A stretch of DNA of 64,000 nucleotides from Sipunculus nudus. Lineage: Eukaryota > Annelida > Sipuncula > Golfingiida > Sipunculidae. Of this stretch, positions 1 through 64,000 are shown piece by piece. Position numbers and translations under genes: made by a program. The notes under the pieces were generated by a model. It saw only the letters and a list, made by a program, of their open reading frames with translations, did not search any database and was not told the DNA's origin. How positions within the stretch are numbered: the stretch's first letter is position 1; the number at the start of each line of letters is the position of its first letter. The DNA lies in the NCBI GenBank assembly GCA_026874595.1, contig CM049314.1:54855812-54919811 (forward strand). The letters run 5' to 3'.

Positions 1-589
1 GTTTTGCAGTTCTGCCGGCGCTATCGTTTCTCTCAAGCAAAACCACAAACTTCTGCGGTTTTCATCCATTGTTGAAAACCTATAAAACGAACTCGCCTGC
101 AGTACGAGGCGGGACTATTGACTTTACTACGCCACGTTACAGTTTTCCCCGGGGACCGTGACCGTGGGCTCTTGGTCCCCAAGCCCACGGAATGCCATGA
201 ACCACGCCATGAACTTTATCATTTAGGAAGAGGAGAGACTTTGAGAGACTTTATGTTTGTTTGGTGCCACATGGATTAATACAGGACTTCAGTTTTGTGT
301 GTGCCCGAATTATGTGTTGATGATGGACTTCAGTTTCTCGTTTACCGGATTCAGTTAAGTATTTCGTTACAGTTCGTTATTTAGAGACTCAGTTTTCGTC
401 AGAGACTTGGTTATAAATTACGTTATGTATTGACTATTATATTATTTGTGTATGAATGTAAATATTGTAATATAGTAATATAGTACTGTTTTTGCACCCA
501 TATTTTGGTTACGTATTCATTTGAAGAGAACGTGTCTGAGCATATGTGTTACGGTTCGGCCTGAGTTGTTTGGTGTGAAAAGGGACCGT

Positions 590-626
<37 letters not shown>

Positions 627-956
627 AAAGCATGTATTTTAGCCTGATTGGCTACTTTTGTAATCCTGTTATAAATAAATATGTTTAACACAAGCGTGCT
701 TGATATGCTGATTTGTAGGTCCTCTCTATGACACAAAGACATGACATAAACTGAAAGTTGTCCTCGCAAGTTATTCGCTGAGTCAACACATCTTCCTCAC
801 GCCTAACCAGCCTTTTTCTTTAAAAAAAAAGTGTGCGAGGAAACATGCGTACCCTAATTGTTTAGGATCTCAAGGGCTCTTCTTGCTAACTCTAGCAGAA
901 CTGTTCGTCCTCGGAAGTATAGTGTGAAAGCAAGGTCCTCACTTGTACGCATATAC

Positions 957-989
<33 letters not shown>

Positions 990-2069
990 CTACAATTGGT
1001 CTGTATCTGTGTCTGTGGGGCCAAGAGGCGCTGGGGCCGAGATTGTCCGGGACTATTTTCTTTGGGGCCGAGTGTTCCCATTATTATCTGGGACATTTAA
1101 AGAAACGTGACCTAATTTTGCAGAATGTATACTCGCACCATTTGAATGTTAACACAGGGAACAGATCAATGCATGTCCAGCAACGTCGTTGTGTATATTA
1201 CCGTCGTATGCTGGCTATTAGGTGTGAGTGTCTGGATACCCGACGCCATAACAACCCAACAAGGTACAAGGAGTTATAAGAGGTAAAGTGTCAGTGGCGG
1301 GTCCAGGGGGTAGCTGTGGGAGCTATATAGATCCCCAAAAGGTTCTGGCCTCTGAGGGAAGACATTAGGCAATAACTGTGCTGGTCACGTATGTGTAGGT
1401 CAGTAGGTTAAGACCGATAGTCTGACTGGTGGACACTCACCTTATGAAAATTTAACTTTATTCTTAAATCTGGGTTTTTCTTGGTTAAGTATATAAACAA
1501 AGACAACGTTACCCAGGATACAAAAAAGCGAGCCTTTAACATCAAATCAACATGCAATTGTTTATTCACTGACTGCTGAGGCTGCCGTGGTTCATGCTTT
1601 CTGACATCCTATGTGGGGGGGGGGGGGGGAGAAATCTTTCTGCAATGTATTATATAATGACCTGAATACTTACGAAAACTGGTAGCATGATGAACATATA
1701 CTTGGGAAAATGTTACCAATATATTATGTATCAATATTCAATTTTAAACATATGTAACTATATAGGTAGAATATATATTTTGTCTATGATATATATCTAT
1801 AGCACTGAACCTCTTCAAAAACTCAAGCACTAAATAGCGATTAAATACATAAACTTAGCAACAGAGCGTAACGCTTCGTGTTATTTATGTTCAGACAGTA
1901 CTAAAAAAATAAGGAGTAGCCATTCTTAAAAGTGTTCAATACGTGCAACGGTATTGCTAAAATATTTCAGTTAATGCAATCGAGAATTATTAAACTAGTC
2001 ATACATAATCATTATGAGTGTATATATGGGTATTTCATCAACTTCTCAACACAACAAGTTTGTAATGAA
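1..2069. other. Intergenic, no gene recognised
   Basis: I see no convincing exon here. The stretch holds a short perfect hairpin near 167-198 (CCGTGGGCT / AGCCCACGG arms), a (TA)n tract at about 594-624, a (GT)n tract at about 957-984 and a 15-base G run at 1615-1629. At about 1296-1312 the string CAGTGGCGGGTCCAGGGGG resembles the terminus of hAT-like DNA transposons. A similar terminus lies in the opposite orientation near 9555-9588. The longer open frames cross microsatellites or have no recognisable protein content. Confidence 0.6.
547..593. repeat. LTR-like inverted termini (TGTTACGG...CCGTAACA)
   Basis: TGTTACGG at 547-554 and its inverse CCGTAACA at 586-593 enclose only 47 bases. TGTTAC...GTAACA ends are typical of Ty3/Gypsy LTRs. 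Here they could be the end of a decayed LTR or a small residual footprint. No internal retroelement sequence was recognised next to them. Confidence 0.25.
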
Positions 2070-2394
2070 TCAGTCCCTTAATATTATATATGCCCATGCT
2101 TTTACTTGGTCGCGGGCTTTGACAGCTGCCTGGCGCGTGGCAGGTCTTGACCTTGGCCGACGGCCGCTGGTTGACTTGTCGTTAACCACTTTGTCACTGG
2201 GAGTGTCACTTTGTTTTGCTGTATCACTAAACTCCTGCACGGAGTCGCTGGATATTTCGAACGGATAGAGTTTCGTAATTAGACAGATGGTCAGTCCTTG
2301 ATTTGGTTTCATCGTTGTCTCGGCCCAAGACGTGTGATTCCGATCCGCTCTGCTCCTCTCCGTCAACAACGTCTTGGGAACGACTCTTAGGAAA

Positions 2395-2480
2395 ACGCCT
2401 CGTAAGGTTCCATATAGGAGACCCCTTTGGAATCGTATAATTGATATTCAAGCGGTGTCAACATAAAATAATTACCTTTT
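2395..2480. repeat. Dispersed hairpin repeat, copy 1
   Basis: This segment matches about 60.27-60.35 kb in the same orientation. The shared order is GGTTCC, a purine/C-rich spacer, GGAATCGTAT, then GGTGTCAACATAA. GGTTCC and GGAATC form an imperfect hairpin. The copy appears to interrupt the retroelement relic around it. Confidence 0.45.
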
Positions 2481-2946
2481 TGTTGTCTTTGGATGTTTTA
2501 TTAAACATCTGTAAAGTATTGGCACCAAAATAATGCTCAATAGCCCTACTTATCCATAATTTGCCAAGAGCTGATGTGTTTACATAGAGAACATGCCGCC
2601 ATGATTACATTAAATGACCCACAGTCCTTTGCAACGGGATTTAGACTGGGAACCCGCTCTGATCTTATCGCTGTTTGAACTGGAAAAAGCGGGCGATAAT
2701 AGATCCGCTCATTACAAATTCCTGTATATTGTTATGTTTAAATCACGGCGGGCTTATAAGGATCGTTAGGGATAATATTTCATTTATATATTAAGGTAAG
2801 AACGTGGTAAAGTTGCCAGAAAGACCCATTTACTACCAAAGACACTAACGGATGCATTTTGGTGTGTATAATTAGTAGTTTTTTTGGTGCCTTCTACCAG
2901 TGTCTACCATTTCACCATTACAAGGCCTAACTGTACAGGCCATTCC

Positions 2947-2973
2947 CACAACTGTGATCGTATCACAGTTGTG
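2947..2973. repeat. Perfect 11-bp-stem hairpin
   Basis: CACAACTGTGA at 2947-2957 and its exact reverse complement at 2963-2973 flank a 5-base loop (TCGTA). The surrounding context is the decayed retroelement. No T-run or other terminator-like signal follows. Confidence 0.6.
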
Positions 2974-3281
2974 GATCCGCAACAAGTTTCATCGTTGCTG
3001 ATCGCACCAGTCCATCTTTACCAAGAATTCATTCCTGTACTATCGCCTTGTTATAGTTAATCCTGCGTTTGTCATCACTAGAAACCGTGGCAATTACAAC
3101 ATCGCCCACTTTGATAACATCTGTTTTCCCAGTAGCACTGTCAGTGTGTCTTTCACGAAGTCCTTGACCAGCGCTGCCATTAATCGTGATTTGATCTTCG
3201 CGAGATATTTCTTGGCATGCATACTCATCATGGAGTGTTTCATCAGTTCCTGCAAACTGATGGTGCCGGCATGCCACCTGG

Positions 3282-5132
3282 ATTTTTTAGCTCAGCTGAC
3301 TATAAGTCATCTGAGCAATAGTCGTGGTCCATTGTCCGCCCGCCAGTCCGTCTGTCCGTAGATGTGGCACTTTTTGAAACCGTAAGACCTAGGAATCCAA
3401 AATTCAGCATAATGTTAGATGTCCCCAACATCTCCTACCAAGCCGAAACCTGGGTCTTTGCGACTTCGTTCCTTTGAGAAATTAAGGAAATACCTCAATT
3501 TTTTATTAAAAACCTATTTTCACACTTCAGGACTGCCTAATATCAAAACCACTCATCTGTTTTTCCTCATATTTACCATAAATATTTCTCTATATAGTTC
3601 CTATGCACATGCCAGAAATTAAGTCTGTTAAATAAAAGTTATGGGCCCGAACATAGTGGACTTTGTAAAAAATCAGGAAAAATACTTATCACTTAACATG
3701 AACAAATTTGAAACTAGTGTCTATTTTCTCAAGTATATAACTATGTTTTATTAAGATGCAATTGTTTATCCAAAATTAGATCTGAATTTCATAATTTTTT
3801 AAGTTTAGCATAAAAATAAAATCAGTACCTTAAATTTTTCCCAAGTTTGACCATGGCACTTTTTTCCTGTAAGTACTATTGATTTAATTTTCACAGCATG
3901 TAAATATAAATATTTAATTTGTGTAAATCTGAAATTTGAAAATAAAAGCTTGAAAATTAAGCTAGTTATTGATTTTGATTTTTTTCTTAAGGCTCTATTG
4001 TAGTCATTTGCTTTGATTACAGATTACAGATGCAGGTCACTGGAAGTCAGCTATGCCAGGATTTCTGATTTGTAACAGTCACTGGGGGAGATCCCCTGGT
4101 GTACAATTATACTCGCATCGCCACCCCAACCCCCCCCCCCCCCCCCCGGCAAACCCAACTCACCAAGTGTTATGCAGTAATTGTTTTCACTGTATCTCCT
4201 TAATTGTAATGTTGTTTCCACTCCGATATGCAAAAACTTTCCTTGAAAGAGTAATTCAAGGTGTAATCCAGAAGATGCAATATTGTGTAATGTAGCATTT
4301 TTAAAGAAATCAGTTTTCTTTTAAATGATTTTAACAAATATAATTGAACCCATTAGTATGCTTAAATTCACAAAATATGAAGTACAATTATGGATAAATA
4401 AAGACACAATCAAAATTTGTGGAATCTAAATCAAGTATTATTTTTAGATATTTATTGTTTTGCAGATTTATAAGATATATTTTTGTGGTAAAAAATAAAC
4501 GTGTATGCATGAAGTGGTGTTATCTGACACGATTGAGATTTATGATGATGCAATTGAGAATTATGAATAAACTTTTATATTCAGATATATATGTTATATT
4601 GGAAATGTATAGAAATATAAACTTAAATTAAAAAAAAAATTGATGTGATAAAAAAATGAGGATTTAATACAAACATTTGTTCATTATTTTCCTGCATCAG
4701 CAGAATTTGAGATCAGGCTTTGTATGCCCTGTTTTATGTTGTTAATTAGTTATATTTCAACTGTATACATTAAAAAATATACATTTATATTTAATAATAT
4801 ATATTATACAAAAAAAATAGATTTAATTGAACAAATGTGTAAACTACTGAAATGTAAACAGTTAATCAAAAAGCCATCTAATGATCATGGTAATAGTACA
4901 GATCATTTGTTCACAAACTGCTCACATGCTTCAGTTTCAGCATTAGGAAACACATGGTCAGGTCACAAAATATTATTTGCAACAATTTCTTGCTCATCAA
5001 TACAAACCAATCATATAAAGCAACAATGGCCTTTATTACCTCTTGTACACTTTATCTTCATTAGATATTATTTTAGACTTTTACCTTCAAGGTCAACTTC
5101 AGCTGAGCATAGTGACCCATGGGTCCCTTGTT
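3282..5132 (+). mobile_element. Modular hairpin-ended element C
   Basis: The element starts with TTTTTTAGCTCAGCTGACTA, a hairpin whose second arm is AGTCATCTGAGC, followed by a stretch rich in CCGTC/GTCCG units. It ends with CAGCTGAGC, about 6 bases, the palindrome GACCCATGGGTC and CCTTGTT. The interior is AT-rich, with a poly-C tract (4130-4147) and no real coding capacity. Its first 700 bases match, in reverse complement, the element at about 13.40-14.05 kb. Ends of this type recur at 6.78, 9.2, 12.4, 14.05, 21.8, 29.5 and 33.5 kb, so this is a dispersed family. The two terminal hairpins and the absence of an open reading frame suggest a non-autonomous element, perhaps Helitron/Helentron-like, but the class is inference. 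Confidence 0.6.
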
Positions 5133-6184
5133 TCGAATTTAACGTATTTTTTCTCTATTTTTGAGACCTTTAATGATGCGGTTGTCCGTTAACAGGGCAC
5201 ACATTGTAATTTCCCCTCAATACCGTCAATATTGTTTAAAATTAAGCTAAACAAACATAAGGTAAACAACATGGATATTTTAAGACCAGCTAGAGCCAAT
5301 CAGCTAGATAAAGCCAAACAATTTTATATCAGGTTCATTTAAACAAATAAGACCAAAGGACATCGAAAACGTCTGGGTGTGTGTGTTGATCTTATTCACC
5401 ACACTGATAACAATAACGCATACTTGGATTTGTACAAGCTGTGCTTCTCAAGTGCTACTCTTGCTCTTTGGTCGTAGGCTGAGTCACGTGCTGTATAGTG
5501 CACAAAAGATAGAAGAATAGGATATAGAGCCTAGGTGAAGTAACCAAGAACACTAAATCACTGGAACAAACCGCCAGGAGAAAATACTATCACCACTCTA
5601 AAAGCAAGATTAAATATTCCCAGACACTGAATTTCTGCTATGACGATAATAGTAAGAAATAATTTTAAAAAGATGAACATATCAATCATGTTAACATAAA
5701 GTTCTATTACAGGAAAGCTTCATCTGCAGGTAACGAATAATAAATTGAAAGAGATTATTCTCGCTGTTATTTCTAAAAAAAAAATCTCCAAATTGGACAT
5801 TCAATATATATATATATATATATATATACTCTTTGCCCAGCGGGAATGCCCCCCCCCCCCCATGTGAGCATTGTTTAAGGCTGATTTCTCTCTGTTCAGG
5901 CTAAATATACAACATTTACATGCAATTTACTATGATCCAGGCTTTATACCAGCGGATTTATGATAGCCTGACTGCATATCATCTGATATTTTTTTACCTA
6001 CTTTAAACTCGTGTTCGCATGTAAAGAATACACAAACTTTCCAGATATAACACGTATACAATGCATACACACGTGTTTCAGGCAACGTCGTATATGAACA
6101 AGGACACTGTCTAAGAACACCCTGCCAAGGCCTACACAAGATGAGATCAGGTGTTGGTATGTGAATTTCTAACTTAAAGCTGTC
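5133..6184. other. Intergenic, repeat fragments
   Basis: Directly after the element's tail, 5184-5215 (GTCCGTTAACAGGGCACACA and following bases) resembles the region just inside a head of the same family, suggesting a truncated neighbouring copy. A (TA)n tract lies at 5803-5828 and a 13-base C run at 5849-5861. The minus-strand open frame at 5930-6412 lies mostly in repeat sequence. No gene was recognised. Confidence 0.5.
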
Positions 6185-6270
6185 TTTATGTGCTTGTGTA
6201 TGCGTATATGCGTGGAAAATCGCTCTTATGATTTTGTATTTTGGCGTGTCCATGTAAGTACAGAGGCTAT
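6185..6270. repeat. Fragment related to the 52-kb MITE
   Basis: GCGTATATGCGTG followed by AAAATCGCTCTTATGATTTT and a TGTCCATGT stretch matches the left part of the inverted-repeat element at 51973-52225. Only one arm is present, so this copy is truncated. Confidence 0.45.
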
Positions 6271-6284
6271 GGCCCATTTTTAAC

Positions 6285-6775
6285 CAGAATTGCTCAAATT
6301 TTGCAGAAAGCATGAAACTTTGCACAGGGATACTACTGCCCCTAGGCATCTTTAAAAAAGACCCCCAAAATTCAAGCCCGCTTGATTTCGAAATGGTCGC
6401 CAAAATATGCATTTTCCGTATCTGTGTTACTACTTTTCAATCAGGCAGACTTAAAAGCATATCCGGTCAGCACAAAAAGAGGGACAAATGCTGGGGAGGA
6501 GGTTATTCTATCATATTAAGTGCTCTTAATTAGAAAAAATGCTTGATCAAAGTACCAAGGTGGTACCTTTCTGTAAAATATGAGCTTGTTTCCATGGCAA
6601 CCTTCGTTAATTATGCAATCACATTATTATTTTCAACGTATTTAAATAAATGGCCACAAAGAATTGCTCAAATTTTTAGGAAAGCATGAAACTTTGCACA
6701 TGGATATTACTGCACCTAGGCGTCTTAAAAAATTAGACCCCAAAAATTCGTGCCCTCTGTTGGCCGCCACCTTGA
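6285..6775 (+). repeat. Duplicated repeat units (CATGAAACTTTGCACA type)
   Basis: Two related segments lie about 365 bases apart. One is about 6285-6420 and the other about 6655-6775. Both read TTGCTCAAATTTT, then GAAAGCATGAAACTTTGCACA, GGATA(C/T)TACTGC and a cytosine-rich AC...CCCAAAATTC segment. Between them, about 6530-6630 matches the arms of the inverted-repeat unit at 10540-12441 (GGTACC and CAACCTTCGTTAATTATGCA). No coding function is seen. Confidence 0.5.
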
Positions 6776-9202
6776 TTTTTAGCTTAGCTGACTTTCAGTC
6801 ATGCTGGGCTATAGCGATGGGTCTTTGTCCGGCGTCCTTCCGTCTGTCCGTCTGGCCGTCCGGCCGGCCGTCCGTCCGTTAGCAGGACACAAATTGTAAC
6901 CATAGAGGGCTAGGACCATAAACCCTATGCAGTCTTAGAGGTTCTAAAAAGATCTCCTTGCAAACCTGAAATTATGTCACTGCGACCTATATTCTCGAAG
7001 TTATCGGATGTGTTTGCACCCCTCCGAAATAATTCTTTTAGCCAAAATTTTCATCCCAAACCTTCCATCTTTCACATACAGCTCACCTACCAACAGGGGA
7101 AGAACCATAATTATTTTGAGGTCACAAGGTCAAAGGTCAAGGTAACAGAACAAACTTCTTTGAAAAGCCTTAGGATGCATTTTAAGCCAAACCTTTCATC
7201 CCAATTCTTTGATCTTTCACATTTGGCTCACCTACTAAGTGGGAGAAGAATCCTATAGATGTTGAGGTCACAAGGTCAAAGGTCAGGGTCACAGGATCCC
7301 CTTCTTTGAAAAGGTTGTGGACACATTTCAAGCTAGACCTTTCATTCCAAACCTTAAAGCACTGATATCGCTTCTCTGCCAACAGGGGAAAAGACCTGTT
7401 TTGAGGTCAAAGGTCAAGTTCACAGCACCCTCTTCTTGCGTGGAGTCAATTTAAGCAAACTTTTCAATCTATACTTTCCATCTGTCATATATGGCTTACC
7501 TACCAATAGGAGAAGAAGCCTATTGATGTTGAGTTCAAAAGGTCAAAGGTCAAGGTCACAATATTGTTCTAAATGCTTGTGAACATATTTCAAGTGAAAT
7601 TGTTCAACCCAAACCTTCAGTCTTTCACATATGCCACATCTATGCATCACTGAATTTGATTCAAACTTCATATTTATGGGTCTTTTTGCATGAAGAAATA
7701 ACTAATTGATTTTGAGGTCAGCTGGTCAGGAGGTTAAAGGTTGCAGGTCTAAGTTATTCACTCATTGGTTGCCAAGTAATTACACCCGGCCAGATGTAAG
7801 TGGTTAGTAGAAAGAATCCAGTTGATATGTGGGCAAAAGGCCAAGGTCATAGGTCAGGGATGTTCACAATAACTTATTTTGTAGACCATCTCTATTTTTC
7901 TTGTTTTCTTGTATATATAAACATATGGCACTCACAACTGGTACATCTCACTATGTGCCCATAATTGTTAGTGACACTTGTGATATATGACTTCCTTTTG
8001 TATCAGCTCATGGAGTGATAAGGATATATCATTAGTGCATAACAAAAACACTGTTGCCGGAATGCTTTGCCCAGGCATTAAGACTATGAGAGTTAAGTGT
8101 TAAGTTTAGCTACTGATTTATAAAATGATGGGAACATTTTGTAGTTTATATCATGGAATCATAGCAATAAACTTAGTTTTCTAGATATCTGAATATTATT
8201 ATACAAATCATCAGATATACCAGCAAGTGTTTGTTCTGATAATATGTGGGTCTGTACCTGGATTTAGGATGGCTTTATTTGATTACAAGACTCTTAGTGA
8301 TGCTTTCTGCATTTCTTTTCTTTTAGGTTTTGCAGTTTACCTACCATGCTGACCCAAATGAATAGCAAGCTGATAATTAAAACAAATTGGACTTGCACTT
8401 TTTACATTTGCATGTTCATTAATCTGATATGAGAGCTCTCCAACCTGATCATGCCTTTTGAATTGTTTTGGCTATTCATAACTGTTACATTCTTTGAAGC
8501 AATTGCTACAAGTTTAGTGTCTTATTGGATGATGTGTGACTTGTCAGAAAACCATTATGTCTGCCAGGTAGCCATTTTAGAAATCCTTTTGCCAGGACAG
8601 TTTCTGTGATTTTGTTATGATGTTTGGTCCCTTTTAGAGGATGTTTGGTGTTCAATTTCCGACCTGTCAGAAATCCAATATGGCCACCAGGACGCCATCT
8701 TTAAATTCCTTAAGAACATATTATCTCAAGAACTATTAAAGTGAATGCAGTAGGATGTATATTAATGTAATCTTGCATTGGGTCAAATATTTCTTAATAA
8801 ATATGACCATCATTTATGAAAGCTCAGTACAGTTGGCTTGTATTGAATAAGAATTTATATGGAAGCACCCGTTTCACAATAATTCTTGCATGGATTTCCT
8901 TGATCTTTTGCTATATTTTGATCTTATATGTGGCCTGTGTGGTATTCCTTTTGAGACTGACAGGTATCGAGCAAGCTGTGGGATTAGTTCCTGATAGCTC
9001 AACAACCATACATTTTGCCTCAGACCATCATTCACTATGTTTTAACCAGACATATATGATAAGAATTTATGGCAATGTAGAAAGTTTAAACAAAATTGGC
9101 ATATAGGTTCTGCAACAATTTTACTAGAAGTTGTGAATTGCAGCCCATGATGTCGCAGGTCATGCTTGGCAGCTGAGCGTCATGACCCATGGGTCACTTG
9201 TT
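6776..9202 (+). mobile_element. Modular hairpin-ended element A with AGGTCA arrays
   Basis: The head is TTTTTAGCTTAGCTGACTTT at 6776, followed by a CCGTCC-rich stretch (6830-6880) and the family's head module (CACAAATTGTAAC, then CCTTGCAAACCTGAAAT). From about 7050 it has four consecutive monomers of about 140 bases. Each contains AGGTCA half-sites in tandem (near 7126, 7268, 7404 and 7540). The tail is CAGCTGAGC, six bases, GACCCATGGGTC, then ACTTGTT, ending at 9202. About 900 bases of the 5' part match the copy at 12.44-13.33 kb. The open frames inside are repeat translations. If all of 7640-9170 belongs to one insertion the element is about 2.4 kb; a nested insertion in that part cannot be excluded. 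Confidence 0.55.
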
Positions 9203-10539
9203 GTAATCATTGTGGTTATATAATTGATATGTTAAAGTTGCATGTTAAACATTTTACCGGCTTCTGTGATACAGGCAGCGCATTGGATTCAACAGAGTAC
9301 AGGTCGTCAGTTCGAGTATTAGCCGAGCGGCCGTGAGATAAGGAAAGACTCCCTCCCTCGGTATAGAAAAAAATTAATCACAGGGCTGTTCGTTGATATC
9401 CTTAACTTATGAATTAGATTGCAATTAACTGTGGATACATTAATAATTTAATTGCTAGGGGGCAAAGATATATAAAAAAGAAAATTAATTTTCGATAACT
9501 GGGAAAAGGAATAGGTAAAATATAAGAGATGTTACTGCTCAACAGGCGGGCGGGCGGCCCCCCTCTGGATCCGCCACTCGATAAATAACAAACAAATCCA
9601 ATGTACAAACCTAACTAATTATATAAAAATATAGCAATAATACATTCTACAGTTATGCAAACTCCAGCATCACGTGAGACACAGAGACAAATTACTATAC
9701 AAATAATCAATCATACAAGATCAATGAGTTTCTACTTACGATCTGTAAGCGTCCAAATAAAACAATACAAAGTCCATTCAAACAAATAAAGTCTTTCCTC
9801 TTGGTTGAGCTTCTTCTATAAATTCCTTTAATGCATATGTAACAAATATCGTTCAAGTTCACTTTTGCTTCACTTAATTGTCACTTCCCATAATATCAAA
9901 GTAGAGTTTTAGTGTACACCGAATCTTCATGGCTAGCCACGCTGTTATGCATAACCCTTATGTTAAGTCTATTGACCTGGGCTGATCAATGTTTCATATA
10001 AAAATAGCACAAGGTTCCACTATATCATCATACTTCTTCTTATTCCCAGGTGTTTTACAAAGTCCGGTATTCCATTTTGATGTCTGAGTAACTTGCTGTC
10101 ACCGGTATTATTTTATTTTATGCTTGTCTGGAACCACCTTCTCTCTTTAACAATCTGGCAAGTACTGAAGACACTCATGCTGGCCCAGACACTTCAAGGC
10201 TACACCCACTTGTCCATTGTCTGACCTGGCTGAACTTGGACAGAGAGCACTGTCCCAGGGCAAGTTTAACCCTTGACTCTGTGTCTCCGCTGTACACGTA
10301 AACAAAGCTTGCTGGCTGGTATACACATTTGTCACATTGAAGAACCCTATATATAACATGCTGATCTTGACCCAAGGTCAACTATACAAGAAGTACCATG
10401 TCTCTTAAAGTAATAACAAATTAATGATTTTCTTTTATAACACCTTAGTATATTAAAAAGATGATCTCTTAAAAGACCTTAAATATTACAAATAAAGGAT
10501 TTCTTGACATTAATGTATCATGTTTTGGGCTCTTAATTA
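9203..10539. other. Intergenic, SINE-like fragment and transposon end
   Basis: About 9258-9365 has a tRNA-like look (CAGTTCGAGTATT as a possible B box) and may be a decayed SINE. At 9555-9588 the reverse complement of GTGGCGGATCCAGAGGGGGG resembles a hAT-type terminus. A minus-strand open frame at 10147-10381 has a few cysteines (CLGQHECLQYLPDC at its end) but no domain I recognise. Otherwise nothing is supported. Confidence 0.45.
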
Positions 10540-12441
10540 GAAAAATGCTTGATGAAAGTACCAAAGTGGTACCATTGTGTAAAATATGAGCTGGTTTCAA
10601 TGGCAACCTTCGTTAATTATGCAATCATATTTTTTTCGTTCAGATAGCATCGTTCGGATTAGGTATGTATGCTGTATGCTCCAACATAAAATAAAGGATT
10701 TTGTTTTTTCTTTCGTAGAGCAAATTTTCGTTCGGACGTTAAATTCGTTCTGGTTTCATCTGGTGTGAAACCGCCATAATTCGAGTGGGTGGTTCGCATG
10801 CGAGCGTTTCTAGATTATGAACATGTTCAAGAGTCTGACGCAATCAGTTACGACCACCCCAGGGTTCGCAAGAAGCCCAGCGATTTCTCGTGCAAGGTGG
10901 TCTGTGGTGAAAAGTTTCAAACAAATCTGACATCAAATATGGCCACAGGGCTGCCATTTTGAACTGGCTATCGCATATAACTTATTGAGGAACTTATGGC
11001 CCAATCATTTCTGTTTGTCTCCAACTCTATTTTAATGAATAAATATATTTTTAACCCTGTCAACAGGCAAACAAAATGGATATGTCAAGAAACAAATTAT
11101 TGCAATGCTCATTGTAATTTATAAATCCGTTTCTTTAATTACATATATCAGTCATAAGTTGTGAGATACATCTGATATCTTCCGGTAATTTACGTGAAGA
11201 AACTACTGTTGCAGGTTCTGAACAATTATTGATTACTAATAGATATGCAAATTTATATCAAGATATGTAAATTTATTCACACGACCTTTCACTGGATTAC
11301 AATGGTACGTTGCTGAAGTTACTGGGATAATGAAATCCGAGCATTTTAAACATACAGGTCAAAACTGTAGTTAACCTCAATATATTTTGCATAAATTTGC
11401 ATACAACAAGATACAGTTTTAAAGTAGTGAAGCTGTACCTCGAGAGATATCACCTCAATTTCCTGCATTTTAGTGCTTAATCTAAGAGTTTTATGTAAAA
11501 TATTACATAAGATACCTATGGCCATTTTTTATATTATCAGCATTATTGCCAGATTAAACTTGTTTGCCATGGAAACGAGATTGCATATTATATTACTTAA
11601 TCTAGTACCACTGTCACGAATATGTCTATTGTACAGATGAATGTCTTGAAAACTTTATATACCAGCTGCCCTTGTTGAGGGAATGACATGTACACGGTGA
11701 ACAACGGGAATATAACGGTTTTATTAAAATATTGTACATCAATGCAGAAAATATGCAGATTTCCTTCATAATATTGAAACTTTCCTTTAAAATGTCACTG
11801 CATTTGTCATCTTCAGCCAACAAATTAAAAAAAAAACTTTAATTGTGAAGAAATCTGGAAATACAATTGGTCTCATACGAATATCTTAACAGGACCAGTG
11901 TCAAGACGTAGAAAACTGGTATTATGATTTTCCACCATGCATATTCAATATTACTAATTTGCAAATACTAGATATGCAAATTATATCATAAATTTCATTT
12001 TCATATACCTGATCTTATAAAAAGGTTGATAGCAATTTTCAGTACCAGGGATCCCTGTGGCTGATAGACTAAATCGTCACCATTTTGACGGGGTCACTGT
12101 GTTGACCAGAATGAATTATATTACATCTTGTTATAATATATTATGTATAATTATTCAAATGTGCTTATTTTGTAAATTATTTAAGTAATTTCCAATGGGT
12201 ATGTTAACTACTTATGCAAATTTATGTTGTGTAAGAAAACATTTCATGTAACAAAATCCTCGCAAATTTTCTGCATTCTGTTGTTTATTTCAACTTCTTA
12301 TGTTAAATTTCAACAGAGCTATGGATATTTATTTAAATACCTTTATATAAATAACATGATTGCATAATTAACGAAGGTTGCTATGGAAACCAGCTGATAT
12401 TTTACACAATGTTATCACCCTGGTACTTTAATCAAGCAATT
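10540..12441. repeat. 1.9-kb unit with about 90-bp inverted terminal arms
   Basis: The left arm (about 10540-10627) reads AAAAATGCTTGAT, then GTACCA..GTGGTACC, TGTAAAATAT and CAACCTTCGTTAATTATGCA. The right arm (about 12356-12441) is its reverse complement at high similarity. The interior is AT-rich with several ATATGCAAAT and TTTGCAT strings and no gene. A solitary arm lies at about 6530-6630. The right arm abuts, and may share its last bases with, the head of the next element at 12437. This is consistent with a non-autonomous DNA transposon or with two copies of a short repeat in opposite orientation. Confidence 0.45.
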
Positions 12442-13335
12442 TTTAGCTCAGCTGACTTCCAGTCATGCTGTGCTATAGGGATGGGACTTTGTCCGTCGTC
12501 CTTCCGTAAGACCGTCCGGCCGGCCGGCCGTCCATTAGAAGAGCACAAATCGTAACTGAAATGGCTAGGATCATGAACCCTATGCAGTCGTAGAAGTTCT
12601 AAAAAGATCTCCTTGTAAACCTGAAATGAGGTCACTGCGACATATATTCTCCGAGTTACGGGGTGTGTTTGCACCCCCCAGAATTAACCCTTAAAAGCCA
12701 AAATTTTCATCCCAAACCTTCCATCTTTCACATACAGCTCACCTACCAACAAGGGAAGAACCATAATTATTTTGAGGTCACTAAGGTCAAAGGTCAAGGT
12801 CACAGGATACAACTTCTTTGTAAAGCTTGTGGATCCATTTTAAGCCACACCTTTCATCCCAATCCTTTGATCTTTCACATATGGCTTACCTACCAAGTGG
12901 GAGAAGAATCCAATATATTTTGAGGTCACAAGGTCAAAGGTCAAGGCCAGAGGATCCCCTTCTTTAGAAAGGTTGTGGACACATTTCAAGCTAGACTTTT
13001 TATTCCAAACCTTTCAGCACCGATATATCGCTTCTCTGCCAACAGGGGAAAAGACCTGTTGATTTTCAGGTTAAAGGTCAAGTTCACAGCACCCACTTCT
13101 TGCGTGGAGTCATTTTAAGGCAAACTTTTCAATTGATACCTTCCATCTGTCATATATGGCTTACCTACCAATAGGGGAAGAAACCTGTTTATGTTGAGTT
13201 CAAAAGGCCAGAGGTCAAGGTCACAATACTAACTTATTCAAAATGTTTGTGAACATATTTCAAGCTAAACTATTCATCCCAAACCTTCAGTCTTTCACAT
13301 ATGCCTCATCTATGCATCACTCTATTTGTGATTAC
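12437..13335 (+). mobile_element. Modular hairpin-ended element B, tail missing
   Basis: The head TTTTTAGCTCAGCTGACTTC (12437) and the following 900 bases match element A closely. That includes the CCGGCC/CCGTCC stretch, the head module and four AGGTCA monomers (near 12785, 12930, 13073 and 13206). Similarity stops near 13330, in the same monomer where element A continues. No tail is found before the next element, which runs in the opposite direction. Confidence 0.6.
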
Positions 13336-13399
13336 ATAACATCATCCACAACACACTGTTAAACTAGGCTGGCTGATGTGAATAATACTTGACATGGTG

Positions 13400-14055
13400 T
13401 CTCAAAACTTGAATAAAAGCTACTTTTTTTCAATCAATTCCTTTGAAAATGCAGATTTGAAAAGATTGAATCCTTATGAATACATGCTGTGAAAATTAAA
13501 TCAACAATGCGTACAAGGAAAAAAACGTGCCTTGGCCAAAGTTGGACAAAATTTAAGGCACTGATTTATTATTAATGCTAATAACTTAAAATGTTGGCAA
13601 AAATCAGATCTAATTTTGAGTACACAATTGAATCTTGATTAAATAAAGTTATATCCCTGAAAAAAGGCTCTAGCTTCAACAATTCTCATGTTAAATGGGT
13701 AAATATATTTCCTAATTTTTTACAAAGTGAATAATGTTTGGGCAGAAGAATATGTATATTAAAACTGATAAAAAAAGATCGGTGGTTTTGATATCAGGCA
13801 GACTTGAAGTGTAACAATGGGTCTTTAATGAAAAATTGAGGTTTTTCTTTAATATCTTGGGGAAGTAAGACCTAGTGACCCCATTTTTTGGTATGGTAGG
13901 AGATTTTGGGGACATCTTACTGTATGCAAAATCTTGGATTCGTAGGTCCAGTGGTTTGAAAACGTGCCCTGTTAACGGCCGGCCGGATGGACAACGGACA
14001 AAGGACCATGACTATAGCTCAGATGACTTACATTCAGCTGAGCTAAAATCTTTTC
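13400..14055 (-). mobile_element. Modular element D, tail missing
   Basis: Read on the minus strand, this begins at 14055 with the family head (TTTTAGCTCAGCTGAATGTA), a GTCCATCCGGCC stretch and CACGTTTTCAAACC. It then follows the interior of element C at 3.3-3.96 kb. The similarity ends near 13420. It lies back-to-front against element B, so the two heads face outwards and both tails are missing. Confidence 0.6.
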
Positions 14056-14953
14056 TTTAGTGGAATATTCTGTCAAATATTAAAATACACAATGTTCAAA
14101 AGTGTGCTTGACCACTATCATCGGTCTAAAAGCAGTATAAATATAGTTTACATTCTATGAAGTATGCCCATTACATTTAATTAAAAAAAAATTTTAATCG
14201 ATTTCATTAAAAAAATATGATTTAAATCAAATAAATCCAATTTTTTTTTAATAAAAACAATCAACAACCCTGAATATGAGAGCAACTAGGTGTCGCCCTA
14301 GACAAATATTGAGATATATCTCAGTACTCAGTTTATTTATTTGTTAAATACAAGTATAACAAATAGCTTCATTGTGCGACGTGCCCCTTATCTGGACTAT
14401 GAGCACATATATAAAGATCGCGCTAGTTGCATGAATAGCGTGTGTATCTAAATAAGTCAGGGGTGGTTTCGCATATTCCTCACTTATGCTAGACTGTTAA
14501 AAATTAATAATATATCAGTTTTTATAGAAACATCATAGGTGTACATTCGGCTGAATTTGCTATGAATTGGGAGGTGCTCTAATATCCGTACATCTAAATT
14601 AATTGTATTAGCAGTCATCTGTGCAAGTTACTCCTATTTTTATCTGGTTACTAGTAACAAAAGTTCAAAGACTAACCCATCTCAATCATTGGAATATTTC
14701 ATCATTTCTACATATTGTGTTTTGAAGTTTGCATTTGTTGGATGCATGAAAAGCATACCTTGTGAATGAACTTCATGAATGAACTAATATTAAGACATTT
14801 AATATAACATTTAGACAGAGCCGTTCAGAATAAGGGTCATACATGTACGAGGGATCATGTAAATAAAGGTGTAGGGTTTGCTTATATATATTATATTCTC
14901 GCTTGAATATTCATATCATATATTTCTGTTCTGTTTGCAAATAAATTAGGTGT
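14056..14953. other. AT-rich intergenic stretch upstream of the TRIM-like gene
   Basis: There is no open frame of interest and no strong repeat. The last bases before the ATG (CAAATAAATTAG at 14938-14949) could be a 3' splice site of a 5'-UTR intron. A TATA-like TATATATATTATATT string lies near 14884-14898. Neither can be confirmed. Confidence 0.4.
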
Positions 14954-15986
14954 ATGATGGCAACGGGAGGTAGTGATGAAAGCCACCTTTTCAATTGCCC
15001 AATCTGCTTTAACAAAAAGCAGAATCGGAATCCCCGAGGGCTTCCCTGTCAACATTCCTTCTGTATGGAATGCTTGATTTCCTGGCATCAAAGTCGTGTC
15101 AGTAAAAGGGGCGAGTTACCTGGGAACATAGAGTGTCCTGTGTGCCGACAGAGTTCGAAATTACCTTCAAACGGCATCGAAGGTCTTCCTAAAGATTTTA
15201 AGGTTAATGAAGCAGCGGAACTGATGGACAAACTTTCGGTACTTGGTCCATGTCTGTGCCAGGTATGTTCCAAAACAGGTGTTTCTAAACCTGTAGAAGC
15301 ACTATGTAATGACTGCTCCCGACGCTTCTGCGCCGAATGTGCAATAGAGCATACACAAAATAGGATATTCATGCGTCATTCACTGGTGCATGATTTGTGC
15401 AGAAGGCATGGTGCAGAAGCAAAATATGTTTGCCTTGATTGCTTTGAAAACCTCTGCAAGGATTGTGCAATCGGGCAGGTACATAAACATCACAGCATGT
15501 GCAGTGTAAAGGACAGTCATACAGAAATTTCTAATTTGCTGAGAAAACTGGTAGACGATAAAGAAAGGGAAGTGTCGTTTCAATTTTGCGTACTGCACAT
15601 CATGATTTTCGACGCAAAGGATACAAATGAAAAAAATCACAAAAGACTTTCTTAGGCAGTGGGAGGAAGAAAAAGCAAAATTGGATGATCATATGAAACA
15701 GCTTATACGAAGGCATGAGGAGCATCACAGTAAAGATATAGAAGACATCTTTCGCCCGTCCAGTGAAGAGTTCGGTCGTGCGTGTCTCTCCATTGATAAA
15801 GCGAAAACGTTAACATCAACAGGAAGATTCGATAACTTGTCTGATGTCAAAGCAGTATATACAGAGCTTAAGAGCGTTAAAGGGCCTGATATCCCTACAC
15901 ACTTTTTTACTTGTTCTCTGAACAACGATAAAACTTTAGTTACTGCAATAAAGAAGCGTACATATTTACATGCCGTTCACCAGTGA
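14954..15986 (+). pseudogene. TRIM-like RING/B-box gene with frameshift
   Basis: The frame opens at 14954 (MMATGGSDES) and encodes a C3HC4 RING (C15, C18, C32, H34, C37, C40, C61, C64; CPICF and CPVCRQ). A B-box1 follows at about residues 102-142 and a B-box2 at about 149-183 (RRHGAEAKYVCLDCFENLC). Such proteins are typically E3 ubiquitin ligases or scaffolds. After residue 207 the frame loses family character and stops at 15655. The coiled coil then resumes in another frame (15627-15986: DFLRQWEEEKAKLDDHMKQL), ending at VHQ without a B30.2 or NHL domain. The 60-90 bases between are too short for a normal intron. The break is therefore a pair of small indels: a decayed gene, or an assembly error in a C-terminally short TRIM. 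I favour a young pseudogene because three further broken copies follow on the same strand. Confidence 0.75.
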
Positions 15987-16734
15987 TGCAAACAAATGTA
16001 AATATAAGAAGCGATTCACACAACGATGCCCATTAATTCAAATGTGTACATTGATAAATATAAAAAGTTGCGTGTATATCTAAATGAACATGAACAATTC
16101 GAACTGATCAGCAAGAGCAGGCTTACGATGTTGGTTGATATATGCATGCTTTAACTAAGATCCCTTTGTTTGTTCTGTAATTTACAGGCTGTTGTTATAT
16201 TGTAAAATGCCCTAATTGATAAATATATTGTTGTTAATCACTGCTTATGTGGTACAATACCATACATTTAAAAATGTATTATATGGTATATCTCATAAAC
16301 GGGCAAGAAGTCATTATTTTAGAGATTAAAAATAAATTGCAATATATCGTGTTACCCAACTGTGAGAATAGATATGATCTATCTGGATGCTAGATTTATC
16401 CGACTGATGTAATTGTAAAATTATTCAAAGAGAAACATATGCAACAAATAGTTTATCATATATTATATGCTTTGCAGCTGGATAGGCAGAATAGCTCTTC
16501 ATGATGCCTTATCAACTGACCAGATCTAACGTGCACAGGCACACAATTGCGTTCGATGTGGTTATTTGTATCTGCCCTTAGATAACAATGCAAGATAATT
16601 AGGAATTCGTTATACTGAAGTCAGGATGTCTGACAAACAATTTATCTAAAACCCAGAGTATATAAAAAGGAGTAACTGATTAACTAATAATGTGCTGGTG
16701 ATTGCCTGTATCAAATATTGTGATAAAAGACCTC
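15987..16734. other. Intergenic, no feature seen
   Basis: AT-rich sequence downstream of the TRIM-like copy. No B30.2, NHL or filamin-like exon was found that would complete it. No repeat was recognised. Confidence 0.5.
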
Positions 16735-16975
16735 TCTTAGACTGGCCCAGTCAATGAAATTACTCTTAATTGTTGCCTATGACAGAGAAATCAAACGTTC
16801 TCTCACTGTATCGCACTCGCGGCTACTTATATAATTACCACTCTCTGACCCTCTTATTTCATCGACTGGTAATCTTGGTCGTACCGGACAGTCAGCGACA
16901 CATCACCGCCTCGCTGAACTAAGGTCTTTCCCAGTGACGTTAGGAGTAATGATAGTGGTCTTTCCCAGAATCTTT
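16735..16975 (+). repeat. Dispersed repeat, inverted partner at 60.55-60.81 kb
   Basis: About 240 bases match the reverse complement of 60550-60810. Shared strings are GACAGAGAAATCAAACGTTC, ACATCACCGCCTCGCTGAAC, TAAGGTCTTTCCC and GGTCTTTCCCAGAA. The match has small gaps. It is non-coding and of unknown class. Confidence 0.65.
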
Positions 16976-17744
16976 TTTTCAAAACCTACATGGTTAATCC
17001 AGTAACCGCCTATTGTGGGCTTAACTTGCTATTTATATTCTCATTTAATCAGTCTTAATATTTATAGGTCCTCGGCTATTTCGAGTACGGCAAGACTTTC
17101 AAGACTGTATATATAACCCTCAGCCTCAGTGAGTCAGTGTGTCACCGTTTATCTGACCGTCGCCTTTCAAAGCAGGCCGGTTTCTAGCTCAGCCAATCAG
17201 CATGAGATATTCAGGTCCACACGCGACGAACGCAGTCAAACTGTAATTCATGTACCGGCTGGCTGAACCGATCACGACGATCAGCGTGTTGGCAACTTGT
17301 CAGTGGCAAGACTTTCAAGTGTTACTTGAACACTAACAAATACACAGTACAAAATCGATGCGACAGTGTCTACAATGCACTTAAATTTGGCCTATGGACC
17401 GTAATGTTCGAACAGCAGAGATACATCATAGGACACGAAGGTCCATGTATAGACTTTCTGAAAACATAAATTCAGTGCGAATGTTACCAAGGGGGTTTAG
17501 CTGTCTATTGCCCATGGGACCGCCGTTAGCGTCCTCATAACAACGTTGCCATCCACGGGAGGCGTGACGGCCTGATATGCAAATGCAAGGGAATCGTCAG
17601 GTCCCTTGTGACGCCCCAATATGCGAATATCAGGGATTCACCATACGGACTTTACAGGGCTTTAGTGAGTTACGTGTATCGGTACATGGAATCGCGTTTT
17701 ATTTTAAGCATTTAAGTATTAAACGTAAATACACTAAAGCCCAG
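16976..17744. other. Intergenic, no gene recognised
   Basis: The string CAAGACTTTCAAG occurs twice, near 17090 and 17309. The open frame from 17577 runs into the TRIM-tail relic that follows, but its first 55 codons have no similarity I recognise. Confidence 0.4.
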
Positions 17745-17835
17745 GCAGGGCTAGACCTCTCTGAAACATACACAGAGCGGTACACCGGTGTACCGATAGA
17801 TGTAGTTGCTGTGATTGGTTCAAAGGTAACACCCA
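17745..17835 (+). pseudogene. Possible TRIM C-terminal relic
   Basis: The stretch from TACACAGAGCGGTACACC to GGTTCAAAGGTAACACCCAGG aligns, with two or three one-base gaps, to the end of the TRIM relic near 26770-26850 (GATTGGTTCAAAGGTGACAC is the best shared block). It lacks RING, B-box and coiled coil. It is therefore a short isolated tail piece, perhaps from a copy whose 5' part has been lost. Chance similarity is possible because the alignment is under 100 bases. Confidence 0.35.
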
Positions 17836-18265
17836 GGCCTACACCGACCCCCTTGGTATTAACAGTCAAAATCACCTTGTTTCGCCTAGGTCTTGCATTA
17901 GGTTACAGTTATATGTCCTTTTGTTGTACAATATGTGTATCTTTATAAGATCCCTTCGTTAAAATATACTTTTTTTGTAGATGTTAGCAATATTACACAT
18001 AGATTTTCTAAATGTTTTATTGTTTTTATTATTTACAAAGGTTTCGTTCATCATTTCGCATGGTTGTATACTGCGGTAAAGGAAGGCACTCTGAAAAAAT
18101 GTATAGATTTTGTCTTCCGAATTGTATATTCAGTAAATTAAATACTAAGAGAATTTTATTTAATGAAATAACACATAATGATTCCATCTGATTGTTCATT
18201 CTTGTACCTTAAAGGGTACATTACACTGCTATTAAAACAAGTAAAAGCGCATTCATACCAAATAT

Positions 18266-18557
18266 CAAATACTTTTTCTAAATGGTCATTACGGGGACAA
18301 CAGAAAGAAATATCATGTTAATATGCAAATTCACTTTGTTGATAATATTGTTATCTTTGAAATCATTGTAAAACAGTGTTTCTTGGGATTGTGTGGACGG
18401 GAAGAATACTTCAAATACTTTTTCTAAATGGTCATAACGGGGACAACAGAAAGAAATATCATGTTGAATATGCAAATTCACTTTGTTGATAATATTGTTA
18501 TCTTTGAAATCATTGTAAAACAGTGTTTCTTGGGATTGTGTGGACGGGAAGATTATT
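18266..18557. repeat. 146-bp tandem duplication
   Basis: CAAATACTTTTTCTAAATGG starts at 18266 and again at 18412, and the two 146-base copies are almost identical. They differ by a few substitutions and one indel in the first 80 bases. The duplication is non-coding and looks recent. Confidence 0.85.
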
Positions 18558-19398
18558 CTTAGAAGCTCTGGGAGTTATCATGTGAAGTCAACTTGTGTTT
18601 GGAGTGTTTGAACTCCATGAATGGATTTCTCCATTTATTCATTATATGTAATTAAATGCGAATAAGCAGCCTGACAATTATTATTATTAAAAACTCCAGT
18701 TGATATTCTGAAGTTGTGAAATAAATATGTTTGTATTTGTGATTGTGTATTTTCATAATGTAACAATGCCATATTTTTGTGTAAGAAAGTCATAACGCAT
18801 GTAAAATACTGCCAGGTGTCAGAAGTGTCAAACGTATACCACTAAAGAAAAAGATTATAATCAATTACATTATTGCAAAATCTATTAAAAATAATCCATG
18901 TTTCTTTGGTAATTATTTAAGGTGTTTAAAGAGAGGGAGGAAACCCTGTAAAACATACAGTGTAAACCCGCAGCTATGTGTATGTTTATTTGCATTATTA
19001 AATCAGTATTGAAATCGGCATCACAAATGTCGCGTAAGCTACGGGAAGGTTAGTTTCGTTTTGAGTTTAGTTGAATGTAGACGTTTTATTCTTGTCCTAG
19101 AATACACATATTGCAAGACATATCAGGCATGTTATTCATCAACGACTGATTTTCGACTGATAATAAAATATTTTGGAACTCGGATGTAATAATATGCTAT
19201 TGTTCACTATATATAACAAAAATGTGCGATATGTCAAAATTGCTACCGTTTGTTTGGTATAGTGATATTCTTCATAATAAATGTGGTAATTGTGTAGTTA
19301 AGGGGTTTTTTGGTAAAGCCGTATTTTGACAATATTGGCAGGTATTATAATTATAATTAACATATGTATAATAATGCCAAAATAAGGGTTATTTATCG

Positions 19399-19468
<70 letters not shown>

Positions 19469-19853
19469 GAGAGAGAGAGAGGATATTTTAATAAAAGCAC
19501 CGTTAAATTGGACAAATGAAGTGGAAACTTGTGTATTCCGCCATAACGTCGTTCTAGAGCATTAAACTAGAGCATTCAAACACATAATTACATGTTTAAC
19601 GCCTCATTTTCAAGGTAAAAACAGGAAACGTATGTCTTATATTTAATATTATCTTATATTAAAACCTTACCTCATTATATTAAGTATAATCGTTTCGTAT
19701 CCACTATTAAAAGTATAATGTCCGGTGATACTTCAAAACAATCATGATATTATGGGATATCAATGATTGTAAGAATAAGCCAATCATATTCGTTCTCACA
19801 AAATGAGGACTAATAACACATTGCAAGTATAACACAAAATTGCTTGTATGCAG

Positions 19854-19894
<41 letters not shown>

Positions 19895-20339
19895 TTAACA
19901 AATATTTTAGTAATATAAGAACGTATATACATATATAAAACAAGAATGGAAATAGTGAATGGCGTTTGCATATGCATGATGATGACGTATGATCACGCAG
20001 TTTATGAAACAAGTATTTCTATTGGTTGATAAGAGATCTGTAATAGGATGTAAACATTTAACTACATAAGCGGGAAAATTGGATTAATTGTATGGATATT
20101 AATTAGTTTATATCATATGTAGGTATGTAACACATTACTTACATATTTTATGATATTATATATGGATATTAAGTATTTGCAGCTAGTATTTACCGAGTAA
20201 ATATTTACAGCATATTAAGTACCACTCCCGGTTTCAGTCGAACGTATCAAAATATGGCGGACATTCATTTTACATACAGTTTTACCGTCCCAAAATGGTA
20301 TTTTATAATCCTTTGATAAGTAAAATATTAATAGAAATA
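18558..20339. other. AT-rich intergenic with compound microsatellites
   Basis: A compound (TA)n(GA)n(CAGA)n(GA)n tract lies at 19399-19481. A (TA)n tract lies at about 19857-19891. No exon was recognised. The ORF-like minus-strand translation at 19707-20012 runs through the (TA)n tract and is not a gene. Confidence 0.6.
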
Positions 20340-21802
20340 CATAAAAATTGTAACCGCTGACCGTAGAAGCCTATAACTCAATATCTAGGGAGTTCCATAA
20401 AAAAAATCTCCATAGAAACCTGAAATTGGGTTACCCCGACCTATATCCTCCGAGCTATGGGGCTTGTAAGTAACCCCAAAAATAATAAGAAAATTGATAC
20501 AAAACCTCCAATATCTTGATAATTAAAGCATGGATTGTCATGAATCTTGCCTTGAATATTGACCATGACTAGTTTTGTCATTACCGAAAAGTGGTGGCGC
20601 CACCTATATTTTTTCTTATTTTTACGAATATTTGTCTATTTTTTTTTACTATAAAATGACAACAATTATGTCACTTTCTCAGCTATGATTCCATCTAGTG
20701 TCCCAAAACCTGGTGTGTTTATTGATCACAAGTGGATGCCGTATAGTAATCACCCTGTCCAACCAAACTAATTTGTTTCCAGATGATAACTCCAGGTTGG
20801 ATTGACATATGGATTTCAAACATGACTTACACATGGCCCACCACTAAAGAAAGAACTTGTATGATTTTTGGGTCATGAGGTCAAAGGTCAAGGTCACAAG
20901 GCTCACTTATTTAAAAAGATTATGGCTGCATTTTAAGCAAGCTTTTCATCCCAATTTTTCCATCTTGCACATTTAGCTAAATTGCCAGTTCGGGGAGAGC
21001 ATAAATGTTTTTGGGGTCACAAGGTCAAAGGTCAAGGTCACATGGGCCATCTGTTCACAAGTTAGTTTTCAGATGATAACTCCAGTTTAGTTTGACATAT
21101 TGGTTTCAAACTTAACTTATGTATGGCTCACCACTGAAGTAAGAACACTGTCGATTTTAAGGACCAATGGTCAACGGTCAAGGTCACATGACCCATTTCT
21201 TCAAAAGGAATGTGTATGCATTTCAAGCCAAACTTTTCATCACAAACCTTCCATCTTCAATATATTACTCACATGCCAATAGGGGAAGATTCTTTTCGAT
21301 CTGGGGTCAAAGGTCACGGTCACAGGCCCATCCATTCACAAATTAGTTTATGGATGATAATTGTGCTTTGTCTAGACAGATTGGCTTCACACTTGATTTA
21401 TTAAGACCCACCACTTAAGTAGGAAACATTTTGATTTTCGGGGTCTGGAGGTCAAAGGTGAAGGTCACAGTAGCTACATCTTTAAAATGATTGTGGATGC
21501 ACTGTAAAACAAACTTTTTATCCCAAACTTCCCATCTTTCATAGATGGCTTACTTGCCCAAAGTGGAAGAAATCTGTAGATTTTGAGGTTACCTAGTCAG
21601 AGGTCAGGGTCACTGGAACCATTTTTTTTAAAAGATTGTTACAATAATCTAATTGCTGCAAGTTCAAGAATAACAAGTTCTCAGATTTTTTTGTCACAAG
21701 GTCATTGGTTAAGGTCACAGGACCGTCATTCTGAAAAATTTCTTTCAAAATATCCTTATTCACAAATTCAGCTGAGCGTTGAGACCTCTGGGTCCCTAGT
21801 TT
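20340..21802 (+). mobile_element. Modular element E, head truncated
   Basis: The copy begins inside the head module (AAAATTGTAACC at about 20344, then TCTCCATAGAAACCTGAAAT and CCTCCGAGCTATGGGG). It carries the palindrome GGTGGCGCCACC at about 20602, as in the array at 29.5-33.5 kb. From about 20870 it has six or seven AGGTCA monomers about 145 bases apart. The tail CAGCTGAGC, GACCTCTGGGTC, CCTAGTTT ends at about 21802. It joins both interior modules in one copy, which links the AGGTCA-type and GGTGGCGCCACC-type elements into one family. Confidence 0.6.
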
Positions 21803-21882
21803 ATATAATGTAAAAGAATGATAAAACAATATGGCATATATTCCGATTTTTATATCCTGACGTGAGCAACGTACTGAATAAC

Positions 21883-22396
21883 GTAATGGCGGACGAACAG
21901 AAAAAAGTCGATATTTCCGATGTTCAACACATTGTTATTCCAAAACAAACGGACAATTCATTTTCGGATCATGTTTTTGTTGAAGATTTATGTTGAAGAG
22001 CATGGAGCTGAAGTGGAATACATATGTTCTGACTGTTTTGAAAAACTTTGTGTTGACTCTGTAATGGCGGACGAACACCGGGATCATAACATGTTTAAAA
22101 GGATATATTAGTGCAGAGAAAATAACCACATGCTGCAGCGTGATGTGGATAAAAGAACAGCCGAATTAGACGAAATAAGCAAACTGATGGATAGAAAAAG
22201 CAAGACTATCAAATTCAGAAGCAAAAAAATAAGCAGAACCTTCTGGCTTTTTTGGGAAGAGCAGACGAAAAAATCGATTCGCACATAAAAGATTTGATAA
22301 TGGAACATGAAAAGCACCATTATTCCGAAATAGACATATTCTATAAACAGTTTGAACACAATGACACTAGCAAGAACTCTATACTTGGTACATAAT
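21883..22396 (+). pseudogene. TRIM-like relic (B-box2 and coiled coil)
   Basis: HGAEVEYICSDCFEKLCVD (from about 22000) is a B-box2 closely like residues 152-170 of the 15-kb copy. The frame stops at 22109-22111. Coiled-coil sequence continues in other frames as QRDVDKRTAELDEISKLMD and, after another shift, LGRADEKIDSHIKDLIMEHE, then KHHYSEIDIF, ending at 22396. There is no RING. The 17-base string GTAATGGCGGACGAACA occurs both at 21883-21899 and inside the B-box at 22061-22077. The modular element E ends only about 80 bases upstream and may have replaced the 5' half. Confidence 0.75.
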
Positions 22397-23664
22397 TTTA
22401 TGTACATAATGTCTATAATGTCATTTTTGTTAAAAGAGCAACACTTAAATTGTTTATGTGTTATTTTTTTGTCTTTTAGAATTCGCGTCTGAGTTATTTG
22501 TCTTACTGTCCGTTGGTCAGATTTGCCGATTGAAAGAGGGCCGTAACACGTGTGTGTGTGGCAATGTATTTCATGAAGCAGAAACGAGTATTAGCCTTGT
22601 CCAGACTAATGATTTCATTTGAAGGAAAACTTTCCATGTTATATGTAGTTTCCTCTTTCACACCCAGATAATGACAGTATGTATTGGTGCATGGTGGAAT
22701 GATGTCGTTAATGACCAAATGACTGACAAAAATATGCGGACAAGCAAGGGAAGTAAGAGTTTCGCCCGATGATGTACAAAAGTCTGATACTTTTCTCCAT
22801 CAGACGGATACATAAGCATGAGTGGTAGACAGAGCAAAGTCTGTGATTTCTGATATCTGAAGTTTCAGACAGAAGTATGGGACTGTGATTTATCAAAGAA
22901 GCGATTGAAAATAGCTACAGAACTTACAGAACTTTGTTTACAGTTATTTGTGAGTTGTCCTCACCGCCTGACTCAAGACCCAGGACTTGGGAGAATGAAG
23001 AAGCTTTGCGACGTAGAGATTACTATACCAAGAAATGTATTGTGCGCGGAGAATCAGTAGTATTGATGTTAGGATGACAAAGAGCGTATTCTCCGAGGAA
23101 GGTTCGGATTGAACTGTTTGCCTAACACTATTTTGTGTCTTCACGGAATATTGTTCAAGGATTACAAAAAAAACCACCAAAATTCCCATTCTGGGACCAT
23201 ATCATGGAACATAGAGTAAACAATTTAGGTAAACTAATCAGATAAATTAAATAGTGGCCCCCGAAAAATATATATTAAATTGTATAAGAAAGCATTTGTG
23301 TAAATGACTGGACACGACGTAAGCTCCTTTCTGGATTTAACACGCCCATTCGACTTTTCATATATCTCCCATACATTCTCAAATGGATTATATGTCATAA
23401 GATATGTGAGCTTCATTCTGACATTAAACTTTATTTATCGTAAAATTTATTTATCTAATAGCAGGTGTAAACCATGTGTTTTGAAGGGGACCAATCGTTG
23501 TATAAGTGTATCTAATCATTATTAATGATAATCAAGAGTAAAAATGGCAAAGCCCAGGTTAGGTGAGGTAGTACACAGGATCTGTTATAAAAGGCCATAT
23601 AATAAGATCTCTCCTGAAGATTCACTGATTTTTCTGATCGGTAGGAAACAAACTTCAAGTTAGG
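22397..23664. other. Intergenic, no gene recognised
   Basis: Several open frames of 60-80 codons on both strands show no domain, cysteine pattern or signal peptide. A GT-rich run lies near 22545-22560. Confidence 0.4.
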
Positions 23665-23870
23665 GGCCTGAGCTGTCGAGTGGCAAAAGGCTTGGCTCTG
23701 TCCGCTAGCATCCCGGATTTGATCCCTGGAATCATTAATGAGAATGGTTTTTAGTGGCCTGTCCAGACCTGTACAGACTACCAAACGCCGACATCCAAGC
23801 CATGGACAGTGCCTCGTATTGGTTATTATGGCTATAGTTGTACAATCCATGTTAAATAAATTAATTTTCT
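23665..23870 (+). repeat. Decayed tRNA-derived SINE-like sequence
   Basis: GAGCTGTCGAGTGGCAAAAG resembles a tRNA A-box region, and GGATTTGATCCC about 45 bases later resembles a B box (consensus GGTTCRANNCC). The body continues to about 23870. It is called on two promoter boxes only. Confidence 0.35.
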
Positions 23871-26130
23871 ATCCACAGCGACCCCGCAGCATAAATGGTG
23901 TACATGTTCAATATTGGTCGCCGCTCATGGCGTTAATACTTATCACATGACGACACAAGGCGACACTATCTCGCTCCTACGAAGCTCATAAAAACCTCAG
24001 GGCACCGTGGCTGCGCTCTACGGCGATCTGGCCCATTTTTGAGAGCGCAGCGAGATCGCCTTCTAGTGTGATGGGGATTTAATCACTACACATTGAGCAT
24101 AGGGATTAGAAACGAACAGAGTGAATATATGCCTCATGTGTAACACTTTATAATTCTTGTATGGATTGTCGCCCGAACGTAATGAAAGTTGGCGAACATA
24201 GTTGATAAGCAACGGTCTTCATTCCGTCCAATTTATGTGCACTTAACCAGTTAACATATACATATAAGCAACTATCTGTCCAACTTATGTGCATTTCACC
24301 TGTTAACATGTACATGTAAGCAACCCTGGTCGCTCGAACGAACTTTTGCAACCGCTGTCGTGGTTGCCTCAAAGTTTGTGTTAGTGTTAAGTAACGCAGG
24401 TTACGAACGCAACCCTGGAGATCAGACCCCCGTCGTACCCCGTCGTACCCAGTAGATTAAACACGTTTTTTAAACGATGAACTGAAGCGGCTGAAACTCG
24501 CACACACACACACACACACTCAAAGATAGGAAAGACGAATGCAACATAAACAATCAAAGTATAATCAAGGGAAACATAAAATTCTATGGAGTGGCGTTCC
24601 ACACTCAAGGCATAATAATAATAATCACTGAGTATCACAACATTCAGGTTCACAGAGTCCACAAGTTCGCCCGGGCCCCAGGCCGCTTGTGACATGGTCG
24701 TTCACTTGGTTTTATCACAGTACACACGTCAAGGCGCCCATCCTTGGCCTGAAACGGTCTTCACTCTTTAAGAAGCACAGACAGCCAATGTCTGTCAGCC
24801 TTATCTGTACTCGAATAGGCCACAGCACACGACAATATTCGGTACCACCCACAATACTCAGCATAACAAATGTACATGTCTGTTTTGCAGGGCTTCACCA
24901 CGGCAGATACACGTCGGTTGTAACCATATCTCACAAGTCCGTTAGTAAGACGTTCGTTGCCCACCGACTTCGACACATCATACACGGCTGTTTACAGATC
25001 CGTCTGTATACATAACTGTTGTATCTGTACACAGCTCTCAAGTCCGTTAGAGAGATATACGTTGGTGGCCCACATATTCTGACACATCATCCAATGGAGA
25101 ATCGTCCCCTAGCTGATTGGTTCTCAGAAGACCTCGGACCCTCCTCTACACCGAAAAAAGGTCAGACAACACCATCAAGCGCGCTGACCCAGGAGTTTGT
25201 ATCTTTGCTTTCCTCTTTCCAGCGTATATACCGATGCTGACGTCACACCTCCTGGCCGTCCTTTGCCTCTCGCCTCAACAACACATGTGGCCCGTCGTTC
25301 AATCGCATGAATACTAAAAAAAAGACACGCCTCCGGAGAAAAAAGTATTGGTAAAATCAAGCCAGCAGGTGCATTGCCTTTGAAGTCTACGGTAATAATT
25401 TAACCACAGGATGGTCTAGGCTCACGCTGATGAATCCAAAATGAATCAATTCTCATTGAATTATACCTGTACTGGAACCAACTAAAACAAAAAAAAAACT
25501 TGGGTTACCTAAAGCTACGTTCCCACGCTAACATCCATATATGATACTTACCATAAATATACAAACACTAAAAGAAATAATCATCTGGCTATACTGTCCT
25601 CACATAAATGTGCAATACCATGATACTAACATAAATATGTCACAGCCCCCTGGTGACAGACACCACGATCGATTATATAGAATAATCATGTTTACTTCTG
25701 TGTGTCTTGTAAACTGATTATTAATCTCCTCGCTAATATTATTTGAATGGTTATGAATGTATTCCTTTTTAAAAGCATGAACCTGTCAAGACGAGCTTGA
25801 TTTGGACATTACATATTACCCTAACTGTTTACTCGAGGACAGGAATATCTTAATACTCCGTTGAACAGGTTCATACACAACACCACAGTATTTATACCTT
25901 CATGTCACACCAATCTAATGTAATTATTTCTACCTAACAAAATGTTGATGGGAAGTAAAAACCGGTGCATACTATTAAGCGAATTACCGCCACGAAAATT
26001 GACCTATATTCGACCTATTTTGTAACATAGATGTAATATCTCATGTTTAAGAGAAAATCATGATATACGTATGTTATTGGAGAAGAATTAAACGTGGCTT
26101 GTCACATAAGGGTTGACTTAATAAAACGAA
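23871..26130. other. Intergenic with short tandem duplications
   Basis: GTCCAA(T/C)TTATGTGCA starts a unit at 24226 that repeats with period 52 at 24278 (to about 24329). CCCCGTCGTAC is doubled near 24428-24445. A (CA)n tract lies near 24502-24519. CAAGTCCGTTAG occurs twice, near 24936 and 25040. GC content is higher at 24.6-25.3 kb but no exon was recognised. Confidence 0.45.
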
Positions 26131-26880
26131 CCAGTGTCAAAGCTGCACTCAAGACCGTATTTCTAAACAGATGGACGTATGTTGTAACACATGCAGCCGC
26201 CGTCTATGTTGGAATTTCGTAACAGCACATTTAAACACAAGTGTTTTCTGATCATGTTCTGACTCACGATGTTGTCAGAGACACGCCGCAGAAATCAACT
26301 TCCTCTGTCTAGAATGATATTTAAAGCTCTGTGTTGACTGCGCCATGTCCACCGAGCATGCTAAACATGAGATGTGTCGATTACAAGGAGCAGAACAACA
26401 GATCCGCAGCAAACTCGAGCACTGCTACGGTGACACACAGGGAGACCTCAAGCTGGCCCAGGCAAAGATTGACTCAGAAGATGGAAAGTAAGGACGCTGT
26501 AGACACAATAACGAAGCATCTGCTGAAACAATGGGAAGGAGAAAAGACCAAGATGGATAGGCAAATACAGGGACTGATAGAGGTGCATGAGTATGACGTC
26601 CAATATAGGGAAGATGTATTTGCCCTGCAATGATATGATATAAGGGAACCCAGTGCCTGATCGACAAACTTTCAACAGTGCCGAGTGTGCAAGAACGGTT
26701 GACTGATGGCGTGTCAGTGTTCGCTTACCGGAATTCGCGTTGAAACGCTACAGAGCGCAACACTAAAATCTACACGAAGTACACAATGCTGTGCACAAGT
26801 ATGACGTCAGTTACTGCGATTGGTTCAAAGGTGACACTCCAGGAGATCATCGACTCGTATTTAACCTTTCAATGACCGAA
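26131..26880 (+). pseudogene. TRIM-like relic (B-box1, B-box2, coiled coil)
   Basis: A B-box1 piece (QCQSCTQDRISKQMDVCCNT, then CSRRLCW) starts near 26131. After stops, CQRHAAEINFLCLE and KLCVDCAMSTEHAKHEMCRL give B-box2. The coiled coil follows (QQIRSKLEHCYGDTQGDLKL), ends at a TAA near 26490, and resumes in a second frame (DTITKHLLKQWEGEKTKMDR). The region after 26640 reads CLIDKLSTVPSVQERLTDGV and then, in another frame, LHEVHNAVHKYDVSYCDWFK. That is the usual segment after the TRIM coiled coil. No RING was found upstream. At least three frame changes and several stops make this a clear pseudogene, older than the 15-kb copy. Confidence 0.8.
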
Positions 26881-26989
26881 TAATTAAAGTTGAAAAAATT
26901 GCTGGTTTTAAGTCCCCTCCCCAATATTTGGCTCAGAAGACTTTATAATTAAATTCCCAGTGGTAGCTTCCTGGGGACGCTACAGAGCA

Positions 26990-27195
26990 CACACATGATT
27001 TTTAGGTCGCCTGGGCCCGCCATACGCAGATTGCACTTAATCCGGTACCCAATGCTGGGTGGACATAAGCACACTTGTGGCTGAGATCCTGCCTAAGGGT
27101 CTTAACGAAAATGTGGGAGGCTACGGGATTCGAACCCATGACCGCTTGATCACAAATCCGGCATCTTTTTCATAACACCACCACGCTCCACAATT
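26990..27195 (-). repeat. tRNA-derived SINE
   Basis: On the minus strand the 5' part (from about 27193) is tRNA-like and contains a perfect B box in GGTTCGAATCCCGTAGCCTC. A non-tRNA body follows (CAGGATCTCAGCCACAAGTG, TGGGTACCGGATTAAGTGCA). I call it a SINE rather than a functional tRNA because the acceptor and anticodon arms cannot be folded convincingly and the body continues for about 110 bases. Confidence 0.6.
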
Positions 27196-29531
27196 GGAGT
27201 CACATCGCTGTGTGTCACTAAGTTGTACAAAACATCATCCTTATTAGCAAGCTTTATATCGGGTTTGTCATTTACTTATAATGTTCATGTAAAACAAATC
27301 AGAAGAAACTACCCAGTAGATGGACAAAAATTGAACACGGAAGTATAATTCAGGTGACGCTATTCGACAACTACTTTTTTATTATTCATGGCAATATTAA
27401 TTTGTTCGAGAGTCCAGTTTATTAGATAAACCAAAGGTCCCACTCATTATAACCTCCTTAGTTTCTCACCTATACCATTCCACTCACACATTCCCTTTTG
27501 CCCATTTCTTCGCGCTCGCTATTATTTCCCTTTAATTCTATTAATTTATTTCTTGTTTCCTATGGGATGACGTAGGACAAAGTCTGAGCTAATCGTACTG
27601 CCTGGTAACGACTTTTGCATTTTATGGTTATCGCTCAACATATTTAGGAAGGATTGAGAATCATTTAAGACTAGACATTCGCTTTCCAGAGTATAAACTG
27701 GCTCCAAGAGGGAAAACATTGAGATGACATTGACGAATTACATTAGAGCTTCCTTTTTCTTAACATATGTGGGCAAACGTATCTGGAACCAATATGGCCA
27801 GATCTATGTACGTTTGGCAACAATTATTTACACGGGTACTAATTGCAATCATACAATTTCTTTTGACCATCGAGAGAAATATGTTTCTATAACTTCAAAT
27901 ATGTTTAACGTCATATTTATCAATAACAAGGCATCCAGGACATGTGATTAAGTCAGAAATGTAGTTGTATAGTCGTACTTTATACAAATTATCTGTAACC
28001 TGGTGGTTAGAGCCGTTTCTTTATTTATTTTTAAAAGAAGGTCACGAAGATGTTTTTAATAAGCAGGATACACTGTAGCCATCTTATTTAATAATGACAT
28101 TATCAGCAATACATTTTTTCCGTTAGGCTTAAAGTTTTTAGGATTATGCTATTGTACATCTAATCGTGAACAATTGTATTATCATCATTAATTTTTAAAT
28201 ACCTTAAAATGTCTATAAGTGCGAATTCGATTATCTATAAAAATCAGTAAATACAATTATTTGGGGATTCCTACACAGTTTTTTTTTCTTTTTTAAAAGT
28301 ACATTTTATTTTAGAAATTCTTTGTGATGACGTTCATGTTAAGTATTGAAATGCCAGGCTTTGAATGGAGTTTGATAAACTGCAATAAATACAACACACT
28401 ATCAAGCTGATCTTTTATGCTTCAGCGTATTTGCACATGTTTGGTACATACTTGCAAGGTTACCTAAACAATACCGAACAATTAAGTTACTTGCACTTTA
28501 CCTGGTTTAGTTTAGATTTCAGACCAAATGTTGCCTTTTCATATAACTCCATCAAAATCCGAGGCGGCAAATGGGAAACTCATGCCGAATCAGTCACACA
28601 GCGTTAGGTATTATTACGCAGGAAGACCAAAATATGCTGCTTAACACATATGTAGCATTCCTATGAAGCTTTCTATATAGCTTTAGCATTGAACAGATAT
28701 GTTCATGCCAATCATCGGTAAACCTTTCAAGGATTCTGGCTTAAATCAAAGTAGGAATAGCCCAGTATCATAACGCTTAGTATGATCTTCATATAAAGTT
28801 AAGAGCTAGGCATTTAAACATGATGCATTTATATTTTCTTTCACTTTTCGGGTGTTAAATTAATCCAGGAGGCAAGAATTAATATGCTACCACACTTAAT
28901 TATTGTACAATATCTGAGTTTTACCGTAGCTCGTTTTTTTTGTAGTATCCTTCACCAAGTATTTTGATTGGATAACTGGAGAATTAATCGGCAAGTGAAG
29001 GGAAATCTGAGCCGGAGATTTTGTTTCACAATTAAACCAATATTCACCTGTTCGAAACTTTCCTCGAGTGTCATCTCGCATACAACAGATTCGTGCAGCT
29101 CTGCTCTGCCTACCGTGGCTGTTCGTGTGACGTCATATTCCCAGCGTCATGTTGTTTTCTACCCATTGTGGCAAACATCTGCAGGTTAATTCTAACTTTA
29201 ACCTTTTAACTTTAACCTGTTCACTGCATTCGGTAAAGACATGTAATACAAAGATGGTAAGTATGATTCCTAAATGTGACAGTACAGGTAGATGTAGTCT
29301 AGAGTATCAATTCTAGAAACTGATCCGGTTTATACAGGCACCATGCCATAAGTGAAAATTACATTTCGTCTACTCGAATACGTCACCTAATGTGTGACAA
29401 CAGCCTGGGTTATGCCAGAGTAAAGTTACTAATGTATAAGGAAGAGAGATTAACTACAGATGTTTATCAATTTTAGCATCTGTTGCGCCTATCTAATATG
29501 AAGGTTGTTTGCCAAATCAGAATCGCTAAAT
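27196..29531. other. Intergenic, no gene recognised
   Basis: AT-rich sequence. An open frame of 75 codons at 27724-27951 has no recognisable domain. A CTTTAACCT string is repeated near 29196-29220. No microsatellite or repeat unit of note. Confidence 0.45.
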
Positions 29532-32500
29532 AACAAGTGACCCAGGGGTCATGACGCTCAGCTGACCAGGAAGACTTTGACAAAAGTAATTTTATCATCT
29601 GAATGTCAAATTTGAATGAAATACTTTTTCCAAACTTGACCTTTTGTATAAAATCATCCAATATTCATTGGGGTACTATGGAGCTCTGTAGCATGAAGGA
29701 TATGGGTAACAGACACCTATTTTCAAGGTTTACAAGATGAATTTTCAGGGGTCACCCAGCATGTCAAAAAATAAAATTCTAGGTCCAGTTATTATGATTT
29801 GTGCCCTGTTAACAAATCCAAATGTTTATTCTGGGGGGTATTTCAAAGCCGCATAGGATGAAGGATATGGGTAACAGAGATGTAATTTCAGGTGCACAAG
29901 GAGACTTTTCAGGGGCCTCCCAGCATATCAAGAAAGGAGATTCTAGGTCAAGTCATTATAATTTGTGCTCTGTTAACAGATGACCAAATCTTTATTCTGG
30001 GGAGTACTTCGGAGCCCCAGAGCATGAAGGATATGGGTAACAGGGACCTTATTTCGGGTTTCCATGTAAACCTTTTATGGGCTTCCCTGGAGGTGAGGAC
30101 AGAAGATTCTAGGTCCAGTCATTATGATTTGTGCCCTGTTAATATATGACCAAATCTTTATTCTGGGGGGTACTTCAGAGCCCCATAGCTCACAGAATAT
30201 GGGTAACAGGGACCTTATTCCGGGTTTCCATGTAGACCTTTTATGGGCTTCCCTGGAGGTGAGGACAGAAGATTCTAGGTCCAGTAATTATGATTTGTGC
30301 CCTGATTACAGATGACCAAATGTTTAAAGATCACAAAAGTAGAGAAAAAAAATCGTAAAAAATAAAAAAATATAGGTGGCGCCACCAATCTCCAGAAATT
30401 GATGAAACACTCCATGATCAATATCCATGCAAAGAATCATGGTGATTAATGCATTAGTTGTTCAGATACTTGAGCTTTTGTATAAAATTTTGCATTATTC
30501 TGGGGGGTACTTCAGAACCCCATAGCTCGAAGAATATAGGTCACAGTGACCTATTTTCAGGTTTACAAGGAGAATTTCCATAGACCTCCCAGGATTTCAA
30601 GTAAGAAGATTCCCGGTCTAGCTGTTACAATTTGTGCCCTGTTAACAGACAGACGCCTGGATGGCCGGACGGACGACGGACAAAAGGTGATCCCTACAGC
30701 TCAGATGACTTTCAGTCAGCTGAGCTAAAAATTGAAAAAATACAGGTGGCGCCACCAGAATGCAGAAACTGATGAAACATTTCATGATCAATATCCATGC
30801 AAAGAATCATGGTGATCAATATAATTATTGTTCAGATACTTGAGCTTTTGTATCAAATTTTCCATTATTCTGGGGGGTACTTCGGAGCCCCATAGCTCAG
30901 AGGTTATGGGTAACAGAGACCTAATTTCAAGTTTTCAAGGAAACTTTTCATGGGCCTCTCAGCATGTCAAGAGAGAAGATTCTAGGTCCAGTTGTTACGA
31001 TTTGTGCCATGTTAACAGATGACCGCATCTTATGAGGTCTCAAAAATAGAGAAAAAAATTCGTAAAAATAAAAAAAAATACAGGTGGCGCCACCATACTG
31101 CAGAAACTGATGACACATTCCATGATCAATATCCATGCAAAGAATCATGGTGATCACTGCAATAGTTGTTTAGATACTTGAGCTTTTGTATCAAATTGTC
31201 CATTATTCTGAGGGATACTTCAGATGACTTACAGTCAGCTGAGCTAAAAACACTTAATGGTCAATATCTATGCAAAGAATCATCATGATCTCCGTATTAG
31301 TTGTTCAGATACTTCAGCTTTTGTATCAAATTGTCCATTATTCTGATGGATACTCCAGAGTCCTAAAGCTTGAAGGATATGGGTAACAGAGACCTAATTT
31401 CAAGTTTCCACAGGCACTCTTCATGGGCCTCCTTGCATGACAAGAATGAAGTTTCTAGGTCCAGTTGTTGCAATTTGTACCCTCTTGATAGATAACATAG
31501 GTGGCGCCACCAGTCTGCAGGAACTGATGGAACATCTCATAATCAATATGTATGCCAAAAATCATGACCATCAGTGATGTAGTTATTGAGATATTGAAGT
31601 TTTTGTATGAAATTTTTGACTACTCTGGGGGGGTACTTTGGGGCCCCATAGCTCGAAGGATATGGGTAACAGAGACCTAATTTTGGTTTCCATGGAGACT
31701 TTTCATAGGTCTCTCAGTGTGTCGAGAATCAAGATTCTAGGTCCAGTCGTTATGATTTGTGCCACGTTAACAGATGACAGCATCCTTAAAGGTCTCAAAA
31801 ATAGAGGAAAAAAATCGTAAAAAATCAAACAATACAGGTGGCGCCACAAGTCTGCAGGAACTGATGGAACATTTCATAATCAATATGTATGCCAAAAATC
31901 ATGACCATCAGTGATGTAGTTATTGAGATATTGAAGTTTTTGTATGAAATTTTGACTACTCTGGGGGGGGGGGTACTTTGGGGCCCCATAGCTCGAAGGA
32001 TATGGTTAACAGAGACCTAATTTCTGGTTTCCAAGGATATTTTTCATGGACCTCTCAGTGTGTCAAGAATGAAGATTCTAGGTCCAGTTGTTACGATTTG
32101 TGCCATGCTAACAGATGACAGCATCCTTAAAGGTCTCAAAAATAGAGGAAAAAATCGTAAAAAATCGAACAATAAAGGTGGCACCACCAGTCTGCAGGAA
32201 GTGATGACACATCTCATGATCAATAGTTAATGAGATATTGAAGTTTTTGTATGAAATTTTTTACTTTTCTTGGGGGTACTTTGGGGCTCCATAGCTCGAA
32301 GAATATGGGTAACAGAGACCTAATTTCTGGTTTCCATGGAGACTTTTCATAGGTCTCTCAGTGAGTCAAGAATGAAGATTCTAGGTCCAGTCTTTATGAT
32401 TTGTGCCTTGTTAACAGATGTTTACATTTTGAAAGGTCTCAAAAATAGAGAAAAAAAATTTGTAAAAAATTGAACGATACAGGTGGCGCCACCAGTCTGC

Positions 32501-33481
32501 AGGAAGTGATGACACATCTCATGATCAATAGTTAATGAGATATTGAAGTTTTTGTATGAAATTTTTTACTTTTCTTGGGGGTACTTTGGGGCTCCATAGC
32601 TCGAAGAATATGGGTAACAGAGACCTAATTTCTAGTTTCCATGGAGACTTTTCATAGGTCTCTCAGTGAGTCAAGAATGAAGATTCTAGGTCCAGTCTTT
32701 ATGATTTGTGCCTTGTTAACAGATGTTTACATTTTGAAAGGTCTCAAAAATAGAGAAAAAAATTTGTAAAAAATTGAACGATACAGGTGGCGCCACCAGT
32801 CTGCAGGAAGTGATGGAACATCTCATGATCAATATGTATGACAAAAATCATGACCATCAGTCAAGTATTTAATGAGATATTGAAGTTTTTGTTTGAAATT
32901 TTTTACTTTTTTGGGTGGTAGTTTGGGGCCCCATAGCTGGAAGGATATGGGTAACAGAGACCTAATTTCTGGTTTCCATGGAGACTTTTCATAGGTCTCT
33001 CAGTGTGTCAGGAAAGAAGATTCTAAGTCCAGTTATTACGATTTGTGCCTTGTTAACAGATGTTCACATTTTTAAAGGTCTCAAAAATAGAGAAAAAAAT
33101 TCGTAAAAAATCGAAAAATTCAGGTGGCGCCATCAGTCTTCAGGAACTGATGGAACCTCTCATGATCAATATGTATGCCAAAAATCATGACCATCAGTCA
33201 AGTAGTTAATGAGATATTGAAGTTTTTGTATGAAATTTTGGACTTTTCTGGGGGGTACTTTGGGGCCCCATAGCTCGAAGGATATGGGTAACAGAGACCT
33301 AATTTCTGGTTTCCAAGGAGATTTTTCATGGACCTCCCAGGATGTCAAGTAAGAAGATTCCAGTTCTAGTGGTTACGATTTGTGCCTGGTTAACGGACAG
33401 ACGGACAGACAGACAGACAGACGGACGACGGACAAAGAGTGATCGCTATAGCTCAGCTGACTTTCAGTCAGCTGAGCTAAT
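29532..33481 (-). mobile_element. Modular hairpin-ended element F, tandem-unit array
   Basis: Read on the minus strand it starts at about 33481 with the hairpin AGCTCAGCTGAC-TGAAA-GTCAGCTGAGCT and a GTCCGTCTGTC stretch. It ends at 29532 with CAGCTGAGCGTCAT, GACCCCTGGGTC, ACTTGTT. The interior is an array of head-module units. About three units of 165 bases lie at 29.8-30.3 kb, then nine units of about 304-417 bases. These nine carry GGTGGCGCCACC or a near copy at 30375, 30745, 31083, 31500, 31837, 32177, 32482, 32786 and 33123. Partial heads recur inside (about 30665-30730 and 31222-31248), so older copies have been captured. It has no coding capacity. At about 3.95 kb it is the longest family member here. 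Confidence 0.65.
32221..32828. repeat. Recent 304-bp tandem duplication inside element F
   Basis: CAATAGTTAATGAGATATTG begins at 32222 and again at 32526. The two units of about 304 bases differ at only a few positions, whereas the neighbouring units are clearly more divergent. This suggests recent unequal exchange. Confidence 0.8.
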
Positions 33482-33974
33482 AAAAGTGTCTAAATTGAAT
33501 TCTATTGAATGTTCGTACAAATACTAAACACCAAACACCGTTTATTTTAAGCAGCTACATGTCCACTAAGAAGCCTTTTCCCCTGTCCGCTCCAATACCT
33601 CTTCAATGAATAACTTCACATAAAAGAGTAAGATAAATTAGATAACATAGTCGATAGATTTTATTGTTGTAAAACGTTATACCAAAAAAACAGTAACACT
33701 ATAGACAACAATGTTTACCATTATCAGAATAAGAAGTATAAAGATAAAAAAAATCTAAAATTTCTAAGTGCCACAAAGTTATAACTGTTGATGATTTAAC
33801 ATATTTTTCTTTGAATATTTTTTTATTATTTATTTTAATAATATCTATATTTTTAATTTTTTTATGTTATATTAAGCTATATATTTTTTTTCCTAAGATT
33901 ATTTCCAATAAATGAGCCATCATTGACAATTTTCAAAAAAAGTTTAAATCAACATATCATTACACAATACATAC
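33482..33974. other. AT-rich spacer
   Basis: Poly-A/T-rich sequence with no open frame or repeat that can be supported. Confidence 0.5.
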
Positions 33975-34142
33975 CAGATGCATGGGTGGTCCGCATAGTT
34001 CAGAGGTTTGTTACTTGCGTGCATGTAATTAAGCGACCATTTGAGACAGGTGATATAGCTGCCAGACTTAACCTTACCACACTTTGCAATCTTTGTGATC
34101 ACCTATGAATGTTCATTAAAGCCTGTATTGTTATTGTTATAT
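33975..34142 (+). repeat. tRNA-derived SINE with ATTGTT tail
   Basis: A tRNA-like head (GTGGTCCGCATAGTTCAGAG with a B-box-like CATTTGAGAC) is followed by a body ending TTCATTAAAGCCTG and the short repeat tail TATTGTTATTGTTAT. The head, body and simple tail are the typical SINE order. Confidence 0.5.
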
Positions 34143-34787
34143 GCTGATTTTGAAAGCCAATCTCGTGTCAGCATAATAATTCTGATGAATTATCTAAAAT
34201 TTTATTTTAAGCGTCAATGAAATGATATTTTGTATATTTGAAAGTCATATATAATTTTTAAATAAATTAAACATAATATTTTGCAAATTATCTTATGAGA
34301 ATTAAAATTGCTTCTTAGATCAAAGTGATATCAATTGATTTCATAGATGTAGCCTTGAAACATGAAACAAAATAGAAACATGGATTTAATTTTAAACAGG
34401 AATATTTATAATCTTGTATCTTTATAATTTTTTGACTCAACATTGGAACTGAAGCCATTTTTATTTACTCAAAGTTGCCAAGATAGTGGACGTTGTATCT
34501 TTTTTGTATGATTATTCGTTTTAGGTTCTCAGGTGTATGATCCCATATGAAACCAAACGATGCGATATACAATTGCTCTATGTTGCATTTGAAAAGTAGA
34601 TGCCGAAGTGACCGATGCAAAAGTCAATCCACAGAGCTATAGGGTATCATGAGATCATACTTTTTTAATACTTTTAAAACAAGCGTGCACATACTAGATA
34701 ACTTTCACCAGCGTCTTCCAAAATGATTATATTTCAATCTTATATCACCTAGACCCTCAACTTAATAAAAAAAAATCCTGAATAGCT
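34143..34787. other. AT-rich spacer
   Basis: No gene or repeat was recognised between the SINE and the 3' end of the CTLD pseudogene. Confidence 0.5.
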
Positions 34788-36755
34788 TTCTAGGGGGCAA
34801 TTTGAATTTATCTGTCTCTAACACACTGCCTTTAGCTTTTCATGATCAAATGTCACGTGCCATTTGCCAAACATGTTTCTAATACACATTCTATGCTTTA
34901 AAACGTTCAATCCTGGTTGTCCAGGTGCCCAGTTTGTGTCGGATAACCTCGTTCGGCGTCTGTACTACTCCCATCCGATCAGATACAAAATCAGTGATGT
35001 GTAATAACATTGGTCGGGATTATCTGTAAACAATTCCAGGTACTTAGTAAATATAAGCCACGATTTACTGGTCACTCTCTGTTTCATATAATCCTTTATC
35101 AGTGTTCATTCTAAATTGGACAACATTATTTCTTTTATACGTGTCCGCGACTCCGGGTGACATGCAAATGCACCATACAAGACTATGAGTTGACCACATC
35201 TGAATCACTCATTTGCTACAACATTTTTTTTCTTTTAACATGCAATAAAGTTTATATTTAAAATATGGATATAGATTACAATTACATAGATAGCTGTCGA
35301 CCAATGGTCAATTACTGAATTTCTTATTTTAAATTCCCATCAGTTGTTAAACCAGATATTACAAGGTGATTCTCGACAATTAAGTTGTAGGGCAAATAAA
35401 ATATCCTTAAATGTCTACCTCTCTTTTCATATTCATTTTTCGATATAATTTTTCTCATATGTTTATTTATTTTTTTCTTTCTGTTTCAGTCGTGACAAGT
35501 CCTGCACCATCTTCAAGATATGTTGCTGACCTGATCCAGAGTTCATCAATGTTTTATCTTCAAAGACCAGTTAACAGAATATAACGTGGAGGCCGGAAGA
35601 AGACGACCCTCCTGCATTGAAGGGATACGAATACCCTTTGTCGCAGCTTGGTTCTACAAATAAAGACTAGACGGCAGTATGTAAATATAGCATATCCCGA
35701 ACCGGGAAGGCGTTGATGATATGATGCTTCTGTGAATTGGACTGTCTGAGCGACAAACAGAAACCTACATGATTATCAAAAAGGACCTGTGCCTATCAAG
35801 CCTGTCTAAAACAGCTTTGGATCGGTCAGGTTAAAAGAAAAATTCCCGGGTCCATTGGAACAATGCAACACACAGCAGAACATGTGAACACGATAACGCC
35901 GGAACCGGACAAAAAATTGTCTGCTTGCACACCAAGTACGGAAACATGCAAGAGAAGACCGCTGTCGATGAAGTGACAGCAAGACAGACACAGGAAACAT
36001 ATGATTATATCCGATACAGACCACACAGGGATATTCAGAACAAGACTCAGCAATACAAATCACATGTCTTCGTTGCAGCATTATTATTTGGTGCTGTGCT
36101 GAGTTTGACGTCACGACCAATCATCCTATCAGCATAAGCCAGTCGGTTCTGATCTGGACAATCTTGATCGCAGGCTTCGTAACAAGGCTGACCAATTATT
36201 TTCTTATTGTAGTATGACTGTTGGGTGTCTAGCTTTTGTATTGAATCCACAAGTCCTAAAATCGTTCACAGTAGAAAGTTTTTTAAGATGATTTGCTTAA
36301 TATATACTGAAACCCGAGAGCCCAGAATGCATACTGCAAATGGACATAACATTTAATATAAAAGAACCCATTCATCGAACAACCTAATGAAACCTTATTT
36401 TAACAGATTCTCGTTCAGATAAATAACATATGATTTTTAAGCCATCGTTGCAAGAGTTGCGCTAAGTGGAATATAATAAAAATACGATATTTTTAATGAT
36501 CTTTACTATAATCACTCTATCAAGCCATCATTGAAATAGTTGTGCAAAGTGCAATATTCTAAGAAAAAATCTGAAATGAACGCGTTATTTTAAATATCAT
36601 TGAAAAGTTTAATTATACGGTTAGTAGCAAATAAATGAAAGCAAAATACAATATCAGTATATCCCAGACATAAAGGCCTTACCAACCATAGACAGGTAAA
36701 GGAGCCATGCGACTTTCCCCGTCATTTTCTTCTGCACCTCAGCCTTCCCCTCCAT
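34788..36755 (-). pseudogene. Secreted CTLD gene, pseudogene
   Basis: All four exons of the intact gene at 41.6-43.6 kb can be matched. Exon 1 is 36755-36683 (hydrophobic WLLYLSMV, donor GTAAGG, phase 1). Exon 2 is 36228-36064 (GQPCYEACDQDCPDQ, then MIGRDVKL; phase 1 at both ends). Exon 3 is 35653-35419 (PSCDKGYSYPF...). Exon 4 starts at 35023 (NPDQCYYTSL...NWAPGQPGLN...FGKWHVTFDHEKLKAVC). Lesions are a TAA made at the exon 2/3 junction, TAA in place of the Tyr codon after the exon 3 Cys, a frameshift later in exon 3, a TAG in the first third of exon 4, and TAG directly after the final VC (34820-34818). Splice sites are largely preserved, so loss is fairly recent. It could still be transcribed as non-coding RNA. 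Confidence 0.8.
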
Positions 36756-37401
36756 TTTTGGTGCAATTTTTATGTGTGGGGACGAGAGAGAACTGTGTGA
36801 CGTGTTCACTGTGTATTACAGATGCCAACATATATTAATTAGGTGCATACATATGCTAATGGATTGTGGCTGCTGCACATTTTAAACAGGTGGATCTTTA
36901 TATCTTAAGAAAACAATATGTCCCTTAAAAACGTATTTTCATTTCATTTGGAAAGATTTATCATATTTACAGGATACAACTAAGTTAGAAATATAATTTT
37001 TAACTGTGGTCCTTGTAATTTCAAGTACGAGTATTTTAGCTATTTTTATGACAGTACTCGAGTATGAGACCGAGTACTCCAAATGTACTAATGAGTATTG
37101 TAATGAGTACTTTTAGAAGTTAAACTTAAGATGTGGAGGGAAAATAAATCAATGTCTTCTGTTTGATATCATAATAGTATTATAATTGGCGGAGCTTATG
37201 AACTGTCTACTGAAGTTGTTGCGATTACATTTGACATGTAACTTATCAAATATTTAGAGCCATAAGAGCTGCTTTACTTTAAAAAAGACAAAATATTTTG
37301 AACAATCTGATAATTATTGTGTGATTTTATTAGAAGGGTCATTCTTCAGAAAACGACCCAATTCATAAAGGTTCAGGTCCTTAGCATTCACAGTGCCATA
37401 G

Positions 37402-37464
<63 letters not shown>

Positions 37465-39315
37465 TCTGCCATTGTGCTCTTGGGATATCTTATATTTTCT
37501 GCTTAATTTTGTTTTGTTTAGCAAAGTTAAAACCTAAATGCTTCAAATCTATATTTAATGGTTCAAAGGTCAATAAAAATTAACTGTCCCCAGGCCATAT
37601 ATAATAAAAACCTGATTATCCTCTCATTTTTATTAAAAATGCTATAAACCTAGAATTTTTTGCACTCTACATGTAAAATACAATCGTTCCTTTAAAACAA
37701 GTTTCTTTACATCCCACTAATTTTTCCACTTTATTTGCGATTAAATGTGTTTCCCCAGATTTTTTTTCACACCGTTATGAAGACGATTTGATCGCCATGA
37801 CACGATGTTGATTGATTACTCCTTGTTTAAAACTCACCTAAGTTGAAGTAACGTCACAGAATTACCTATATTTCTCCATAATGATGGAAGTATATATGCT
37901 TTTCTTAGTCTTGGAATATAGCTCACACTGTCAACACATACATATATTGAGTACTAGAAAGGTTGATGGAGGAATTAAGTTTCTTTGTATAAATATCATA
38001 TCTTTTTTCAACACCATTATTCATCAACACCGTTACTTTTCACTTTTAACGGTGGTGACATGTCGATGAACTGTGTTGAAACAAAAAGGTGACAGGATAG
38101 ATGTAAGATATAAATTCTACAAACTGGCATTGTTATTAACGAATTTCATAGTTTTTATAACGATAACTGTGTTATGTATTATTATATATTAAACTTGAAA
38201 TATTATAAAAGAAGTCTGCTTGCCTTAAGTAATAATTTTGTCAATGATTACATTTATTGTAATTCAGTAACGTTATCCTTCTTCAACACCATTATATTTT
38301 GAAAATAGACATAATTTCAAGAAAAAATGACATGAAACACATCAGAAAATGCTTTTATCTCCCGTATTTTTTATTAACCGAGGAAGATTGCTATTATTAT
38401 CTATTTATTGCATTATACCTTCTGTGGGTTGCCTTTGTATTTTATTTCAGGATTAAAACCTAAGTCATAACATTTAAAAAAAATGCATTTTATCGGTTTA
38501 AAATATATTTTTATAATAAAATACACCGTAGAGGTGAACCTTTCCACTTTTTCTAAATTAGTTTTGTGGGACCATGAAATTGGCATGGAAATATCCAACT
38601 CAATCTTTAAAAATAATTCCCAAGCACTGCTTCAAGTCTGTAACGGTGTTGAAATTGTTGATACACATAGGGCATTAAATTAGCCAAAACTTTAACTTTT
38701 CATGAAAGTGCACTACTGAAATTAATTTCATATAGTTTACAGTTTTTATTTCCATGTGAGACTCTATTAAATAATTATTAGGATAAGTTATTTTTCAGAT
38801 GTTGTACCTGCTGAAATGGGTCGTTTTTCGAAGAATAACCTATGGCTAGTCATTGTTATCATTAAAATCGATTACTCACCCACGATTAAATTTAAATAAA
38901 TATTAGCTTTAATATAGATTCCCCCGTGAATATTCGATCGATTACACCCCTGTTACATTCTTAAAACGCATACGATGCTGATTAGGTGATACATTGTCAG
39001 TTTTCAGTTCTGCAGTTATATATAATCAAAGACCATTCTTAATATCGTCTAATCAAATTTACAAGCAGTATAAATATTACCACATCATTAATAAGTGATA
39101 TAAAAAAGACCTCATTAAAAATTAATATTCTATAACGCAACCCCTTATGTAAGAAGCTGATATACTCAATGCGAATGGCGATAATGATCCCTTATGAGTC
39201 CGTTATCCTAATGCAACTCTTTTTGTTTGGTTATGCCAATTTTAATTAGAAGTTTCTAAATGTTAATTTAGAGTTATATATACATTCATCTTCTTGGTAT
39301 TACAGGGTATACATA

Positions 39316-39377
<62 letters not shown>

Positions 39378-39567
39378 TGTACACTGAGAGAGAGAGATAT
39401 TATGTTTGACTACGTTACAGCTGGAGCCACTGACTATGAGTGTGAGTATTCTTTTCAAAGCAGGGTACACACTAGAGCTGCATCCCTTCAAGTTCAGTTT
39501 TACCTAATTTAATTAGAAGTTTCTATTTGTTTATTTGGGGTTATATATTATTTACATACATTTCCTG

Positions 39568-39653
<86 letters not shown>

Positions 39654-41637
39654 GAGAGAAAATGATGTTATGAAAGACGAGAGTACATGACAGCTAGGGC
39701 AATTGACTATGAGTGTGACTGTGTGTACCAGGAGTAAGTCTAACATATTCTGAAACAAGTAACAAGGCTGAGTAGAGGGGCAGAGGGCATAGAACAGCAA
39801 CAGGAATATGGAAGATCTTGTAATAGGCATTAGCCTGATGAATTCTTTTATAACTAGACAGCCAGCAGTGGTTAGGAGATTCATCTTTATGTTAGTAATC
39901 TCTCTGCCACCAACAACCCAACAACCATTCTTAACACCTATGACTGAGTGTACAGCACCAATTGGGATGTGGATTTCATCTTTTTCATCAGGCCAGGGTT
40001 CCAATACACACATCCATTTTAGTCGTTGGTTCTCACTTCTCAGCTTTTGAATGGGTGAGCAACTGGATCGTCTTGTGAAAATGCTACGTGCATGAAATTA
40101 GAGTATTTGATTCCCCGTCCCCCGACAAACAATGTTAACAATAGATATGTATATATGTATGTATTTATACATGTATGTATGTATGTATCATTTGTGTATG
40201 AATATATATATATATATAATTTTATTATTATATGTGTGCATATACTGAAGTACTCAATAGTACTTATAAAAGTACACGTTTTTTATGAGTACTTACATAG
40301 TACTCGAGTACGAGTACTCAGTTTTCTAAATAGTACTCATGAGTATGAGTACTTTGAGTACAAGTACTATTGGACCCAACTCTGTTTCTCAGAGTGTGGA
40401 AGATCTAGGTAGATATAATTGATCCGCGTTTCATTTACACAAGGACAGGAATTACTTCTACCTTAGTTTGACTCATAACTAATTATTTTAGATTAATTTC
40501 TAAACTTTTTCAGAACCAGCCAGTACTTTTTTTCCCTAGCGTACACGTGATTGAGTATATCTTAATTTAGCTAGCAGTGGCTCAAGGTTTCTTTAGTGTT
40601 ATGCCGGAAGATGAGGGGAATGGGCACTTGAAAGTTTATTTACCGGAGCTTAAATGAAGTTTTTTTTTCTCTTTCCCAATTTTGCCGTTCAGTGTTTTTT
40701 TTTTCCTTATTAAATTTCACAAACAAAAACCGTCATTCTGGACAACCAAGCAAATTACAATCTAATTATGCAAAAGAAAGCTTGATAACAATGGTGAAGT
40801 CGTTAATGTTAACAGGATAAACTCCAGTCACTCAATATACCTGCTTAGCTGTATATCACCCTGATATCTGAACTGCAAAAATGGTAAGGTACGGTCGACA
40901 AGGGAGAAAAATAAGTTATCAGGTGAAAGTGTTTTATATCGAAACATTTTCAGTGTATCTGTGATAGCTAATTCTTCGGAAATCAAAATCAATAATTCAA
41001 ACAAGAAATGAGTCGCTCGTTCTCCAACCTTTACAACATGTCATGGATACATTTTTATTAAGAACGACTGATATATCTACCAGCTTTTCAATAGCGTTTG
41101 TTTTCAATATATATTTATAACAAGGGATAGGCCTACCTAATTTAATTTCCAAGTTACGACAGGTGACAAAAATCGAGGCGGTTAATTGTCCATTTCGAAT
41201 GTCAGATTGGAAATAAGGACTGTCAAGGAAATCAAACAGCTAATAGCTTGATAGATCAATATATTAATATAATGACATAAAAATAAATTTTGTTAATTTT
41301 ATTGACTTTCCTTAATTGTAGTTGCATATTCACCTGCCAACAGGCGTCTCAGATGTCGGATGAAAGTATATTGTATTAAAATATACATTTACTCCCGTCA
41401 GTTTTTAGTACGAACGTTTCCTGTGGGGTTTTGAACCTGTCAGTTTTGTATTTGCTTGCATGTCGAAGATGCAAAATCCTTATAATAATTGTATTGCCCC
41501 ATTTCCAATATGCTGTTTCATCTATGGTTCGCCTAGGTTACAAAAAGCCAATCCTGTCCTTTTTGCTACAGATTGAATAAAAATCAATGGAGACAAGAGA
41601 GACAGTGTCACATCTATTGTAAATATAAACAAATTCT
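36756..41637. other. Intergenic between CTLD copies
   Basis: No exon was recognised. (TA)n tracts lie at 37403-37462 and 39320-39368. A compound (TA)(GA)(CAGA)(GA) tract lies at 39570-39658. Clusters of overlapping GAGTACT/AGTACTC strings occur at 37021-37110 and 40240-40370. A TATG/TGTA-rich run lies at 40150-40195. TTTATT at 41298-41303 could be a minus-strand AATAAA poly(A) signal for the gene ending at 41638. Confidence 0.5.
39240..39720. repeat. About 270-bp tandem duplication with microsatellites
   Basis: ATTAGAAGTTTCTA starts at about 39246 and again near 39512. Each copy then has a GGTAT/GGGTAT string, a long (TA)n, a GA-rich run, TACGTTACAGCTGGAGCCAC or its variant, and GACTATGAGTGTGA. 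The copies have diverged mainly in microsatellite length; only the second has the CAGA block. Confidence 0.65.
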
Positions 41638-43558
41638 TCAATCGCAGTTTGAACGTATATGCCTCTCACACACTGCCTTCAATTTGTTCCAATCACTGGT
41701 GGCATACCACTGCCCAAATCGATCCCCTATGCACATCTTATAATTAATAACATTGGCAATATGTGCGCCTGGTGCCCAGTTCATGTAAGACAGTCCATGG
41801 TCCAGGAAACCGATCCACCGCCATTTGGTGTCTGCCATTCTATTCAGTGCTGTGAAATAGCATTGTTCTTGTTTTGCTGAAACAATAAAAAAACACAGAT
41901 GACTTCTCGGCTGTCAGACAAATTATTTTTGTCAAGTTAATTTTCTTCCTAACATTCTCAGTTACATACAACTTCATTATAAAAGAGTACTATTGTATAT
42001 CTTTGTACAATGTACAAGCCGTTACGATAGAATGTCCGAGCCTTTTTTCCTCTTTATAGTTCGTGTCATCGTGTCTCCGTTCCGGGAACCTGATCATATA
42101 AAATATAAATATTATATTCCCTGCTCTTGATTCGGCAAAATATTTAAAGAACGTTTACATGTAGTGATACCTGTTTAAATACAAAACATTACAAACATTC
42201 AGACATGCTGATCTAGTTATAAGGTCACATTGGTAACCTGGGTTTCTGTCGTCTTGTCTAGATATAATCTTCTTAATATGTTGGTTTTCTCTTTCTGTCT
42301 CAATGGTAACAAGATAGCCGTTACCTCCCGTACATTTTCTACTCATTTTATACACGGTGCCTTCATCCTTCAGGACCAGGTAACATGATGTTATTTGACG
42401 ACCAGACGAGTCCTTCCTTCCTGTTCTAAATGGATGTGAATACCTGCCACCGCAGCTTGGTACTACAAAAATCAGGAATCATTTTTAAGTGTTTCTGAAC
42501 CCAATTATAGAGGCGATATCAGGTTAGGTGTGCGTGATTTTTTTTTTTTCATTTTCCTTTTCATGTTTTATCCAGCTGCATGCTGACTAGGTGACTAATT
42601 AACCTTTATTTCAATCACACTTATATTTGGGTTTGGTCTTCTTATGCAGTTAATGTTTATTATTTGTAAAATTTCAGCTTTCCCGGTTGAATGTGAAATA
42701 TAGCCCATTAGGATGTTTATTTAAACATGAAGTTACACAAGAGATTTTTTAATTTGTAAAAACACCTGTTGAGTATCGGAAACGCTACAAACCACATGTC
42801 TTCGTGACTTGACCATTATACAATGGTGTAATAACTTTGATGTCACGACCAATCAGTCTTTCAAAAAAGGCTCTCCGGGAATCTTCTGGACAGCCGTTCT
42901 TGCAGGATCCGTAACACTGCTGACCAACTCTACTGTGTTCTAAACCTATAAAATATAGTCACAGTAATTTACAGTTTAAATATCTACAAAGCCCATCTGC
43001 AAGCAAAGAATAATTTGGAGATTAGTAACATTAGTTACATTTAGTTCACACACTTTTGTGAGATATTTAAAAAAGGAATCCGACCGTGACAGTAGGAATC
43101 CTTTATTGTCTAATCTGGATGAACTGTATCCCTGTATTAGCTAAGTTTATCGACTATTGAAATATTTGATCACACCGGTCACATCTGATAAATTTTGCAA
43201 TGTTTCAGGAACGACAAAATATATGAACATCCATATGAACGTTCTTGATTCAGTCTTATATTTTTATGAAACACGTATTCTAATCTTCATTTACTGATCT
43301 ATTTTCAGGTTGCTTATTCACCTGCTGCAGAAATGACCATTAGCAAACAAAACGCCGCTCTTAACGTCAGCCTAGGTAATGCCAACCGGAATTAATTCGA
43401 TTGAGAAGTATTACGTTACACACTGACAAAAAGTGTATATCTTAGAATTTCCAGTCTTAGAACATCTCATACTACATATTTGCTTAATTGTTATATTAGT
43501 AAAAACAGACATTACCGATCACGGAGAGGAAAAGGAACAACTTCAGAATCCTATTCAT
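41638..43558 (-). CDS. Secreted C-type lectin-domain protein, four exons
   Basis: Exons are 43558-43516, 42945-42796, 42462-42238 and 41876-41638. Introns have GT/AG ends and are all phase 1. The joined reading frame gives 218 residues and a TGA stop. Residues 1-15 (MNRILKLFLFLSVIG) form a signal peptide. Residues 20-34 hold CYGSCKNGCP, a CxxxCxxxCP module shared only with the paralogues here. The CTLD spans about 88-212: C108 with GGNGYLVTIE, WRWIGFLD, NWAPG (171-176), C188, GQW and AVCE (C209). There is no EPN/QPD Ca2+-sugar motif (APGAHIAN instead) and no WND. The inner Cys usually seen about eight residues before VCE is absent, so canonical sugar binding is doubtful. It is probably secreted. 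The start is chosen because it gives the signal peptide and the same exon phase as the paralogues. Confidence 0.75.
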
Positions 43559-44452
43559 ATCAGCTCATATTCTGCGTTTTGTCTAAAATATGTCACATAT
43601 GTTTCCTTGACTTTTGATATAGAATCATTTTTTTCAATATTTATATTAAATCTCTGGAAAAACAAGATGTAGTTGCGACGAATTCACAACATTGAAATTG
43701 CAGTGAGTGTCTTCTGTTAATATATGTCAACCTTACTTTTATATAGAACCAAGCCTGAAATAAATTTTAATACGATTAAATAAAAGATAAAACAGAAATT
43801 ATTGATATTTAACTTAAGCTCATCGTTTTATTCTTTATAAAATAAAACAAAAATCCAAACAAAATATCCATCACATAATAAAGCGATATCCCTCTTGTCC
43901 GATTGGGTTACTCCATAATAGATTGTTCATATTCGTACTGGTCTTTGAATATCCTTCTATTGTTGTATCTATTTTGTTCGTATATACTTCAAACTTATGT
44001 GCAAATTTAATGTTAACCCTTTCCCAGTTTATCCGAGTTCATAACAAACATCGATTAGTCCTAAACCAAGTTGGCGACTATTGAGAAGGACCACTCTGAT
44101 ATTACACTGAATAAATCACTCCCGTTCTCTTGATACAGGCATTTGTTTTACAAAAAAAGATACAGAATTAATTTACAATAGTTATCAGGTAGTCATAACA
44201 AATATTAAAAAGAGATTATTAGATAGAGTTAAGTCAGCATATAAGCCAACATTTCTCACCTGTTTAACGTAGGGCTAGTCTATATGAGATGCTGATTGGA
44301 ATTCCTGATAGATGGTTACATCAATATACCTTTGCCGGCTTTCGAAGTAATTTTAAACATTATTCGTCGGAAATATTCTGAAGCCATGTAACAAATATGC
44401 GTCAGGGCCATATGTCAATACAAATAAAGCGAGGATAATGGAATATTTGTCC

Positions 44453-44508
<56 letters not shown>

Positions 44509-45474
44509 CAGTCATCATGGACATTTTCAACAACAGGAGCCTCCCTGAAACCTTTGTTTGTAAAACGTGTGCTATAGATGTACATGGCATAATATTTAAA
44601 TGCAAATCGAGGCGTTTACCGATTCAGGTGTCAGACCTGTCAATTCTATATAGCTTTCTACTGAGCAATCTCTGTACCCCTTTATATAATGTCACAATAT
44701 GACAAAGCGTTATGATACGTGGTGCGCCATGAAAGGCATACTGAAATTAAAGCCACATTGGCCATATTAAATACAGTTTCAACATTTATCTGAAACGTAT
44801 TTCAAAAAGCGTTTTTGGATCAGTTATTAACGCTGACATGGCCTTGTTCTATTTTTTGATAGCATGGCCTTTGTTGCTGTAAAAGGTAGCAGGGCTTACA
44901 CTTTACGAAGTGGTCTCGTTTGTTCATTTGTTTACATTTGTTCTGTTGCCTTTTCCATTCTATCACTGCTTTCAATACATGATCGACTGTGAAAAGCCGC
45001 CAGGGAGTCTTAAAAAGAATGCTCCGACCGATGAGAGCGGGGATCTGAAATCCGTAACCACCTTTAAAAACCGCATTGCATATGAACCCCCATTGCCCCT
45101 TACCTAACCACTGGGCACTGAATGCAACAGTCAAGGGTTGGTTGGTTTCTTGTTGATATTATGGCCCTATAGCCACTCAAGTGTGGTTTCATTCTGATAT
45201 TACAAACCTGTCGCCAGTAGAGGCGTGGTCTCTCTTTTCGCAGCATATATATTCATCAATTTATATTCAATTTGTTTTCTTAAACATATGAAGGTCTACC
45301 ATGTTATTATCAAAGAAGTAACTCTAAATATTCTATAAACATATTCCCTTTGTAAAATATACACATCCTTTAGAAGAAGAATTCCCATGACTAACATATA
45401 TTCATCCAAGCTGGTTCTCTTCTGTTGATTACAAAACCTCTTGTAAAATGTAAATGTGAGATTAAAATGGGAAT
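43559..45474. other. Intergenic, upstream of the CTLD gene
   Basis: This contains the promoter side of the minus-strand CTLD gene, but no TATA box or initiator could be assigned with confidence. A long (TA)n tract lies at 44457-44504. The open frames at 44517-44702 (+) and 44820-45134 (-) have no recognisable domain. Confidence 0.4.
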
Positions 45475-46371
45475 CTTCTTTATTGATCATGAAATATCAT
45501 GAGCGGACTGTCCCCCAGTGGCAGCAATGTGTCAGGTATCAAACCCGTGCGCACTGTAAGCACTAAACCTAGGAAGTTTTTCATACCACCGTACGTTATT
45601 GTAAAACTGAAACAATAAAAAAAACAATATTTTATCATATTAGCCATCTTCGTCAAATGATATTTCTCCTTCAGAGAATGCATGGTATTCTACACTCAGC
45701 TTCATCACATAACGTTACTTAAGAGACCTTTGCTATTCCTGCCTTGACGTGATGCTAATCTCTTCTACACTGATTGATATGTAAAGAGGTAATGCGGAGG
45801 ACACCTTGTTTTTCGGCCACGTTGACTCATAGAAACACACCTGTCATCTTCGGGCTTTTCCAGGATCGACCATATATGTAAGGTTTATATAGATAATTAA
45901 TAAACTGGTGAAAATCATGTTTAATGAAGCATGTAGCACATTTATATTAAATACATATCTTAGGAAAGTTTTAAAATACGTTGGATGACCTCATAAATAT
46001 GATTGAGCTGACGTGACCCCATATCCCTCATAAGAAGCACCGAATAGAAAGCATGTAAATGCAGTGTTTCTGAAAGTGTCGCTCCATTAACAACAGCGTA
46101 GTTCGATCAGTTCAGAAGAAACGACCAATTCCCAACTCCAGTACATATTTCTTTATTGTTGATGCAGTAAACAAGTTCCTGTCTTCGTAACTTGAAAAGG
46201 GTAAGAAATATATCCCTCTTCTTTGTCGGGATTTGTCTGTTAATACCTGTTAATTACGGGGAGTAGGACCACATATATTCAGTGAGAGCCGGACACAGCG
46301 GAGCTCTGTACACAGTCGTAGTACAGGACACAGCTCTTGTAGGTGCACCAGCTCTTGTATGATTGCCAGTT
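45475..46371 (-). pseudogene. Possible fourth CTLD-gene relic
   Basis: Three weak minus-strand matches are in the right order. From 46371, after TTGCTTCTCAG, comes GNWQSYKSWCTYKSC, with three closely spaced Cys like the CxxxCxxxC exon. Near 46240-46100, after TTAACAG, comes DKEEGYISYPF, then in another frame KEICTGVGNW, comparable to CDKGYSYPF and RKCTGGNGY of exon 3. Near 45607, TTATTGTTTCAG is nearly identical to the acceptor before exon 4 of the intact gene, followed by YNNVRWYE. All pieces contain stops or shifts. The order supports homology but each match alone is weak. Confidence 0.3.
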
Positions 46372-46875
46372 ACCTGAGAAGCAATAAGCATCTGCCATCA
46401 GCGTATACCTGCTGACTGCACACTTTAATGAAAAGTATGTAACACATATGTCGCACATCCGTGCTCTTTGTCGTGTTGACTTTCCTGAAGGTTTTGTTTC
46501 CAGAGGATGTATGTGTGATTAGGCCCCAGTTAAGGTAAGTTTTGAGAACTACAATAAAATCATGCACACAACCTAATAACCGATAATTTTTTTTTCTGTC
46601 TATAGACTTTGCACTCATTTCAAATCAAAATATAGGCAGTTTTCTTTATGTAACAGGACATTTGGACTGCATGTATACCTGTAAGCCAATCCTTGCTTAA
46701 CTTAATCCTAATTTTGATTAGTTATAATAGTATAATTTCATACTGATAACTAAATCCTGCGGAATTAAAAGAGTGCCTTAAACTCTGTGCTTTGATGCTA
46801 ATATTTCAACTCCTATTGCAGTCATACCGCTTTATCACAGCAATTTTAAAACTATCACTACTACTAATGTTAATA

Positions 46876-46906
<31 letters not shown>

Positions 46907-47945
46907 TAATAAAAATATATAATGATGTTCTCAAAATGATGGCAAATTATATTATATAAGCTAGCAGCAAGGGCCATTGATGTAAGTCTCCTTGTTCTGC
47001 CAGAACTTTAGCCCTAAACTTCATGACCAAGCGTTTGTAGATGTAAAGGTGCGATGTAGGATCAATTCCACGTTATCAAGATGTATTTGTAAATCGATTA
47101 TGCCCCTCTTCCGGAAGCAAGGGAAGCTTAAACTTGATGAATTTATTATTATATCCATAAATGGGATACTACTTACAGATCCACGCACGAGTGGAATATC
47201 ATCGATTATATTTATCTTTCGTCTGCCACCCTATTTGGTATTTGAGCCAGTACTCCAATATGGCCGATTTTCAAAAGCTAATCGTTGAGTAAAATATCAA
47301 TCTTAGGTCAAACATTTGTACTTAGTATTTATTTTATACCTTGAACTTAATGCCAAGGCCATACATTCCTTAGCCGATCATCCATTAACGCCCACTTCTG
47401 CCTCTCGATGCACTGAATGCCCGGTCACACATATATCCTCAGTCAGATACAGAGTACACGCTGGACGCAGTTGTGACAGCTTTTATGCAATTATTTAACC
47501 TTATTTTTTGGGTGCCTGCTTCAGTGTGCTTGCTACTTTTACAGGCGACAGCCGAGCCAGCCGGGGGGGGGGGGGGTTAATGTATTACACCGTCACATAA
47601 CATAAGTGTGGTTTTAGTAATGTGGCATAACTATCATGCTTTTGCATTTTATAACTATACTAACCACACGCTCGATGTTGTGATCCTGTGAAAGTGAACG
47701 AGTTTTCTTTTTAAAAGAACCGGGCACCCAATTTTGCTTTTATTTTACTAGGATATTTTTTAAATCATGCCTTAGTACTCTTCAGTGTGAATGTCTGATC
47801 ATATTCCTTTATGACATTTCATTAATGAGAAACTACCACTTTTGAAAGTCCAGGTCATATACGGTCAAACGATTTTACGGCAAATAAATACATATTTCAT
47901 GTGTTTGTTGAGGTGGAAACAATATTATATAGCGCCCTGCTCTAT
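46372..47945. other. Intergenic, no gene recognised
   Basis: A (TAA)n-rich tract with GAT interruptions lies at about 46870-46912 and a G run near 47563-47577. The open frame at 46992-47288 has no domain I recognise. Confidence 0.45.
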
Positions 47946-48195
47946 CAAAGGTCAAGGTCAACATTTTAAAATATGCAGAAATGGCGTTGTAAACATTTGG
48001 TCAAGCACAAAATGTTAAAACATGTAGAAATATCGTTGTAAACATTTGGTCAAGCTCAAAATGGTAAAATATGTAGAAATGGCGTTGTGAGCATTTGGTC
48101 AAGCTCAAAATGTTAACATATGTAGAAATGGCGTTGTAAACATTTGGTCAACCTCAAAATATTAAAATAAGCAGAAATGGCGTTGTGAGCAAGTG
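47946..48195. repeat. 49-bp minisatellite, about five copies
   Basis: The string G(C/T)AGAAAT(G)GCGTTGT recurs at 47975, 48024, 48073, 48122 and 48171, an exact 49-base period. The units share ACATTTGGTCAAGCTCAAAA. Divergence between units is low. It is non-coding. Confidence 0.9.
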
Positions 48196-51100
48196 ATTTC
48201 CTTTGGTGAGGGGAGGCTCCCCTCTAGTAATATTAACAATTGATAGTAAACACACACGCATAAAGGCTATCGAACACATGTAAAGTGGCAATTGCCTGAT
48301 ACTTTACATATAAATATATACATACAACATTAACATGTCATCAATGGTATTCTATATATACATTTTGCCATTATTGTTCTCTTGCATGCATATATCACAG
48401 ATCAAGCGCATGTATTCAGACCAGGAAATTCGCTAACACTGACACCAACACATCAGGGACACCAAACAACATAGAGATGAAGGGGGGTTATAAATGTAAT
48501 TATGTTTGTGTAACAATTGTCTTTCTTCAATATTTAACACATGTAACACGACAATATATGCTCTGATGTCAAATAATACCACACAGCAACTATTTGATCC
48601 GACCCTTTGAATGGGCGTTCTTGAATGACTCGCATCATGACTCCAGGCCCGTCAGTTTACTTCAGAAGCCTGAGTGTCATGTTGTCATGGTTAACATCAA
48701 TCCTACTCCAGCAATCGCCGTTGAAACAAGTGAGGGGAACGAAGTCTGCTTCATAACAGTCCTGCACTGCCAATATCCCGGGCCACCGGTTCTCTCAAAT
48801 GGCTGTGAGGGGTCATCTAAAATTAGCATTATTCTTTTATCTTGCATAATGACCTTAGTCATTCTTAGTCATTGTTTTTTATGTAAATTGCATGTAACTC
48901 AGAGACTTTTAATATATCGCTGCCGAATTTCCAAAAGAGGTTTAATATCACTTTCTCGATCAACATTTGAGTACAATATGCGTTTGAACCGGACAAGTTC
49001 ACTCGCAAAGTTGCTAATTAAAATCACATATTGGAAAATGAAGAGTATTCAACGAGAAACAGCCTTGTATATTTGAATATTTGAGCTCTTGTGTGTCCCT
49101 GTGCTTTATTTAATGTGATAGATAAAAAAAGAATTGGCACCTCAGTCCCATGTTTTAAAAGACGTCTCTATCTTATATTACAATGGTGTATATCTTGCCC
49201 ACGCCAGTTCCCGAGTCAATGTATTTTTAGACAACAACCAACGTATGCGTTCAGAAGTCTTATCGCGAATTTTTCCAGCAAAATTTAGTTTAATTATATT
49301 TTGAGAATGTTCAAGTCTCTTCATGAATATAATAAGATTTGCACTAAACTAAACGCTTTGCAGCAATTAGTTAAAAATTTTGTCGTCAATCTCTATACAA
49401 TCTTCTATGTAGGTCTTCTTGTCTTAGCCTGCCTTCAGAAAAGGAATGGGACACAGAGACAAAGCAGAAACCGTCAAACAAGCACCTGTAATTTGAAAGA
49501 TTTATATGAAGATTATCCATAAACTATCTTGTAATTTGTATAAATAATTTAAAGACATTAATTTATGGTTTGTAATTAACAGACAAGGTCTTTTCATATG
49601 ATTTTGCCAAGACTAAGATTTACCATTTGATACATAGCAACATTCCGAATGTAGAAATGTGCCGAAATGGTCGACACACTGCCTGAAACTTGCTTGGTTT
49701 AAGGTCATCATATAGGCATTTGATTTCAGATTTGTAATTATGACACTAGGGGATAATACATATCCAGTGATGAGATGAATCTATACATACTAGCAGTATA
49801 AAAGCTGTAGTCATAAATCCCGGTCAAGTCTGCCAAAGCCCCTATAAAAGCATATGATACTGTGAGCACGCACAAACACGTCGACTGTTAAAGGTTACAT
49901 GATAGAACAATCCGTTAACACTGATGACAGTATAAAACACATAAACTCTATACAAATCTTAACAAATGACTACAAGCATACAATAGCCAAAAGTAAATTC
50001 GTTTCTCCTCTAGACATAATCCTAACAAATCCTTTGGAGAAGGAGACCAACATCACATCCACTAAACAAGCAGCCTTGTTAAGTCAGCTGGATTTGGCCT
50101 TGCATCAATTAAATATTTATAGACCTTAGCTTTTGATCTCTGTTTCATCTGAATTTCTCCTCATCTTTGGGCCTTATATAGTAAAACATCCATTTTGATA
50201 TCATCTTTATCGTTGCTGAAGGAGCGCCAACTACAGCGCTCGAGCGCCATCTTTTCCTTCTTAAGTAAGTTTTGAGGAGAGTTTAGACCTAATATACATG
50301 TTTGATAGAAGTTTCCTGTAATTTCTAAATATTTTCTGTTTTTGCTTAGCACCGAATTATAATTATCGTGTCTTTAGTGTTTTTTTTTCGGTTTGGGTGG
50401 TTGGATTTATGATGGTTAACTTTTAACTCTGAGAAGAAGGATTCTTCAATTGAAGAACCATCGGTCAGAGGTCATGCTTTATCGCAACAGGATTTCCTTC
50501 TTTTTGTCGGAATGTCCGTGCCCTATCCCGATCACATATTTGCAAAAACCGGTATAATGAAGAGTAGTTCTACAATGTAGCTTTCATTTTATTCTTGTTA
50601 GCAGCCTTCCTTGTAGTTATACCAGGAAACCCTTTTTAAAGCTATTCAAAAAGCCTTAGTTAGAAGGTTCCAGGAAGAACCCCTGACCAGATGTTTCTAC
50701 CTAGAACGATACGTTCACTGCAAAAGGTCCCTATAAAGGTTCCACGTACCTTGTTTTTTTAATATGCTGAATCATTAAAAGTGTATAGCAGCTTAACTTC
50801 GACAAGATAATGTGTGTGGTGGGTAATTATAACTCACTCAAATTTTGAATGTCAATAACTCATTTTATTTTTTTGTAGAAGAATAATTCTGGGTAAATTT
50901 TCTAAACATTGAGGCAGCACTGACCAACAGCGGGTAGCATGGTGACACTGGCGACACCATAACAAAACATGTTGATCTCGTGCACAGTACACAGGTCTTT
51001 TTGCACCTTAAGGGCCAGCTAATGTCATTATCCGGACCCTTTCGGTTTCCTAATGGGTGCCCCGCTACCTGGAATGATGTAACAGAGCCTCCTGTAGTCT

Positions 51101-51972
51101 TTTAAGAAGGCTGGGTATCAGAAGTGGAGGCGATGTTTGATCAGAATGGTTACTTCTTATTTGGGTGATGTAGTCATAAGACCCACTGTGTCATATCTCA
51201 GAGGCCTTGAGGTTGAACCTGGCCTGAAAGTAATTATAAATATTCTGTGGTTTGTGACATGTTCACTGTTATACAGTGTTTCGCGAGGGTTCCATTTTCA
51301 CGATCTCATGAGGATATATCCATTATTATATGGGTAATAAATAGGTACAAAAAATCTTAAAATTGACCACGGATGACCTAAGGGAATAAACGACTAGTGG
51401 ACATTCTTGTTCGTTAATAGATAATGTAAACTATTTTCATATTTTTAATTTACAGCTAATGTAAAGGATCTGTTATAATTTATAAAATCAGTCTTGAGCC
51501 TTTGGCCATTTGAAACTACAGTCACACATGATTTCTGAGACTATAGTATAAATGATTGTTCATAAGTGTAGATGGGACAACTGATTCGATCATTTCCGGG
51601 ATAACTTTTGATATATATCATTACAATTTAAACCCTTTAAATTAAATAAAAAAGCCAGCCACAATATCCGAGTATAAGGTTACAGTACGGTTGTTCTTTC
51701 ATTGGCAATAGTGTGGTCTATTTATACTTAATATTACCTGTATAAGTGTATCAGTAACATAATTATAGAATGGCATTTAGAGGTAGGAGACCTCAGAACA
51801 TGATTTTGGATACAAGCGCTAACACTGACAGAACTGTATTTATATTGAAATCTTGAAGTAGTGCTGTTTCCATTTTTTATTTTTTTTTTCTTCTCATGGT
51901 TTAATTATTAGTTTTAATCAAGTGTTCATCACTTTTAATTTGCTGAGCCTATTTCTTGAATGCATATAGCTG
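48196..51972. other. Intergenic, no gene recognised
   Basis: The 160-codon plus-strand open frame at 48594-49076 has no domain, and its reverse strand contains CYEADFVPLTCFNGDCW near 48770-48715, which is of uncertain meaning. A perfect 16-base palindrome TTCTTCAATTGAAGAA lies at 50442-50457, near several GGTTCC/GAACC strings (50440-50745) that may be a decayed inverted-repeat element. The remainder is AT-rich. Confidence 0.4.
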
Positions 51973-52225
51973 TGTAAAATGTTGTTTCCATGTGTGCTTA
52001 CATGCGTATATGCGTGAAAAATCGTTCATATGATTTTGTAACTGGGTGTTTCCATGTGTCCGTCAGCGTATGTGCGTATATGCGTTAAAATCGCCACTGG
52101 CGCGATTTTCACACGTAGAGTCTGCGTAAACCCAGGGTAAAATTGTGGTTCATGGTAAAATGACGTCACTGTACAAATGTCTGCCGGTTCACGCATATAC
52201 GCGCACATGGAAACACACCTTTACA
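51973..52225. mobile_element. 253-bp MITE-like inverted-repeat element
   Basis: Arms of about 45 bases, TGTAAAATGTTGTTTCCATG... at the left and ...CATGGAAACACACCTTTACA at the right, are reverse complements with few mismatches. Both contain GCGTATATGCGTGAA or its inverse. The unit is short, has no open frame and has a related fragment at 6185-6270, as expected for a MITE. No clear target-site duplication was seen. Confidence 0.65.
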
Positions 52226-53596
52226 ATAACAAGTTTACATTGTTAATCTGCAAATCATATCCGAGGTTGACTAAGGTTTTCGCAGTTATCAGCAGTCTTA
52301 GGTAGGTTTTAACCTAATTAAGACCGTTAAAGGCAAGCGTTAGGCACTGCCCTGCATGCCTAAAAACAGGTTTTGGGCTGCCTGAACCCCAACCGTGCTC
52401 TGCATCTAATGAATTTATAATGGAGATAACATATAAGCTCATGAATGTGAGAAAATTCAATTAATGAATGTTACTTGTCAGTAGAGTGATTTTCTTCTTT
52501 ATTTTTTTTTTTACAATTTTCTGGAATTATTTCAGACAAAGTCTCACCGAATGAGATTTCGACTGAGATAATTGATTGCCCTCACAGGAGTCACAGCTTT
52601 GCAGAGTGGTGCCCACTTGTTCTATTTTTTTAATTGACAGCATAAAAATAGTCTTAAATGATGCCCACTGATAAAATCACAGAGTTCATGGGATAAATAA
52701 TCAAAATACAGAAGAATATGGTACATTTTAAAAATATATAGGATTTATATAGAATTTAAAGAGCGATTTGGTCGAAGCACTATATTAAACATCTTCCCCT
52801 GGTTTAACAAAATAGATCCATAAGAATTCCATTGGCATATGAAAATCAAACTTTTCACATCAAATGCAGGCTTATAGCTCTGCATTTTATGTAAATGCAA
52901 AGTTATTGGCAGCTGTGCATTTAAATACATATACGAAGGTATTGGTAGCTGTGCATTTAAATGGAAATGCAAAACAACCGGTTGCTGTGCATTTAAATTC
53001 ATATATGAATGCAGAGTTACTGGTGATTCAGCAATTTAATGCAAATGCGCATGTTTTAAACTGTATTTGAACCAAACCGTGGTCTGTTCCAACTGCCTGA
53101 TGATATATACAAATCCTGACAACAAACGTTCAGGATAAATCTCATTTATTACTTAATCCACCTGCATTTACCTTCGAATATTCGTACAAGTTGTCCAAGA
53201 TGTCCCCAAGGTTGGCTGCCTGTAATCATCTATTAAAAAACTTGACGGTCATGACAGTGGTGCATTTACTTAACGGACATGCATGATGGACGGCCGAGTT
53301 AAAACGTCATTCCCCCGGAGTGAGAAATGGTAGCAAAAACCAAGCGGCCCGTACTGTCTAATGGGCGTGGATGGTTCGTTCATTTTACAGCGAACTACGG
53401 TATTATGGCACCGGTAACCATCATTAAAGGACCTGTGTCCGTCATTTATTTTTCTAAATAAGTGAAAAGCTAAATGTGATGGTGTTGTCACAGGGGTACG
53501 GATTTACCACCTTTGCTTATATAGATCATGTCTGCTGAATAGGTACAGTGCTCTAAGGTTATATAGTTCACGCCGAGAAGACTGTTTATTGACGTT

Positions 53597-53627
<31 letters not shown>

Positions 53628-53649
53628 GTCTGATGATAGTTTCGTGCCA
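52226..53649. other. Intergenic with one minisatellite
   Basis: Apart from the 36-base minisatellite at 52876-53060 and a (TA)n tract at about 53604-53627, no feature was recognised. Confidence 0.5.
52876..53060. repeat. 36-bp minisatellite (GCTGTGCATTTAAAT)
   Basis: GCTGTGCATTTAAAT recurs at 52912, 52948 and 52984, with degenerate copies at 52876 and about 53022, a period of 36. Because 36 is a multiple of three, the array stays open and translates as repeated VAVHLN units. This explains the open frames on both strands here. Confidence 0.8.
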
Positions 53650-53985
53650 CTATGTGCCTGGGCACTCGTGAGACTTTTCACTTAATTTATCAGTAACAAC
53701 AATGTCGAAAGCAACTTGATTGTTCTTCGTGCACAAAAGGTATATGTTTCTTTTCTTTAACAAAAAATATGGTAACATGCTCGATATTTGTCCTTTGGTG
53801 TGGTAGCAATTTTCATTTATTATGTCATATATTGTCTTCACATTTTTTTCTGTTGAAAGTTGCGGATAACATTTGGGTAAATTTCGAGTCTCGACATCTG
53901 GGATCTCATATTCTCGGATTGTGTATTTCCACTTGTACGTGCACGGCCGTATGGCGAAAGTCATGGATTCACCAGGTTTAACTGG
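53650..53985 (-). CDS. Possible terminal exon of a small secreted protein
   Basis: After the acceptor-like TTTTAACTGTGTTTAG, a phase-1 frame from about 53985 reads PVKPGESMTFAIRPC and stays open for about 110 residues to a stop at 53650-53652. It has five Cys (IRPC, NLPKCYP, NENCYH, LLCTK, HECPG), a W, and a compact length. It is not repeat-derived. The spacing of the first half (C, W, about 20 residues, P, C) faintly recalls IL-17-type cytokines, but the C-terminal CxC of that family is absent. A possible signal-peptide exon (MPIILSLILGLSVVY) lies upstream near 54826-54765, without a convincing donor. Function unknown; the exon call rests on length, acceptor and cysteines. Confidence 0.35.
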   Translation of the reverse strand, partial: PVKPGESMTFAIRPCTYKWKYTIREYEIPDVETRNLPKCYPQLSTEKNVKTIYDIINENCYHTKGQISSMLPYFLLKKRNIYLLCTKNNQVAFDIVVTDKLSEKSHECPGT

Positions 53986-54058
53986 GCCTAAACACAGTTA
54001 AAATAAGTAAAATAAATGCGAATTTTTAGTCACATATTAGTTAAGTCTTGTAATTTTA

Positions 54059-54112
<54 letters not shown>

Positions 54113-55145
54113 GCGAGCACCTGGTTAGGATTAATACAATGCACCTCTCTGCTCTCAGCCCTGAACAACCGAAATATATGTTCATATATGGTCATGTAGC
54201 AAGGAAGCACTGGTAATATATCAATTATATACACGTGAAAGCACATTTCTTTTGGACTTTACTTGGAGAATAACGTCATTCTGGAACCGTATAGAGGGAG
54301 TTCTGAAATCGCCGTATTCGGCGCCGTATAAGTGTCCGTACAAATATAAACGTTCCTTATAATTTTTTCATATTTTTGTTCCAGCCGTACCCGTATCCGT
54401 ATCCGTGCCCGTACAAATTGAAACACAGCTTAACATTGGTCATAGATTTACAATAATTCTGATTTGCTATCTGTAGACTGTAACAAATCATTATCGTTAA
54501 CGCCTGACACTTCAGACTCATATATCAGGCTTTATCTCTCCGTTCTGTATGGGCAACATGCTTCTCCTGGCAAACAAAATATCGTGTCCTAAGATATTTA
54601 CAACATGCCATCAGGAGGAGGTGCCCACATTTCCTTCTTCCTTCATATTTACCTGAACATCACTGACTATGGGCCTCCTATATGATAGCCGTGAATACAC
54701 ATATCAGTAGGCATTTATGTCGGGCTGGTAAGCCCAACTTGATCGCCAACTGCAACGGTCATCCATCCTGTGGTAAACGACCGATAATCCTAATATTAGG
54801 CTTAGAATGATGGGCATTTTCTTTTAAGATAATTATTAGATATGTATAGCTAGGTCATGCCCGGAATAGTCGTACAGGATTAAGATGCACATTTCTGTCA
54901 GCTTTTACTATGATTATTGGTATCAATGTTGTCTAACACTTAAAGACATGTCAGTATGTATAATATTACCACTTATATTGATGGCGTAAATGATATTTTC
55001 CTGTAAGCTTAATTTTGGTAATATTCTTTCTACTATCACTTTAAAGTTTATACATTAATGAGAAATATGCTTTTTAAGAAATGCAAGCCTGAGCCATTTT
55101 GGGGTACTTTTTGTGGGAAGCTCCCAAAACAGTGTTTGTATGCAT
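53986..55145. other. Intergenic, microsatellite
   Basis: A (TA)n tract lies at 54061-54110. CCGTATCCGTATCCGTGCCC near 54387-54406 is a short tandem of CCGTAT. On the minus strand near 54826 a methionine followed by a hydrophobic run could be a signal peptide. Confidence 0.4.
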
Positions 55146-55410
55146 TTATTCGACCCATATTCCAAGGTTCATTTGTGAATAGGTAACTGTATATTTGTGA
55201 ATATTCCTTGAAGACGTCCCTGAATCCGAATCCCATCTTGGATCCACACCAAAATCTAATTGGTTCATTCGCAAAATGCCCTTTAAATTTCCGGTGATTC
55301 CGTTCTTGACTGCGTGAGTTATGTTCCCAAGAACCATAAACTTAGACAAACAAACACGAACGGGGATGAATGCATATTCTCCTTTCGGTTGCAACCAGAA
55401 AGGGCCTCAA
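55146..55410 (-). CDS. Possible exon, ionotropic-receptor-like
   Basis: The minus-strand frame reads GNLKGILRMNQLDFGVDP, then about 18 residues, then YTVTYSQMNLGIWVE and a stop at 55146-55148. This order (G..L..L....D.GV.P, then Y....YS...LGI.V) recalls the first ligand-binding lobe of ionotropic glutamate-receptor-like proteins. The second lobe and channel region are not nearby and there is no convincing splice donor, so it may be a stray exon or a chance open frame. Confidence 0.25.
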
Positions 55411-56487
55411 TATGGGATATATTGTCACGCATACGATCACATCTTTATTGTCAAATTACGGATAACTGTCATGTACCCGTTCAAGAGTGAATCTCCTTTT
55501 TCTTTCATTTCTAATCACATAGAATGTAAAACTGATTAAACCGACAACAACTATAGATTTGAATCCTACTGTATTTATCTTATATTGATGTGCCATCAGG
55601 CGATTAAACTGTTCTAAAGTCCCATGCAGTGTAGCTTCTTATAAACAGAATAGAACCTGACGTGGAAATAAAATAGCCATTGTACAAGTAATGTACATTT
55701 ACATGAGAATTCAGATCGCCTCTTTGTTAAATAGACTTGTTTTATCCAAAGCTGGCAGTTGACAAGGCTATTTTACTGACAGAAGAACATATTATACCTG
55801 TGCAGAAAGAGGCTAGTTTTGGAGTGTTTAAACCATATGATCTTTTTATATTCTCCACTTCATAAAATGTCGGTTATCTTGAACGTGTCACGTAAGTTAT
55901 CCTCAGCCCTAAGACACGGCTCACACGTCGCCTGCGTCGTCTCCGATGTACCCGGATGTAACATCGGCTGAACATCGGGGTAACCTCGTAGTAACAATAG
56001 GACATTTCTGGACAAATCAGATGACAGTGCGGTGACATTAAGAAACGAGAGATGGAGACATTTTAACATGTTCAACGACATCGGGGTAACATCGGAACGA
56101 CATCGGGGTAACATGGGGAAGACATCGGGGTAACATCGGGACGACATCGGGGTAACATCGGGAAGACATCGGGGTAACATCGGGACGACATCGAGGTAGC
56201 ATTGGGCGACATTGGGGGGGGGGGGGGGGGGCATCAGGGTGGCATCAGGCGTTATCGGGAGGACATACAGAAGACAGTGGGACAGCGTATCAGGATACAT
56301 CAGATGACATAGGCGACGTGTTAGCAAGCGCGAAAACATCAAATGTTCTAAGAAACACTTTCTCTGAAGTTAAATATGTATAGGAAAGGTTCATTAAGCG
56401 TTTAAAGTGATATTGTGTTATATATTCCACATAGCAGTAATTATATTGTCTATGTTTTTGAAACTTTATATCCCAATAGAGTGTGTT
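55411..56487. other. Intergenic with 22-bp minisatellite
   Basis: Apart from the minisatellite at 55960-56270, no feature was recognised between the 55.1-kb candidate exon and the CTLD copy that follows. Confidence 0.45.
55960..56270. repeat. 22-bp (2 x 11) minisatellite, GACATCGGGGTAACATCGGG
   Basis: Units of 22 bases, each made of two related 11-base halves (ACATCGGGGTA and ACATCGGGACG), are repeated between about 56040 and 56200, with degenerate units on both sides. A G run lies at 56214-56231. The minus-strand open frame of 160 codons across the array is an artefact of the repeat. Confidence 0.85.
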
Positions 56488-58429
56488 ATGGTTGTAGCAA
56501 ACATGTTTTGCATTTTAGTCTGTTTATTGATATTTTCTGCCTACATCATCGAACGGGATATGAGACACCGGAAGGGGTGCCACGGCAAATGTAAGGCATC
56601 CTGCCCAAATGTGAACACTTTGCAACAGCTGTCGTTATTTCTTGACAGATCTTTGAGAATAGAGAGGGGATGCGGTAAGAAGCATATAATGGTATGTAAA
56701 GATAGCTTATCTTGGGAGTTACATTTACTTCTCATGTAAGTAAAGTTATTAAAGGTTATTACAGTAATATCAACGACTAATACTCATACGAACAGACGAC
56801 TACTCTTCAAGTAAAGATGGCTACCCTTGCTAAGTATAAAAAACTAACGCTGCTATTAAAAAAGGCTTCTCCTTGGTAAGAAATACTATTATTAATAATG
56901 AAACCTGCCCTTATCTTCACAGATAGCGAAACTGTTGCAACTAAAGTTTGCTACGTCTGCAAGTTAAAACGACCCTAGTATTAATAAGTAAAGAGTCGTT
57001 ACCCATGCGGTTTACTTGTAATTTTCAATTTTTGTGTCGGTGTTGGCGACGTAAATTAAATTATGAGTTTCTTATAGTTGTTTGACATGTTTGTAGAATA
57101 CTATAATCTAATGAGCACAAGTGTTTCTTGTGAGTTCATTCCATATTGTATGCATTTAGGGTTATTTCTATCACTTTTCTGCATTTATAATAATAAATAC
57201 AAATATTGTGTCGTTTGTACGATCCGGGCTAAAATTCAGAATGAGAGCGGAACTCCTGTTATTCTTTTCCAGATCATCGATGTTCTTGGAATGCACTTTA
57301 TTTATCTTGGAAAAATCAAAGGACCAGGGAAACCACTGTATCTTGTTACGTCATCAAACCAGCCGTGATGAGAACTGCAGTGAAGGCTAAGAGAACCTGC
57401 AGTTATTACAATGCTAAACTAGTCAGCCTGGAAACCCCGGAAGAAATGGACGCCATAAAAACAAGAATATTGACTTCACCTGGGAATCCTTAAAAGATCA
57501 AAGGTATACCTTTGAATATCCGGGAAATAAGTGTGACATATCTATAGTATATAAATTTTATAAATTTTATAGTTTTCGTAATTTACTACTATCTAAATTA
57601 ATACAATTCAACCGTAACATACAACATAAATTTTAACACAGGTATTCCAATTCCAATAGTTTTTGTATAAAATTTCATTTAACTTCACTAGTTACATTGA
57701 TATTTTTTTGTAATATTTACAAAACACCAGCGCAAATTATTCTATCGTTGTCACATAGTTCAAACAAAAAATCAGGGATACTAAACACATTGCAAAATAA
57801 ATAAAACCCTTCCATATATCAATCCGATCTTAATTATTTAAATTCACACCTGCTTCATAACTAATTATTTCATAAAATGGGCGTGTGAATAAAAATTGCA
57901 TTCCATGGCTGTATTTTGAATAATAAAAAAAACTGATAAGTTCTTAATGATAAAGGTTTTCACAAGATATAACGAAATATTTCTACTCAGTTAACATTAA
58001 ATCACCGTATGTTGAAAGCCGTACACATGAAAGGTAAGAGATATATATTCAACAGGAATTAATTCAGTTTTTCTATTCGTTTAATGATGCCCTGATAACA
58101 CTCTCCATTCTGTGCGGCTAGGGCGGCCTCCACGTTGTTACTGGACTTCCGGTTACCATGGAGATGACTGTTGGACGTGGTACTCCACGGGAACAATGGT
58201 CACTTACGATAACTGGGCGCCCGGTGAGCCGGCTGACTTGGCGAATGATAAACCGGGAGACATTCTTAAGAATATGATGAAGCTAAAGTCCGGAGGAGGG
58301 TTGCCAGACTCAATCTTCTTTGATACTAAGCAGTTCAAGTGGTTTGTAGGTGGAGCCACTACTCGGTGTTCGGTCCTGTGTGAGCGCAAACCGTTATGCT
58401 CGAATATATCTATACGGTCTGGGAAATAA
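56488..58429 (+). pseudogene. Divergent CTLD gene with one nonsense codon
   Basis: Exons are 56488-56674, 57273-57503 and 58122-58429, with donors GTAAGA and GTATAC, AG acceptors and phase-1 introns. Exon 1 fuses the signal peptide (MFCILVCLLIFSAYI) and the Cys module (CHGKCKASCP), which are separate exons in the two minus-strand copies. Exon 2 holds SCYVIKPAV, then RTCSYYNAKLVSLETPEEM (first CTLD half). Exon 3 holds DNWAPGEPADLAND, then CSVLCERK (second half). The total is 726 bases. One in-frame TAA (57491-57493) lies four codons before the exon 2 donor, and no alternative GT donor avoids it. Everything else is intact, so this may be a very young pseudogene, a null allele or a sequence error. 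AATAAA overlaps the stop (58425-58430). Confidence 0.7.
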
Positions 58430-59139
58430 AATGACATAAGCTTAGTGTTAAAAAACAGCTGTGTTTTTTTTTTCGTCTCAAAACGTTCTTTTGTTTCAGT
58501 GGCTCGTATAGGACACACAGATAATTATTTTTTATCTCATTCCCACGCGATAGTATCTCGTTCCCACGCGATAATTATCTCTTTCCCACGCGCGCACGCG
58601 TGAGTATGCCATGCAACTTTTAGCCCTCATTTGGACAGGAATATCGACTGTGGTATGTTGTCTGTTGTATGTCAGAGCGTTAATGCAACTTAAATTGTTT
58701 TATGTATTTTTGTTGTATTTGCGTTTACGCCGAATGCTTTAAGGTAAATTTACAGCGGCTTTCATTGCGATGGGTCAAGATTTCATTGCGTTGGTTCAAC
58801 TTGCCCATTTTATGTGTTCAAGGAAATCTTTATTGAGTTTTTCTAGAATTAGGATTTAAAGGATAGGGTGATATCAACCATTGTGTACTAAACATATGAA
58901 ATAAACTGAAGCAATTGTTTGTATTTTATATTCCCGAAAAATCTAAAATTTGTTAGAGTTATGGGTAAGGGTTATATAATTACGGGTAAAACAGGGAAAA
59001 CCAAGTGTCTCAAGAGAAAAGCTTACAACGAAAGGTGTCAACCATATGCGTGCAAATAATTGACCATAATCTTAATCCAGCGTAGAGAAACACGCCTGAA
59101 GGATTTAAGATGTAGGTCTTACTGTATTGTCCATCTATA
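58430..59139. other. Intergenic, CCCACGCG tandem
   Basis: Between about 58535 and 58605, (A/G)TCTC(A/G/T)TTCCCACGCGATA is repeated about three times and runs into CGCGCACGCGTG. A related TCTCGTTCTCACGTGATA lies at 59146-59163. No gene was recognised. Confidence 0.5.
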
Positions 59140-59400
59140 TTTATCTCGTTCTCACGTGATACTGTCGGTTGGTTGCATATTTGTGGGGGTGAAAGGTCAG
59201 TCGTTGCAAAACGCCCTCTGCAAAACTTTGGTTTGACTGACATAGCATCAGATGTTCTTATATACTGGATGCGTTTGGGTAATTTTGGCGGGCCCCTTAC
59301 ATGTTATAAACACGTTGATATAAACATAATGAACAACCTGTGTGGGGTGGAAACAATGTTTCCTGGCTCATTTTTATAAAAGGGTCACGGGATTATCATT
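59140..59400 (+). repeat. Dispersed repeat, direct partner at 60.96-61.19 kb
   Basis: It shares with 60965-61190 the blocks GTTGCAAAACGCCCT, TGCAAA(A/G)CT, TTTGGCGG and AAACACGT(T/G)GATATAAACA, then CCTGTGTGG. It is about 200-250 bases long, same orientation, non-coding. TTCTCACGTG at the start of both copies links it to the CCCACGCG tandem nearby. Confidence 0.6.
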
Positions 59401-60259
59401 GGTTGATAGACCTAAAAATAAATAATAATAATATTCTATTTTGTAAAGCGTAAAATCCACGGTGATGTGGTCTCAAACGCTATTACAACCATACAATTGC
59501 ATTAAAAATTACTGACTATGAAAAAAAAATGAATTAAAATAAAGATGCAGACTAAAATTTAGACATTTCTAAAGCTAGATATGACATTAAACCCATAAAA
59601 GACATTAAACCTTTAAAATTATTTTAAAACATTGTATAGAAATAAAGTTCTCTACAAGCTGCAAAATCACAAATCAAAATATTTAACAAAAAAGTATGTC
59701 TTGTGCATTTTATTTAAAAAGTGACTAGGTTCTCTGTCTGTCTTAATTCCACAGGTAATGAATTCTAGAAAGTGGGACCTGCCACGCTTCAGATATCTAA
59801 TTGGGCCCCTTAATATCAGAAAGTAATACTCTCTAGCCCTGCCAGGGCGTTAGTATTTTTTGTTTGCTACTAAAAGGCGTGACTAAAACGTGATTTCATG
59901 CACCAATATACGTAGCTCCGTGTTAGCTCTCATAACTGACGCCCTGTAAGCTTGGGGGGGGGGGGGGGGGGATGAATCCCTGCTATTTGCATATCAGAGC
60001 GTAACAAGGCTCTTTAAAGACCTGGTGATTCCCTCTCATTTGCATATTACTACGTAACGCTTTTTGTGCCAAAGGACAAGCAATCAACAGATCCAATCAC
60101 GCGCTTATGCTTGGTAACGTTTGCAGCAAAATCATGTATTCAGGGAAGCTGCTTGCGATTAATTTATCAGTATCAATCAGAGTATTTTACCTACCTACAT
60201 GATAAATGTGTGTTGCCCTCCCAGTTGTTAAAGTTAGAAAACCGTTTTAGGTGGACCCT
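59401..60259. other. Intergenic, no gene recognised
   Basis: AT-rich sequence with a long G run (about 59953-59971) and TTTGCATAT doubled near 59986 and 60040. No exon was recognised. Confidence 0.45.
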
Positions 60260-60349
60260 TATGAATAAGCAATGTATACGGTTCCGAAAAGGGGGACCCT
60301 TCGGAATCGTATGAGTGACTTTTTAGGCGGTGTCAACATAAGATAATTA
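60260..60349. repeat. Dispersed hairpin repeat, copy 2
   Basis: CGGTTCCGAA, a purine-rich spacer and TTCGGAATCG form a 10-base-stem hairpin with one mismatch. GGCGGTGTCAACATAAGATA follows. The whole segment matches 2395-2480. Confidence 0.5.
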
Positions 60350-60549
60350 GCTTTAAAAATGTCGTTCATATATCAAACAATCAGTCTAGGTACGGGTCTT
60401 GGTTCGATATATAGAAAATAATATCCATGAAAGGTCAAAGTTTACAGAGATTTCATGTTTTATTTTCGGGCTCCAAAATTAAAGCTGCTATGGCAGTCGA
60501 ACAAGTGTGGCAAACGATATATGAGGTACACACGGACTAAATGAACCAC

Positions 60550-60810
60550 GTTGGTTCTGGGAAAGACCGCAATCAGTGCTGACGTCACCGGGAAAGACCT
60601 TAGTTCAGCGAGGCGGTGATGTATGGCGCTGAATACCCGGACCAGTCCATGTAATAAGAGGGCCAGAGTGGTAGATAGTTATATAATTTGCCGCAAGGTG
60701 GCAGTAACGACACTAAGAGTTACAAGACCATGAGAGAACGTTTGATTTCTCTGTCGGAGGCAAAAATTAAGTCTTACCTGGACTTCATGGACTGAGCCAG
60801 CCTAAATACT
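60550..60810 (-). repeat. Dispersed repeat, inverted partner at 16.7 kb
   Basis: This is the reverse-complement match of 16735-16975 (GGGAAAGACCTTAGTTCAGC, GCGAGGCGGTGATGT and GAACGTTTGATTTCTCTGTC). It is slightly longer because of a 15-20 base insertion relative to the other copy. Confidence 0.65.
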
Positions 60811-60964
60811 CTCAAATAACGCCTCAATTTAAAGATCACCGGCATGCACAGAGCGACATCTGTCTCCTGTCTTGCGGGAAAAAAAATGCACTGACATCTA
60901 CAGGCCGTGACTGAAACCATAGATTGAGTGACTCCTTGTGGATCAATCAGACTTTCTTTGCAGA

Positions 60965-61190
60965 ATGATATATACTATTAATGTTCTTGTTGAGCGGAGT
61001 TCTCACGTGGATGAGGCGGTTCATTGGTTGCAAAACGCCCTATGCAAAGCTCTGACTTGCTACCACACGGTGACCTTATTGAATGTATATTTGGATTACT
61101 TTGGCGGCTACCCCATAAACACGTGGATATAAACAAAACGAACATCCTGTGTGGAATCGTTGTTTCTGAAACAATGTTATAAATGTTCAA
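60965..61190 (+). repeat. Dispersed repeat, direct partner at 59.14-59.40 kb
   Basis: Second copy of the repeat described at 59.14 kb. The region GTTGCAAAACGCCCTATGCA is the best conserved block. Both open frames across it are repeat translations. Confidence 0.6.
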
Positions 61191-61552
61191 GGTATTATAT
61201 ATACTTAAGGTGTCATATGCTGCCATAGACTGTTAGGTTAAAGTGATAAGAATCGTTCACTTTTCTTTAATGATCCGTCTAAAAAAATCTAAATTTTTAA
61301 AATACTTGAAAAAAAATAAAATCTGAGATTATTTAGGTAACATGTAATAAAACTGCTGAACGTTAATGAAATTACATTAATATCAAAATAATCAATGATT
61401 GAATGGATCAACTAAACCGGTAGATGGCGTCTTTGAACTTGTCGAACTTATCCGCATATGTAATAATGAACGGCCGGCGGACTAACTGTAGACAGTCAGA
61501 TACAGGATTTTATTTATCATGAAATCTGTAGAAGGGAGGAAGCCTTATCTTG

Positions 61553-61842
61553 ATGATTAAAGTTGCCACAATTTTTGTTTTACTTGTGAAGACCTGCTGG
61601 GTTTGTAAATGCAATCACATATTTATTTCAAAGTAATTTTTATATGTGTGATATGTAACAGTGTGTCAGTCTCTAGAGAAAGTGGATGTCTCTTAAAACT
61701 GAAGCTGCGAACCCGTTACTCTCGTAAAACAAGTATCAATGAATTAATGTTGGGTTTCAGCAGTAATCACGAAAAGCTGTATCTGGATTTAGCTAAGTGC
61801 TTAACGGTTTTATTGCTTGCTGGCGGCCTGCCGTTATGACGA
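61553..61842 (+). other. Candidate signal-peptide exon and following open frame
   Basis: ATG at 61553 begins MIKVATIFVLLVKTCWV, a good signal peptide, followed after one base by GTAAAT, a possible phase-1 donor as in the CTLD genes. Downstream, TGTGTCAGTCTCTAGAG could be an acceptor before a 55-codon frame ending at 61837-61839 (ESGCLLKLKL...AGGLPL). That frame has only two Cys and no resemblance to the CTLD exons, and the phase-1 junction would create TAA. The pair may therefore not belong together. No function is proposed. Confidence 0.25.
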
Positions 61843-64000
61843 CGGACAAACATCCATCCCCGTAACTGATCATGACATTAAAGTTAACTAAACTGTTATT
61901 AAAAATGTCAAACAGAGGCTGCCGATCAGGCTACGGATGTATATATGACCAAATAATACACCAAAATATATGGTATCGTTCGCCGGAAATCCACCGGGTT
62001 AGCGTTTCTACTGACTCGTCAAAGAAAAAACGCATACATTGATAAGCGAAAGTAACGTATATAATATTGGCTTATATTACTAGTATATATACTAAACATG
62101 AAACATAGCCATTTTCTGACAGCAGTTTTAACTTGAAGGTTCAGGTTATCACAGATTCTTTATATACCGCCCACTAGGGGCAGACCTTCTGGTGAGCACT
62201 TTATCCTGATGCGGAAAATCAATATATCTGGAATAATTTTCTCTCTATTTCTTGATTCAATGTTCTCGTAACGCTTAGAAAGCAGAATCTTTGAGCACAA
62301 GCACACAAATACGTTGTTTTGCTGTTACATAGTGCACAACATTTGTACAAAGACCAGGCCATGACAAGGCCTTTCTGGAATACTCGTTCAGCCAAGGTGT
62401 TCCAAGTGGAGAAGTATTTTTACGTCCTAAGCCTCCTACTTCCTAAGCCAATCACAGCTGGCCAAGTTATTTGCTGCTGAGATATGTTTGCCAGTTACAA
62501 GTTAGAGCGACCAAAGAGTGTGATATGATCATATAACACTCCTTCGAGCAACTCGGAAAGTATTTTTCTTGAGTGTTTAAGCATTATGTAAAACCTAAAA
62601 CACCAGCGCAACCCCTGAACTCCTGTAAAAGATGTAGTTGTGCATATTTTCTGTTAGAATAATGTCTGCTTAACAAATCGACCACACCATTTATTAAATA
62701 TAATCCATTGATAAATTTTCAATAACCTATATGTGTACCCTATTCAATAACTGATGCTTTTTTGCTGGCCTGTAATGGGACTCTACAATTGAACTGACCT
62801 GACCCAGAAAAAGGTCACCCTTACCTACAAATATCAATAGCTGCAGTTATTCTCAAGGAACCCGGTATTGATCAAAGACCAGCATAGACACCTTTCAATA
62901 AGCCACCAATGAGATATCAGCTGCCCACGTATACAGGCCAGTCCCCATTTCATACATGAAAAGGTCGAATTATACGAGGGACAAATCTCAAAGCATGTCA
63001 GACTTTCACGGTCCGTTCCCTGTGCCCCATGTAAGTACAAAGGTGCTAATGTACCAGCTGTGTAAGCAATGTATATTATTTGCACAGACAATAGGTAATA
63101 TCACTTTGATAAAGCAGAGAGCGCAAACGTGGTAGACAAAATCAGTATCATACATTCATTGAATAATCGCAATCCCAGCGTGAATGTACATTGGGCCTCT
63201 CAAATGCCCACCTTACGCGCATATGGATTCATTTATATATGGATATGTTCACTCACTGACAAAATACCGGCAGAGCACATCATGAGACCGAATACAGTCA
63301 CGCCTCGCTAACTCGGCAAGCTGCAGGGCATATAACAGCGGTCGGTTTAGCGGGCTGGTCATGTTAAACATTAATTACAATTTACTTATATTATAAAATG
63401 CCCGACCGGATCAAAGCGAATGGCCGTGATGATGGACCACTTGATGCACGTTTGACAATATTGTAAATCATACAGGTGGTATTTTACATAGACCTGTACA
63501 ACTTTAAACAGACACATAATATGACTCTTACTTGTATACTAACAGGAATAAACGGCGGAGCGATGGTAAAACCTGTGGTAAAAACATTGTTATATTTCAT
63601 TGAAACCACCTACGACATAGAATTGGTCATCTTCAGTCAAATACACCAAGTGTGTCCATAAATATGCACTGGAATGTTTCAAACTCTTGTATTCTAGCAG
63701 AAATTAGTAAATTGCTTGTACAAACAAACGCTGTCACGGTACATAAATATATATGAATAGGTTGATTCATTAAATGATATCTTATCTAAGGGAAATAACT
63801 TCTACGTGAATTGTGTGTTATCACAGTTTGCTAATGCATATCTAAATATATAAAAGAGGCCTCGAAAATATCCTCTGTTTATGCAAATCACATCAGATAT
63901 AACTATTAACATCACATTAGATCGAGGTATATCCGGGGACGGGAGTTATATACAGGCCCAAAAAATTCCATTAGCAATTCCTTGAGCCTTCAAAGCAGTC
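61843..64000. other. Intergenic, no feature seen
   Basis: There are short open frames only, the longest 85 codons on the minus strand at 62834-63091. No domain, repeat array or RNA gene was recognised up to the window edge. Confidence 0.45.

Follow-up and report, generated by a model that had tools for sequence, protein, structure and literature searches.

A probable family of non-autonomous Helentron (HINE) elements with related ends and differing tandem-repeat interiors

The 64-kb window analyzed here (the whole stretch of DNA, 64,000 nucleotides) contains repeats that resemble one another at their ends and differ in between, which raises the question of what kind of element they represent. 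The existence of a repeat family was confirmed by comparison of the window with itself and by pattern counts, and the six loci found are very probably old copies of one non-autonomous Helentron (HINE) family. A preliminary description of this DNA had listed six copies or partial copies; the six loci and their membership in one family stand, but both ends are present in only three of the six (copies 1, 2, and 6, as follows).

Copy 1 (3285-5132, plus strand) has both ends and an AT-rich interior and interrupts a GGTGGCGCCACC monomer that belongs to this family. Copy 2 (6777-9202, plus strand) also has both ends, with AGGTCA monomers between them, and its two inverted repeats have drifted. Copy 3 (12441-13330, plus strand) consists of a head and four AGGTCA monomers, and the homology of its left flank stops at 12444. 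Copy 4 (13427-14048, minus strand) comprises a head, a GTCC stretch, and an AT-rich interior related to that of copy 1. At 12.44 and 14.05 kb (the latter on the minus strand) there is thus a head without a tail, and the 20.3 kb locus, copy 5 (20345-21801, plus strand), has a tail without a head, preceded by one GGTGGCGCCACC unit and then AGGTCA monomers. Copy 6 (29532-33482, minus strand) is compound, with one tail, three heads, and at least eight GGTGGCGCCACC-type sites. In the self-comparison, copy 2 aligns to copy 3 over 899 columns with 87% identity, and the "AT-rich" interior of copy 1 to that of copy 4 over 680 columns with 71%; these identities suggest that the copies are old.

The head is the most recurrent part of the family. 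The pattern TTTTAGCTCAGCTGAC, with up to three mismatches allowed, was found nine times in the window, whereas 100 shuffled sequences gave a mean of 0.38 and no shuffle reached nine. Seven of these matches are element heads (3285+, 6777+, 12441+, 14048-, 30730-, 31249-, and 33482-), and the two others (14012+ and 33446+) are the inner arms of the same hairpins. The hairpin head that had been proposed is borne out at all seven, which adopt a form close to AGCTCAGCTGACT-nnn-AGTCA(t)CTGAGCT, the weakest being that at 31249. The first 12 bases are identical in five of the seven heads, and every head is immediately preceded by TT. A GTCC-rich stretch, also part of the proposed architecture, lies behind six heads as judged by eye on the alignment, but is absent at 31249 (minus strand).

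The tail was said to be shared by all copies, which is true of only four of the six loci; where a tail exists, it invariably carries CAGCTGAGC, a palindrome at or close to GACCCATGGGTC (imperfect in two of the four), and CTTGTT or CTAGTT. Because CAGCTGAGC is the reverse complement of the head sequence GCTCAGCTG, the two ends carry matching subterminal inverted repeats (subTIRs), the 3′ one starting about 34-35 nt from the element end. Exact inverted matches between the ends measured 11 bp in copy 6 (equaled in 2 of 2000 shuffles) and 10 bp in copy 1 (3 of 2000), whereas a search of the ends of copy 2 for an exact inverted match of at least 8 bp found none. Of the three two-ended copies, two therefore have paired subTIRs, for which about 11-15 bp is expected in a HINE. 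Over their last 60 bp, the four tails share 59-75% identity. In the classification rule of Thomas et al. (PMC4067079), 11 bp of identical subTIR defines one family and 80% identity a subfamily; by this rule, applied to sequence, the copies would be one family by their subTIR and, with tails below 80%, would not be one subfamily.

How these elements entered the DNA can be read at copy 1. Its left flank (3209-3284, plus strand) is a fragment of a GGTGGCGCCACC monomer, and its right flank (5133-5210, plus strand) continues the same monomer, the target. When joined, the flanks matched the uninterrupted monomers of copy 6 with a best score of 140, compared to a maximum of 78 among 302 randomly joined pairs (of 400 drawn, those that touched regions of the family itself were discarded). 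The alignment runs through the junction in six of eight monomers, each with 1-4 gap positions no more than 8 nt away (Ts, and also G in two of them); one of the remaining two ends before the junction and the other 10 nt beyond it. The junction lies in a run of Ts, which makes the division of the Ts between the two sides arbitrary; apart from Ts there is no duplication at this site, the one two-sided empty site in the window. Copy 3 offers a one-sided site: its left flank resembles 6534-6651 and 10541-10635 up to 12443-12444, within the T-run with which the element starts. Insertion flush at a T, with no duplicated target, had been set beforehand as the test of Helentron-like movement; this is what was found at the two-sided site, and the one-sided site at 12444 agrees. 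A two-sided empty site inside the family itself is direct evidence of flush insertion into a T-run.

Dispersed repeats were also observed in this region. The segments 6503-6651, 10510-10635, and 12327-12444 are 86-88% identical between copies, and include the former landing site of copy 3; a second pair (6286-6382 and 6660-6758) has the same range of identity.

These data bear on two other explanations. One is that dispersed satellite fragments without fixed ends came together by chance. The satellite-like tandem interiors and the broken state of several copies would suit such an origin, but the ends recur, the empty site is precise, and the head pattern exceeds its expectation (9 against 0.38), so we regard it as scarcely credible. 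The other is that the copies are canonical Helitrons, which have TC...CTRR ends and insert between A and T. They would share with the present elements a palindrome near the 3′ end and the absence of a target duplication, yet the heads here are a T-run followed by AGCTC or AGCTT, the tails end in CTTGTT or CTAGTT, and the target is a T-run. The misfit with TC...CTRR that had been pointed out earlier is therefore real, and a canonical Helitron identity is highly improbable.

The family was also described as having no coding capacity, and this agrees with our results: the 135 open reading frames (ORFs) of at least 70 aa in the whole window gave matches to 12 Pfam families (E ≤ 0.01), none of them a Rep, helicase, or transposase family. 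The matches were mainly RING and B-box zinc fingers (TRIM-like) in the ORF at 14945-15652, with a B-box in one further ORF and single matches to Smim3 (3.4e-05) and a TMEM126-like family (0.0097). The longest stop-to-stop ORF is 236 aa, and the window is animal-like; the kinds of genes and repeats in it would fit a bivalve host. By eye, 26325-26630 resembles the TRIM-like ORF. No match was obtained in the window with Rfam (at gathering scores) or in a tRNA scan. Outside the window, five patterns gave no match each in viral contigs, the tail pattern gave none in genome contigs, and the segment 6776-7700 gave none in phages in distant mode; a literature search with the letters of the end sequences listed matches that were unrelated by title.

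Elements that encode no transposition domain and have an inverted repeat close to either end could also be cut-and-paste MITEs, which have terminal inverted repeats and are mobilized by a DDE transposase. However, the repeats here are subterminal, the ends are asymmetric (a hairpin at one and a separate palindrome at the other), and a target duplication is absent at copy 1. Furthermore, the Pearl elements of bivalves, at first called MITEs, were later re-filed as a non-autonomous Helentron, according to PMC7492417. We therefore consider a MITE origin very improbable. In the two sources concerned (PMC4067079, PMC7492417), the features that characterize a HINE are subTIRs, an inverted repeat in the head, a GTC-type microsatellite, a 3′ palindrome, a T-rich target without duplication, and no coding capacity, and it is this combination that leads us to the HINE assignment. 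The non-autonomous Helentron-like reading first suggested for the family is thereby supported, both by the published layout and by T-run insertion without duplication.

If the copies are HINEs, they would depend on an autonomous Helentron located elsewhere that supplies Rep, helicase, and endonuclease activities; a partner with these genes and the same ends was not found within the 64-kb window. Such an enzyme would nick at the element ends, starting at the T-flanked head, rolling-circle copying of one strand would run from there as far as the tail palindrome, and the copied strand would be pasted between Ts.

The interiors had been described as differing between copies. It is true that distinct tandem arrays lie between related ends, but copies 1-6 all retain an alignable segment of about 120 bp beyond the GTCC stretch, and copy 1 is related to copy 4 in its interior. 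The monomers of one module measure about 305-340 bp. The GGTGGCGCCACC monomers include the post-GTCC segment, so that the GGTGGCGCCACC array appears to be a duplicate of the left part of the element. The further statement that the 20.3 kb copy contains both special modules proved correct, with GGTGGCGCCACC at 20593 and AGGTCA monomers from 20870. Slippage during replication, or capture, might have generated the tandem interiors while the ends stayed fixed. Tandem arrays were additionally seen outside the HINE copies at 47950-48186 (49-bp units), 18265-18552 (two 147-bp units, 98% matched), and 56075-56217 (22-bp units).

Copy 6 departs from the simple plan. On the minus strand, it has a head at 33482 and a single tail at 29532-29566, and two internal heads lie between them: one at 30715-30731 with a GTCC stretch behind it, and one at 31226-31249 that is only a hairpin. 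The latter sits between two 103 bp pieces (31122-31224 and 31257-31359) that are 88% identical. The extra heads could have come from tandem or aborted rolling-circle rounds or from later rearrangement. The form with three heads and one tail fits tandem rounds, but it may instead have originated by nested insertion followed by deletion, or by template switching.

The AGGTCA monomers raise a second question, namely, whether their conserved core is peculiar to this family. AGGTCA occurs 75 times in the whole window on both strands, compared to 27.6 expected, and in the AGGTCA stretches of copies 2, 3, and 5 it occurs 39 times on the plus strand and never on the minus strand; the cores lie at 7119-7560, 12776-13225, and 20870-21711. 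Fifteen core-like matches (up to nine mismatches in 29) contain or overlap 34 of the 39 occurrences; in copy 2, for example, four 29-bp matches start at 7119, 7265, 7396, and 7532. The spacing is 131-147 bp, except for a last interval of 105 bp in copy 5. The core common to the 15 matches is AGGTCAAAGGTCAAGGTCACA, which we read as a DR1 with the extended half-site TCAAGGTCA behind it, each a known type of nuclear-receptor arrangement.

A 21-column core was the best-conserved part of 14 monomers (0.935, compared to 0.707 outside the 29-column core), a figure that is biased because the monomers were cut at the core matches, of which 14 of 15 were used and that at 21691 was left out. The 21-column core was the top window in all four sets, and the 29-column version ranked first to fourth of about 147 positions. 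Selection on the AGGTCA core at the level of the host was considered and is unsupported, as copies 2 and 3 differ at 7 of 84 positions in the core and at 81 of 790 elsewhere. A different motif, the estrogen-response-element-like inverted repeat AGGTCAnnnTGACCT, was considered as a feature common to the family and was found at seven sites in the window with up to two mismatches (2.1 expected); the single exact site is at 30538, and of the five sites within elements, one is in the copy 1 tail and another in an AGGTCA core.

An exact scan for the 21-mer core in 257 billion bases of genome contigs, on both strands, returned five contigs (L001-L005), compared to about 0.1 estimated by chance. L003 has one core site in a gene-dense Cryobacterium contig, which is likely a chance match, and L004 has one site, at the contig edge. 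L001 and L002 belong to a Bacteroidetes MAG, and L005 to a symbiont record of Bathymodiolus brooksi. Their longest ORFs are 144, 125, and 171 aa, respectively, and we infer that these bacterial MAG or symbiont records hold repeat DNA of an animal host. L001 is HINE-like with other ends: it has an 11-bp exact inverted repeat (1 of 2000 shuffles), the palindrome GTACCTTTCAGGTAC, and eight cores. L002 is a relative of L001 with the same tail palindrome and is counted in the L001 family; an exact inverted match of at least 8 bp and an exact head stem of at least 7 bp were looked for in L002, and neither was found. L005 is likewise HINE-like, and its ends form a third set, comprising a 10-bp inverted repeat (125 of 2000 shuffles, with a control at 8 bp only) and the palindrome GTTTTAGGTATCTAAAAC. 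Its two cores, 158 bp apart, are antisense to the head, whereas those of L001 and L002 are sense.

Since the core was the search key, its identity in the contig matches holds by construction, whereas the additional cores and the HINE-like ends are independent of the key. The comparison covers the window family and two further families. Between these three families, the spacers separating the cores match at or near the shuffle level (z of -1.6 to 2.4), whereas within families z is 20.8 to 148. All six spacer comparisons between the window and L001 or L002 were slightly above zero (z of 1.3 to 2.4), and to judge from these alignments there may be a weak, old relationship. Separately, AGGTCAnnnTGACCT was observed beside the L001 element at five sites with up to one mismatch (none in 50 Markov sequences) and beside the L002 element at four sites; the coordinates are 77-237 and 3231-3285 in L001, 200-254 and 3223-3268 in L002, and 6958-6996, 12613-12651, and 30538-30552 in the window. 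The segment 61-99 of L001 is 87% identical over 39 bp to the window segment behind the GTCC stretch.

The shared core might go back to common descent in which almost all other sequence was lost, to convergent expansion of the hexamer, or to selection on the element. Going further, HINEs of different families in different animals might have kept, or repeatedly acquired, a nuclear-receptor-like site (DR1 plus TCAAGGTCA) in each nucleosome-length monomer, with the array being functional in the transposon and seeding receptor sites across bivalve genomes. We think this unlikely; because the core served as the search key, a function for it can be offered only as a hypothesis. Were it true, a functional array might serve germline activity or chromatin opening, and bivalve Helentrons would be mobile receptor-site arrays, comparable to the DR2 and HNF4 sites that PMC1785376 and PMC3252374 report for Alu repeats. 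Among the literature matches listed, none by title reported an AGGTCA core in bivalve Helentrons or satellites, with subscription literature mostly outside the coverage.

The HINE family described here is new, whereas its design is ordinary and already published. HINE/DINE-1 elements, as described by Thomas et al. (2014, PMC4067079), have subTIRs, a 3′ palindrome, and a T-rich target that is left unmodified, with tandem repeats in some copies, and the window copies resemble them in each respect; the 3′ subTIR at about 34-35 nt from the end is slightly nearer than the 38-60 bp given there for the mite. The closest published counterpart in layout is Cg_HINE of Crassostrea gigas (Vojvoda Zeljko et al. 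2020, PMC7492417), for which that article describes a 5′ subTIR with an inverted repeat and a GTCY/GTCC/GTCK microsatellite (GTCC-type in several elements), a 3′ subTIR with a palindrome, a TT target without target-site duplication, and satellite-like monomers in 13 clusters of 138-181 bp, one of them of 147 bp. In the same account, Cg_HINE_3 and _6 have related ends and unrelated arrays, and some Cg_HINEs have two arrays, so that swapped interiors are already known from the oyster; the Cg_HINEs could be related to no autonomous partner there. By this published description, rather than by sequence, the window family is like Cg_HINE in layout, microsatellite, T target, and swapped arrays, and differs from it in having a module with monomers of about 305-340 bp and one locus with three heads and one tail. 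It is likewise comparable, again by description, to the Pearl elements of bivalves (CvA and CvE), which are portrayed in PMC7492417, PMC11136912, and PMC5139131 as modular with a central array. As HINEs, the window copies extend the pattern known from bivalves of transposons that bear satellite arrays.
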